Source of the DNA: Ceratodon purpureus
Taxonomy: Eukaryota; Streptophyta; Bryopsida; Pseudoditrichales; Ditrichaceae
Assembly: GCA_014871385.1 (NCBI GenBank)
Contig: CM026426.1
Span: 85,019,579-85,083,578 of the forward strand
Direction of reading: 5' to 3'
DNA length: 64,000 nt
A model generated the notes under the pieces. That model made no database searches. It was given only the letters and a program-made list of their open reading frames with translations, and was not told where the DNA came from. The position numbers were made by a program, and so were the translations under genes. Position 1 is the stretch's first letter. Every line of letters starts with the position of its first letter. Shown piece by piece: positions 1 to 64,000 of the stretch.

Positions 1-1500
1 GATATCTTCCGTTAAAGTGTTTATTTTAGACACTCACTATTGATTCAGCGATTACTTTCACTATCGAAGACGAACAAAACCGTACTACCAAAATGATTAA
101 CGCACATTATCGGAAATACCAATAACCGACAGTGTCACTAGTTATTCTAAATCTGATGTTTTATATATTGCATAGGATAAATGTACAAATGTCGTACAAG
201 ATCCAAATATTACATACTGTTTAAGTATTTTTTTCGGAAAGTATTTCGAATAATTATATAATAGTGGAATATAAGCCTAACGTCTGGAATATATTCACGT
301 AGTTAGAGAAAAAAATACGTGTACAGTATTATGCCAATATTTTTATTTATTCATTTAAATAACTTATTCTCATATCTCAAAACTAATCATGCTATTATAA
401 TAATTGAATATAAATTTTATTATATATCACACTACATGTAATAGGGAGTATTAGAATTCAAATTGAAGTAATATTTACTTCCTGAAATAAAATTTCGTGG
501 CGTACATATTTAGAACATATGTATAAACCCCTATAACACAAATTTAACATTTTTTTTCCCAATAATAAAATACCTACGCTATTTTTTTTTTTTTAAACAG
601 GAAACAACATAAAAGTTTGGGTCGACATTCAACATAATCATTTTATAAATCACAATCACTTCGTCACACTCAACCGCGATAAAAAAATATGATATGTATA
701 TCTTATTATACTGTGGTTTTCATCTAACATAGAATGTTCAGATGAAAACTAAATCTCAATTTCATGCAATGAGTATTTAAAAAACTAAAATAAAATAAAA
801 TGACATCCTGTCATCTTAGTGAATACGGTTACAGTATAATATATATTTTGTATTAATTCCGAGGTATATTGCTTTACTTTGAGTTGTACCGTGGAAAGTG
901 ATTATATCTAAAATTTTCATTTAGAAAGATGTTTGCACTAAGCATTATAAGACTCACGTCTTGTAAGAAAATGTATTCCACCTTTGTCTTAACGATATTT
1001 AGGACTAGGTTCTTGTTATAAGATAAACGTACATGCAGAGGATGCTTCCAACTACGATAAGTTAACGATTTTCTGCAGTGGAATATGTGAGATAATTCAA
1101 AATTGAAAGGAGCGTTCAGTATTTGGATCTTTTATGGTGATGAAACTGCACCGATTCTTGGTGACACTGACTGCGCGAGACTCATATTCGTATATCATTC
1201 AGTATTCGTACCGTCAACGTCACAACTTTGTGCAATCTTTACTTATTAGATACTAACATCGTATAATTCGTCGATGTACATGGTAAGCTATTAATCAAGA
1301 CTGAACCCAGTGTCACCAAGAGATAAAATATCAGTGTCACAATCTCAGTTCTTCGTACTACATATTTTTAACAGAGCATTTCTAAATATTCAATACCCAC
1401 ACACACTGAACTGAGTACGATTACACTACTTACCACTATAGTCACTTATGTTACACTCCGCCTCCTCGCCTAGTCCGCTATAATACTGCTTCAAAATCCA
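1..1500. other. AT-rich non-coding stretch
   Basis: There is no convincing reading frame on either strand. The sequence is AT-rich, with short homopolymers around 570-600. Copies of AGTGTCAC or its complement lie near 131, 1161, 1309 and 1333, the same word that is frequent in the MULE locus to the right, so this may be the flank or 3' part of that element. Confidence 0.6.
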
Positions 1501-2006
1501 CGATGAATCATCGAGAGTCTTCTCAGGTAACTATTGAAATAACTCCGGATGGACCTCGCCTTCTTGATTGCCTATCCCCTCGTCACGTGAACAGCACATG
1601 TTGTCCTTCATGCGGTTATGTTGCCGGCAGCGGAAGCAACATTGCGAAGAGGATGGTGGATCAAAAGGAACATCTACAGCACTAGGATCCGGGGAGTTAC
1701 TTAGAGGTCGACATGCTTGCCGGATCGTGGATACATTGCGAAAACACCCACCGAAAACACATACGAACAGAAAAGTACACCCCAGGATTGCTACCTCTAC
1801 AGAACCCAACTCGAGCCTCACTTCAAAAGTAAACATATTTGCAGATCAATCAAAACAACAAATGAAGACTCTAACATTTGAAGACAGTCGTTTACCCAAG
1901 GAGAGGAATCCCTAAAGTACCCTATCACACCCTATGAAATTCGAATATTCCAGGAAGAGTGACTAAGAAGTTTCAATCCTAACCCGGATTGCTTGCACTG
2001 CCTTGG

Positions 2007-5000
2007 TCAAAGTTTACGGGCGACTGGCGGACCTGAATGCTCTAGGAAGTCCTTTCTCCGACCCAATTTGAACCCTAACCCGTCATTTACACTGAAAAAA
2101 GCAGGTTCTCCTACTACCGGATGCACTATTCCTTCTCGCCTCTCTGCCTTCATTCTCCTCAAGCGCCCGAGTGTCAAGTTGAACTCAGCAACGAGGTGCT
2201 CCATCATAAAGGAATCCCCATTAACCTCCTCGGACAAGAGCATCACTTGCTGATACAAAGTGTTAGGCAGATCTTCTGTTCGACACCTTTGAGGGGCTTG
2301 ATTTGGTGTAACGGGTACGCTGGCAGAATCCCCGGATGGCGTGAAAGGGAAGTGTGACTCTACATTAGTTTGTCGACGAGGGGTCAGTAGCTGTTGTAGG
2401 CCTCTGTTCACAGTCCCGGCCATTCTCCCACAACATCGTGCAATAGTTCCTTCAGCAAGGTCTGGGTTCATCATGGTGAGGACCTTCACATGATGTTTGC
2501 ACATGTTACCCCGTTGTGCCCAAACGCAGTTGCACACTCCCCATTCCAAGTCAGGGTTATGTACCGTGTAACGTAGATGCCGATGCTCAGTGGAGGTTAC
2601 CAAAGCGAATCCACCCTCTACCTCCGGCAGTGTCATGTCAGTATCTGGTATTTCTCTCGCTTTAAGAATAGATTCAACTGTGATGTCTTGGAGTTTCTTA
2701 TTGTCCACGAAGCCGTTCTCCTTGCAAAGGTCCTTGAACCAATAGTGGTCGAGCACATCCTCCGTTAATGCAGTGATGCACCAATCCACTCGTCGCCCGG
2801 TCATCCTACTCCTTTCATACCGTAATATGGACTTCGCAAATCCGTGGTAACCCTCAATGGCCGCATTTGTGTCTTGACCGCAGTATTTAAGGTTCCTGAA
2901 TCCCACAACCCACATGTGGGCCTTCTCGACCCAGTACTCTTTCATGTATTCCCAGAACTCCATCTCCTGAGGATATTTTTTCTCTAATTCTTCAATGCGT
3001 GACTTTGCCCATTCTTGTCCCTCCACCCCAGGTCGAGAACTTTTGTCATACATCATTCCACCGAGCTCTTTCATAATAGCTGCTCTTCTAGCATGATCAG
3101 GTATTTTATAACATGAATTTTTCTGCCACGCCCTTCTCACATGCCAGAGACATAGCAAAATCGACGTTTCTGGCCATACCTCGCTGCAGGCAGTGTCACG
3201 ATACGGAATTAAGGATACATAACCGCATAGCACATATGGGACTTGAATCAACATGTGCAAAAGAAGTTATTGTTTCGACATAACACTTCGTGACACTGAC
3301 GCGGAAGCCGTGACATTCAGGTGACAGAACGTGACGTTTTTAACCATGGACCACTAAATAGTTCTATTGCAGTTGTGTTATAGAAATGTGCGACATTGTG
3401 CATCAGAGATGTAGGAAAGGGTGGACTCACTTTATCGCATTGATTTCCCCTTGTGCGCAGTCCACAATGAACGCAGCCGGTTTCCAATCAGGCTTATCTT
3501 CCACCATTCGTGCATTCGGTGCCCTCATCCACGGAGTGAGGTCCACTTCAGCACACTTTGACGTAAGGATGAATGCCACTCGGATTCCATTGTGCCATTC
3601 GTCGAAGACCATGAGTGTGTACAGTGGGAACTATGTCAAACAAACAATCCCAACCAGCCGGAGTTCAAGCAATTCTGAAAAAGAGATCAGTAAAAAATGA
3701 GCGTACAACAGTTCACACAAATTACAGTCACCCGTTTGAGCTTCATTTGCCGCGTATTGAGCACAACTCTGACGAATCACATAGTGGGTTACATAATGCT
3801 GACCTTTCTCTCGTTCGTTCCGAACGAGGCGTCTACTGAAACTGGCCATGCTGCAACATCATCTCTCGCTGCCACTCCGTTTGTATTCCAATTGTGAAAG
3901 GCATGTTCGAGCCAGTGAGTTCTCCGGGAACTATAGTGGGCTTCTCTTTATTTGGTTCGGTGTAGTAGAACACATTCTTGGGATTTCTCTGTACCCACAT
4001 ACGGACACTCTGAGCGTCGTTTTTGTGCAACATGTAAGTCTCTTGGGCCAACTTACCTGAGATATTGCGAATGTCCTTTGTCGTGAGAAACAAGTCCCGC
4101 GTGATGTCCTTCCCTTCCGCCTTATACTGCTTCAGCAGGTCAATATGCTTCCTTATGATCTGGTTTGGAGTGTCTCTACGCCGCAAACAGTCCTCGACAA
4201 ACGACCTTATCTCAGGAGATAGATGAGCAGAAAACGCGCTCCGATCTCCGATCTTCATACCTCCATGTACTATAAAACCGTCTTGGTTTACGTGCTTCTC
4301 CTGAATAATACAAATCTCCGAAATGTGCGGTAAATAAAGGAGCCGCTTCACTGTGAATTGTGCTTGGCAGTCGCTCTTGATTGAGTTCCCCCATCTCTTC
4401 TTGGAGTCACGTTTGATCTTTGGTCGTGGAATCGAGGCGTTGGTCTTCTTTTTTGGATCTGGAAATTCCGCATCCGGAACATCTTGACCCGGGTCCACGA
4501 CTTCCCTCGGTCCTACATTGCCGTCCTCCCCCGACTCCGGTGTCACAGATGCAGCAATCTCTTCCCTGAGCGCGTCTGCAGTGTCACAGAGTATTGATAG
4601 CAATGGTGGGAGACCTTGGGAGACACCTATACAATCGACTACGGAGGGACTGTCTGAAATCGGTAGAGCAGTCTGTGCTATAGGTGGCAGAGGTAATTGT
4701 TCCACAGTACAGCACCCACCTGACAACCCGCTGACGGAACTATGCGCGTGACACTGATGCCTGTCTGTCTGTGTCACAGGAGTCTGTTTTTTTTTTGCGG
4801 GGAGCATATTTCCGCGTTGGTTTTTTAGACACCTTTCCAGTAGGGGGAAGTGAAGGCTCGCAATGTTTCGCAATTCCAGGTAGAGCAGAAGGAAACTGGG
4901 GCTCCCCGGATTGAGGATGTACTGAAGCAGCTTCGGTGCTAGCAGTAAGAGGTGCACAAGGCAAACAGCCCCCTGCAGCTCCCTGCAGAAGATCTAGGAA

Positions 5001-5994
5001 TCCCTTCTTTTTCCTCGGGGCTCTCTTCTTCGGCGGTGCGACATCCGTTACACAGCCAGAGTCCGACGTAGCAGGACATTCAGAACATGCGTCTGCCTTC
5101 CCTTTTGCGCGTGACACTCTCTTCCTAGGTTTTATCGAAGGTGTCCCCTTGACGGTGACACTGGTCCCATTTGAAATTGGTACAGTCTTCTTCCTACTAG
5201 GCTTCTTCCTCGCAGGTACAGAAGCGGTACTGGTGTGATCTTCGTCCACTGGCAGCGCATTCAGGTCCGGAATGTCACGTACATTAGCAGTTTCAGCAGA
5301 GCCCTCACATGCCACTGCAGACAGAGTCTGTCCCTTCGCCTTCCTAGGACTTCGCCTCTTCGGAGAAGGAACCGGGTCCTGTACCATGCAGTCCATTGCG
5401 TCCGTGACAGGTGTCTTCGACTTGAATTTGCGTCTCCGCTTCCTTCCCGGTGAACTCTTAGTCCTTTTCGCTCTAGCTTTCCGGGTCGGGGCGAGTGTGC
5501 TGCCCTCAGGAACACAGTCGGGAACCCTAAGTTTTTTTTTAGGCTTAGGGAGGAGGTCCTCAGAGATTGGCTTCACAATATTTGAAAAATCCTTCGGTCC
5601 GTATTCGCATCTGAACCTGTGAAGGCAACAATAGTATTTGTCCATCTCGACTCATGTTGGGCTTACGGTTCTCCTTGTTAGCACGGAATTTGCACTGTGC
5701 ACCTTCTCGACCACACTGCATACCTTCAATGAAGTCCCGAACTCTATCAGTGGGAACATAGCATTGTTGAACTACGTGAGATTTCTTGTGCTCACCTCGT
5801 GGGGGACGATATTCGAGCTCCCAGCTCAGATCGCGCGGTCCGAAAATGCCTACAGGAGGGTACTGAACGCGGTCCTCGATTGCCTATAATAAGAGTTTAT
5901 GGTTGTCAATGCCACAGGGATCTACATCTAACCTAACACCATCGACGTCCATTGCACCTGGTAACACTGCGTTAATGCCCTCCTGGCTGCCCAT
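2007..5994 (-). pseudogene. Mutator-like (MULE/FAR1-type) transposase, broken
   Basis: A transposase gene on the minus strand. The N-terminal part starts near 5994 (ATG, MGSQEG) and runs into VPTDRVRDFIEGMQCGREGAQCKF. A Lys/Pro/Arg-rich region with repeated PRKKK-like basic patches (5645-4740) follows. Then come a FAR1-like DNA-binding segment and the start of the MULE domain (4957-3833), ending TEWQREMMLQHG then VDASFGTN. The next exon reads FPLYTLMVFDEWHNG (about 3627-3437). The last exon (about 3209-2007) holds LCLWHVRRAW and a SWIM zinc finger (CNC, eight residues, CKH; about 2550-2490). An intron of about 230 bp is supported by donor GTGAGT near 3438 and acceptor CTGCAG near 3210, which restore the family's frame. 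Reading frames break near 5650 and 3840, so the copy is probably dead. Such proteins cut and move DNA in the nucleus. Confidence 0.75.
3210..3438 (-). other. MULE intron rich in GTGACA words
   Basis: This intron interrupts the MULE transposase domain between INAI and EVWPETS. It contains GTGACACT twice (complement near 3192, direct near 3290) and the cluster GTGACATTCAGGTGACAGAA near 3310. One copy lies directly before the acceptor. Confidence 0.6.
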
Positions 5995-7052
5995 CGAGAT
6001 GACGATGTTATAGTCCACAGACGTAGACAATCACCCGGATCCTAAATGCCGCAACCGAGGAATGGGCTTTGGGTGGTATCACAGAAACCCTACAGAGGAA
6101 CCGTAGTGACATTGATCATCTGCAGAGACGGCGTACATCTCGTGAGTACCAAACGACCCCACAAACATTACAATCACAATGCATTCCCGGTATCAGAGAA
6201 GAAGAATACGTCGACAAAGAAAAACGATCGAAGCCATCAATCGACAACTGACGAGGAGCGAAGCGAATACAAAAACACTAGAAACCTAGACACTGGAAAC
6301 CCTAGTCGAGACATGTTGGGCGATGCGGGTTTATGACGTCAGTGTGACGTCATATTTTTCGGGCTCACAGTGAGATCGTCGGTTCCAGTGTCTCAGGGTC
6401 AGGCAGTGTTTAGTGTCACATGCGTCTCGACGGGCGGAGTGTCTCGGGGCTCGTAGTGTCACGCGTGAGGTGGATTTTACCGGATTCGCGAGTTACGGAA
6501 TCCGTCGGATCGAGGAAAACGCAGGTGGCCACCGTGGCGGGCCACGGCGCACGACGCGACGGGACCCACCATTCCTACATGCGAAATAGCGTTCTCCCAG
6601 GAATTCGTAGCCCTTGAAACCCTGACCAATACACTTTGAGAGCGGAAACAATGCCCAGGCAGCGCGAGGTTCCGGCATTTCACATAGAGCGGTCCATTTC
6701 AAATCATTTGGGATTACAAGAATATCCTTGTGGGTGTTTCTGATGTTGCGGTGGCCGGATAAGACAAGCAAACACAATAGGGAAACATCACAGGCAGTAT
6801 GGTCGAAACTCATACTTGCCTTACCCCCTTATGGTATGATTTGAATTTCAGCCTCAACGTGAATTCGTATCCATTTGTTTTATTAGCATGTAGATTTTGA
6901 GTATTCGAGATGCACTTTCTTTTATTAAGGTTCATTTATCTCCGACTTGGCAGAGTGTGGATGGTCGAAATGTGAGAGGCCTTGTGCAGCAACCAGAATT
7001 CGGAGAAGAGTTCTACCATAGAGACAGGGAGAATCCTTAGTCCCCGGATTTT
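5995..7052. other. Upstream region of two divergent transposase genes
   Basis: I see no supported gene here; the short frames overlap on both strands. The stretch 6317-6470 is dense in AGTGTCAC, CAGTGTGACGTCA and AGTGTCTC words and probably forms the promoter or terminal region of the MULE on the left. The boundary with the CACTA element on the right is not visible. Confidence 0.45.
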
Positions 7053-7484
7053 GTGTGGCCAAATGTGGATGGTGTAGAATACCAGCAAATGATGTATTCC
7101 GCCTTCCGGCATGCAAACGCATTGCATGCAGACTCTGCGGGGGACCCAAGAAATTTTGGAGCTGAAGCGGAAATGGAAGAAGAGGAATGCGATGACGTTC
7201 ACTTTGAGAATCTCATCAAGGAGACTCTCGACCCCGTTTATCCTGGTTGTCGTGAGAACAGACTGCAGTCCAGAATTGTTTTGATGAGTCTAGCTTCCGT
7301 ATATGGTGTGTCAGACGCCTTTCTGTTGGCTCTACTCACATACTTGGCAGGGAGTTTACTGCCGAAAACAAACTGCTTACCTAGGACCGCGTATGAGCTG
7401 AAAACAATGATCTTGAAGCTCGGACTACAACATCAGCGAATTCATAGCTGCCGCAAGGGTCACATTCTCTACGAAGGCCTCGAC

Positions 7485-7817
7485 AACGGTCTGTTGAACT
7501 CCTGTCCTAAATGCAACCGCAAGTCTTTGGTCAACACATCTTTGTATTTTTCAATAACTTTCATTATGTTTCGAGGCACCTTAGGCCCAATTACACCGGG
7601 TTGCTTAGTGTCATCAACATAAGCTTCCTTCAGCACGAACACAAAATGAACATCTCCTAACTCTTCAGGAGTTTGTACCAAACAAATTGCCTTACCCGTC
7701 AAAACAGGGAGAGTTGTATGTGGGACCGTCGTCGACCCTGGAATATACCTTGATCGGTTGCATTTAGGACAGGAGTTCAACAGACCAAGGTATATTCCGG
7801 GGTCGACGACGGTCCCA
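7485..7817. repeat. Foldback insert with gypsy fragment inside the CACTA gene
   Basis: About 32 bases at 7488-7520 recur inverted at 7753-7785, and about 28 bases at 7721-7750 recur inverted at 7788-7817. Between them, on the minus strand, lies a frame resembling the start of a Ty3/gypsy reverse transcriptase (TGKAICLVQTPEELG and IEKYKDVLTKDL). Removing 7521-7785 would rejoin CPKCNR to RYIPGS as the transposase family expects, so the block is a secondary rearrangement, probably a template switch carrying a retrotransposon scrap. Confidence 0.65.
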
Positions 7818-8675
7818 GCTTCTATTACTAGGTATTTTCCTCTGGTGCCCAAACTTGTACGAATTTACCGATGTCCCAAACTGTCAGAGTTGTTGGAGCA
7901 TCATGCGAATGCTCCTTTTGATGGGAGAAACATGACGTCTGTTGCACATAGTTTTCAGTGGCAAGAAATAACAAGGATGTACCCTGAGTTTGCGGATTAC
8001 TCATCTCATCTCCAACTTGCTTTGATAGTTGATGGTGTCTGTCCTCACAGCCACCAAAATTCAAACCACTCTACATGGATTGTATTAGTGGCAGTTTACA
8101 ATCTCCCTAGTTGGCTTACTACAAAGAAGTTTTTCCTGAATTTGTCATTGTTGATCCCCGGTCCACGAGCACCGACTTCGGAGACATTTGATGTCTATTT
8201 GAAACCGCTAGTAATGGATTTATTAAAGCTCTGGCATGGAGTTCCGGCAATCAATGTGTCTCGGCCCATAGGAGAGCGGGCTTTTACCTTAAGGGCGATG
8301 TTGATGTGGACAGTTAGCGATTTCCCAGCCCTCGGTCTTCTCTCGGGTCACACACTTAAGGGATACTTGGCCTGCTTTGTGTGCGGGGCTGAAGCCTGCG
8401 CGGAGCACTCAAGGTTTCTGTCCAAGATGATTTACCTTGGCGCGCGTCGGTTTCTTCATCCTGCTCACAGGTTTCAGCGTTGTAGAGCCGCATTTAAGGG
8501 AGATGCGGAACATCGGCCGCCGCTCGTGAGACGTTCTGGTGCTCAGATTCTGGCTGAGGGAAGAATGCGGGACGAATTTCTTCGGAATGGCGGTGTAGAA
8601 GACTCAGTTGCAGATCCCGTCAAGGAGCATGGCGTTAAGAGGGCCAGCGTCTTATTTGCACTTCCTTACTGGAAG

Positions 8676-9756
8676 GTATGTGAAGTGCATATTTTATTTC
8701 GTTTTTCATTACTTTGCTTGGTGTCGTTATTGAGCTTCGTCTTATTTACGTGGTTGGTCTTATTTAGGTGCTCTGCTTTATTTATGTGATATATCAGCAT
8801 TCCGCGTTTGGTGTCATTACTGAATTCTGTTTAGTTTACGTCGGTGGTTTGGATCTTAAAGCATGGATCTCAATCTGGAGGTTCGTTTAATTTATGTGAT
8901 TCGGCTCATTCAGGTGCTTTTTTTCATATATGTGATTGATCAACATTCTGTGTTTGGTGGAATTACTGTTTTCGGACTAATTTATGTGCCTGACTTGCAT
9001 TTCTAGGATTGGTTTTTCTATAATTCTCTCATACTCTTCAGGAGTTCTGAGAATCCATTAAACGACATACGTAGAAGTCCATGTCTAGTTTAGGAAGATA
9101 GTCCTTTTTAAAATTCTCACCAAAATGTATGTCTGTGGGTGCCATCGACAGAAGCCTCTGGTACGACTATAGATAGCCCGGATGAAGGGAATTTAATGAC
9201 CTCTTGAATGCACCGCGGATCACGTTTCATTAGTTCAGAATGATGTCCATCTTCGAATGTACTAAAATCAGATAAATGTGGCATTCTTTTCGATGGTCCG
9301 TTTCACAATACATACGTAACGTCACTGTCTTTAACTGTTGTCAGTGGCTTCATGTGTTTATGCAATTTCGAAACTTATATTATACGGTGAGGGGCTATTC
9401 TTCAAGTATAGGTCACGATGTAGTTTAATGTCACGTACCTCTAGCAACGACCTGAGTGTTCTCGAATTCTTAATTTTTTTCGTTTTTGATTTATTTTTTG
9501 TGTTATGACCTGTAGGCGAATACTGTAATTTCTGATTCCGTGTATCTAATACAGGGGATGTGTATTTGTTAATGAGGTTGATGTATACCTGTCTGAAACG
9601 TCAAGCATACACATGGGATTCATTCATGTTTTAAGTGGACGTAGATTATGACTATATGTTTTATCAGTGATGCACGGTATTCTCCCAGTTGTTGCATTAT
9701 TCCGAAACTGAACCACATTGGAACTGAAATGTTGATCCTGTATGTTTTCTATGCAG
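8676..9756 (+). other. CACTA intron with degenerate tandem repeat
   Basis: The intron runs from GTATGT to TATGCAG. Within it a unit of about 90 bases (about 8763-8860) recurs at about 8916-9005. Both copies share an AGGTGCT start, TATGTGAT, and GTGTTTGGTG in the same order. The rest holds no visible gene. Confidence 0.5.
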
Positions 9757-11762
9757 GATCTCCCTGTCAAAAACACAGTTGATGTCACGCACACGGAGAA
9801 AAACATAGCCAAAAATCTAATTAGAACTCTTTTCGGAGAAAAGGACACACCCAAGGTTAGGCTGGATTTGCAGTCAAGAATCATCTGGCCTCATCTATGG
9901 CTTCGACAAATGAGGGACGACGCCAACAAATCATACATGCCTGATGCTAAGTATGTTCTTTCGAAACCTGATCGTGAGAAGTTTCTGAAAATTTTAAAGT
10001 CTTTGAAAATGCCACGTCACTGCTGCAGTTCACTGTATTCGAAGATAAGTAAAGGCAAGTTGAGTGGGTTGAAGTCACACGACTACCATGTACTATTATA
10101 GGACATCCTTTCACTTTGTCTCAGAGATGTTGGAGATCCACGTACCACCGCAACCATAGTTAGACTCAGTAGAATATTCCGTAAAATATGCAGTAAATAT
10201 GTAGATGTCGAGACACGTGAGACTCTGTTTTTAGAGTGTGCCGAGACATTGTGTTTGTTAGAGAAGGAATTCCCCCCTGCTTTCTTTAACGTCATGGTGC
10301 ATCTGACAATACATGTTGTCGAAGAGCTTTTTCTGTGTGGTCCAGTTCACGTTAGGTGGATGTACCCATACGAACGTTATTTCCAAACTCTGAAGGGGTT
10401 CGTGAGAAATCTGGCCAAGCCAGAGGGCTGCATGGCAAAGGGCTATGAAGTGGAGTAGGCCTGCGGGTTCGTGGGGGAATTTGTATCGGATGATGTGGGG
10501 AGCTTCAGGAGGGTGTGGGATTCAGAGGAGGATCCTATCCAGAATGATGTTGTTCTCGAAGGGAATCCAAAATGCCGCGTCCTTGACTTGCTTCTACAGC
10601 GTCACATGCATTCGTTTGTGCTCAAAAATGCAGATGCCATCGAACCTTACAGACTGTACGTTTTTTTATTCCTCTTTCATTATCCTGATGCTGTTTGAAG
10701 TCAGTGGAGTTGTTTGTTTCCTTCAAGTTCTGGTTATCCTATATACAGTTAACGTCCTTCATGACCGACACGACATGAAACTTCTACGTATGACCTATTC
10801 TTCGCACTCTGCATGCTTACATATTTATGTTCACAACTTCTAATTCAGGCTCTAATTTACTGCAACGTCGTTTTTGCTTTGGCAGTCGTTATGCTTCGTT
10901 GGCACAGGAACGAACTCAAGCACGTCAGCAGTGGCGCTCTCGGCATGGTGGTCGCGGTGGATCTCGGGCTCCCAATTACCCTATAAACGTAAGTGAGTTA
11001 CAACCTTTCCCGGATTGGCTGAGGGATACGGTCCAGAATGAGATTGATACAGGAGCCTATGTTGACAAAATGGTTGAAGCGACCTCTAAATTCCCTTCTA
11101 TGGTCGCCCAAAAATACAAAAGTATGTACTGTTACGGATACCACCTGAGAGTGAAAAGTGCAGAGACAGGTTTGAAGACATGCGACTCTGGTATAGCAGG
11201 AACTTTCATGAGAGATTGCAGAGCAGGTGTTGGAGATCGCAACATTGTTACTGCACCTGTAGAGTATGTCGGCAATTTGGATGAAATAATTGAATTAGAT
11301 TATGGCATATTCACTCAAGTAGTTTTAGTTGCTTCTTGGGTAAAAGCAAACTACATAGGACAGAATGCTACCGTCAAAAAGGATAAGTGGGGATTTACCT
11401 TGGCGAACTTCAACAGAATGATAGAATTTGGACAAGATTCGTTTGCTCTTCCCTCCCATGTGCAGCAGGTATGCTACTCTGATTGTACTGATTCACCCGG
11501 CTGGCGTGTTGTTTTGAGGACGGAACCGCGTGGAAGAAGAGTCGTTGGCTCATTAGGAGACAGGGAAGAGGGATCGCTCTTCGAAGCAGGTGCGAACGAG
11601 GACTTCGAAGGACCAAGAGCTCCGGAAATAATATCTGAAAATCCATTTCGTCCTTCAGATGGAGGCAGGGTGCTTACCTGTGAGAATCTTTTTGAACATA
11701 TTGAGGCAGAAATCCCCGAAGTTTTCGATAGGACACTCGGTGCGTCGTCTGAATTTGACTGA

Positions 11763-13728
11763 GGTTTTCCAAGCTTGGACGACATTCCCGCAAACAGTAT
11801 GTGATACTTTTCTAACGCCATTTTCTGTTGTCGGTTGTTCTTGCATATCTTGTTGTACCTTAAGGAGTATACTCTATATACATGTTTGTAAATTCCACTG
11901 AAGAGGTATCCCAATGTGGTTCTGATGCCTTTTTTATTTTTACCGCAGACGTCTCAGAGAGAATCTAATTGGCCCAGCAATGGACTCGTAAGGGACCCTT
12001 AGTTCTCGGAACTGAACGTCACTCTAAGATACAGTATGCAACTTTTCTCTTTGAGAGTCTGGCGTTATGTAGTACGACCTCATGCCCGAAAATTTACTAT
12101 TTCTGACCGCATATCCCATGGTGCTTCAACTTTTTGGACCACAGCTGTGGTTGGATGTTCCACGTGTCTATAGTTGATGTTTTATGAATTTGTATTCCTT
12201 GACTTCCCAGAGTACTTGTTTGGAGTGTGTGTATTACTTTCATTTCAGTGATTAAGCTTTCGTGTCATTCTGTAACGACAAGTGTGGGAGTTGAGATTAA
12301 ACAGTGCCTGGACACTGTTCCAAAGTATGATTATGCATTTTCCCTTTCTATCCTCAGTCAGAACTAATCAACTTTTTTAATTTGCAATCTTCAGTTCTTG
12401 TATTTATTATGATCTGATGTCCATATCTGTTTCACAATGCTGCACTTTGCAAATCCTGGAGGTGGTAGCATGTACTTGAATCTATTCAATCGTACCTGTT
12501 TTTGAAGATGTACGTGATAATCTATGCCCACGAAAACTAGATATCTGTCCTCTTCTTTCCACTAATGCGTTTTCACTCAGTACAGATAGTAATTGCTTTC
12601 AATGGGTACCACACACTAATTTGCAGCTACATCAGCTGTAATTAGGGTAATGGAGTGCTTTCCTATAAGAAGGCTGTACTACAATTTATGGGACCATTCA
12701 GTAAGGTATCTTTTGCATGCCTAGGAAATCAATCAATTTCTGATTAATTTTATTTCTTCTTCTTCAAATATAGACTGATTTTTTTTTATTAATAAACATA
12801 CTTGAGTCCGATGTCTGTGACGGTGTGCATACTCATGTAGAACCGTATAAACCTATTGTGGATTATTGTCGTCATTGCATTTGTGCTTGAATCCGAGTAT
12901 TTAGGCGTCTTAGGTCATTCAGGATGGTGTTAGTCATCTCCTCTACTCGGTTTGTGCTTCTTCCTGGGAATCACAATACTGCTGAGCTCCGCTCAGATGT
13001 TTCTTTAATTTAATTTTTTTTCCGACTCCCTGAAGTCATTGACGGAACTTTTGTTACTTCACAGACAATATTATGTTTGGTCAGAACTTACCTGTTTTCG
13101 ATTATAGAGTGCAGGGTATTCTGAAGATCTAACTTCTCCAGAGCCGCTACTGTTTTCTCTTAGATGAACGGACAGTGGATCTCGTGGTAGCGGAGATTAG
13201 ACTCATATGTTTTGGTAATATGTCGATGCATTATTTATTTTCAAAACTCCTTTAGTAATATTGTGTATTTTGGATAGGGACTCCGTTACCCAATGTATTT
13301 CTCATATGCACAAGCTTCCAATCATCGTTTGCTAACATAATCTTTTGTTAAAATCATTAATGTTTTTTTTTTGTTGTACAGGCATTATGGAGTTCAATTG
13401 AATCATCTTAATCACTTATCATGATTAAGATGTGATAATCTTACTCATGATTTACGGCTCCCACAAACTTGGAGATAATCAGGTACAATCTTCCACACGC
13501 AGATATGGGACCTCCTGGGCAAAATCTGTAATCATTCTAATAAGTATGCCTACACTATGCTCTTTAGTCTAGAAACTGAGCACTCTCGCAGTAGGCAACT
13601 CCACCTTCTCAAAGCTTCAAGCCTGTTTCCTCATTTTCTGTATAAATGAGTTCTTTGCATCCTGTTAACGTGTCTCCCACTGCTACTTTCTCTGCTATCT
13701 CTACTGCTCTCATAATTCGTCTTTTTGA
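11763..13728. other. Non-coding stretch after the CACTA gene
   Basis: I see no supported gene. A hairpin with arms CATCTTAATCA and TGATTAAGATG around a 7-base loop lies at about 13404-13432. The stretch probably contains the 3' end of the CACTA element, but I could not define a terminal repeat. Confidence 0.45.
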
Positions 13729-14375
13729 GTGTTTTCTTCTACTGTTTTTTCTCTGAACTTTCCATTGCACAATGTCTTACGATGTCATTGCCTGTCATGG
13801 GTTCTGCAGTCCCTCCTCAATGAGGTCGCTCAAGGGCCTGACCTCTGGGAGTCAATCTTTGCCGATCAGTCCTGGGAGGTTCCGTCAGTTTGCACATTCG
13901 CAGATATAAACAACACAAGAGAGGTGTGCAAGATGTGGCGCGACACCATCGACGCATCTCGGAGTATGCTACCATCCGACTGGCGCGAGCTGATTACGTT
14001 GCGGTGGCGTCTCCGAACTGGGTGGTGAAGGAGGAGTACGAGGCGTACGCCTTCAAAATATCCTGGAGCTCCTTCAACACTTCGTGGAAGATGGAGGTGC
14101 CTTTCTCCAATGCGCGCCTCCGAAACCAGCCACTTGCGAACCTCACCATCTCCGAGCTTCGTCACTTGCGAGAGCGCCTATCCGGCCCTGGGAACACTCC
14201 CATCTGGATGGAAGTAGGCAGAAGCTGCAACCTCGCCCCGACATTTGGGTGGCTCAGTCTGCTCGTGCGTGATAATCCTTCTTCTAACAAGCTCAGGTGT
14301 TTCCAGAATGTACTCCCGTTTTTGCTATCCTCGTCAAACAGAGTAGGTGGTTGCCGTCCCGTTCGTACCTTATAG
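13729..14375 (+). pseudogene. Hypothetical protein, frameshifted
   Basis: Two overlapping frames look like one gene. The first runs to CKMWRDTIDAS near 13960. The second continues with EYATIRLARADYVAVASPNWVVKE and ends at 14375. The first half (LLNEVAQGPDLWESIF, then VCKMWRDTI) has a faint F-box-like flavour, but the match is too weak to name a function. One frame change near 13960-13970 is needed to join them. There is no visible partner gene. Confidence 0.35.
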
Positions 14376-16030
14376 TGAGAGGTTGACCGCAGTTTCTGTA
14401 GCTTGGGAGACAGGAGGGACACGTAGGGGTTTTTTGTACTGAGATATGTAATGCATCAATACCTATGTGTTATGCGTGCAGTTATTCCGGATTGGCCCAT
14501 ACTTGTGCCGTTATAGTCACTGTAGTTTGTCGGCAATTTAGTACTGTTCAGAAGCATTTTGAACACGTGAATAGGGACAATTCGTCTGTAATACTGTCTC
14601 ATTCATGTCGAAGCTCTAGTTGTTGCAGGACCTTTGCTGAGTACTTCTACATATCCATAGTACTCCTGTCGGACATGTAATTTTAATTTTGGACATTCAA
14701 TATATGTTCTGAGACATTTTAACTACCACCCTGCCTTTTTCATATTTGAATGTGAGTGGATGCATATAATGTGATGTACGAATTGTGAATAATTTTTACT
14801 TATGGTTTGAAATTATCAGTTGGACCTGATTTCTTTGGTATGTTGTAGTTGGGAATAAACCGTTATACTGCACACCATTACCTCAGTCAAAACCCTAGCA
14901 CGAAGAACATGGGAAATCTTAGAGCTAGCTGGGATATGGTCATCTCAAATCTACGAAAGCTTCCAGTATCCATCACATCCCCATATCGCAGACATGGACT
15001 ACTCTATCTACGAAATCTAGGTCAAAATGTCGAAGTGTAAATCTACGAAACAGTTCCTGCTTCCAACATATCTACTTCAGTCTGCCACGTCGGACAAACG
15101 AAGAAGTAGAGAACAAATGTCTGGATTGTATCAAGACTTTTAAGTTGTAATTCACTACTGCTCTCTTGATATGCGAATTTGGTACCCAATTTTATGATCC
15201 TCTCTTGTAAGCAAGATTTTTTATTTGATTTTCTGTTGATGGCTGACGGATTTCCTTGTAGTGTCTCATTGTCTTCGTGGTTGTCCCAATACAAGCCTGA
15301 AAAGTGCGAGTTCACTAGTATCTTCCTACTTCAGCCTAGGCGGTCAGTCACAGCACTGCCAACATTATCTACACAGCATGAATCTCGAGTCCTTTTAGTC
15401 CAGTAGATGCAACAGTTCCCCTTGCGACAGAAAAGCCTTCTAAGTGCAGGAAAATTTCCCAAGCTGATCTAGAAATCAACTTCTACAAAGCTCCAAAGAC
15501 AAAAAGACTTACTACAGACAGTGGTAGAAGTTCAATAACAAACCGGATTAACCATATTATATTTAACAATAATAAATAAAAATGTGAAAAGCATAATCGA
15601 CTAACCAGAGTAATAGAGGCTTCCGCCACAAAATAAAATTCAAATAACTCGGCACACCAGTCGCAAGCCACAACAGTGGGCACTCGAAGAGCACCTAGAC
15701 TACTCCACATATTGGAGCTCCATCTTGTCAAGCCATCGTATGTCGTCTAAATGAGTATCGTCCTCTGGTTGCTCTTCCTCGCGCAGAAATATGTTAAACT
15801 GGCCAACCGGTACCTCTTCGACTACCTCACCTGCATTCCTCGCTATTTTCGAAACGGTAGCATCTTGGACTCCATTGGACCTCGTACTTCACGTGGATCT
15901 GTTGGAGCCCGGAGCGCCAAGTGAATCTCGTGATCGCCTTGAATGCGCTTGCTTTTGGGATCATGGCGAAGAACAACTTTCCATGCAGGATCCCGGGAAT
16001 CCTGAGGGAACCAAGGAATTCCTTTAGTAG
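14376..16030. other. Stretch before the gypsy gag; no clear gene
   Basis: Several short overlapping frames occur on both strands without recognisable domains. The stretch should hold the 5' part or 5' LTR of the gypsy element, but I could not recognise a primer-binding site or a matching 3' copy. Confidence 0.4.
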
Positions 16031-17546
16031 ATGCGGCAACAGATGACGGACCTTGTTGCCAAAAGCAAAGCCACCAATGCAAAACTTGAGCAATTAAGTG
16101 CCCAATACCAGAACATACAAACAAGCGGAACCCTGGAAACGTCACCCCAGGATAATGACGGCCAAGCTTCTCAGGAACCTCTGGAAGCACTAAGATCAGA
16201 CACTACACCTAGGGGAAATCCCACGGCGCCTACATCAGGCAGCCTCGGAAATCAGGATAGCCATCCTAAGCTCCCAAAAACCCCCTACCTTGTGTTTGAC
16301 AACTCTGGCGACCGAGATTGGCACATTAGGCAATTCAGGGTCATAGCCAGGACCAATGGCGTCACTCACATTGCCGACCTCCAGTTACATCTTTGGTACC
16401 ACCCTTCAGGTGAACCCAATCAACTGGTATATTGACTTTGAAACCGACCATCTACATTCTACTTGGGAAGAGATGGAAACTAATTTTTTGCACAAATATC
16501 GGAAACTAAAAACAAGTTCTGAAATACTTAGAGCTCTAGGAAGCATTGCGCAAGAAAAAGAGAAACCCGTGGACAAATTTTACGATAGATTTAAACAGCT
16601 TGCAGACAAACTCAATCAGAAGCCTGAGGAAGACTACTTGTGTGAGTGGTTCAAAAAAAGGCTGTTGCCATGGATTCAACAAGGTATAGTTATCCGAGGC
16701 GTGAAAACTTTACAAGATATACTCAATGCCGCCAATGACATCCATTGGGAGTTAGCAGCATTACATAGATTACAAACACCATTGCTACCTTTACCTATAT
16801 CGCGGACTGACACTAGAATATCCACGGGACCTTGCAATACTTGTGGGAAAATTCATGGGGGCAGATGCTCGTTTGCCGGAACTCCAACACGGGGCGATGA
16901 ACCTCGACGTCCCAGACCGACCATGGCAGCCATGCAGGCCGAAGAGGTTAACGTCGATGCGTTTCAACCAAGCAGAAACGACACCTGCTGGGAGTGCGGT
17001 TCTCTTCACCATAGACATAGCCAATGTCCTATCCTGAGACAGCGATGGGCAGCCGCATCCTCAACAGCCAACATACCCACACCCAACACCCAGAGAACTA
17101 CGCCACCGCGGCGAGGGGGCGTCACACTCACTGAGGTATCCGGAAGGAAAGCCAAAGTCGCCGCAATCACAGCAGCCGCTGTGACCACACAATCCAAAGC
17201 CAAGGAAAAAGTAAAACCGGCTGAGCATGTTGTAGAACACCAAAAACCGTTTCCACCCAACCATTGGAATAGGTTGCACCAGATCCGACAGGGTCTCCAG
17301 GAAGAACTCGAGGTCGCCTCTAGTCAACCTAATATATCACACATTATTGACAACACCAGTGTCACCATCACGTTATCAAAATTGCTCCAATTAAGTCCAA
17401 AACTTCAGCGTTACTTGCAGCAGGAGACATTACCATGTCTACCTAAGGAACCCATAACTCTGGAAATTAACACAACAACACTCTATACAGACGCCGTAGT
17501 CATTCGAATGCAGTTGGGACAGTATGAACTATCCAATGTTTGGTAG
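16031..17546 (+). pseudogene. Ty3/gypsy gag, frameshifted
   Basis: Gag-like capsid and nucleocapsid in two overlapping frames. 16031-16435 ends QLHLWYHPSGEP. The frame from about 16410 continues INWYIDFETDHLHSTWEEME, LHKYRKLKTSSE and VDKFYDRFKQLADKLNQ, typical of retrotransposon gag. Two Cys/His knuckles follow: CNTCGKIHGGRC, and a canonical CCHC (C-x2-C-x4-H-x4-C) at CWECGSLHHRHSQC near 16985. The frame shifts again at 17540, just before the protease. In an intact element this protein forms the cytoplasmic particle that packages the RNA. Confidence 0.75.
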
Positions 17547-19905
17547 ATGGCGGTTCGGGTGTAAATGTCATGAGTAACAAACTTCGTGAGAATTTGGGGC
17601 TACCCTTTCCCAAAGCAGCTCAATTTATTCTACAAATGGCCAACAACGCCCCAGTCACACCATTAGGCATCCTCCCTTCGATAGCCATCACTACACATGG
17701 GGTGACAACGCCGGCAACCTTCGTCATTATCGAAATGCCGGATAGAAGCAATTTCCCCGTTATTTTGGGACGCCCATGGTTGCAAGACATGGACGCCGTC
17801 CATGACTGGTCACGAAATCAGATACGTATTCACCGACATGGAAGGACCATAGTCATCCCGGTAAACAGTTGCGTCACTCGTGCTAAAGCTAGTCAAAGAA
17901 AAATGGGACTCTCATAATCTACGTAGACTTCAAAAAGCTCAACGCCACCACAAAAAAGGACCACTATCCTCTACCATATATGGAGGAAATTATTGATGAG
18001 ATGGCCGGACACGAAATGTACTCCTTTCTAGATTGCTTCTCGGGATATTATCAGGTCGCCATGGCCGACCAAGACAAGAACAAAACCGCCTTCTCAACAG
18101 AGTGGGGGCCTCACCACTTTGAGTGGATGCCGTCTGGTGCCAAAAATGCGCCCATGACTTTTCAACGCATTATGGAACTCATCTTCCGACCATACTTAAA
18201 GAAGTTTTTTTGCATCTATCTTGATGACGGAATAGTCTAGGGGTCCAAGCAAGATCACGTTACTCACCTTTGCCAAATCTTTGATGCCTGCAGGGCCAAC
18301 GGGGTCAGCCTCAACGCCGACAAATGTATATTCCTGTTTTTTGCGGGCATCATTTTAGGCTATATAGTCTGCAAATATGGTAAACTACCTGACCCCAAAA
18401 AAATCCAAGACATCCTCAACATGACGGCACCTGTAAATTAGAAAGGGGTACAACGACTCCTTGGGTTGGCTCACTTTAACATGATATACATTGAGAAATT
18501 AGCCCATATCACCGCACCCATTACCGCCCTAAACCATGCACGTTACAGCTATCCTCAAGACTGGACCCCGGCCGCCCAAGACGCCTTAGAAAAAATAAAA
18601 GCAGGATAGTCCAATGCCCCTATCCTCATTGCTCCTAACTGGTCAAAACCATTCCATGTCCACACAGACGCCTCTAATATAGCCGTCGGTGTAATGTTAG
18701 CACAGAATGTGACAAGGAAGCATGACCAAATTGTCTCCTTAACTTGGCCGAATGCAACTACCCAACTACTGAACGAGAAGCCCTAGCCATGATCTATGCC
18801 GTCAAAAGATTCCGCCATTATCTGCTTGGAAATAAATTTAGATTCATTGTCGACCACCACAGCTTGTCTTACTTAGTCAACCAACCCCTTGTCAGCGGCC
18901 GAGTGGCCCGCTGGATCATGATCCTCTTAGAGTACGACTTCGAGGTCGTTTATGGCCCTGGCAAACGCCACATTGTGGCCGACTACCTGTCTAGAACACA
19001 ACACGGACAGCAGAAGGCATCGACGATTCCTTTAACGATCCATATATCCAAGCCGCCGCAGTCACCACCGAGTCAACCAAGGATTGGCGCCATTCCTATT
19101 GCACTACTTAAGCAAAGGACTTTTACTTGATAATGTTTCGGGCACCAGAAGGATTAGTTTTGTCCGCAACACGTTGCCTTATGAAGTCGTCAATGGCCAG
19201 CTTTATCGCCGTAGGATAGATGGGGAAACCAGGATCTGCGTTCCAACATGGCAACAAGAAAGCATCATGGCTCAACTCCATGACGGCCCCACTAGTGGAC
19301 ACCAAGGCCTTGACACAACCATCAAGAAAATATTAACCGCATGATACTGGTAGGCCTACATTACAAAAAGACGTCCGTGAATACATCAAACACTGCCATG
19401 CTTGCCAAGTTGCCACTACTAACTTCCAATATCAGGGCGGAGTACCGTTAAAATCCATCCCACCTCTCGGACCTTTCCAGAGATGGGGGTTAGATTTTGT
19501 AGGACCAATTCGGCCCGTTACCAGACAAGGATTTAAATACATCTTGGTCGCCAATGCTTATACTACTAAGTGGGTCGAGGCAAAATCCCTTCGCACTAAT
19601 ACCGCAGTCGTCACAGCCACCTTCATATACGAACAAATCATTACCCGATTCGGATGCCCTTTGGAGATCATGTCCGATCAAGGATCACACTTTGTCAACT
19701 CCTCGATAATCATGTCATCAAGCACCGCACGAGTACAGTTTACTATCCTCAAGGAAATGGACAAGCTGAGTCGACAAACAAAACGTTGATCAATATGATC
19801 CGTTGTTTCGTTCACGCCAACAAAGCCGACTGGGACGACAGCTTGCCAACCGCCCTTTGGGCATACATGGTCGCTACGGGGGTAGCTTATAAACGTGCGG
19901 CGACC
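17540..19905 (+). pseudogene. Ty3/gypsy pol: protease, RT, RNase H, integrase, broken
   Basis: The order is the Ty3/gypsy one. The protease begins VDGGSGVNVM (17543). The RT lacks its N-terminal part and resumes IIYVDFKKLN near 17915; it has FLDCFSGYYQVAM and the catalytic YLDDG near 18220. Next come RNase H (HTDASNIAVGVML near 18660, then TEREALAMIYAVKRFRHYL) and integrase (GLDFVGPI near 19490, DQGSHFVNS near 19680, GNGQAESTNK near 19755, giving the D, D and E residues). TAG codons at 18238, 18439 and 18607 and several frame changes (near 18750, 19085, 19345, 19700) kill it. It ends at about 19905 without a visible LTR. The RT start appears deleted internally. Confidence 0.8.
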
Positions 19906-21360
19906 GGCGAGCGGAGATTTGGAGAGCGGAGATTTGGAGAGCGGAGAGCAGAAAATAAATGTCTAAATCTAAAAACAATAACTTTTTTACTAGAAATAAG
20001 AATTATTATTAGCAGATTCAAATATTTTAAAATATTTTTAGAATATTCTAAGTATATTACTATTTTTGGTAATATTTATGAACCTATAACCGTGGACTGA
20101 ATTTCACTCTTTTTGATAATTTTCAATCTAGCTCCTGTGTTCCTTTATTTTAAGTTAAGATGACCGATAAACTAAATTTTGAATCATATGTCATTTTCTT
20201 CACACTACTACATTTCTACTGATCTCATCATGTCATTTTTTATTATTAATTTTTTATTATTTGAATTAACTTCTCTTTAGACATTCTTCAATTCTAAATA
20301 TTTTTTAAATTCCAATTCTATCTATCTTTCTATCTTTTTTTTATCTCCAGTAAATAAGTTCCAGCGTTGATGTTAATTGCCATTTAATCTTCCTTTTTTT
20401 GGTGTTCAATTTTTTCTTATATACTTTTTTTTTTTTTTTTTTTTTTCATTTAAAAATTATTCCCTTCTTATTTTTATTTTTAAATCATATTAATGTATTT
20501 TTAAAAATCATCCCTTTGTATTAATGCATCCTCTTCAAGTTGCATTTTTTGTATTTAATTCTGATATTATTATCTTTTATTTATTTTTTTGTTTTAATTT
20601 TTTTTACCTTTTATCATTCGACTCTTTTTATCATTTATTCTTTTTATCTTTAATCGTTTTTTATTTATTTTTATTTTTCATACCTTTTATTTTTTTAATG
20701 TTTTTATCTTGTATCTTTTTTATTTTTTATTTTATTTTGCATTTTTTCTATTTTTTCCCCATTTTATATATATATATATATATATATATTTATTTATCTT
20801 TCATCTTTTTTAATTTTTTAATTTTTAATCATTTATTTTATTTTATTTTTAGTGTCTTTCCATTAATTATCCTTTTTGTTTTTAACTGTTAACTTTCTAA
20901 CTCTAATTGTATTTTTTTTCTATTTTTTCACTCTATATATATATATATATATATTTTATTTTTTTCTCTTTTATCTATTTTAAATTCTTAATTTTTGTTA
21001 TCATTTATTTTATTTATTTTCTTATTTTTTTATCTTTTATCTTTTTTATTTCCTTATTTTTTTTTCCATTTATCTTTTTATTTTTCTATCTTTTAATTTT
21101 TTATCTTTTATCTTCTGAAATAGCTTCTAGTTCACCATGAATTGATGATTTAGGGTATTTTGTTTACAAATTAATCAAAACATTGATAACAAACCTATTC
21201 ACGCCATTGAGTAGGATAATATTTATAAATTCTTATATATCCCACTATTTAAGGGCGCCGAGCACCTACCTCCTCGATATTTGAGTGGTGGCTGTAGAAG
21301 GTCTCATCCTCTTTGTTCATTCTCTTCTTGAATCAAGCTCCAAGAAGAGCGTGTTGAGAT
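19906..21360. repeat. Low-complexity T-rich tract with TA microsatellites
   Basis: A short tandem of GGAGAGCGGAGATTT-like units lies at 19911-19950. It is followed by AT-rich sequence and, from 20220 to 21115, a strongly T-biased tract with TA repeats at about 20765-20790 and 20934-20955. Frames across the tract encode only Phe, Ile, Leu and Tyr and are not genes. Confidence 0.8.
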
Positions 21361-21717
21361 ATGGAAGTTGCCAAGGAAACCACTATCTCACTTGGTGATG
21401 TCGTTGGCCCATTTCATCCGTATGTGGAGGTCGAGGGGGAAAAGGAGTTGAATGGGTGCAGTGAAGGGCATTCTGGAAATGATGGCGTGGAAGTAAAAGT
21501 AGATGTAATAGGAGACCTAGTGGCTGTAGAAGAGCCAAGTGTTCTCGTAGTTCCCCTGGAGGAACCGGTTGTCCCTTTTGCACCTCATGCATACTCCAAG
21601 GCCGGGAAGATTCCACCGGGGACTTATTCTAGGGAGGCATTACGTGGAAAGAGTGAAGCCATTCCATTGTTGAAACGTCCCCGCCTACGACAAGTACCAA
21701 CTGGAGAACGAGAATGA
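21361..21717 (+). CDS. Small hypothetical protein (118 aa)
   Basis: An ATG-initiated frame begins about 120 bases after a TATA-like TTATATATCCC (21231). The predicted protein is acidic and Val-rich in its first two thirds (EVKVDVIGDLVAVEEPS) with a basic end (LLKRPRLRQ) that could be a nuclear signal. I do not recognise a family. It lies between the T-rich tract and the MULE-like gene, and may be a spurious frame or part of a transposon. Confidence 0.3.
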   Translation: MEVAKETTISLGDVVGPFHPYVEVEGEKELNGCSEGHSGNDGVEVKVDVIGDLVAVEEPSVLVVPLEEPVVPFAPHAYSKAGKIPPGTYSREALRGKSEAIPLLKRPRLRQVPTGERE

Positions 21718-22071
21718 ATGTCAATGTAGCTTGTCCTGTAGTGCAAGAGGTAGTTTGTGATTGTGCTGAAAATGCGAAAGGGATACCTAAACGCATTAAG
21801 TTCAAGGAATAAAATCTATATTTAAATGTATTCATGGAATTATTACAGTCTAAATGTGCGTTGATATAAATAACAAATGCCACTTGACGAAATGAATGCT
21901 ATTGTAACACAATGTAATGAATGTGAATGACAAAACCTTTATATTGAAATAGGCAATACGAGATTTGTATTGCTGACTCAGTACAAGGAAAAATTCAATC
22001 ACCTCAGACTAAGTATCCGCATGAACCAATGTCCACTATGCATACTCGAGACCATAATAGTAAAGTGCCTC

Positions 22072-25000
22072 CTACTTTTTGGCCAAGGGGTGTGTTAAGA
22101 TGCCTCTCTCTAGGACTAGCTTGACCTCATTGAAACTAAAGGTAGGCGCATGGATGAAAAGCTCGGCCTCCGGATCACGGTTGCAGACCTTTAAAAGGAT
22201 GTAGTAAATGTGTTTACAGTATGAAAGCTGTATCTTACCTCGAAACTTAGTCATCGTCTTCCTGAATGCTGGACAAGTGTAGCTCGGGTAAGAGGTGATG
22301 GTGACCTGGTACTGTGTGATGTTAGGAGCAATGCCCGAATCTAGCCCGATGATGCAACCATGGCCCGGATGAGGTATCATGGTGACAGAACGGAGGCGAG
22401 CCTTGAGGGACTGAGAGGAACCCATGGAGAGTCGCTGCGCCGGGTTAGGTCGAGTCGCTGTGCGTTTGACCATCTTCCCATCTTGCTTACCAGGGTAGCG
22501 GTCAGCTTCTGTTGGAATCGGCAACGAACCAAGATTTGCAGGAGGTGGAGCAGACAAGAAGAGCCGTCTTGGGGAGACTGGCTTCTTCGGCGGGAGTTGA
22601 AACACTGCAGCCTCAAGGGCGAGGATCGCTGTGAGCTTCAGGTTAGTATCTAGTTTTAAGGGCCAGACCTCTGGAATCGAGGGCACTTCCTGGTCCTTCG
22701 AGTAGTGTGCTACCCACTTGCGCCTTGTGCCTTTTACGCAGCGCTCAATATCATCGGAGTAGAAGAAGAACTCTGTCCTCTCAATTGTGTTCCTGCGATA
22801 GTTAGTCCAAACCCCGGTGTAGGTCGGTGCAGCTGTGAAGTTTGGGCCCCTGACAACTTTCTCACTGCACTTCTTTTTCGTTACAGCTCTCTGGGCCTAG
22901 CGACACTTTGCAGAAGCTTTGTGAAGTCGCGAAATGTGCCACTTCTTCACATCGACCTTGGTTTCTTCAACAGCGTTGACATCGCGAACGCCTAGCTCGT
23001 TCACAGGAGATGCTGGAGGCGAGTAAGCTTCTTTGGGGGGAGATTCTTGGACTTCTTCTTCTTCAGAATCGTCCTCGTCGATGATAGGTAGCTGGACAGG
23101 GCGAGCTCAAACGGCACGTCCTACACCTCTAGGACGTGAGAACTTAACCTTGTCTGGTCGATGTGACTCCTTGTTGGCTCCGATCGGAACGTCTGCTTTA
23201 CGCTTCTGTAATCCAAACACCTCTGTATTCGGCATGACAGGCTGACGGGTGCAGAACTCATCTGCACCAGGCATATCCAACATGGGATCTTCAAAGACTA
23301 CAGGATTTCCTGTAATCTTTGCCCTGCGTTCCGCCATTCAAAGCTTGAGTTTCTTCTTCAAAGGACCAATTCCGCCTACGTCTCCTTTCAGGAACTGGTA
23401 GTAGTTTACAACCTGTAGAAAGCCTCGAACGTAATCGTCTACAGTGGCAACATAGAGGTCGCTGCCGTTGTTACCTGATGCTTGTAACCACTTATTGTGA
23501 ACTGTTTCGGCAAGGTTACAGGTCGGCATCTCTGTGAGTTCTTCTTCAGTAAATTTCTGCAGTTAAAACAATTACAACAATAAGAATCCATTATAGAAGT
23601 GATGTCGATTAAGTTTATCTTAACAGAAAACAAGTACAGCAGGAGGGTTTAGTAGCTTCATACCGCAGACATGAATCCACCCCACTGACGGTAGCAGTGG
23701 TGCCAAAATGCCAACCAAGTCCCCAGTTTGGTTAGCTCCTTGTCTTCCACTACCCCAGTAGATATCCACCATGCTTGCAACGCAAAATAAAGATTGTCCG
23801 CCTCTGTCAAACTGGTTGCTGTCCTGTATTGGTTGCACATCTTCTTGTGCTATTCCGGGAGCTCTTCGGGGAAATACTTGTCAGTATACTGGACCATGTT
23901 CTGGGTCCAGTGGAACAAGCAGGACCTTTCCCGATCCTCCATTTTGTCTTCTTTGTTGCCATTTTCGTAGAGGATACGTACCGCATTCCAATTCGCTTGT
24001 GCATTGTCCGCCATGAATACCTTGAAGTTTGGCGCTGCAACGCCAATCCTCTCCATAACGATGTTGAGGTTCTTCTAGAATATCAGCTGGGCCTCAGTGT
24101 CCTCGGATTGCATGTCGCAACTTGCAATCGTCATGATGCGGCAGTAGGTGGCGTCATAGACATGGCAAGTCATCGTAGACCACTCCCCTACCCGCTTTAC
24201 GTGGTCGAACATGTTCCAAGCATTGTCAAGATCCCCACCAAGTTGCATTCTGGTGATCAAGTCGACACCACTACCTGGCCCAACTTCTGACATCTTGAAG
24301 ACGAAGACCTTCTCTCTCTCAGCTGCTTGACCCGAGAACTTGTTCTCCTGGACGAAGGCCCACAAACTAATTCCACGCAATTTGGTGATGGCGTCCATCA
24401 CACTGTACCTTCTCAATCGCTTGAACGTCATCACCTTGTTGCGGATATTTGGGGAAGCCATGTCCTTGCACCGGTCAAGTTCAGGAATGAGCTCCTCCAT
24501 GCTCAGCTTCTTCGGTGGTGCGTCCTCAGGCTGTAGGAGGTCGTTCCCAATCAGAACTTTGTTGGCCTCCAAGACAACGGCGCTCTTCGTAGTTCGAGGA
24601 GTATTCTCCACCTGCTCTTCAATCAAGCTATTGATCTCTTCCTTAGTGTCTCTATGGTCCCCAACCTTCACTGGGTGATTATGTGTTCCTTGATAGATAT
24701 ATGCCGTAGTCTGGTTGGGTTTACCAACAAGGTAATAAATCTTGGCCCCGCATGTAGCGATACATGCACGAGGTTCTTTATATACCTTGCAGACAAGTGT
24801 TGAATCCGCTGGGGGGTGGCTGATCCACTGTAAAAGCTTGGAGGGTACTGCCCTCAAACTCGGTCTCATTTACCTCAACGATTCGAGGACAACGGTTGAG
24901 AAATTCACAGTCTTTGTTGATGCAGCACAACCAACCAACGCAGCTGGAGTAGCAGAATGAGAGGATAAAATCGTTAGTGATGTTGGTAGTGATTTTCTTC

Positions 25001-25785
25001 GTCCAAACGTGGCCATCGTAATGCTTGTCCATTCCCTTCATAGCTTTTGCTTGCGTCTTGGAAGCCCCATCACCAACTGGGGGGAGCTCAAAGATCACAT
25101 TGTTGTTGAAGACTGCAAATAAGTACTCCACCTTCTCCTGTCTAATTGAGGAGAAATATATTCTTTTTAGAATATTTTTCCTGCCTGGTCTCTCTGCAAG
25201 TATCCTAATCAGTGGCACTACATTGACAGTCTCCTCTTTTGATGTCTGGGAGGTACTGGCACATTTCTCTGGTAGTTTAGCTGGCATGCTAGATACTACA
25301 GACTGTCTAGGAACATTAGGTGATGCTTTCAGGGGACTAGCCTCCGCGTCTAAGGAGAGGGAGATGACTGGTTTTACATCAGGAGTGTCCAAGCCAGGCT
25401 CTACCTTAACCTTCACATCACAAGGCAGAGGAGTCTGAACAGTAGATGATCTACGAGGAGTTAGAATCTCAGTAGACGCCTGCATCTGGGACTCTGTAAG
25501 ACCATAAACTCTGTATCTACCAGGATAAAGGTTTGAGAACCTTTTATCGTCATCATCTTTCTCAGAAACCTGATCTAGCGTATGCGTAATCTCATTTGTC
25601 TCATTGTCATAAATCTCTTCCTCTAAACAAACAGTCTCCTCTTTGAAGTGAAATCTGAGGCTAAGGCGTTGCACGGTCACAGTTGCCAACCCATCCTCAT
25701 CTACACGTACTGTGAGTGGAATACCAACCCTATGAGCTCTGAGGACGGCCATGCCTAACATTTTGTCTGCAGGGAGGTGAGCCAT
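22072..25785 (-). pseudogene. MULE-like transposase with SWIM finger, broken
   Basis: Reading from an ATG at 25785: a long N-terminal region with acidic and Ser/Pro-rich parts (to about 24830), then a WRKY/FLYWCH-like zinc-binding block (CKVYKEPRACIATC with GTHNHPV, about 24790-24670). The transposase core follows: VYDATYCRIMTI (about 24150), FMADNAQANWNAVR (about 24015), FHWTQNMVQYT (about 23905), WLAFWHHCYRQWGGFMSA (about 23675). An intron (GTATGA to CTGCAG, about 23665-23562) precedes AETVHNKWLQASGNNG. The C-terminus has a SWIM-like motif (CPAF then YCKHIYYIL, about 22280-22205). Stops interrupt an otherwise continuous frame: TAG at 24075, 23850 and 22897, TGA at 23338 and 23107. One frameshift falls in a six-C run near 24828. 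It ends at TAG 22072. Confidence 0.7.
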
Positions 25786-25839
25786 GCAAAGATGTGTGCT
25801 GATAATATGAAGTGAAGCTAAAGGAATCTGTGAACACAA

Positions 25840-26378
25840 ATGGAGAGGATTAGGACATTGTGCTTACTCTATTTATTCTATGTAGAATTATACATTTATT
25901 TACGTGAATCCCATATACCTCATATTTGTAGATGAAAAGGACCATGAGAGAATAGAACGAATCAATTATGGAGCCATCATTTGGTGTGCATCGGTGTCAT
26001 TCTAAAGTATTTTTAATATCTGAATCATGGTCCACTTTCTACTCGTCAATGTTAGCATATTTTTAGGCATAGCCGTCATTAAAATAAATTCTAGTTAGAT
26101 CTGGTACTGGAATTGTTATTTCTAGTTGAAAATAGAATTGCCCTTAAATTTCGACTTAGCACGATTTAAAAGTTTGCAGATTCAACTTAAGACCCTCATA
26201 TATTCATGTTGTAGAGGACAGATATTGTTCATCCATGTATGGTTCGTTATCATGAGAGAACTCCATATACGAACTAACTGAAGCTCTTGTCATCTATTTT
26301 CTAGGGTGTGTGTGCATTTTGTTGTTATGAGTGTAACCTATCATTTTGCTGTTTGCCTCTTGATGTTTTGAGTGTGCT
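25840..26378. other. Upstream region of the MULE-like gene
   Basis: AT-rich with no gene. An acceptor-like TTGTGTTCACAG reading leftward lies at about 25839, so a 5' non-coding exon of the MULE-like gene may lie here. Confidence 0.4.
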
Positions 26379-26621
26379 ATGCTGGCTTTACCTAAGAAGC
26401 GGCGAAAGAAAGTGTCGACGCATTTTAGTAGCGCTAAGGCTCTCAAACGTAGTAAAATGGCTAGAGCTAGAAAAGAGACTGAAAGATTTCAGAAGGATGG
26501 CATAACTAGAGCATTAGACTTCGAGAAGAGAGACGAAGACTCAGCATTGGGGGGCACTGAAGAAGATAGCACATTGCGTTAGGGAAGACGTCCAAAGCAT
26601 CAAAACACTCAAGTCGTTTAA
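26379..26621 (+). CDS. Small very basic hypothetical protein
   Basis: ATG-initiated frame rich in Lys and Arg (ALPKKRRKKVS, KALKRSKMARARKETERF), with a nuclear-signal-like start. The first stop is TAG at 26580-26582. Beyond it the frame continues GRRPKHQNTQVV, with an AT-hook-like GRRPK, to TAA near 26621. It lies upstream of the palindrome-bearing gene on the same strand and could be a DNA-binding accessory protein or a remnant of an N-terminal exon. I do not recognise the family. Confidence 0.35.
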
Positions 26622-27162
26622 TCTGATACAAGTGCAAGCGCAGGAAATAAGGTCTGTTACAACAACAGACATGTTACATCTATTGTTATCTTTTAAAATA
26701 GCATGCTGAATTTCACCCCGGTAGCTTGCCATCATTAGTATCATCAACAAGCTTTTACACGACAGTTAATACAATTTGGGGTGTGATGTGTATGTCAAAT
26801 TGTCGGCTTTTGCTAATTTTAGGTTTAGGGTATAAAGAGAGACCTCGTTGAGACTGCCCTGTTGTTACCAGTTCCCTTCCCTTACGAGTTCCCTTACTAC
26901 CTTCGGCTTATCCTCTTTGAGTGTTTGTGCTCGTTATGTTTGGCTTCCTTTAGGGTTAAGCGTGGACTTGTTCCTCTAGGTTACTGCTGGAGCTTCGTTT
27001 TCGAGATTTGTCGTGTTTCTAGGTTAGCTATTCTACTTCTTCTTCGCAGCCTTGTCAATTTGCACAATTGATTGAGGGGGTTTCAACAGCTGATTGAAGA
27101 GCTTATGCGATTTCAGATTTGGTTAGTCTAACTTGTATTCTCTGTGCCTATTACTTCAGAAA
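26622..27162. promoter_or_regulatory. Probable 5' region of the palindrome-bearing gene
   Basis: No gene is visible. TATAAAGAG at 26830 lies about 330 bases before the first ATG of the next gene and is followed by pyrimidine-rich sequence (26860-27060), which is compatible with a promoter and leader. Confidence 0.4.
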
Positions 27163-27600
27163 ATGGTTTTGCAGCAGGATGCACCGGAGCAGTCCGAGGA
27201 AGAAGTGACACAGAGTAAGGGGATGAGAACGCCTCATTCCGATGGCCGCACAGAGGATATTGACCGCGGTGAAGAAGACGACACCATGGAGGATGAGGAG
27301 CAACTTGGTGGAGAGAATCACCCTGGAGGTGAAGATGGCAACGACAATGAAGACAAGGAAGAGGATGACGCCGAGAACGAGCCAGGGCCGGAGCAGTCTA
27401 AAGGTGTGGCTCCTTTCTTCAGTTGTTTCTGCATCTTTTGTTAAGTTTGGGAGCTCTCGTAATTCTTCTACAGACAGCTCTGCTTATGATTGCCGCAATC
27501 AATTAACTTGGTATGTTTGCCTTTTAGGTTTAGGATGTCGTCTAGATTGGATTCTTTTTATTCTACGACCTTTATACTCTGCCCAAATTGCACATCGATA

Positions 27601-29480
27601 GTACTGCCGTTAACGGCAGTACAAGCTCGGTCTAGATTGTTGTCACAGAATGTCGAATCATAGGGTAATGTTCTAAATTGAAGTTGAAGGGTACTCGTTT
27701 ACCTTTGTTCATTGGTCAGTTTGTGGTCTTCGATTGAGGTCCTCATTTGTGATATTGTTTTTTTGTTATGTCTTTCGAATGGGACTGTTGCACCACCCCC
27801 TCCGCCTGCAATATCTTTCTTAATGCTTTCCCAATGTACTGCCGTTAACGGCAGAACAATTTCAACCCTTTAATTTCTTGAGAGTAATCAGTGATTAGCA
27901 CCTCTGCTTAAATTCTAATTAAATGAAGCCAGCTGTTTCACATTCAAGTATACTCTTGTCTCAGAGTTGCAATACTTAAAGCGTTGCATTGAAGGATTTG
28001 GATTACTTAAAACCTTGTAGTAGTGAAACCGTTAAAGGAATTGCCATTCTTAGTTTATGTGAGCTTACACATTCTTTGTTTATGTATTGCCATTAAAATC
28101 TTCTTGAATTCATCTAAAATTGTTTGCTATCACATCTGAGGATCTTGTGAAAGTAGTAGAGATGAGTTTTGGAAAGTCGTTGATTTATATGCTGGACACG
28201 TGAAAATGAACTGTGTGTTTGGTCAGGCAAATGAGTATGACAATGGTGGTTGATAAACATGTAGGAGTCGTCACATTCTACATTCTCTCCGACATTCTGA
28301 ATTAAACTGCCGTTAGCGTCAGTTGTTTTGTTAGTCATTTTGCGAGTCTCCCCTTATCATTTCTATTCATGTGCTTCTTTTCTAATCACAATTATCTGAA
28401 TCACAACTCTTTATCTGAATCACAATTCAGTAACTGATTGGTACCGCCGTTAACGGCAGTACATTTCATTGGTCTACTGTTATTGACTTAATGATTCATG
28501 CTCATATTTTTTTTTCTCTGAAAATCTCTGAATGGACAAGTGTGTTACAAACTATTTAGCCACAGAATTCAATTGCCGGATAAAATCCTTAGCCTAGGGA
28601 GTGTTTGTACGTTTTTTTATTATCTCTAGTTAGACGTTAAAACAATGTTATTGTATTGCCGTTAACAGCAGTACAATTTGCTATAATAATTGACCATTTA
28701 CGTGGACCATGGCCTGCGTATTTTTGATATTGTAATGTGCTGTATCTGTAGTGCCGTTAACGGCAGTATGTTTCTATGCTATTTGTTTGTCACCTTGATT
28801 GACCCCAAATGTACTCCCGTTAACGGCAGTTGTTTTGGGAGGCTTTTCTGGACCCTCAGTGTATCCTTAAAGCTACCATATTCTTTGGTACATTTGACTT
28901 TGAATTCACATAAAATATGTCCCCAGCGTACTGCCGTTAACGGCAGTATCCAAGGAGCCGCCAATCTAAGTTTCAATTTAGCATTTTTATCTAATTTTTG
29001 TTGGTTAAGTTCGAAGAATTTATCATTGTTAGGGTATTGTTGTGATAATGGACCATTGTCGGGGATAATTGACCATTGTCGGGGACCCTTGCAATATGTC
29101 GCTTCTGTACTGCCGTTAACGGCAGTATATTTTCATGCTTTTGGTTTGACACCTTGTCCAACTTCAAATGTACTGCCGTTAACAACATTACAAAAACAGT
29201 GCTTAATTTGCCTATCATGCTTTGCATTAATATCGTTGCCAATGGATTCTAATAGATCTCATCAGCACCTTCGAGATCTTAAGCAGTTATGTTTTTGTAG
29301 TCTGTTTTTGTACTGCCGTTAACGGCACTTGGTTTTCATGCTATTTGTATGTCTCCACTATCAACTCTCAGGGCGGTAATCAGAATTCGACCATGTATTT
29401 TTATATTTTGACATGCTAATTGATGGGCAGCATTTTGTTGTCTATAACTTGTCATTTAGTACTGCCGTTAACGGCAGCAG
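27601..29480. repeat. Palindrome array in intron 1 (12 copies)
   Basis: A perfect 22-bp palindrome (G, then TACTGCCGTTAACGGCAGTA, then C) at 27601 recurs, often with one to three changes, at 27836, 28305, 28441, 28653, 28748, 28811, 28928, 29107, 29170, 29320 and 29459. Pairs 28748/28811 and 29107/29170 are each exactly 63 bases apart, with a similar spacer (ATGCTATTTG, then CACCTTG, then AAAT). Confidence 0.9.
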
Positions 29481-31097
29481 TTTTAAATCTAATTGCATGT
29501 CTCATATTATATCTCTATTGGTACTGCTTTGAACACATGCGTGAATTTGCTTGAACTTATATTACTTAGAGCTGCGCATCTGACCTTATGATTCTTTGTC
29601 TAAATTTATGTGCAGATGCTATTTCCTTAATAGAGAGCAAAGTTAAAGCAAAGCTCTACGATCTTGTTGAGAGGGAGATTCCGAATACTGCGTCGCGTTT
29701 GGCTGACTTCAAGTGGGAGCCCAAAACTAAGGGCAGATTGTTTATACCGCTTTGTTAGATACAGTCTCTTCTAGTTGTGAGGCCATAATTGAAGATCGAT
29801 GTTTTGCAACTAGCATCATTCTTCGTGAAGACTGGATACTTGAAAGGCAACGGGTTTTTCTATGTTTCTCTTCAGGATAATCTAGGTCATATTGTTCAAG
29901 TCACTCCGGCTATCACAAACACTTGGAGCCCGGAATGGCATGAGGTTAATGAAGATTTCGAGAAGACGCTGTTGGAGGATGAGGATCTGAAGGTCTTTTC
30001 TAATATAATGTGTATGGTATGGGATGGTAATCATCAGCTGCAAGCATGGTATCCTATCATAAATGAGTATCACTCCCGGGACATAAACTGGCATTACAGA
30101 GTTGAAAGTATTATAGTGGACCCGAAAGGCGACGTTCCAGCAGTCATTGCGGCTTTACACGAAGTTAATTGGTAAGCATTTTGTTTCTTTGAATTGACCT
30201 TCTTTTCGTTTTTATAATGGTTCTCAAAATAACATATTGATCTTGAAACGTGCAGGAGGAATCAGAAGTCTCATGTGACCACGAATATGGTTCACAAGCT
30301 GTTCAGGATACAGAGCGTTGCACCGGAGCCCTTCAGCTACTTTGAAGGCCTTGTCCCACGTGCAGCAATTGAGAGTGCCAAGAAGAAGCAAGCTCGTGCA
30401 AAGCAGACTTGGTACACTCTAACCGTAGAGTCCCTCAAAGCATTTCTATACCAGGTAATTCAAAACTTTCATTATTTTTCTTGCTGTTTTCTTGTTTGAT
30501 TCTAGAGATGTTCTAATATCATTACTTGGTGAGTGCTCAGCAAGAAATTGGAGAAGCGGCTTCAAGTGCATAGCAGCGATTCTACAAAATGTATTCCGGA
30601 TAGCATATGTGGACCAACAAGTCTGTAGAGGAGTGGGTTCGATTAGCAGTTGAGAAAGTCGTGGCCATACAACAAGGGGAACTAAAGAAACTGCTACTTG
30701 TGGGGGATCCTAAGCATACACCGGCATTTCTTGAGCAAGTAAAACTGCATTACGAGAAGTTCCCAACACCAGAAATGCAACAGGAGAAACTCAATATGTT
30801 CGCTACTTTTGCAATCCCAACGAAGATGAAAATCAAGTGGTTGGAACGCTGGATCTCTTCCGAGTCAATCCGAAAGTCTCACCGGTTCCCCAAGCCTAGC
30901 TTTGCAGACACAGTATTTCCGCCATGGCTTCACAAAGCCACCTGGTTGGCACAGGTAACACATTCTGCATCCTAAATTTCAGATTCTTGTTATCTCCTTT
31001 TTATAATTTTATATTTACTGAATGAATGGCAAAAGAATTATATGTTATATTAGATGTAACTTTTTATTTGAATTACATGCTTTGATATTCTTTTCCG

Positions 31098-31557
31098 GTA
31101 GTGCCGTTAACGGTAGTACAAATTTTTGCTCTATGCGTCTCACCTTGATTGGCTTTAAAATGTACTGCCGTTAACGGCAGTACCAAATCATTACTTAATT
31201 TTAACATTCCATATGCACTGTCTGCGTGGCATCAAGATTATGTGTGAGTACAACAAGATCTTTTTGTAACTCGTTAATTTTTCTTTTAAGAACTTGTCAT
31301 AGGCTACTTTAATATTGCCGTTAACGGCAGTACATTTTCAAGCCTTTTTGGTTGTGCCGCGCTAGACTCCAAATGTACTGCCGTTAACGGCAGTACAAGA
31401 GCCTTCATTGTTTTTCTGATTGAATGGCACTGACTGCCAGCTGTGTTTGGATAGTACCGAGAGCAGTCCGTTGATAAAGAGACTTAGACTGTTGATAAAG
31501 AGACTTAGAATTGCAGTTACAGATTCATGGCCCTAGTTTATGCTTAAACGGCAGTAC
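31098..31557. repeat. Palindrome array in the last intron
   Basis: The same palindrome as in intron 1 lies at 31098, 31162, 31312 and 31375, with a half copy (TAAACGGCAGTAC) at 31545. The pairs are 64 and 63 bases apart and share the same type of spacer. None of the exons and neither of the two short introns carries a copy. Confidence 0.9.
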
Positions 31558-31849
31558 TTAAGTTTTGCATTAGGATTCATTTCACCATTTCAAATTAGAA
31601 TTTGGAATGTCGATGTTTGTTTCATGGGCTTTGGTTCTCCTAACAATTCTGTGGACTTTTCAGTTGGCAGTCGAAGCTGAGGAGCACTTTGAGACAGTTG
31701 TCACCGACCTAAGGGTGACCATAAATTACAGTCCTGATGATCAGAATCCCATTGAAAAAATCTTTGATTACGTCGAGGCCATGCGTTGCTCTGTTAAAGG
31801 GATTTTTTGCCTTTTACCTAGGAGCAGTAATTTAGGAGCAGAACAGTAA

Positions 31850-32740
31850 ACTACCAGGAGCAGTAAAATAGTTAGTTACTGCGGATTTCTTAGTTACTGC
31901 GTTTTGGATGAAGTTTTTGACAGTTGGATGACAAATCGACTTGGATGAAAAACGGACAGCGGATGACGACGGCTAGGGTTTGGGGGGTAGTGAGGAGTGG
32001 GAGCAAGGCGGCTCTCACTCTCTCTTGTGTCTTGTGTGTGTTTTCAGAGGTATGGTAGTATGGTAGAGGAGGTTAGGAGGTAGGAGAGAGGATGTTACTA
32101 CTGTAGAGCAGGATCTAGGGGCAGATCTGATTGTACATGAAGAGAGTAATGATGAGAAAGCAGCCTTGGATCATTGGAATTTGTATACATTGAATGCTAG
32201 GGCTCAAGGTAGAATTGCATTGTGGGTTTTTGCATTGTGGGTTCTAGAATTGATGGAGTAGTAGATCAGGGCAGTATGGTTAGAATCTGGTGCTGTTCAG
32301 GGGCAGAATGGTGTTGAGCAGAATTTGTTAGGTGGGTACTAAAATGTTGAGGGTTTCTCCTTAGATCTGGACAGTACATTAGCTTTCAAAGGGTGAGCTA
32401 AATCACCCTATAACATTGGCGACCATGCATTAAAAACGGATCAGGTGGCTCTTGTTGCGAATCTGTACAGTCTAGGACAGTTCTGGAACACGTAGACCGG
32501 TACAGTGGCCAAGGCAGAGAGTTACAGTCACCGGATTACAGTCCCAGGATTACAGCAGCAGAAGTACCACAGATGCTGCAGAAGCAGGACAGTTCAAGGA
32601 TGAGGGGATCAGGTTCCAGAATCCAGTGAGGAGGAGCCAATGTCCAAGCAGTCAACGTTACAGGAGGACCACAGATCCTCCAGTTGGAGCGCATTTCGAA
32701 ACTAAAGGTGCCAAGTTCCAGAATCTCGTGGGAGAGGAGC
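31850..32740. other. Dispersed-repeat stretch with AGCAGTAA and TTACAGTC words
   Basis: No supported gene. AGGAGCAGTAA occurs three times at 31818-31870. At 32630-32660 GAGGAGCCAATG and GTCAACG occur in the same order and strand as at 63324-63350, so both places carry the same repeat family next to a GC-rich cluster. Confidence 0.5.
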
Positions 32741-33480
32741 AGGGTTGTTCAAATAGACGTCCGACCCGGCTCCGGACGTCAAGACCCGACCCGGACGTCC
32801 CCCGTCCCGGACGTGGCATACGCGACGCTCGTAAATAACGTCACGGTAATAATTATGCGACCTCGGAGGGGTAAAAACATTCCCCAACCGTCCGATCCGC
32901 CGATCCCGCCACCACGCCCCATCTCGGCCGTCCGTTCGCGGGGACGGCCGCGGGGTCGTTAGGGACGGCCGCACGCCGATCCGACGGCCAAGCTGCGGCC
33001 GTCCTGGCACATCACGAGCCGTCGGATGTGGGCGGCCCTCCTGGGCCGTCGGATCCCACGGCCGTCGGATCGACCCCAGACAGCCGCAGGATCGACCCCG
33101 GCGGGGGCCATCAGGGACCGCCCGATCGCCGCAGCCGACCGCGGGCCGTCCGATCTCGCGGCCGTCGACGTGGCCGTCCCCGCGGTCGCCTACGCGGACG
33201 GCCGCGGGAGCAGACGGCCCGCGGCCGCCATGGTCGGCCTGGGTGGGCCGTCCGATCCCGCGGCCGTCCGCGTGGGCGACCGCGGGGAGACACGGCCGTC
33301 CGCGTGGCCGACCGCGTGGAGACGCGGCCGACCGCGGAGACGGCCGCGTCGGGCGACGGCCACGCGGCGCCATCGCCCGACGCGGCCGTCCGATCGGACG
33401 GCCGGCGCCTTCGGGCAGAGTCGCGCCCGATCGGACGGCCGCAGGGGCCGTAGATCGGACGGCCGTGGGGACGGCCGCGA
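32741..33480. repeat. GC-rich GGCCGTC cluster upstream of the kinase-like gene
   Basis: About 740 bases of very GC-rich sequence built from GGCCGTC and its complement GACGGCC, often as CGGCCGTCCGATC. GGACGTC words lie at its left edge. Long Arg/Gly/Pro-rich frames on both strands are by-products of the composition. It ends directly before a TATA box, so it probably serves as the upstream promoter of the gene at 34162. Confidence 0.75.
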
Positions 33481-33484
33481 GGTC

Positions 33485-33509
33485 GGCTTCTCCTATATAA
33501 GGGGAAGCC
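33485..33509 (+). promoter_or_regulatory. TATA box inside an inverted repeat
   Basis: TATATAA (33494-33500) is flanked by GGCTTCTCC and GGGGAAGCC, which are inverted repeats with one mismatch. A pyrimidine-rich stretch follows. It is the likely core promoter of the kinase-like gene. Confidence 0.6.
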
Positions 33510-33625
33510 GCCTCTTCATTTTTTACCTTTTTTCTCCCTTTTCGAGTGAGGCTGATTGCTACTGGTGGGGGATTCACTCCTTCTCGGTTGGTCGTTCTCA
33601 CGGGGAGGAAAGGGGTCCTTCATTT

Positions 33626-33646
33626 GGGGGGGGGGGGGGGGGGGGG
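33626..33646 (+). repeat. G21 homopolymer
   Basis: Twenty-one consecutive G lie between TATA box and coding start, followed by ACTTTTCGAATTTT. The same arrangement, G22 then AGTTTTTGAATTTT, precedes the gene at 55895, which suggests common descent of the two promoters. Confidence 0.85.
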
Positions 33647-33683
33647 ACTTTTCGAATTTTTAAACGGTTTTTTTCAAAACAAT

Positions 33684-34058
33684 GGATATTTAAGTAATTC
33701 TGGACAAAACGTCTAATTCTGGACTTTTTATCATTCCGTCGGAGGGCCGCCGACCAAAATAGCAGGGTTGAAAAAAACTTTTTTTTTTTGCAATTTTTGC
33801 TCAAAATGTGCTATAAAAACCATTTTTTGGCTCAAAATTCATTGTTTTGACTCTGTTTCAGCCATAAATTCTACATTTGGACATCATTATGTCTAATTTT
33901 TTGTGAATTTTGTGAAATATGCATTATTTTATAGTATTTATTCTCCTTTTTTTGAAAATTTTCAATAATTTAAAGTTATTTTCTACAAACATTTTGTCGG
34001 CGGATGAGCTGACTATTAATTCTGGACTTTTAAAAGTCCAGAATTACCTAAATATGCC
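33684..34058. mobile_element. MITE related to the 13.5-kb element
   Basis: A 375-bp non-coding unit begins GGATATTTAAGTAATTCTGG and ends with the complement of GGCATATTTAGGTAATTCTG; these match the ends at 39876 and 53338. Inside are two copies of the large element's word: GTCGGAGGGCCGCCGAC (33738) and GTCGGCGGATGAGCTGAC (33996). A perfect 30-bp palindrome at 34017-34046 (AATTCTGGAC arms) forms the right end. It sits in the leader of the kinase-like gene. I could not define a target-site duplication. Confidence 0.7.
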
Positions 34059-34161
34059 TTAAACCCTTTGGATTTGTATTGCTCTTATTAATCTTTGTGG
34101 GAATTGAGGGTTTCTTTGGAGTTGCGGTTACGATTTCTTGAAGCCTTGAAGGCTTTCCACG

Positions 34162-35637
34162 ATGCCGAAGAACAAGAAGCAGAAGAATGTGGGGGAATGG
34201 GCGAACAAATACGATGACATGCCGAGCTTACGTTGCAGGGATTATATTGTGGCATTCATCGTGGAATTTTACCAGGAGAATACCCTTGTTTCATTGAATA
34301 GTCGTTACGTTCGGTATGAGGAAGATGGGCCCAGGAAATTCAAGTCAGAGATGGAGACAAAGATTAGGGATCGTTTGATGGATCCGTGCTGGCATTCGGA
34401 TACACAGAAGCCCGGTTACGATCATTTCGTGTCACAACGTGCACACGATGCGTTATGGAATGCTAAAGAGGTTATTACTAAGTATGCAAAGGCGCAAAGG
34501 GGGGGAGTCAAGGCCTTCAAGGATACTATTGCAAAGGCAGATTGCTTCACGGGACTAATGGCGTCCCTAAGCTCAAGAAAGCATCGACGGGCGTCTATTA
34601 CTTGGTGGAATTCTCCGATTGGGATGGAGACGGCGGCTGACTTACGTAAACGGCATTTGACTATCTTGGCAGACTTTGCAATTTTCTATTACTTGGACAA
34701 GGAAGTCCAGAGAGGTTGTTATGCTACCATACGTAGGGTTCGTATCGAGGGAAACCCGGAAATCCCACCATTCTGGGAGTTTGCTGAGAAACAGCCGCTC
34801 AATTGGTCTATGAGGCCGGATTTGGCACGTGTGGACCACAACAACGAATCTCTTGCGATAAGGATTCCCCATCGTGGTGTCATCCGCTTCATGGCCATTC
34901 ATGAGAAGGAACATGTCGAATTCATGTACTGGTGGAACGGTGTGACCCTTAGAGCCATGCTACAGAGGAACAATGAGGCCCCGGATGACCTCCACATCCA
35001 CTACATCTTCAATAGGAATCCAGAGGACAGTGTGATTCTAGGAAAGAGTCTCCGACTTTTCCGAAGTAAGCGTACAGAGCTTGCTTAGGCATTGTGTAAC
35101 ATCACAGATGCTGTGCACAAATACGGTTATCTCCACAATGACTTGTCACCGGACAACATCCTACTTCACTTTCCGGAAGATGAGTCCAAGATCTACATCG
35201 GGGTTTGTGATTGGGGCTTGATAACGAAGATAGAGGAGAATAGAAGGTCGCCTTGGGTTTTTGAGAGTGTCCATCAGATGGCGGAGACTATAAGGAGGCG
35301 ATACTGGGTGGATCCTCGCGTGGTATACGTACACAAAGAAAGCCAAGATATTAGAATCGTTCCCGATTTGACGGCTGCATCGGAGGATTTCGCAACCGCG
35401 AAGATTGCGGCAAAGATCAACGGCGGCAACATGGGCACGGCACACCACGAAGCGGAGCCAGTAGAAATACGCCATTTTGAGAGGATCGGAGACATCGATA
35501 CAGTTTTCGAAAGTTATCTTGATAGAGTTTGCCAAAACAATAGAGGAACGGTGGGTGGACTCGGACATCTTATTAACCGTTTCAGAGATACACACAACTG
35601 GCCTACTCCCTTCAAGCACTACCGCGTGGGTTACTGA
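34162..35637 (+). CDS. Protein-kinase-like protein with an in-frame TAG
   Basis: An ATG-initiated frame of 308 codons meets TAG at 35086-35088 and continues in the same frame for 181 codons to TGA. The N-terminal half (PKNKKQKN start, SITWWNSPIGMETAADLRKR) is unrecognised. The second part has kinase marks: ALCNITDAVHKYGYLHNDLS with catalytic-loop HNDLSPDN (Asp near residue 328) and CDWG in place of DFG (near 351). The N-lobe glycine loop and the Lys/Glu pair are not obvious, so an atypical or inactive kinase fold is possible. The TAG lies just before the helix that precedes the catalytic loop; relatives would tell whether Gln belongs there. The gene converges with the coiled-coil gene at 38138-36576. 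Confidence 0.6.
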
Positions 35638-36575
35638 TATGGAGAGACATATCTACCTATCCGTATTCCTATAATTTCATAATGTTTTTTTTGTTACCGG
35701 ACGGCGGGCATAGCTCTCAGTAGTGAATAGTTATATTTAGACTCTATATTATTATGAGATGTTGGAATCTCAATTTTTGTACATGGGTCAATATTTTGTT
35801 TATAAAGTTTACTTGCATTTGGTTCAAATATGGTCTCTGTACTAAGATTGGTCTATTTCCGTCCCTCGTACCCTCTGGAAAAAGGATTTGCTCCACACAT
35901 CCAGCTAAAACTCGTCTCAATTGTAATCATGAAAATGATGTGATATGTGAATTGTAACCAATATGCTTTGTACGCTTTAGTCTTAGAAATATTGGCAAAC
36001 GTATACTAGACTTCTTTTTGTGAAGACGAAAGCGTAAGGGCCGCATAACATGATTGCTCACAATCCCCGGTACAAACAAATAGCTTAAATATAAATATGC
36101 ATCCCTCAAAAAATATCATTCACGATATTCTTATTAATTTAGCAAAAAAAATATTTGAAAATTATTTTGCATACTTGTCTTGAGATTCATAATATTCTAG
36201 TGCTCGTAAGTCGTAACCAATGTCAATAGTAAGTTGTCATTTTAAAAAAAGGGATATTGATATTAATGTGCACTTAGAATACCGCTAGAAGAATATTAAA
36301 AAGGTAAATTCCTTTCAAATGTGAAGACAACTACAATATAGAAGACAACACAACTACACTCTATTCCACTAATTCTATCTATTCTTTTTGCAAAATGTGG
36401 CACGTGCCAATATTCTTGAGTCCGTACATTTTAAACCTCCATCTACAAAACTGCAAACTACGTACATACTATGCTTGCATCTTTTACTTTCCGTTGTAAA
36501 TTTGTAACATGCAATGTCCACGTTAAAGACTCAGTACGCTCCGATGCTGTAGAAAGTACTACCATGCACCCCATT
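35638..36575. other. AT-rich spacer between two convergent genes
   Basis: This 3'-to-3' spacer has no supported gene. It is AT-rich and should hold the polyadenylation regions of both neighbours. Confidence 0.5.
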
Positions 36576-38138
36576 CTAATAGTCTCCCCTCCACCCTAAT
36601 CCATTGTTGTCATATGGATGATAATAGTTCCCATCATTGGGGAGTTTGCTTGGACCTCCCCGATCGTACGTTTCTTGTGGCCCGTGCCTTGCAGAATTTG
36701 TGGAGGCTCTCAGAAGTCTCTCTCTCTCCTCCATCAATCTTCGATTATCCCGTCTAAGGTGAAACGCATGATTCTCCATCTGTAGTACGTAATTTTGCCT
36801 TGTCCGCTCCAACTCTAATTCTTCCTCAAAATAGCTATCTCTTACAACTCGACCGGGAGGGTATCCAAAAGGAGGAGGTGGTACTCTGTCATCGGGATGA
36901 AGTACGTTGGGGTTGTCCCCGCTATTGTGATCAGTACCGTCGGTGTGATAACCTAGAGGTGGAGGAAATATTCCAGGCGGAGTCTGCGAAGATGATCTGT
37001 AATCATCTTCTGCAAATAGGGCAGATGGGGTATCATGACCACCATATCCGCGGTATGGAGGGGGAGTTGCGTAATCATCACGTCCTAGTCTCTGCGTAAC
37101 TTCTTCGCGATCTAGGGAATAACCGTGAGGTTCCTCTCTCGCAAGTGTTCGAAGGCGCGGACTAGCACTCCTTGGAGGACTCGGTATTTCCGACCAGCCG
37201 TCGTCATAGTTACTAAAGTATCTTGATCCCGTTGCATAATCTGGCCACGGTCGTCCCCCATACGGTCCATACGCACCATCCGTAAAGTCAAAGGGTAAAT
37301 CAGCTCCTTCCGGTTCCCCGTGGCCATAGCCCCGTTCGTGGGGTCCCATGTCTTGACGATCTTGCGAACGGTGTCCCCCGTGGGCAGAGCTTTGTCCATA
37401 CTCCTCATGGTTGGTACGCGATGACTCTCTGCCACGATACGCTCTGCGATTCCTGGGATTTTCGTTTGAGGGACGCCTTCAATAGTTGTCTTCATCATCA
37501 TAGCTTAAACGACGTCTCTCCTGTTCCTCATCATTATACTCGATGGCTAGAGTTTGTATTCCAGCATCTTGTGCCGGTGGACTCCAACGGTTTGAAATAT
37601 ATAGTGGGGGACAATCGCTATGTCCACCCCAGTCTGTTACAAGATCCATGCTGTCTCTGTTCATTCTATCTGTCCTCAGGCCCGAGACTGTGGTCCAGTC
37701 AACCCTCTTGTGTAAGACTATCTCCGCCCACACCATTGCCATATTCGAATACAACATGATATGAGGTCGGGAGTTCTGGATTCGTGCTGCTCGAAACACC
37801 TCGTTATATCGAATTTTGAAATGATTACTTTGACAATTGTCGATCCTTATCTCTCCCCGTGTTGCCTGTTTCTCCGCAGCCTCGGTACGTAGATGTACTG
37901 GGATCAACTTCATGAGGTGCTTCATCTTGACATATTCCTTGCAAGTTACCATCCGCCATGGTGATGGTTCCCCCTCCCATCCAAACTGTGCTACACAATC
38001 AGGGTCTTTCGTAGCGTATGGATCCAAGGGGTGTTTCCTTTCAGGAGTAGAGGGTCCTCCCCGGACGTTACGAGGCATGGCGAAAGTCCGGTAAGCGAGT
38101 AGCTGTGAATACCGTGTATCGAACCAACCTTGTAACAA
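36576..38138 (-). pseudogene. Coiled-coil protein, paralogue of the gene at 55895, one in-frame stop
   Basis: The frame runs from at least 38138 (no ATG at that point; it is open further upstream as LNQLLYGGEELLALLQ to about 38178) to 36576. TGA at 37479-37481 interrupts it, and it continues RRPSNENPRNRRAYRG. The first half shares spaced residues with the protein at 55895: KEYVKMKHLMKLIP, SNHFKIRYNEVFRA and NMAMVWAEIVLHKRVDW against KKYVKMYHIDKLWP, DDHFLHRAYEVWTT and SMVYAELILKQKISW. The middle is Pro/Gly/Tyr-rich and the end is a coiled coil (EEELELERTRQNYVLQ, NRRLMEERERLL). Function unknown. Its promoter is the GC-rich cluster at 38460. Confidence 0.55.
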
Positions 38139-38414
38139 TGCGAGTAACTCTTCCCCACCGTATAAAAGTTGATTTAATCTCGTATATATCTAGTGCATAA
38201 GGACTAAAACAAAACCTAGAACTCCTGCCAAAAAAATCGTACGTATGAAGCACTATATTGTTGGTTTCATAATAACCAACAAACGGTGCTGACAACCCTA
38301 AACACAAACCCACGATAACCCGTCAGGAAGTAGAAAAAGCTTGGAGGAACGCAACTGAGCTGAAGTAAATCCAGCACATGTAGCACGAGCACCCAAGTGA
38401 AGAAAAAGGAAGCA

Positions 38415-38437
38415 GGGCCAGCCTTTTATGCTGGCCC
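38415..38437 (-). promoter_or_regulatory. TATA-like box inside a perfect inverted repeat
   Basis: On the minus strand ATAAAAG is flanked by perfect 8-base arms GGGCCAGC and GCTGGCCC. It lies between the GC-rich cluster and the coiled-coil gene and is its likely core promoter. Confidence 0.55.
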
Positions 38438-38459
38438 GAACCCCTAGTCAGCCAGTTAG

Positions 38460-38925
38460 GTGAAACGACGGCCCCCCTACGGCCGTTGGATCTCGGGGAA
38501 TGGAGAATCCAACGGCCGTAACTGGTCCGTCCCGGGACCGGTCGAGGCCGTCCAGGATCGCGGCCGCGACCGCTCCCAAAAGGGTGCGTCGGTGGACCGC
38601 CGCCCCGCATTCGGGACGGCCGACCACGCGAACGGCCGTCCCCAGGGTCGGCCGCGGCCAACCGCGGGGACGGCCGTGCTCCACCCCGCTGTCGGAGGCT
38701 GCAGCGGCGTGGTCAACCACGGCCTTCCACGGGGACGGCCTTGTCCGATCCCGCGGGGACGGCCGCGGCCGACCGCGGGGTCGAAGGGCTGCGACCGCGG
38801 TGTCGGCGGCGGCCGTCCACGCGGGGTCGGCCACGGCCGTCCCCGCGTGGACGGATGTCGTCCGCAGCCGTAGGATCTTCTCGGGGAGAAGGGACGGCCG
38901 GGGGGGAGGGGGGGGGGGGAGGGTC
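38460..38925. repeat. GC-rich GGCCGTC cluster with G-tract
   Basis: Dense GGCCGTC and GACGGCC words, as at 32741, 55170 and 62800. The cluster ends at 38898-38925 with runs of 7 and 12 G broken by A. A long CT-rich stretch follows to 39000. It lies upstream of the leftward coiled-coil gene. Confidence 0.75.
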
Positions 38926-39875
38926 GAAGGAACTCCCCTCCTCTTGTGTTTTCTTTCCTCTTCTCCCCCCCTCTCCTCCCCTATTCTCCCCACTCCTTCT
39001 TGTCTCAAACAATCCCTCTTGGGATTGTTTGGATAGCATATCTCCTACAAATGGGAAATTCAAACATATCCGGGATATTGTGGGGAATGTCCTGAAGATC
39101 CTGTGATCGAGGAGGTGGGGTCGACGTTGGAAATTGGGATCCAATGAACTATGTGATATTTTGGTTCTTTGGAGGTGGATAACCCCCTAGGATCTACAAA
39201 TAATGTGAACACGTTTATGAAGAAGAATATATATCCTATTGAATGGAAAGAACCGTAAACATTTGGGTATACTAAAACAGTTTTTACCGATTCTCATTTA
39301 AAGAAACCAAGTTACTCATGTTTTAGCATACGGTAATGAATTAACATTTTATACTAACGAATCAAAAGAGTAAATGTCAACAACAAGATGATAAGACGAA
39401 CATCCTGAGAGAATGCATTAGAAGTAATTCAACGCATAAATTGATGTACACACTTGGTTTTTCATGCGGTGCAACTTACGTTTAAATGGTTAAGAGATTT
39501 GCATTTATATTTCACCGGTTTACGGTTTCATGAATCTCTTAGAAATATAGATCCAATTTCTTCTCGAATAGTGGTATACAATGAAAATATTTATATAGAT
39601 TCTTTGACTCTAATTTTTAATGGAATGATTTACCCTAGTTTTATTTCTTTAATTTTACATACTCCCGTTCTTTAGTATTATGATAAAATCAAAAATAAAA
39701 ACATAAATAGTTTCTCTCACAAAACAAAAAAAATTATGAGAGAAAATATTATGAGAGAAAATGGAGATAATAATAAATTAAAAAAAACAAAAAAAAACAT
39801 TCAATTCTCTTGGGATTATGGAATTCATGGGAGGAATAAAACTCAAATCATTGTTTTCATAACAAATGGTCCAAA
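38926..39875. other. Spacer left of the 13.5-kb element
   Basis: No gene is supported. A hairpin with 10-base arms AAACAATCCC and GGGATTGTTT and a TCTT loop lies at 39007-39030. An AT-rich segment at about 39640-39870 is imperfectly repeated in the same orientation at about 53390-53600, just beyond the other end of the element. Confidence 0.5.
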
Positions 39876-40494
39876 GGGATATTTAGGTAATTCTGGACAA
39901 AAAAAAGTCCAGAATTCAAAAATGACCAATGCGAACTCAGCGGACCGCCGATGGATGGAGACCACAGATGAAGAGTGTCATTGTACATGAATACCACAGA
40001 ATATGGAATGCAAAACTAGACATCCAGATGTGCATGGGCGGAATTTGCCACTGATGGATATATGAACCCGAAGATTGCGACATATAATGCAGAATAAGAG
40101 TTACAATGAATACTTTAAAGAATATCATGTTGATTCAAGTAATGAAATGTACAATACAGAGTCGGCGACCCGCCGATAATAGAACACGCTAAACTAACTA
40201 GTCCCGTAGCACTTTGAGTCATGAAGTCCTACAACATTAAGTCTACACCCAGCACTATGTACCAAGTTGACGTAAATCCTATCACATTATAACCTACTCG
40301 GAAAACTATTTCCCTGAAAGCATAGCCGTAAGGTCAATGAGTAAATCATATATTTGAAGGCCGCACAAACGGGTCGACCAAGTCGGCGGGCAGCCGATGG
40401 AAGGTGTTCTGTTGGTCAGGAGGAGGGAAGAAGTGCAAGTTGGAGGCGAAAAAGTCCGCCTAACTCAGTCCCAGCAAACTTCAGTCCAGTCCAC

Positions 40495-41110
40495 TCATGC
40501 ACGTCCAAACTTTCTCGCAGCTTCAATTGCCCAGTGCACTTGCCCCGGCCTCCACGCCTGCGCCATATACTCCGGTACAGATCCGAACTTGTGCAAGGGA
40601 TATACCAGAGGAAGGATATCTGTAGCAATGTTAGGTATAACGTCGTCATCGTTCGGAAAATTCAGATGACCCTGAAAAGGCCAAGGAATGTAGCACATAC
40701 AGTTTGGTGTCCTCCTCAATGACCTCGGGTCAACATCCACAAATAGCACCTGATCTAGTTTGCAGACGTTTCTAGACTGTACCTTGGAGCAAACTTGACC
40801 TAACGTCTTATAACTCCAGGGGAAATTCTCCCGGTCGATAAGGTCACTTCTGCTATACACGAAGGACAGCCTCTCCATTACACCGGCCGGCAGAATATGT
40901 GTGAGTAAAGGCTTCAGTTCTCCCAAGGGCATCTTCCACCACAGACCAACATGGAAATGCAAGAAAAGCATGTCGAAAAGCTTCTTCAAACCTGGGCGCT
41001 TCACTACATTCCGATGCGTATCCCATGGCAAAGCCTCTATCCTGGGATCCACATAGCAGAGAAGGCCATTGACGCATAGGACAATACATTTCTTGACATG
41101 ATGAGGTGGA
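40495..41110 (-). CDS. NIF/FCP1-like domain protein 3, degenerate catalytic motif
   Basis: The exon is open from about 41110 (CIVLCVNGLLCYVDPRIEAL) to TGA at 40495. It aligns with the HAD-type NLI-interacting-factor domain: KRPGLKKLFDML, then FVYSRSDLIDRENF, VLFVDVDPRSLRR and PYMAQAW-like end. The phosphatase motif DxDGT is replaced by C-V-N-G-L and the second DD by D-V, so catalysis is unlikely. It is the most degenerate of three neighbouring copies. A GTCGGCGACCCGCCGAC copy lies upstream at 41225, and two further copies lie downstream (40161, 40382). Confidence 0.6.
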
Positions 41111-41451
41111 CCGTGAAGGCATTTGAAATAAAACGAGGAACCCTGAAGAATATGAAATGCAATCAGTGAAGGAAATCAAGGAACAGGACGAAGTATATGA
41201 AAGAAATGGACTACATTCAAAGTCGTCGGCGACCCGCCGACAAAACGATGCATTGAAGAAACCTCAAAGGTAAATGTGCAGCAAATGAAATGCCATGCAT
41301 GCATCTACAAAAAGAAGTACCGAATTGCAGCACTGGAAACAATTGTGTGGTGCAGGGAAGTTCAGAAAGGGAACAGTCTTAGCGTATTACACTAAAGAGT
41401 GCAGAGTATCATATGTGATTTTTAAAACTAGTGGCGCCGCTGATATAGGCT

Positions 41452-42549
41452 CTAATCAGTCGGCTGCCCGCTGTTGATGGAACTACCAGGGGCCTTCGGA
41501 GGACAAGGTAAATTCACAAACCAAGATCCAGGATCACCCGGGACGTCAAACCCGCATGCATGAGAAGGAATAACCTCCCTATACTTCTGGTATTCGCGAG
41601 ATCCTGGAAAAAGACGTGGCTTCCCCACGCTAGAATTCTTCCTACAATACTCCTGGACATCCAATCCAGACTGCTTAAGTCCTGCAAGGAATGGTGTAAC
41701 TACCCTAGTTAAATAGGGATTGGGGGTGGGTTGAGGTTCTTTGCACTCTGCAGAGTCCCAGAAAAAAGAATTAGGATGGACAGCGCTAAATGGATGATTA
41801 AGTACATTCCTATAAGGGCGGTGGTCTACCAGTAGGGTATTCTGGACAGTGGCACCTGATCGAGCCAGTAGCCTAGTGTCGCAGAAAAGTGTATCCTGAC
41901 GCTTCAACAAGTACTCCCATTTCCCATTCGGATTAGTCCTTGTTGAGATATCACACCAGAATCCTGGAAGGCGTCTGTAATTGCTCCTGAGAAAAGGATG
42001 AATGGCTAACAGCTTCTGGAAGTGACGATCGAGATTCTTTTCAGAAATCGTGGACCAAAAGACTACCTCGAAATTCGCCGTGCAGAACTCTAGAAATGAA
42101 AGAAGTCCTGGTCTAGCCCGGATATGAATTTTTGTCTTCTGGTCATCACCGATATACCCGTGGTGCTCCGCGATGAGCAATCCCTTAATGTCAGGGACAA
42201 GGTAGTATCGTTGGAGAGGTACCTCAATATTACGCGCAATAATATCAGTGCTGACACTGACGGAATCATCGCGCGGGGAACCGGTGCGCGGGATCGCGAC
42301 GTTGGTCTCGACGAACGAGGTGGAAGCCATCGCACACCGGCCAGAGCTATGTGCAGCAGACAGCGTCGGCGGCCCGCCGACTGGATAGTCGTACTCGTCC
42401 TCCCCATCACTTTCATTCTCGGCTTCCGCTCCCGGAGACTCTCCTCTGTGAGCATCACCATCAGGAGATGTTGGGTACTCCTCCAAGAGCATACTAAGAA
42501 GGGAAGGTCCCTGGTGCACTTCAATTTCAGCGTCATCCTCCAGTGACTC
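41452..42549 (-). CDS. NIF/FCP1-like domain protein 2, degenerate
   Basis: The exon begins after acceptor TTTTTCAG (42550) with ESLEDDAEIEVHQG, so an upstream exon is expected. An acidic stretch contains VGGPPT, encoded by a GTCGGC palindrome (42365). The NIF-like domain follows: YYLVPDIKGLLIAEHH, ARPGLLSFLEFC, VVFWSTISEKNL, TLLVDHRPYRNVL. The first Asp of DxDGT is kept but the second is Lys, and the later DD is DH. It ends TAG within another palindrome copy (41459), so the C-terminus SGQPTD is palindrome-derived. Confidence 0.65.
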   Translation of the reverse strand, partial: ESLEDDAEIEVHQGPSLLSMLLEEYPTSPDGDAHRGESPGAEAENESDGEDEYDYPVGGPPTLSAAHSSGRCAMASTSFVETNVAIPRTGSPRDDSVSVSTDIIARNIEVPLQRYYLVPDIKGLLIAEHHGYIGDDQKTKIHIRARPGLLSFLEFCTANFEVVFWSTISEKNLDRHFQKLLAIHPFLRSNYRRLPGFWCDISTRTNPNGKWEYLLKRQDTLFCDTRLLARSGATVQNTLLVDHRPYRNVLNHPFSAVHPNSFFWDSAECKEPQPTPNPYLTRVVTPFLAGLKQSGLDVQEYCRKNSSVGKPRLFPGSREYQKYREVIPSHACGFDVPGDPGSWFVNLPCPPKAPGSSINSGQPTD

Positions 42550-42806
42550 CTGAAAAATGAAGGACACATTCCAAGAAAACATGGGTGATCAATCGCATGC
42601 TCACAATTCATACTTGCTCTAGTGTACAAATGGAGACACAATAAGACACCCACGACAGAACACAGAGTCTCAACACTGAGTTCCGTTCTCATATATTTAA
42701 AAGGAGGAAAACTTTATTTACTGAAAAAGTCTAAATACATGAAGATCCCATCGGCGGGCAGCCGACTGAATCATGTGCATGCTCTCTAAAACAGTTTCTA
42801 CATCTA

Positions 42807-43576
42807 CTATGTTCTCTTTCGTTTAGGGCAATCAATGTGTGGAGAGAAGAGACTATAAGCTTCATCCCCCGGAAACAGACGACGCTGACCGAATTCGGAG
42901 TGTTTCTGGCAGTACTCGGGCACGGGGAGTTTGGATTCTTTCAAACTGGTAAGCCAAGGAATCAATTCTCCAAGCAGATAATTCCTCTTATTTTCCGACT
43001 CCTTCGACTCGAAGGTATATGGTGTAGGGTGCACAGCGTTCCAAGGAGTGTTTGCGACATTCTTATAAGGGGAATCATCAACCAAGAGAGTGTTAATTGA
43101 AGACGCCCCCGTCCCCTTCAGCCCGTCATCGAGGTCAAAGAGGGTCTGGAGTCTCTTCAAATAAAACTCCCTACTAGCCTTATGTACGCAAGTCTCGCAG
43201 AAACTCTGGTCGAACTTGTAGCGCACTTCGGCATCTAGACGAGGACAGCGCTGCTGCAACGCTGTCCACAGAATCTGGAACCTCTTTTCCTGAACGCAGC
43301 TCCAGAAGACCACCTCGAAATTGTCCAGGCAGAACTCTAGGAACTTCTCTAAACCCGGTCTAAGTTTAGTATTCCACCTAGTACCCTGCTTCGTCTGGAC
43401 TAATAGCAGGCCGTTAATATCCAGAACCAGAAAGTACTTCAGCACTGGATCGTGTACCTGAGTACCAGCCTGTTCCGGGGCTATGTGAAGTGGATTCAGA
43501 GGTGGAGGTCCCTGCTCCAGAACTGCACTGGGTCTATCTTCGTGAAGTTTTCCATGGACTTCCTTGTCCGCGGACT
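42807..43576 (-). CDS. NIF/FCP1-like domain protein 1
   Basis: The exon begins after acceptor CACTCCAG (43577). The NIF domain is the best kept of the three: YFLVLDINGLLLVQT, RPGLEKFLEFC, VVFWSCVQEKRFQ, TLLVDDSPYKNVA, with the DD motif intact but DxDGT read as D-I-N-G-L. The DINGLL form occurs in a plant branch of NIF proteins from memory, so inactivity is likely but not certain. It ends KRKRT and two TAG codons. A possible AATAAA lies about 95 bases downstream. The family normally acts on phosphorylated nuclear proteins; here it sits inside a transposon. Confidence 0.65.
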
Positions 43577-43808
43577 CTGGAGTGACAGAAAACGAAGCAG
43601 AGGACAAACGTGACGGTTAGGATGACGGTCGGCGGACAGCCGACTTGCAAGCAACATTATTTGAAAAAAGGGAAAGCGAACAACTTGGAATTTACCAAAA
43701 ATTTATTCATATTTGGCAGTACAAACATCTAACACAATCCTAGCGCCCGATCACTATACTAAATTATCAATGCAGGCATTTAAAAGATGGACTGGGCCAC
43801 CGCCTGAT

Positions 43809-45449
43809 TCACTGACCTCCACCTTTGTGCTTCTTCGGCCTAGGCTCCCGTTTGGATGCCCGCACAGGTGACAGAACGTCCTCTGGAGCGTCCACATTCC
43901 TGGGACTCATGAGCAGATCCCCAGATGTGCCCTTCTTGGAGGAAGTCTTCTTCGAAGCAGCCTTCCGTTTGCCCTTCCCAGAGGATTCCTCCCCTTCCTG
44001 AACCCCTGAGGAATCACGGGATAAGTTACCCACAAGAGAGGAATCCTGCGCAGTACCATCGGTCTTACTTCTCTTCATTGATCGTGTCTTGACCAGAGGG
44101 TTCTCATCCGGGCCAATCATCCGAGTTGCGCCCTTCACACCTTGAGTGACGAATGCGATTGACTTCCCTGTCAACTTGGTCTTGGCAGAGGGGTTAGATG
44201 AGGTTTGCTCGTCTGCCGTCGGCTGCCCGCCGACGGCAGCAGGAGGAACATGCCCTTCAATGCTCACTGCAGGCTCCTGGGTTGGCTTCAAGACACGGAG
44301 AACCACTTCATCGTCAGGCCTCGATGCTAGAGGAACCTGCATCTTCTTTGGACGCCCCGCCTGGTCTAAATCACGTTCTGGCTCGGCGGGAGGAGTCTCC
44401 TGCTATTGAAATGTAGGAGAAATAATACCGAAGCTGAGGGAGTCAGTTCCGGTCTCCCGTAGAACTTGCGACAGCGGTGGGTTCACGTAACGAGGATTCG
44501 ATTCTTCCAGTGGTAATACGTCATGTTCTGGTTCATAGTCTAAGTCCTCCGTGTCTCGCTCCTCTACCTCTGCATCTCCAGTTGGAATGAAAGCCTCAGC
44601 TTGGTCCTCCTCGTTTCTTGGCTGTTCCTCAGCATCTCCAGCTTCATCTTCAACGTCTGGGTCGGGTACATCTGGTGGCTCCTCGTCGACATCGTCGTCG
44701 GAGTCCAGATAACTCTGTGAGCGAACCCCCGCAGTCTTCCCCGAACCCATACATCCACCCTTTCCGACCAAATGGGCCTCCTCCGCATTCACACCCAAGT
44801 CGGCAGCCGTGAGAGAGCCAGTCCTGCCTCTAGCAGAGGCGGGGGCAGACGGCCCGGCCCCAGACTGCGTGGTCTGAACTGGAGCTTCGACGGGCATGTT
44901 ATAAACGCCCAGAATGAACGTCATATTCCGAACCCGACAGTGCGCTTCGTATCTCTCTTCCTCGGTACGCACGATCTCAATTACAGTCAAATGGTTTTTC
45001 TGCAGTAGAACAAGACGAAATGGTTAAGGAAATCTTCTACCCAAGAAACACGAAGGATTCAATCAGCGTCGGCTGCCCGCCGACGATCGGTGAGCAAACA
45101 GCAAAGGCACCAGAAGAGACTGCAGTAACTTACCAGAGCGAGGGCCGTGACGTTCCCCCCTCCCCAGCAATTGATCACCAAGCAAGCACACGTTGTCGTT
45201 ATCCTCGCATTCCCTGGCTCCAATAATCTCAAATCTTGGTCCACCTGCCATTTGCTTCTGACATATTTTGGTCACGAAGCCCAGCGACGTGGGAGTGTCA
45301 CGCCAGGTGATGCCCCACTCCGTTATCTTCGAATCAGCGAGGAATGTCACCCTCGGTGTCAAGCCCCGTGCTCGTATTTGTACTTCAGGATCAACAACCT
45401 TGTAACAGAGCCACCGTAACCCATTTGGTTTTGCGGTGGAGTCGACCAT
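43809..45449 (-). pseudogene. Acidic, low-complexity protein upstream of the NIF copies
   Basis: Exon 1 (45449 to about 45135) encodes GLRWLCYKVVDPEVQ and ends at donor GTAAGT. The intron (to about 45000, acceptor TACTGCAG) holds a palindrome at 45068. Exon 2 begins KNHLTVIEIVRTEEERYEAH and becomes acidic (DSDDDVDEEPPDVPD). TAG at 44403-44405 interrupts it, but the frame continues QETPPAEPERDLDQAG to TGA at 43809, ending in basic REPRPKKHKGG. The segment AVGGQPTAD is encoded by a palindrome at 44218. The gene may share exons with NIF protein 1. No known domain; a chromatin or DNA-binding role is only a guess. Confidence 0.45.
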
Positions 45450-45497
45450 CGCCCTGCAAAAGTAGAATCACAAGATTAGACCATGAGATTCTCACTC

Positions 45498-46155
45498 CAT
45501 CGGCGGACAGCCGACGGGGCGGATGGACACGCCCTACCCATCGGCGGACAGCCGACGAGGGGAATAACCCATGTGAGAAAATAGAAAAATGAAGGACTTA
45601 GAAAGGGGTGGCGTCGGCGGTCAGCCGACGGGAGGAACAACCCCATGCGAGAGAACACAAAACATGAAGGGCAAAAGAAGGGGTGGCGTCGGCGGTCAGC
45701 CGACGGGCGGAACAACCCCATGCGAGAGAACACAAAACATGAAGGGCAAAAGAAGGGGTGGCGTCGGCGGTCAGCCGGCGGGAGGAACAACCCCATGCGA
45801 GAGAACACAAAACATGAAGGGCAAAAGAAGGGGTGGCGTCGGCGGTCAGCCGGCGGGAGGAACAACCCCATGCGAGAGAACACAAAACATGAAGGGCAAA
45901 AGAAGGGGTGGCGTCGGCGGACAGCCGACGCCACGGGACAAACCCATGCGAGAAAACAGAAACATGAAGGACAAAAGAAGGAGTGGCGTCGGCGGACAGC
46001 CGACGGGAGGGACAAACCCATGCGAGAAAACAGAAACATGAAGGACAAAAGGAGGAGTGGCGTCGGCGGACAGCCGACGGGAGGGACAAACCCATGCGAG
46101 AGAACAGGAACATGAAGGACTCAAGAAGGGGAGCGTCGGCGGACAGCCGACTTAA
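45498..46155. repeat. 75-bp tandem array between divergent genes
   Basis: Eight units begin GTCGGCGG at 45613, 45688, 45763, 45838, 45913, 45988, 46062 and 46134 (periods 75, 75, 75, 75, 75, 74, 72), preceded by two single copies at 45499 and 45540. Each unit contains one palindrome plus a spacer with CCCATGCGAGAGAACA. The first four have GGTCAGCC in the loop, the later ones GGACAGCC. Because 75 is a multiple of three, frames stay open on both strands, but these are not credible genes. Confidence 0.92.
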
Positions 46156-46997
46156 CAACTTACCCACTCTCGGAGGCTGCCATAACGTTGGCGGATGGCC
46201 TTTCACCGTCGGCGAATGACCTTCGAACAGCAGCCGACGCGCGCAGGTGAAGGAGCCGACGCCCTCAACCCTAGCAGCCGACGCAGAAAAACCTAGCAGC
46301 CGACGCGACCTCTGCGGAGCACTGAGAAGAGGACAAAAGAGAGCTGAAAAAGAGAAGGCTGGAAATGAGGAGGAAATGTCGGGGGTGGCGGGTGTATACC
46401 CTGCAGACCCCCACCTCCCGAGACTGAATCGTCACGCCCGATGGGTCATGACGTATGGCTATGTACATACCATCCATGCATGGATGGTCATCCCTAACAT
46501 CTGTCCCATCACGCCACGTAGGATGATGATGGGACGTCTTTTGACCTTTTTTCAATCCGTCACCAAGTCATGATGGCGTGGGCATGTGATGTGACAGCTG
46601 CTCCAATCGCCACGTTCAAATTCGTAATAATGAACTAACATTGTTGTGTGACGGTGGGGGTATCTCGCCGCCATGATGGGATCTTGATCTGTCCAAGGCG
46701 CGCAAAATTGAATTCGATTCTGGCGCCAATTTGTACTCCTGGGAATTCATAACTAACCCCCCGTCAGATGCGCATACTTCATTCTATTTCTGTCATTGCA
46801 CTTTCGATTCCCTCTGAGAGTGCTCCTGACGCACACGTTTCTTGAGAGGACCGTTATTATTCCCGCATGTGCTTAACTGTCCCGCACCTTCTGTTGCCGT
46901 TTCTGTTGTCTTCGTCTATCGTTTCTGATTGGACGGTTGAGAGGAGTCTCTGATTGGACAGGTTAGGGACAGCATACTGCTTCTCAACTAAGGTCCC
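46156..46997. promoter_or_regulatory. Divergent promoter region
   Basis: No gene is visible. Half motifs AGCCGACGC recur at about 46230-46310. A perfect 18-bp palindrome, CCATCCATGCATGGATGG, lies at 46471-46488. The region separates the leftward and rightward gene sets of the 13.5-kb element. Confidence 0.45.
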
Positions 46998-49900
46998 GTG
47001 CAATTTCTGTCGGCGGACGTGGCCGTCATCGTCGGCGGATGCTATTTCTGTGCACACTCCGAGTCGTACGACTCGCGTCGGCTGCCCGCCGAGTCGTCTT
47101 CGTTGTCGGCGGATACATTTTACTCCGTCGGCGGGGACACTTCCTGTCGACCCTGTCGGCTGTCCGCCGACGAGGTCTTCATCTTTTATCCAATAGAAGT
47201 AGAGCCGATCCAGACGTTTCTAAGGAATGGCCGATCCGGGCGGTGGAAGGTTAAAAAGGGCGTTGTCGTGGCCCTTACTCATTCTGGGCTCTATTATGCA
47301 GGCAGGGCAGTGATCCAACGTGTTGTAGAATTTGATCCTATAGTGGTGGTGGTAAAAGTGATTGACGTTTCAGACAACATGGAAATGAATATACCATTTC
47401 CGGATGAGGGTGTGAAGTCCTTGAGCAACTGCTTAGGACAAATGATATTGTGGGAGGCGGCCGACCTCAGGCCTTTCGGAGAGGTGGAAGACGATGACAT
47501 CAACGCCGTCGGCTGCCCGCCGACGGATGTTGAAGAAGATGTCAAGCCCGTTCAAGAATTCCTGGACCTCGCAGAGCAGATGGAAGTTGCGCTCCTCGAG
47601 GAATCCGGAGGCTCAAAGCGTTGTGTAGCCGCTGGAGTCATTATGGAATGCTCTCCTAAAGGAACGTGGGAGGGGTTCTTGATTCCTCACAACTTCTTTC
47701 TAATAGTGAGAGTGTCGTCCGTCAATCCAGAATTCTCTGAAACACCTGCTTTCTGCGAGTTACCGGATGTGTTAACGATCGGGTGTGCTGTGGGGCGATT
47801 GGTACTTTGGAGTGGATACAAGGTATGTCCACTTGTGAACGGCGCGTTGGCTGGCACATGTCCCGTCGGCTGCCCGCCGACGGAACCTCACTTGGGGAAC
47901 GAAGATGAAGAAATTGATGAAAGCAACTCCGCTCCGTCTGAGCAGGATCTGGGGACTAGGTCTCCAATGAATATCAGCAGTGACGACGATGTGTCTAAAC
48001 AAGGGGAATCCGACGTAGAAACAGATGATCATTGTTGGGGTCCGGATTCCGGGACCTCGGGTACTCCTTCCACTCCAGATGCTTCTTATCCTGACCGCCA
48101 CCTCTGGAGAAATCGGTATGTCGAACTTCTTAATGATGATCTATCAGTCCGTGGTAGAGCAATGATTCAAGTATGTTTACCGGACGAGGCATGTGATGAT
48201 GAAGTCCTAGGGGATACAGAGGTTGGGGTTCTCTTCGTCTCTGAAGACGATCATCTGCAGATGACAACTCTCAGATGGCGTCTGACTCACACTCGGTTAG
48301 AAGGGGGTCACCTTCTCTCTGATATAATTACTTACTGCTCCGAGAATTTAGCAGACGCCGACGCGGACGATGGTCAGGATGGTGTCCCGAAGAATGCCTA
48401 TCGATCGGTGCGGAGGAAAGTTCGCGAAAAAGATGATGTCTCTTCCACTAAGCTTTGTCGAATGGTTGTCCCTGCTGAATGCCGCTTAGTGAGCTCAAAG
48501 CGCTGTTGCAAGGACCGATGTTGCCAGACTTTTAGATGGGAAGATACTGTGAGTATTCGTCGTAAATTTTACGCAACAACATTCGAGGCGAGGCGAGAGA
48601 TGTCCTTCGCTGTGCAAGGGCACTTACATACTGTACCCGGCAAGCGGAAGCTCTATGTTACTCTTGCGAACGTTGACGTATGTGAAGTGGCGTGGTATAT
48701 CATTCACGGAGTATCGAAATCCGCGTACTACAGCTACAAGGCTTCGGCCCGAAGTGGTCGTGTCAATGGGAGTCACGGAAATTCCGGTGTACATCGTCCC
48801 CAGATTCACACAATCCAGGCCCGCACAACGTTGACCACTATCGTTAATGAGAATGCCGACCAAATGCCCAATGAGTTTCGGATGATTGGCAAGAAGAGAG
48901 TGGCCGCGCTCAAAGTACTCCCGTCTGCGATGAACTGGAATCACATGCGCGAAATGGCCAACGCCGTAAGTTCCTCCTCATCTTCTTTCACTTTGGATAG
49001 TTTACTGAATTGTAGTGATTACTATCGTGGGCTGCCCGCCGACTGGATGACGAACTTCCCAACTGATCGACCTCACTCTGTGCTATTCAGGTCAATGAGC
49101 AGTGCAACGCGAAGCTGATTTCGCAGTCCTCCGTTAGTCGCATGAGGAAGGAGTACTTCCGCAACGTTGAGGTCAAGGCAGTAGGAAGTAATTTCTCCAA
49201 GTGCACTGAGTGTGACTTCCTCGTTGAACTCATTGCCAAGTATCCAAGAGGGTCGGACGAGTGGCAGAGCTTGACAGAGGATAGGACCAGGCATTTGAAC
49301 TATCAGCGAGCTTGTCGCAACATTTATTACGGATGGACAACCCAATCTATACAGAGTCCTACTGAGTTCCTATGCATCATACATGATAAGATGGACACAT
49401 CGAAAACAGCGATCCCCCGCATGCAACGTATCACGAAGGCTACGGCAGGGCTTGGTCAAATTCCGATTTCCTGTACTGGAATGCTGACTCACGGTCACGG
49501 AGATGGCGCCTACGCACACTATGCAACTGCCCTGTGGCCAGGAGACCCAAATTTCACAATCTCCTCGTTGTGCAGGGTATTCCGTGCCTTGGAGAGACTA
49601 CCTGTCCGGGAGTCAAAAGCACTCTTCGAGGCACCGCCACAGAATGAATTCTTTGCAGCGCTAATGCATGGATCGTCACGTTGCATCCCCTCAATTCCAC
49701 CTTCTAGAGATGAGCCACTCACTCCACCTCTGCCTGGTAGGCCTGTTGTTCCTTTGCCGAAGAAGTTGTATCTCCAGCTTGACAATTCTGCGAAGGACAA
49801 CAAGAACCGGTTTCTTCTAGCATTCTGCTCGTTGCTGACAGCGAGGCGAATATTCAAGGAAGTTACAGTTGGTTTCCTGATTGTGGGACACACACATGAG

Positions 49901-51103
49901 GACATCGACGCCCACTTCAGTCACCTATCGAAGCTCATTAAGCAAAAGAACACATACTGCCTTGCCGACCTTATGAAGGCATTCATGGATTCTCAGAAGA
50001 CAGTTGCCTTTATTCCAGAGGTTGTTCAGGAAGTGGCAGACTTCAAAAGTTATGTTGCTGATTTTCATCACGACGGAGGTAATGCGATAGAAGGTCACAG
50101 TGAAATGCATCTTTTTAAGTTCTATGTAGTGGAGGATGGGGAGGATGCGGGGTGGCCCGTGATGAGGTACAAGAAGCGTGCAACTGATCCGTCATGGCTT
50201 CCACCTGGCAAACCCGTGAAAATGTGGAGGGCAGACAAAGAGGGTAAACCACGTTTGCCCGTCGGTGATCCCAAACCGGTTCCTCATAAGCACTTATGGG
50301 GTAGTGTTGAAGTCGATGAGGGCAAGAAGAACGCGGATAAAGAGGTGGCAAGGGCAGCGGAGTGTTCAGAGAAGAGAAATTTCATTAAAAGTGGATTATC
50401 TAAGTACATTGAGTACTGGAGAACTGGCATGGCTCGGGATAAGAAATACGCACAAGACATGTTACCATATGTACTGTATTGGGAGCGAATTTTAAAGGAG
50501 GTCAACGAGCCACTGCCCCCCAATTCCGCCACCTTACAAGAAGGATTCTGGCCTATCACAGACTGGAAGCGGGACCACGTCACCACATTCGATGCAGAGG
50601 ACGAATATATACCGGATCCGGATATTCGTCCCGGTGACGAGGATGAGGTGGAGCCCTATCCTTTCTGTGGTCCGAAAAACTCTAGGCCGAAGTCTGTGTT
50701 TAACCCATATCGTGACGTTTTACGTGGCGATTGGGTTTTCTGTCGTCCGTGTAAGGAAGACCACCTACCCATTTGGATGGGTAGGGCGATAGAGCATGTT
50801 ATAACAGAGCCTGGTCCTAATTACGGTAAGTTCAAGGTTGAATGGTGGACTCCGATGAAGGGCAAGAAGGAAGGTAAGAAGAAGGTTGCGAGAGAGTGCT
50901 GGACAAGACGGTGGGAAAGGGAGTTGACTCTTGCGGAGTGGGTGGAGTGTAAATCCGTTGTATACACTCATAGGACCAAGAAAACTACGCATGAGGGGCC
51001 CCCAAAGTCCCATCTAATACCCGAAGATGTTGTGATTGCTGCCATGGCAAACTTCGAATCGCATGAAATCTCGATGAACTGGAATGACAAGGAGGAAGAC
51101 TAG
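46998..51103 (+). CDS. DUF7869-type transposon protein, apparently intact
   Basis: Two exons with intact phase: open from 46998 to 48965 (donor GTAAGT), intron 48966-49090 with a palindrome copy, exon 49091-51103. The start is unclear: no ATG occurs before about 47379, and 47000-47175 is crowded with GTCGGCGG words, so the true start may lie in an upstream exon. Middle part: acidic, then a Cys-rich zinc-binding-like block (ECRLVSSKRCCKDRCCQTF, near 48480) and RRKFYATTFEARREM. The second exon has the DUF7869 signature (LYLQLDNSAKDNKNRFLLAF near 49770, VGFLIVGHTHEDIDAHFSHL near 49875), a nuclease-like, transposase-like fold with conserved Asp residues. VGCPPT at 47508 and 47865 is palindrome-encoded. 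Total about 1,320 codons without an internal stop, so it is the likely mobility protein. Confidence 0.72.
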
Positions 51104-52451
51104 TCGGCTGCCCGCCGACGATTGTGATCTTAGCTGTAGAAGATGTAGCTAGTGATGGTTTCCTCTGTAAACGTTATAGTTGAATATTGTAAACACTGTG
51201 ATTCCTTTGAATAAGAATTGTATTCTACCGTAGACCCAATACTAGTCATGTATTACGCTTTGTCTTCTATTTGTTGTTCTGATGCCTTACTTTTCCTTCT
51301 TCGGTGGTCGTCGGCTGTCCGCCGATGCCTCTAACCATGTTAGATAAGCATCATGAACGGTGACTTTGTGAGGCTGGTCTATATTGTATGGCCTGTGATT
51401 TTTACGGTGGACACTGTTACTCTAGTCGGTTGCCCGCCGACGCTTTCCACAAAATTGGTAGAACCACTATGCGCTTTGATAAACTGATCAAAAATATTTA
51501 TCCATTTCATTATATTCTTATCGGAGTACAACGGTAGTGTTCCGACCTTTACATGTTACTTTGTATTGTGTATACATCAGAGATGCCACTACTCCTAAAG
51601 CCTTAGTAACAAATGCTAACCATGAATTCTACAACTATCCGAGTGTCTGAAGCAGCTCTATTGAAAACGAGCTGGACAATTCTAACACACACTAATTCAC
51701 CCTAAAGCCAAAAAACCAAAAAGCTGCATATGGTCGCCAACGCCATGCAGCGATCAGTCCTTCGCAGTAGATTTGGCTCGGACAGCACTACACCCAGTAT
51801 CGACGGATGGATGCACGGATCCAAACGACGAATACGTGGACTGCGGGCTTGCGTTCCCTCCGCACCACTGATCTTGGCCAGAGCACCGACTTCCAGCACC
51901 CTCCGAGATGTCGTAAGCTTCGTCAACAAGGCGGAGCCACCCTGCAGTTGACATGGTTTGCGTTGACACTTCCCCTGTGTGGCTGAAGTGAACACTGCCA
52001 ACACTCCCGGACTCCTCGGACTCCTTGGACTCCTCGAACGTCAGTGGGAAGGCGATGCCGGAAGCGTCAGAGATCTCCAACAACTCAATGGTGTGAGCAA
52101 TACTCCAAAACCACCGCGCACCTGGCTGCAGAAGACGTGGGATGTATTTGAAAGCTGGAATGGCGGTATTGCGAGAACGGGCGACCACCGCCCTAGACCA
52201 TGGCCGGAGCTCCTCGAGTTTAGCCGGTGTCTCCTGACCAAATGGTCGCTCCACATTGCTACCCCGCCTCCCCATAACGACAAAATATTGGACAATATGC
52301 GACTAACTTCTACAGTATGCGACCTGCTTCTACAGTATGCGACCTTCTTCTACAGTAGACAGCCGACGAGTTCGTCTAGTAAACTGGTAAACGTTCTAGT
52401 AATCCACTTCTCTAGGGTTTTCGGGACGACTAATTGCCAACGTCGACCTAG
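51104..52451. other. 3' region of the DUF7869 gene
   Basis: Palindrome copies lie at 51103 (overlapping the stop codon), 51309 and 51425, with a half copy near 52360. The only long frame is on the minus strand at 52275-51754 and is listed separately. Confidence 0.5.
51754..52275 (-). CDS. Hypothetical protein (173 aa), uncertain
   Basis: An ATG-initiated frame encodes a Ser/Glu-rich protein (LTFEESKESEESGSVGSVHF) of unknown family. It overlaps shorter frames on the plus strand and has no recognised domain. It could be an exon of an additional gene of the element or chance. Confidence 0.25.
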   Translation of the reverse strand: MGRRGSNVERPFGQETPAKLEELRPWSRAVVARSRNTAIPAFKYIPRLLQPGARWFWSIAHTIELLEISDASGIAFPLTFEESKESEESGSVGSVHFSHTGEVSTQTMSTAGWLRLVDEAYDISEGAGSRCSGQDQWCGGNASPQSTYSSFGSVHPSVDTGCSAVRAKSTAKD

Positions 52452-52750
52452 TCTAGTAGCCCCTACTCCCCTACTCGGCTGGTAGCCGACTAGGACTAGC
52501 CTACTCATCATTTGCATCATTAGGACTAGGACTTATTTACTCATCATTAGGACTAGTAGCCCCTACTCTCCTACTCGGCTGGTAGCCGACTAGGACTACC
52601 TTACTCATCATTTGCATCATTAGGACTAGGACTTATTTACTCATCATTAGGACTAGTAGCCCCTACTCTCCTACTCGGCTGGTAGCCGACTAGGACTAGC
52701 TTACTCATCATTTTTATCACTAGGACTAGGACTTATTTCCTCATCATTTT
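52452..52750. repeat. 100-bp tandem array
   Basis: Nearly three units of 100 bp each carry the variant palindrome CTCGGCTGGTAGCCGAC (starting 52474, 52574, 52674) and TAGGACTAG words. They lie near the right end of the 13.5-kb element. Confidence 0.9.
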
Positions 52751-53038
52751 TATATGTATTTCAGATTCCAGAGGTCGGTTCAGTGAGGAAGAGGTTGGCT
52801 CTCCTAGTCGGCGGCCAGCCGACTACAAAGGACTTCCATTCGTTGTGACCGTGAATACTGTTCATTCTAAACGACGACTCCGGAGTCTTCACAGACGGAC
52901 ACCCCAATGTGAGATGTCTGGGAGTTGTGTCCACTCAGCGGGTCGCTGACGATCTTCCCTTCCCCCGCTTCACTTCACAGATCCACATTTTGCAGAGCAA
53001 GTATTTCCTTTTATTAGAACAGATAGATTTCTAAGGAT

Positions 53039-53092
53039 AGGGTTTCTAGGGTTTAGGGTTTCTAGGGTTTAGGGTTTCTAGGGTTTAGGGTT
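53039..53092. repeat. Interstitial telomere-like tract
   Basis: About three alternations of TTTAGGG with TTTCTAGGG form a 16-bp unit. TTTAGGG is the common plant and green-algal telomere repeat. The tract lies about 250 bases inside the right end of the element. Confidence 0.85.
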
Positions 53093-53338
53093 CTCAGTCA
53101 GCCACTCGCCGAGAGATTCGGCCATGATAGTGGGACTGGGATGTCCTCTATTCAACATTATAATAAATTCACTCAAATGATTTTATCCCTTGTAAACGGA
53201 ATGCATTTTTTCATAAATATTTGACATCTTTGTCTTTAAATTTGAGGGATAACACATGAATTGGACGTCTACTGATGATGCAAAGTAGTCCATAATTGAG
53301 CGTTTTGTCCATAATTACTTAAATACCCTTTTCCAATT

Positions 53339-55127
53339 CTAATTTCTCATGCCAGGTTTAGAGTTATATGAAATATAAAAACTCTCCTTGCACTTTTATG
53401 TCTTTTATTTTACACACTTCCATACCCTAGTACTCTGTTAACATTAAAAAAAAAAAAAATTCACTAGCTCACATTATGAGATGAGGAAGGGATAATAGTA
53501 AAAAACAAAACAAAAACACAATACATTCAATCGTCACTGAATAATGCCAATTTGTGAACGACTAAAATTGAAATCATTGTTTTTATAAACAATTCTAGTT
53601 TCCCACGCCCAGAATTGAGTTGTTACTTATATGAAATAAAATAAATAAATTAGGTGAGACATTTACATTATATACTATAGGAATATATGTTTATTCATAT
53701 ACACTTTAACGTAAATATAAATATGGAATTGGATTCTAACTTGTACAATGTAGAGTATATACGTACAAAAGTAATCACTTACTAATGACACAATGAGAGA
53801 ATTTAACAAACACAATAATTCATAGAGACACATAGACTATACTGTACCAAGGAAAAATTAAAAGTCACGACGTGAAATACTTGGAGCTACAAGTACGGAA
53901 ATAAAATTATTACACGTAAACGTATATTGACGGGACATAATTTTAGAAATATATATATTATTGGAATACTAAAAATACTGATGAAAGATGTTTGGTAGGG
54001 TGGTATTGTTTCGGAATAGTAATTAATTTAATTAATGAACAACACAAAGAACAAGAGGTTTGAGGACGGATATGAATATTAGAACTATAACAACGACGGG
54101 TGTAATATTAAGAAATAACGTATCGATACACTTGGGGAAGACTGTGAAGTAGAAGTATATTCATAAGTAAACAAATAAGTGAACCATCAAAATAATAGAC
54201 GAAAAAAAAATAGTTTGAGAGGGAAAGTATCGAAATTATAATTATTAGAAGAAATAGAAGTCGGCCATGATGTAGTGATACATGGAGAGTTCAAAACGTA
54301 TATATGAAAGAGGGGTACAGTACTCAATAAAAACTAAAGCAGTAGGGTACATCTAGTAGAATATAATTCAAAACTAAAGCAGTAGGGTAGAATTAGTAAA
54401 ATGGTGGAATAGTGGTCGAATTAGTAAAATATACTTTAACATGGGTCATGGAGGAAATAAATCGAAATACGAACGTTCGAAACGATATGAAAGGAAGAAA
54501 TTCACGAAATGACATTTATGGAGCTTCGAGGGTTGGAGTTGTAGATTAGACAAATTAGACTTAAAAAAAAGGGCATAAACTAGGGGGGAATAAACATAGA
54601 GGAAAATAAAGAAGAAGTAAATGAAAACCATATTCGAAAGTGGAAATTGTATAGAGGGAGGAACGTTAAAAGTAAATAAAGAGATGGTAACTCATATTAA
54701 ATTGAGAATATGAAGCCCTTTAATGAAAGTATAATAGAAGTATTTATGTATTTGAAAAAACAAAAATTCAAAGCGGAGAATAAGAAGACGGAGAACTATT
54801 AAGATTACAATTTCTGAAACAAGTTTAGATGAGTTCGATTTCTGCAAGGAACTTCTGGAGTGCGATGGTAGACAGCATGAAATGCGTACGATAGAAACAA
54901 CAGAAAGAATGATTCGAATAAATGACACATACATTAACTTCGGTGGAGCGTGCGGAATAATGACTCGTTGAAGAATTTAGATGCTTTGCATACCATGAAG
55001 TATTTTAATTCATGTTTACATTAACAGCTGTTCTGATTTTAATTGGTGAAAGAAATTAACAGGTTTAGTTTAATATGTGGTCGGAAGATGTAGCATTATA
55101 TGTTTTTATCATTTGTATTTCTAAAAA
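53339..55127. other. AT-rich stretch without genes
   Basis: No supported gene. The part at 53390-53600 resembles 39640-39870 in the same orientation (TTTTACAYACTYCC, TTATGAGA, CATTCAAT, AAATCATTGTTTT in the same order). The remainder is low in GC with short repeats (AAAACTAAAGCAGTAGGG near 54330 and 54370). Confidence 0.55.

Positions 55128-55160
<33 letters not shown>
55128..55160 (+). repeat. G33 homopolymer
   Basis: Thirty-three consecutive G mark the left edge of a GC-rich cluster. Assembly length in such a run is unreliable. Confidence 0.8.
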
Positions 55161-55161
<1 letters not shown>

Positions 55162-55164
55162 ATT

Positions 55165-55623
55165 ACCCGCGGCCGCGACGGCCTCGTCCCCACGGCCGTG
55201 GGCCGTCTCCGCGAGGGGCCGTCCGCGGGGACGGCCCTTCGACCGCGGCCGTGATCGTACGGCCGCGGGCTGTCGCCGACGGGGCCGTCTCCAAGGCCGT
55301 CTCCGCGGCCGTCCTCGCGCGGTCGGCCGCCATCGGACGGCGACAGCCGCGGAGACGGCCGCGATCAGAGGGCCGGAAGCCGCCCCCTCGGGGGCCGTCT
55401 CCAAGGCCGTCCCCTCGGCGTCGGCCGCCATCGGAAGGCCGTCGCCGAGGAGACAGCCCGATCGGACGGCCGCGGAGGCACAGGCCTCCGCGGCCGTCAC
55501 CGTGGCCCCCGACCCGACGGCCCCCAACGGCCGTCGTCTAATTCGGGACGACGGCCATTGGCCACGGCCGTAGGATCGGGGGGCGACGGCCCTAGGCTCG
55601 GGGGGACGGCCGTAGGGTTGGGG
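55165..55623. repeat. GC-rich GGCCGTC cluster upstream of the gene at 55895
   Basis: Dense GGCCGTC and GACGGCC words with CCGCGG linkers, the same composition as at 32741, 38460 and 62800. Arg/Ala/Pro-rich frames are by-products. Confidence 0.75.
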
Positions 55624-55647
55624 GCCGTCGCCATATATGGCGACGGC
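55624..55647 (+). promoter_or_regulatory. TATA-like core in a perfect palindrome
   Basis: ATATAT is flanked by perfect arms GCCGTCGCC and GGCGACGGC. A pyrimidine-rich leader and a G22 tract (55769-55790) follow before the ATG at 55895. It is the likely core promoter. Confidence 0.55.
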
Positions 55648-55768
55648 TGTCCCCCACTTCCTCACTTTACTCTCCTCAATAGTCCCTCTCCTATTGCTAC
55701 TGTTTCCCAATTCACTTGGGAGCTTGTTGGTACGTGGGGGTGAGGAGATGGGGGTCCCTTTTTATTGT

Positions 55769-55790
55769 GGGGGGGGGGGGGGGGGGGGGG
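55769..55790 (+). repeat. G22 homopolymer in the leader
   Basis: Twenty-two G, then AGTTTTTGAATTTT, matching the arrangement at 33626 in front of the kinase-like gene. Confidence 0.85.
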
Positions 55791-55894
55791 AGTTTTTGAA
55801 TTTTCTGTATTCGTTATTTTGTAAACCGTCATTTATCATCTCCTTGTTTTCTTTAAAACAAAACCATTACGTTTTTGTTTAAAACGAGGTTACT

Positions 55895-57403
55895 ATGGCG
55901 GAATCGCAACATGATGAGATTGGAGGAACCGGGAAGAAGAACAGGCCAAAGGGAACGTGCCACAACTTTTCTTGGGAGATCCTAGACAACAAAAACATTG
56001 TAGCAGAAGAAGGCTGGAAATCTGTAGGGGAGATTTTCTGGACTTTCAAGAAGTGCAAGAAGTATGTGAAGATGTATCACATTGACAAGTTGTGGCCCCG
56101 AGAAGAACACGATTTGAACACACGGACTTTTACTTGCAAGCCCTGGTCATGCATGGATGACCATTTCTTGCATCGGGCATATGAGGTCTGGACTACTATG
56201 TTTAGGCAACGTAAGCCCAGCAAAGGCCATTTCAATTATACCATTTGCAGTATGGTATATGCGGAGCTAATATTGAAGCAGAAGATTAGTTGGTGTACGT
56301 ACCCCACTACGAAAGACAGGCCGTTGCAAATTGGATGGATGGTAAGAGACATTCCGGACTTATATCTAATCGATCCTTTGCAAGCGAAGAAATTCGTAGC
56401 GGAGTTCCGAAAGCAGCAGTGGCCACATCTAAAGAGCTTTACGAAGAATGAAGTAAATAAATTACAGAGTGAAACTCCGCATTGTCCAGAGGAAAAGAAG
56501 CCCGTTGCCATCGCCAATGTGATCGCTACAATGTTCTTCATTGCCACGGAAACTAATGTCCCTACTATTCCTAGAGCAGACTTGGGAATCACGGTGAAAT
56601 CTTTCAACGATACAAAGGGCAAGGCAGCCGTAGATGAGGTGGAAGTTGAGGTGGACAATGACTGTTCAACACATCTTACGGCTGCGGAAGCTGGATGCTC
56701 CAACCCTCGTTCAGTGGATGATGGTCCAAGTTCCTTGGCAATAGTACAAGTGCGTACCGAAGAGGATAGCACAAAGGATGCGATTCATTCCATTTCGGAG
56801 ATTATGGAGCTGGTGAAGTCGATGCCAAACAACAAATCATTGAAGGAGTTACTAGATTTTAGCATCAAATTGACGGAGGTGTCCTCTGATGAACAACATG
56901 GGGGCTTAGAGAATACCACGGAGGGAGACGATGCAGGAAAAACCACGGAGGAAGTGCAACAAATTCATAATGTGTTGAAGATTGCACACACCCTGAAAGA
57001 AGGGGCTTCCGTATTAGGCGCTATGGCACCAGATCTCATAAACATGGCTCATGCATTTGGAAGTATCACTCCGGGCATGATACAGGGTGCCCTCGGCTTT
57101 GAGACTTTGGCATCTTCCATTAAGCCTCTTCTGGAAGACCGTGTGAAATTAGCCGAAGAGAACGTGGCCCTGAGTAAGGATTTAATGGATGCAACGCAAC
57201 AAATCAAGAGTTTGACAAGAAGGTTGGACAATGTGAAGATGAATTTTTATGAACAATTGGAAGAGTGCAAAATCTACCACCCGGTAGATAAGGAGAAAAA
57301 CAAAACAAAAGAAGTGAAGCCTACGGTGAAGAAGGAAGCGGTGAAGGTGGAAGGAAAGGATCGTGTCATTGAAGTATTGAGCGATGATGAGGATTCTTGC
57401 TGA
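55895..57403 (+). CDS. Coiled-coil protein of unknown function (502 aa)
   Basis: An uninterrupted ATG-to-TGA frame. The N-terminal domain (IFWTFKKCKKYVKMYHIDKL, SMVYAELILKQKISW) is shared with the gene at 38138-36576. The middle is acidic. The end has helix-rich, coiled-coil-like sequence (LLEDRVKLAEENVALSKDLM, QIKSLTRRLDNVK) and a tail VIEVLSDDEDSC that looks like a SUMO-interacting or acidic motif. It is the left partner of the convergent pair with the hAT transposase and has a GC-cluster promoter. A second-protein role for the element (DNA binding, targeting or protection) is inference. Confidence 0.6.
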   Translation: MAESQHDEIGGTGKKNRPKGTCHNFSWEILDNKNIVAEEGWKSVGEIFWTFKKCKKYVKMYHIDKLWPREEHDLNTRTFTCKPWSCMDDHFLHRAYEVWTTMFRQRKPSKGHFNYTICSMVYAELILKQKISWCTYPTTKDRPLQIGWMVRDIPDLYLIDPLQAKKFVAEFRKQQWPHLKSFTKNEVNKLQSETPHCPEEKKPVAIANVIATMFFIATETNVPTIPRADLGITVKSFNDTKGKAAVDEVEVEVDNDCSTHLTAAEAGCSNPRSVDDGPSSLAIVQVRTEEDSTKDAIHSISEIMELVKSMPNNKSLKELLDFSIKLTEVSSDEQHGGLENTTEGDDAGKTTEEVQQIHNVLKIAHTLKEGASVLGAMAPDLINMAHAFGSITPGMIQGALGFETLASSIKPLLEDRVKLAEENVALSKDLMDATQQIKSLTRRLDNVKMNFYEQLEECKIYHPVDKEKNKTKEVKPTVKKEAVKVEGKDRVIEVLSDDEDSC

Positions 57404-59067
57404 CCTCGGCCTTTCTAAATTCTCAAATAAAAGTGGAGATGGGGCCACACAAGGGATGGCGTCTCAGAAGTCTAAAATGACATCTGGTCCAGTTCCATTG
57501 GACATTGGCTCTAGCCAAGCAACACCAAGACATGAGGATAGAGGAAAAGGGCCAATGGATGATTAAAAAGAATTAGACATTCTTTTACGGGATTTGGAGG
57601 TGGCTAGAAGGGAAAGAGACGAGGCCCGTACGGAACTGGAAAAGCTGAAGACCACCATACAGATGGTAGATGATACACCATCTTCCATAAGGGCATTATC
57701 ATGGCTTGGTTGGGTCCACAAACTACGAGATAAAGAGACAATAGTCTCTAGAGCACAAGAGGATATGAAGAAATGTGCAATTACTTCCATGGATGTCGAA
57801 GAAGCTATCCAATCATCTTTACAGCAGTATAACGAGGCAGCAGCCAAAGGGCGGCAAGGATGCTACAAAAATCACGATCTGGGGCGATGTAGGAGAAATG
57901 ATGGAGCGCACATTACATAGTTCAAAAAATAAAGAAGGGGTCATTGACTAGGCGCTAGAGGTCGAGGAGGGGTGGATGCCGTACGATGTACTATCATCTC
58001 ATTTGGATGAATCGAAACGTGTGGTTATCCATACCCGCAAACCGTAGGAGGAATATTCGAAGGAGACGTGTCCCATCTGTCAACAATATTTTGGGCCGGA
58101 AGGGGCCATTGAGATGGGACATTGTAATCACAAGTTCCACATAACCTGCATCGCGAAGGCTGCTTTAATCAACAAACAGTGTGTTATGTGCCGCTCCCCA
58201 ATAAGTTCACGTTTTTACGAGATGCTCGAACTACAACACGTAATGCCGCCTGGGCATGAGTTTGATCGGTGGAATTTATCATTAGACCAACTACCTAAGA
58301 AAGGGGTGAATTATTTTGATTGGAGCAAATCACTTGCTTAGAACCCTGAGACAATGACTCACCAACTATCTACGGCGGGCAATGCCGAATTGGACGATCT
58401 TTCATGGATGACACACGACTATGAGGTGGAGATGAGGGCACGTGAAATTCCGGATGCCAAGGACCGAGAATTTTTTTGTAAGAACTTCGGTGGACATTGG
58501 AGTATACATGGCAATCGCTTCTTCCGGTTTCCAAAACCGGAAGTTGTGGTAGATGCCGACGGTAAGAGAAGAGAAGTAGAACGGGACTATGGCCAACTTG
58601 ATGAGTACAAGATGTATGACAGAACCCCGGTTGGGAGGGCACTTGTATTGGCCAAACTAGAAGAAGCCATTCAGCATCGTCGCACTTTTACAGAGGAATC
58701 CTTCAAATATTCGGACCTAGACTACTGGGTGATCATTAAGAAGTCTGACGATGCTCTTCAGAAAATAGTTTGCGACTAGAGAAGGGCACTTCGTGCGGAG
58801 GATAATTCCTCTCATTGGTCACGCAATAGGATTGAGAAGATTGTGCAAGAAACAGTAGCCAAGATTGAGAAGGCAAAGGAGTTGTGGAACGGGAAGAATT
58901 CCAAGAAGCGCAATCGAGACAATCCTTATGAAGATGACCCTGAATGGGGGGAAGATAATCGTCGTTCTTTGGAACGCGTGGAAGAAGAATATCGATCGGG
59001 GGGTACGATTACACATCCAAGCCAGCGACGCCAAACTCGGAGGTCAAATGCAAACAATGGACGTTGA
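57384..59067 (+). pseudogene. Coiled-coil and RING-finger locus, broken
   Basis: A frame from 57384 encodes a Ser/Gly/Lys-rich linker, TAA at 57564, then a charged helix (DLEVARRERDEARTELEKLK). A frameshift near 57855 leads to ITIWGDVGEMMERTLHS. TAG codons at 57949 and 58045 precede a RING-H2 finger: ETCPICQQYF (58066), HCNHKFHITC and CVMCRSPI (to about 58205). TAG at 58339 and 58777 interrupt further conserved-looking sequence (WMTHDYEVEMRAREIPD, FGGHWSIHGNRFFRFPKPE) before a basic end. It could be the 3' part of the gene at 55895. RING proteins are usually ubiquitin ligases; this copy is unlikely to work unless the stops are read through. Confidence 0.5.
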
Positions 59068-59149
59068 CTACAATATTTTCGTTGGACATGGTACCCGCAT
59101 TACTACGGTTAATGTGACAATACACTGGGTGATAGTCGTATTTAGAGCA

Positions 59150-59184
<35 letters not shown>

Positions 59185-59551
59185 TTGCCGAGCCAAATAT
59201 ATGGACTTTATTCTACTTCTATATGTACTTGCAAAAATTACCTCTGGTTTTAATACAATTTCATTTATGTTTTCTCGGAGTTGCATTTGTGTTGAAATGA
59301 TTGTTAGTACTTAGATGCATCGAACTTCATATGTAGAATTTCTACATTCAATACGAGAAAGAAATTGCGAGAAGTACAGTCAAAGTAAACAAAAGTACAC
59401 AACGTGGAGGACAATATTGAGGGAGCAAGCACCACCGCTTAAAAGTTAAATGTATATGATATGATAATGGTTTCTAGAAATGGACATTCATAAAATAGTG
59501 GCATTCTAGGGTGCTGCACTAGAAATGCTGCCTTCTAACTATCGTGCGTAA
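59068..59551. other. 3'-to-3' spacer with TA microsatellite
   Basis: No gene. A TA repeat of about 31 bases lies at 59151-59181. The spacer separates the RING locus from the convergent hAT gene. Confidence 0.7.
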
Positions 59552-62539
59552 TCAGGCCACATAATCGCTGTCGTCCTTCACTTCGGCCCCACTAGGACCG
59601 GAAGAATCGTATTCGTCATCGCCATGATCGCTCTCGCGCACCTTCTTCACCCTCGCCTTAGTCTTCTTCTTTGACTCGAATGGGTTCAGGAATTTCTTTG
59701 GGCCATTCGGGTCATCCAAAGGAGTTTTTGGCTTCCCAGGATTGAAAGCCAACACGTTCTGAGTCTTGTCTACAGCCTTTCGCTTGGACGTGGCTCTAGC
59801 AGGGGGTTTCTCAGGAAATATGCCCGGTTTTCCCAAAGCCAACTTCGGCCCAAAGAGATGCCCAATTGGAAGTCCGTCATCAGTAGAGAGGATGCCCGGG
59901 TCCGCTTGTCGGGTTCGGGCCAATCTCTTCCTACATTTCTCAGCTACTTCAGCAGCCTTAGCATCTGCCTTCATTTTTTTAGACAACTCAACCAACCTCG
60001 TGGACGATTCGAACCCACCAACTTGGACCCTAGTCTTTGCAGTTCCAAACAATGTCCGAGATGCACCCGATACGGGTACGGGCACATCCTCCTTTGTAGT
60101 GGGTGGAACCATATCGTCCTTCAGGCGGTTATAGTTTGGAGAAACAACCTTAGAAGTATCAAGGGTGGGGTCTTCCTCTTTCTTTGGTACGACCAAATCC
60201 ACGGTAGTATGAGAGGATCCTCCCCGCAGAATCTTATCACTGTTTGATAAACCATCTCCATTCAGAAAAGAGGCAAGATGAATCGTATCCTCCTCGTTGG
60301 TACCTTCTTCTTCGACATCATCATACTCGAAAGCACGCTCCATCGGCGCAGGAGAACAACGGGATTTTCCTTTCGGAGAAACCTCGAGGTCGTCGACTGG
60401 GTTGTCAATGGGGGGGTCAATTGATAAATCGTCGAAGGGTGCATCAACATCAGACTCACTAAAGTAGTCAACGTCCTCGGTTTCCACGGCCTTCCGATCC
60501 ACCTTCCCCTCCAACTCCCCGTAGAACCTGCCTAAGGCACTCAACTTGGACTGGGAAATTATCTTGGAATTTGTATACTCAAACACGAGGTCATTAGCCC
60601 TCTCCGGAAGTAAACGGTTTCGCTTCCTGTTGTGGACAAAGGAGTAGCTACTCCAATTCCGCTCGCATGAAGAAGAAGACAGGGGCTGAGCTAAAATCCT
60701 TTTTGCAATTGGAGAAATGAATTTACCAGCGGATCCGTATATATCCCACCAACCAGAAGGCGGCAATTGTGACTTAGAGGAGTCACGTACGTCACGAAAC
60801 GGAGGATAAGCTTCACGAAATGCAAAGAACTCTTCTATGACCACTTCCTTCAGTGTCGGAGGAACCATCGACAACAAGACCTCCTTCGTCGATGCCATCG
60901 CATCAGTATCATTGTGAAGGTCCTCATCGTCAATAAGATAAGGGTTTAGAAGCGCAGCAGCACACTGTAAGGGTGATTTAATCATGGCTTTACGCTCATA
61001 GAATAAGTCCTCGCACAAATCAGCATTGTCAGAGTCTAGTTTGAAGGGCTCATGGCGTAAAGAGAGAACATGCTTCTCAAGGTTGCGGAGAACGACGTAG
61101 GCTTTATCCAATGCCGATTCCTTTGCATCAAACTCTCGTAGGGCATATACAATGGGACTCGTCATCCACTTGAAGTTTGCACATTGCTCCCAGAAAACGT
61201 CATCCAAGACAACCCTCTTAACATCGCGTGAGATCTTCGCTTTGTCACGGGCAGATAAGGTCTTCTTCGTTTCGTAGTTTCTCCAGTTACGATCCACAAC
61301 GCTCTGCTCCAATGCTCCTCGAACCTTCAATAGACGCAAAATCATAATGTAGTGCGATGCAAACCTAGTCTGACCAGACATCAGCAAGCTAAGTTTTGCC
61401 TCGTGCTTTCGAAATACCGAGAGTGGCATTTGCCTTATCTTTATGAACTTAACCAAGTTCTTAGCCCGATCTAGGAGCTCCTTCACCCACTTCATCTTAC
61501 TCCAATCCTCCAACAAAAGGTCCATCGCATGGGCAGCACATCCTTGGACATTTATGGATGGATAGAGTGCTTGGACCAACTTTCCGGCATTAAGCATCAC
61601 CGGAGCATTATCGTAGCATACTTGAATGATGTTCTGTTCTCCAACTTGTTGGATAAACTTCTCAATGACGGTCGCTACAAAAACGGCATCCTTCTCTTTC
61701 CCACTCGTGTCAACGGCTCCCAAGAATAACTCACCAGCAGGAGATACTAGCATTGCGTTTATTAGAGGGCGACTGCTTACAGAAGTCCATCCATCGAGGG
61801 CCAACATTTCCCCGTACTTCCTAACACTTGAAAAAATCCTATCATTCAAGGAAGTCTCCAAATCAGTCCTTCCTTGGGCTAGTAAATTTGTTCGGAGATG
61901 GTGGAAAGATGGAGGTGTGTAGGATCTCTTCATGTTGGACGTCTTCAACACCGCGTCCTTGAAAGAGGCTTTCCGAGCCACGTTAAACGAGATACTGTTC
62001 TCGTAAAAACATGTGGCCCATGCTTTGTCGCATTCCCGCCTCTGAGTCTCTTCGAAGCCCTCTTGAAGGGTAGATTGCCTCTTTGCCTTCAAAGGAGGAA
62101 ACTGTCCACTACCTTCCCCCGGAAGAGTGGAAATGAAAGGTACACCCTCACCAAATAAAACGGGTTCATTCTTCGGAGTTGAAACCCGGGATCCAGCGCA
62201 TGAGTCCACATCCATGGGAGTGTTCACTCTCGGGGATATATTGCCACAAGTCACGGGGGAAGTACTCTGCTCCGACATGAATATTTTGGAGTCGTTGGGG
62301 AATTTGCCACCGCAATTCTTGAACAAGGACTGTATAGCGGGTGACAAATTAGTGCAACGACCTACTCCACTAGTCCGTACCCCTAGAACTTTGTCATAGC
62401 CCAAATGACTGAGCATCCGCTCAATCCTCTTTGCGAAAGTGTTCTTGCATAGCATACATTGAACCATCTCAGTCTTCTTCTTCTCCGCATCGATCATATC
62501 GACTTCGGTATACCATGGGGAGTAACTTTTAGACGCCAT
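59552..62539 (-). CDS. hAT transposase with BED-type zinc finger, intact
   Basis: An uninterrupted frame of 995 codons from ATG at 62539 (MASKSYSPWYTEVDM) to TGA at 59552. The frame is open 96 bases further upstream but without ATG, and a TATA box lies about 205 bases before the chosen start. Domains: an N-terminal BED-like finger (CMLCKNTF, then HL), a DUF659-like catalytic part (LALDGWTSVSSRPLINAML, VCYDNAPVML, GCAAHAMDLLLEDW, the Asp residues of the hAT RNase H fold), and the C-terminal dimerisation domain (SSSSCERNWSSYSFVHNRKRN). A long acidic and basic tail follows the catalytic part (EYDDVEEEGTNEEDTIH; KKFLNPFESKKKTKARVKK). The absence of stops suggests a young copy. Confidence 0.85.
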   Translation of the reverse strand: MASKSYSPWYTEVDMIDAEKKKTEMVQCMLCKNTFAKRIERMLSHLGYDKVLGVRTSGVGRCTNLSPAIQSLFKNCGGKFPNDSKIFMSEQSTSPVTCGNISPRVNTPMDVDSCAGSRVSTPKNEPVLFGEGVPFISTLPGEGSGQFPPLKAKRQSTLQEGFEETQRRECDKAWATCFYENSISFNVARKASFKDAVLKTSNMKRSYTPPSFHHLRTNLLAQGRTDLETSLNDRIFSSVRKYGEMLALDGWTSVSSRPLINAMLVSPAGELFLGAVDTSGKEKDAVFVATVIEKFIQQVGEQNIIQVCYDNAPVMLNAGKLVQALYPSINVQGCAAHAMDLLLEDWSKMKWVKELLDRAKNLVKFIKIRQMPLSVFRKHEAKLSLLMSGQTRFASHYIMILRLLKVRGALEQSVVDRNWRNYETKKTLSARDKAKISRDVKRVVLDDVFWEQCANFKWMTSPIVYALREFDAKESALDKAYVVLRNLEKHVLSLRHEPFKLDSDNADLCEDLFYERKAMIKSPLQCAAALLNPYLIDDEDLHNDTDAMASTKEVLLSMVPPTLKEVVIEEFFAFREAYPPFRDVRDSSKSQLPPSGWWDIYGSAGKFISPIAKRILAQPLSSSSCERNWSSYSFVHNRKRNRLLPERANDLVFEYTNSKIISQSKLSALGRFYGELEGKVDRKAVETEDVDYFSESDVDAPFDDLSIDPPIDNPVDDLEVSPKGKSRCSPAPMERAFEYDDVEEEGTNEEDTIHLASFLNGDGLSNSDKILRGGSSHTTVDLVVPKKEEDPTLDTSKVVSPNYNRLKDDMVPPTTKEDVPVPVSGASRTLFGTAKTRVQVGGFESSTRLVELSKKMKADAKAAEVAEKCRKRLARTRQADPGILSTDDGLPIGHLFGPKLALGKPGIFPEKPPARATSKRKAVDKTQNVLAFNPGKPKTPLDDPNGPKKFLNPFESKKKTKARVKKVRESDHGDDEYDSSGPSGAEVKDDSDYVA

Positions 62540-62743
62540 TGGTGCACTTGATAGATCGCCCGGAAATACTTCAAAAAATCGGGGTACCACGTCCTCAAGA
62601 GAACTAGAGCCTCCGAAGAAGCTCCAATTCAACACACTTCAGAACGCCGCCGTTCAGTATGCAACAGATACACACGTATACTAGTGCAACTAGAAGCACA
62701 TGAAGTACAATTGAGAAGTGTAATGCCAACTTCCAGGAGGGGT

Positions 62744-62752
62744 CTTTTATAC
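62744..62752 (-). promoter_or_regulatory. TATA box of the hAT gene
   Basis: GTATAAAAG on the minus strand, about 205 bases before the ATG and directly downstream of the GC-rich cluster. Confidence 0.6.
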
Positions 62753-62794
62753 ACAGCCCATGAAATGCCAAGGGGTAAGCCCTAAAAATCAAGG

Positions 62795-63310
62795 GAGGAC
62801 GGCCGTCAAGGCCGTAAGTCAAGCGAGGGGCCGTCCGATCATGGATTGTCACGGCCGTCGAAAGAGCCGTCGCCGGGGACGGCCCCTCCACCGCGGCCAC
62901 GGCAAGGGGCCCTCGCCGGTGACGGCCCCCCCCACCGCGGCGACGGCAAGGGGCCGTCGCCGAAGACGGCCCCCCCCTCCGCGGCGACGGCAAGGGGCCG
63001 TCGCCGGGGACGCCCCCCCCCCACCGCGGCCACGGCAAGGGGCCGTCGCCGGGGACGGCCCCCCCCCTCCGCGGCGACGGCAAGGGGCCGTCGTTGGGGA
63101 CGGCCCCTTCCCGACGCGGCCAACGGCCCCCCCCCCCCTCCGTGGCGACGGCTGCACCCTCACCTGCAACCCCTCCCCCGCGTACAAGGTGTGGTTTCAC
63201 CCCGAGGTGAAACCTATGCGGGTGATTTTTTTTTTCTAAGTCACAGGACGTCCTGTGGCGCTGGCGGACGTCCGCGGACGTCCTCACGTCCCGAGCGTCC
63301 CGGACGACCG
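62795..63310. repeat. GC-rich cluster upstream of the hAT gene
   Basis: Repeats of about 38-75 bases with GGCAAGGGGCCGTCGCCG, GGGGACGGCC and runs of C, made of the same GGCCGTC word as the clusters at 32741, 38460 and 55165. The right edge has GGACGTCC palindromes (near 63247, 63269 and 63277). Frames on both strands are compositional. Confidence 0.8.
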
Positions 63311-64000
63311 CGACAACCCTGGAGAGGAGCCAATGCAAATCTGTCAACGGCACAGGAGCTGAGGACAGCTCCAGAGCAGAGGGAGGATAGTCACGGGTAT
63401 CAGGTATGTTCCAAACCACTGTTGAATTCAGACAGTCAGGAAAGGAACAGTAGGTTGCGTGAAAAACGAGCAGTAAAAAGTAGCAGTAAAAATCAAAAAG
63501 TTATCAAGCAGTAAAAAAAAACAATTCGAGCACTAAAAAATAACGGTAGAAAGTTAAAAAGTTACTAGCCAGTAAAAAGTAATGGTAAAAAGTTAAAAAT
63601 TTACCAGTCAGTAAAAAAACAGTGTAAAAGGTAACAGTGGAAACTAAGGGTAAAAATGCGAACAGTAAAGATGAGATAAGAAAACAGTAAGTGGCTTAAG
63701 CAGAAAATTGAGAAATGGAAAAATTGAAAAGTTAAAAAAAAAAAAATGAATGGATAGTAAAGAACCAGGAGACAACCTGTAGGTAGAAGCTTGCAAATTT
63801 GTAATGTATGGAAGCTTGAAAAACTGAGACTATGCTAGAACTTGCGAAACTAGGGGCAGAAAAACTATCTACAGTTGGACAGTAAAGACTGACAGGTCCC
63901 AAAGGAACCAAAGTGGAAGGGTGGCAAAGGGATGGACTGAACAGGAACCAGGAAACAGGAGGACTAGCATCCAACGGACCAGAGGAGGGCTGAGGACAAG
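63311..64000. other. Dispersed repeat with CAGTAAAAAG words
   Basis: No supported gene. CAGTAAAAA-type words recur at 63470-63640. GAGGAGCCAATG near 63324 also occurs near 32632, beside the GC cluster of the other convergent pair. Confidence 0.5.

Follow-up and report, generated by a model that had tools for sequence, protein, structure and literature searches.

Transposons of Ceratodon purpureus carry element-specific arrays of repeated DNA words, one of them a helix-phased 22-bp palindrome, that suggest private protein-binding sites

Why should neighbouring transposons in a moss genome each be studded with many copies of a short DNA word of their own? The question arises in a stretch of 64,000 nucleotides of Ceratodon purpureus (hereafter the window), which covers positions 85,019,579-85,083,578 of contig C6 (CM026426.1; 110.5 Mb) in an assembly of 362 Mb; the accessible text of the genome paper puts the genome at 360 Mb and U and V at more than 100 Mb each (PMC8000587). 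The window is crowded with transposons, and Pfam searches identified a Transposase_21 domain (E 6.3e-55), a hAT transposase and a DUF7869 protein (E 9.9e-44). Further open reading frames (ORFs) are, going by their translations, what we take to be gypsy-like and MULE-like. A CACTA-like element has inverted duplications of 32 and 40 bp within 7488-7817, and (T)CTGGAC/GTCCA-type sequence lies in inverted copies at 33681-33734, 34018-34060, 39874-39916 and 53278-53331; these may be the terminal repeats of nested elements or a further word.

The initial annotation had proposed that four words, here called W1 to W4, are concentrated at separate loci and change with the element. The counts bear this out: within the window all four are far above chance, nearly confined to their elements, and dispersed within the element to which each belongs. 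In a blind scan of the window for every dyad word with 6-bp arms and a spacer of 0-8, W3 (16) and W2 (11) ranked at the top, against a maximum of 2 in resamples that preserve local dinucleotide content (n=20). Nor are the words equally common in unrelated sequence. Thirteen 10-kb control stretches at round coordinates (L012-L024, of which L021 is one third N) were nearly empty: W3 was found at up to 2 mismatches in 0 of 13 and W2 at up to 4 mismatches in 1 of 13, and the totals over all 13 were 2 for CAGTGTCAC and 7 for GGCCGTC. The sole W2-positive stretch, L021, is a satellite with 31 sites. Counted over the whole assembly, as had been called for, W2 gave 646 exact sites and the W3 17-mer GTCGGCTGCCCGCCGAC gave 987 (503 forward and 484 reverse), with 0 for the reversed controls. 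Among the matches listed (50 for W2, 100 for W3) most are clustered, the W3 clusters with recurring internal spacings and with at least three W3 matches isolated, and the clusters that were fetched contain one family each. The titles and abstract openings of the literature that we consulted held no description of these words.

The W1 word, AGTGTCAC, has 12 of its 14 window copies within 1-6.5 kb. Extending the analysis to the left, we counted 26 copies in 14.0 kb (the 7 kb left of the window plus window positions 1-7000) versus 2 in the remaining 57 kb, while Markov-1 resamples of the 14.0 kb averaged 0.67 with a maximum of 4 (n=200). The element and its parts are as follows:

1..6597, right part of the W1 element, which starts at -6511 (6.5 kb left of the window), is 13.1 kb in total and holds 26 AGTGTCAC
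2007..3266, reverse strand, transposase-like ORF, without Pfam match
6288..6597, reverse strand, right terminal inverted repeat, with two W1 words 43 bp apart
6598..6606, target-site duplication CAGGAATTC

The termini are inverted repeats of about 310 bp that are 96% identical, with the 9-bp target duplication at both sides. This is the anatomy of a MULE, and the element seems to be MULE-like on these grounds; the Pfam scan of it matched no MULE family, and the transposase-like ORF has a CxCx7CxH that we presume to be SWIM-like. The words run from terminal repeat to terminal repeat, with two in each repeat and 22 of the 26 outside the repeats; 12 of the 26 are inside open frames of at least 180 aa (three frames, in both orientations). 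W1 is barely palindromic, its dyad being limited to the 7-bp core GTGTCAC.

W3 is a gapped dyad with GTCGGC-N5-GCCGAC as its constant part. Allowing up to 1 arm mismatch, we counted 30 sites within 40161-52823 and a single one in the rest of the window, and the spacer is practically always 5, other spacers from 0 to 15 giving at most 2 inside the array. The region comprises:

40161..52823, W3 array, 30 sites (up to 1 arm mismatch) over 12.7 kb
40495..43616, reverse strand, three ORFs with a NIF (FCP1-like phosphatase) domain, of which two pass Pfam's cut-off and the third narrowly misses it
45541..46151, tandem array of 75-bp units, each with a single W3 site
46992..49118, forward strand, 708-aa ORF, with five W3 sites, read in two different frames as VGCPPT and RRLPAE types
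49067..51103, forward strand, ORF with DUF7869 (E 9.9e-44)

The NIF ORFs are apparently cargo of the element. Open frames of at least 180 aa contain 17 of the 30 sites, and 10 of these 17 are in frames held open by the 75-bp array, which may not be genes at all; for both W1 and W3, the words in open frames occur in several reading frames. Three further W3 clusters (L031, L032 and L033) are 96.5-98.1% identical to the window element over their main stretches, and each has about 2.5 kb with an extra W3 site (L031 1003-3543, L032 3853-6390, L033 983-3520) that the window copy does not have near 45180. In these three copies the arms show no excess conservation over the rest (0.969 v 0.976, 0.961 v 0.955 and 0.975 v 0.961, a comparison that counts overlapping array matches); the copies are too young for selection to show. 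W3 spacings have no 10.6-bp phase (R 0.20). A 30-bp candidate for the terminal repeat of the W3 element was rejected, as its flanks do not match. A telomere-like TAGGGTTTC/TAGGGTT array lies at 53038-53092, not far from the right-hand limit of the W3 array.

W4 is arranged differently again, with 64 of the 69 window copies of GGCCGTC in four GC-rich blocks (picked by us) at the outer ends of two pairs:

32900..33500, outer left block of the first pair, 22 GGCCGTC
38450..38900, outer right block of the first pair, 10 GGCCGTC
55160..55640, outer left block of the second pair, 19 GGCCGTC
62780..63150, outer right block of the second pair, 13 GGCCGTC
59552..62638, reverse strand, hAT transposase ORF (DUF659, Dimer_Tnp_hAT), inside the second pair

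Markov-1 resamples of the four blocks, in the same order, averaged 0.78, 0.48, 0.56 and 0.37, with maxima of 3-5 (n=300). GGCCGTC is no palindrome; W4 is subterminal and asymmetric, and asymmetric subterminal repeats are known from other transposons. Inside the first pair there is a protein-kinase-like ORF at 35089-35637 (Pkinase E 3.9e-5, below the cut-off).

The most informative of the four is W2, the 20-bp palindrome TACTGCCGTTAACGGCAGTA, of which the window has 5 exact copies. When up to 5 mismatches were permitted, 16 sites were found (0-4 mismatches), all of them in 27602-31395, inside a decayed element whose second gene, called gene 2 here, is interleaved with them:

19878..31795, W2 element, decayed copy, with left end GGGGGTAGCTT and 87% identity to a full-length copy over 20410-25876
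20410..25876, reverse strand, transposase side of the element, without Pfam match
27602..29479, W2 array 1, with 12 palindromes, ahead of the gene-2 exon at 29621
29621..30172, forward strand, gene 2 exon 1 (our numbering), with two in-frame stops, and with GNHQLQAW where other copies have GNHRLQAW
30251..30999, forward strand, gene 2 exons 2 and 3, with stops in exon 3 of the window copy
31099..31395, W2 array 2, with 4 palindromes, in the interval from gene-2 exon 3 to exon 4
31661..31795, forward strand, start of gene 2 exon 4, from tblastn

The copy, from 19878 on, presumably sits within a gypsy-like pol frame; in the window neither its right end nor a target duplication on that side was found. 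The W2 matches listed fall in 6 places. Alignment shows 5 of them to be copies of a single element, and L010, the sixth, has 666 bp in common with the window at 72%. Two copies are full-length, at 18.6 and 18.9 kb; their ends are similar over about 40 bp, and both have flanking matches, of 10 and 11 bp (some G being common to the ends). They therefore show the target duplication of about 9 bp and the terminal inverted repeats by which Mutator-like elements are recognised, and the W2 element seems to be one, going by this anatomy; its three ORFs had no match to a MULE transposase domain, or any other, in Pfam. Full-length copies and the window are 87% identical on the transposase side (20410-25876) and 64% over the block of gene-2 exons 1-3. 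The sites lie in the same two noncoding blocks, one preceding the exon at 29621 and the other separating exons 3 and 4, with totals of 16 sites in the window, 22 in L008, 22 in L006 and 15 in L005. W2 is thus a family-specific motif enriched in the noncoding DNA of its element, as in the VANDAL/VANC system of Arabidopsis. The initial description of the words as long, palindromic and filling introns fits W2 in full, but not W3, a gapped dyad that occurs in open frames too, nor W1 with its 7-bp dyad core and its place in terminal repeats, nor the asymmetric, subterminal W4; introns are a matter of W2 only.

The W2 site has sharp limits. Across six copies we collected 89 sites with up to 5 mismatches, 49 of them exact, and derived the consensus GTACTGCCGTTAACGGCAGTAC, in which each of 22 positions has the consensus base in 83-99% of sites, while flanking positions all stay at or below 55% (n=89). 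The outermost two of these 22 positions, which were not used in picking the sites, have the consensus base in 79 and 74 of the 89. In L010, 4 of 9 sites have a paired change in both arms (positions 3 and 18) and 3 of 9 a change at position 18 alone. A W2-like palindrome also occurs once per unit in the L021 satellite, a 210-bp repeat on C6 at 20.0 Mb (20000001-20006572) that adjoins an N stretch and whose 30 whole units are 99% homogeneous; nothing in it was recognisable as element sequence. Its variant, TACTGTCGT-CA-ACGACAGTA, is the same in all 30 whole units aligned, with both arms changed (positions 6 and 15) and the centre altered on one side only. The unit length of 210 bp is close to 20 helical turns.

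Spacings between neighbouring W2 sites are mostly unequal, and when pooled they show a phase. We used the 79 neighbour spacings below 500 bp from six copies, excluding L009, a near copy of L005. Pooled, these have their best period at 10.6 bp, the helical repeat of DNA, within a range of 5-40 bp (R 0.706, n=79). Because the copies are related, the spacings are not independent; the 42 distinct spacings gave R 0.55, and collapsing all spacings into 22 classes (medians 42, 63, 68, 86, 95, 98, 106, 117, 126, 138, 149, 158, 181, 192, 212, 231, 236, 240, 266, 308, 337 and 468 bp), among which those of 63, 106 and 158 bp contain 42 of the 79, gave R 0.602 with the best period again at 10.6 bp (6-30 bp; jitter P 0.0008). 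For single copies, R at 10.6 bp was 0.85 in L008, 0.81 in the window, 0.76 in L006, 0.70 in L007 (4 spacings), 0.65 in L010 and 0.42 in L005, and the best period was 10.6 bp in only 2 of the 6, L006 and the window (10.65), lying elsewhere in the other four. The pooled phase is the pattern that proteins on one face of B-DNA would impose.

We also asked how W2 fares as copies diverge. The flanks of the words have largely lost their alignment between distant copies (window-L008 and L005-L009 still align), and where the gene-2 exon block is down to 64% identity between copies, near-perfect 22-bp palindromes survive amid noncoding DNA without much alignment. For directed comparisons among four copies, a site with up to 2 mismatches was called kept if a site with up to 5 mismatches lay within 15 bp of its aligned place: 130 of 195 sites were kept versus 22 of 1134 non-site 20-mers (21 of these 22 from the closest pair, window-L008), a contrast that is overstated because the aligner anchors on sites and because about one place in five is, by our estimate, near a site by chance. 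Identity within versus outside common sites was 0.88-0.93 versus 0.53-0.66 in four diverged pairs and 0.993 versus 0.985 in L005-L009, the within-site values being inflated since sites were picked by their likeness. With these limits, the comparison supports the view that W2 outlasts its flanks, as would be expected of protein-bound DNA. Conservation between copies, on which the proposed function had been made to depend, exceeds that of the flanks in W2, which persists where they are lost, but not in W3, which in its young copies is no better conserved than its surroundings.

Which protein might read W2? Gene 2, which bears the sites and whose last exons weakly resemble a DNA methyltransferase, is the candidate, and we infer that it is the likeliest reader. 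In tblastn searches, L006 and L008 each had the complete set of L005 gene-2 exons, L007 had those from exon 4 onward (the rest being N), and the window had them as far as the beginning of exon 4, the later, methyltransferase-like exons not being found there; none were found in L010. The C-terminal pieces of two copies matched N6_N4_Mtase at E 2.8e-4 and 0.001, below Pfam's cut-off, and a profile of four copies had six matches up to E 1 in the PDB, all of them methyltransferases (E 0.13-0.23). At what we read as the place of the catalytic DPPY-type motif expected of a beta-class N6_N4 DNA methyltransferase, where no tool gave a significant match, the four copies have EFPDG, DFPDG, NLPDG and DFPDG; that gene 2 binds DNA rather than modifies it is a guess, as this placement is our own reading. 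A search with the joined gene-2 exons of L008 found 0 of 7449 candidates at E 0.001. We had taken the GNHRLQAW of exon 1 to be ParB-like, an assignment that found no support: of 26 database relatives none matched a ParB family at E 1, and no ParB structure was matched up to E 10. The model of exon 1 built from these relatives was poor (pLDDT 51.5). Phage ParB-N6_N4 methyltransferase fusions, as far as the available part of their description goes (PMC12704722), possibly have the same domain order as gene 2, for which the tool match (weak) concerns the methyltransferase part alone.

Taken together, these observations make it probable that each word is the binding site of an element-specific DNA-binding protein that acts on its own family only. 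The competing account that survives best, and that we consider possible if somewhat doubtful, holds that each transposase simply binds these words as its usual terminal or subterminal repeats, of the sort found in Ac, Spm and MuDR, that these have multiplied inward and that anti-silencing plays no part. The two W1 words in each terminal repeat of about 310 bp, and the 64 of 69 W4 copies at the outer ends of two elements, are what this account predicts; it sits poorly with the 15 W2 sites of full-length copy A, which are 7.8-10.8 kb deep in 18.6 kb with none near the ends, with the scatter of W3 across 12.7 kb, and with the 22 of 26 W1 sites outside the terminal repeats. Unlikely, in our judgement, is a reading in which a host protein reads the sites or the words are by-products of silencing (a host repressor, a source of small RNA, a centromere-type box). 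The once-per-unit palindrome of the C6 satellite, where element sequence is not recognised, speaks for it, but a related element could be the origin of the satellite, the word differs from family to family, and we reason that the long upkeep of near-perfect sites for a host repressor would be useless to the element. Functionless spread by micro-mobile palindromes or gene conversion, like the small palindromic repeats of bacteria, is very unlikely: it would account for words in unrelated contexts and open frames, for words in tandem units (75 bp) and for the lack of excess conservation in W3, but the helical phase, sharp limits and persistence of W2 would not be expected from it. A role for the W2 palindromes as RNA hairpins of the gene-2 transcript is scarcely credible. 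The sites are indeed present in an intron and ahead of exon 1, and going by its sequence each could form a short hairpin, but a 10.6-bp spacing has meaning for double-stranded DNA and not for single-stranded RNA.

If the words are indeed binding sites of element-specific proteins, their many copies would let such a protein coat or loop its element and so act on its own family alone. The W2 protein would be a symmetric, presumably dimeric, binder of GTACTGCCGTTAACGGCAGTAC, placed mostly on one face of the helix over two noncoding blocks that flank gene-2 exons 1-3, and its likeliest purpose would be to protect the element, or gene 2, from silencing so that it stays open, which is what VANC does for VANDAL. 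For W1, transposase binding is probably part of the word's job, because the word is also in the terminal repeats. A fuller scenario, hardly likely in all its parts, is that a captured bacterial-type protein, methyltransferase-like and perhaps non-catalytic, became in a Mutator-like family the reader of helix-phased 22-bp palindromes and thereby set up an element-private nucleoprotein domain, while other transposons have words of their own and a satellite took up a variant.

Several known systems bear on these readings. The TnpA protein of En/Spm and the Ac transposase are element-encoded and read many short subterminal sites; W4 is arranged like these sites, whereas W1-W3 are unlike them in being spread through the element or central. 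VANDALs, for their part, belong to the MULEs, and so, it seems, do the W1 and W2 elements. According to the available parts of two reports, VANC proteins act through a short motif found in introns as well as other noncoding parts of the element, and a related family has another motif (PMC5735166, PMC10398659); many motif copies in noncoding DNA and a motif that differs by family are likewise what we see here, so that the VANC precedent named in the initial annotation fits closely. In the same sources the VANC motifs are asymmetric, 8-9 bp long and in tandem repeats, whereas W2 is a 22-bp palindrome at mostly unequal, helix-phased distances, and gene 2, set against VANC, looks methyltransferase-like. 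The long terminal inverted repeats of Mutator-like elements are described, in the text available, as transposase-binding sites (PMC3310237); W1 words sit in such repeats, with 22 more sites internal. The best account that the sequence patterns suggest, by analogy with these systems, is that several kinds of transposon have arrays of private binding sites of the VANDAL/VANC sort. To call them an undescribed set of codes was too strong, as VANDAL motif arrays and subterminal transposase sites are of the same kind: private motif arrays are the known part, and the long helix-phased palindrome is the new one.

If this account is true, private motif arrays would exist in several kinds of element of one genome, probably that of a bryophyte, and the helical phase would be a physical signature by which such sites could be found from sequence alone. 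Long symmetric sites of this type could also serve targeted epigenome work. The VANC principle would then extend to large plant transposons more widely instead of being a speciality of Arabidopsis, and it would become testable how large transposons remain active on what is probably a sex chromosome.
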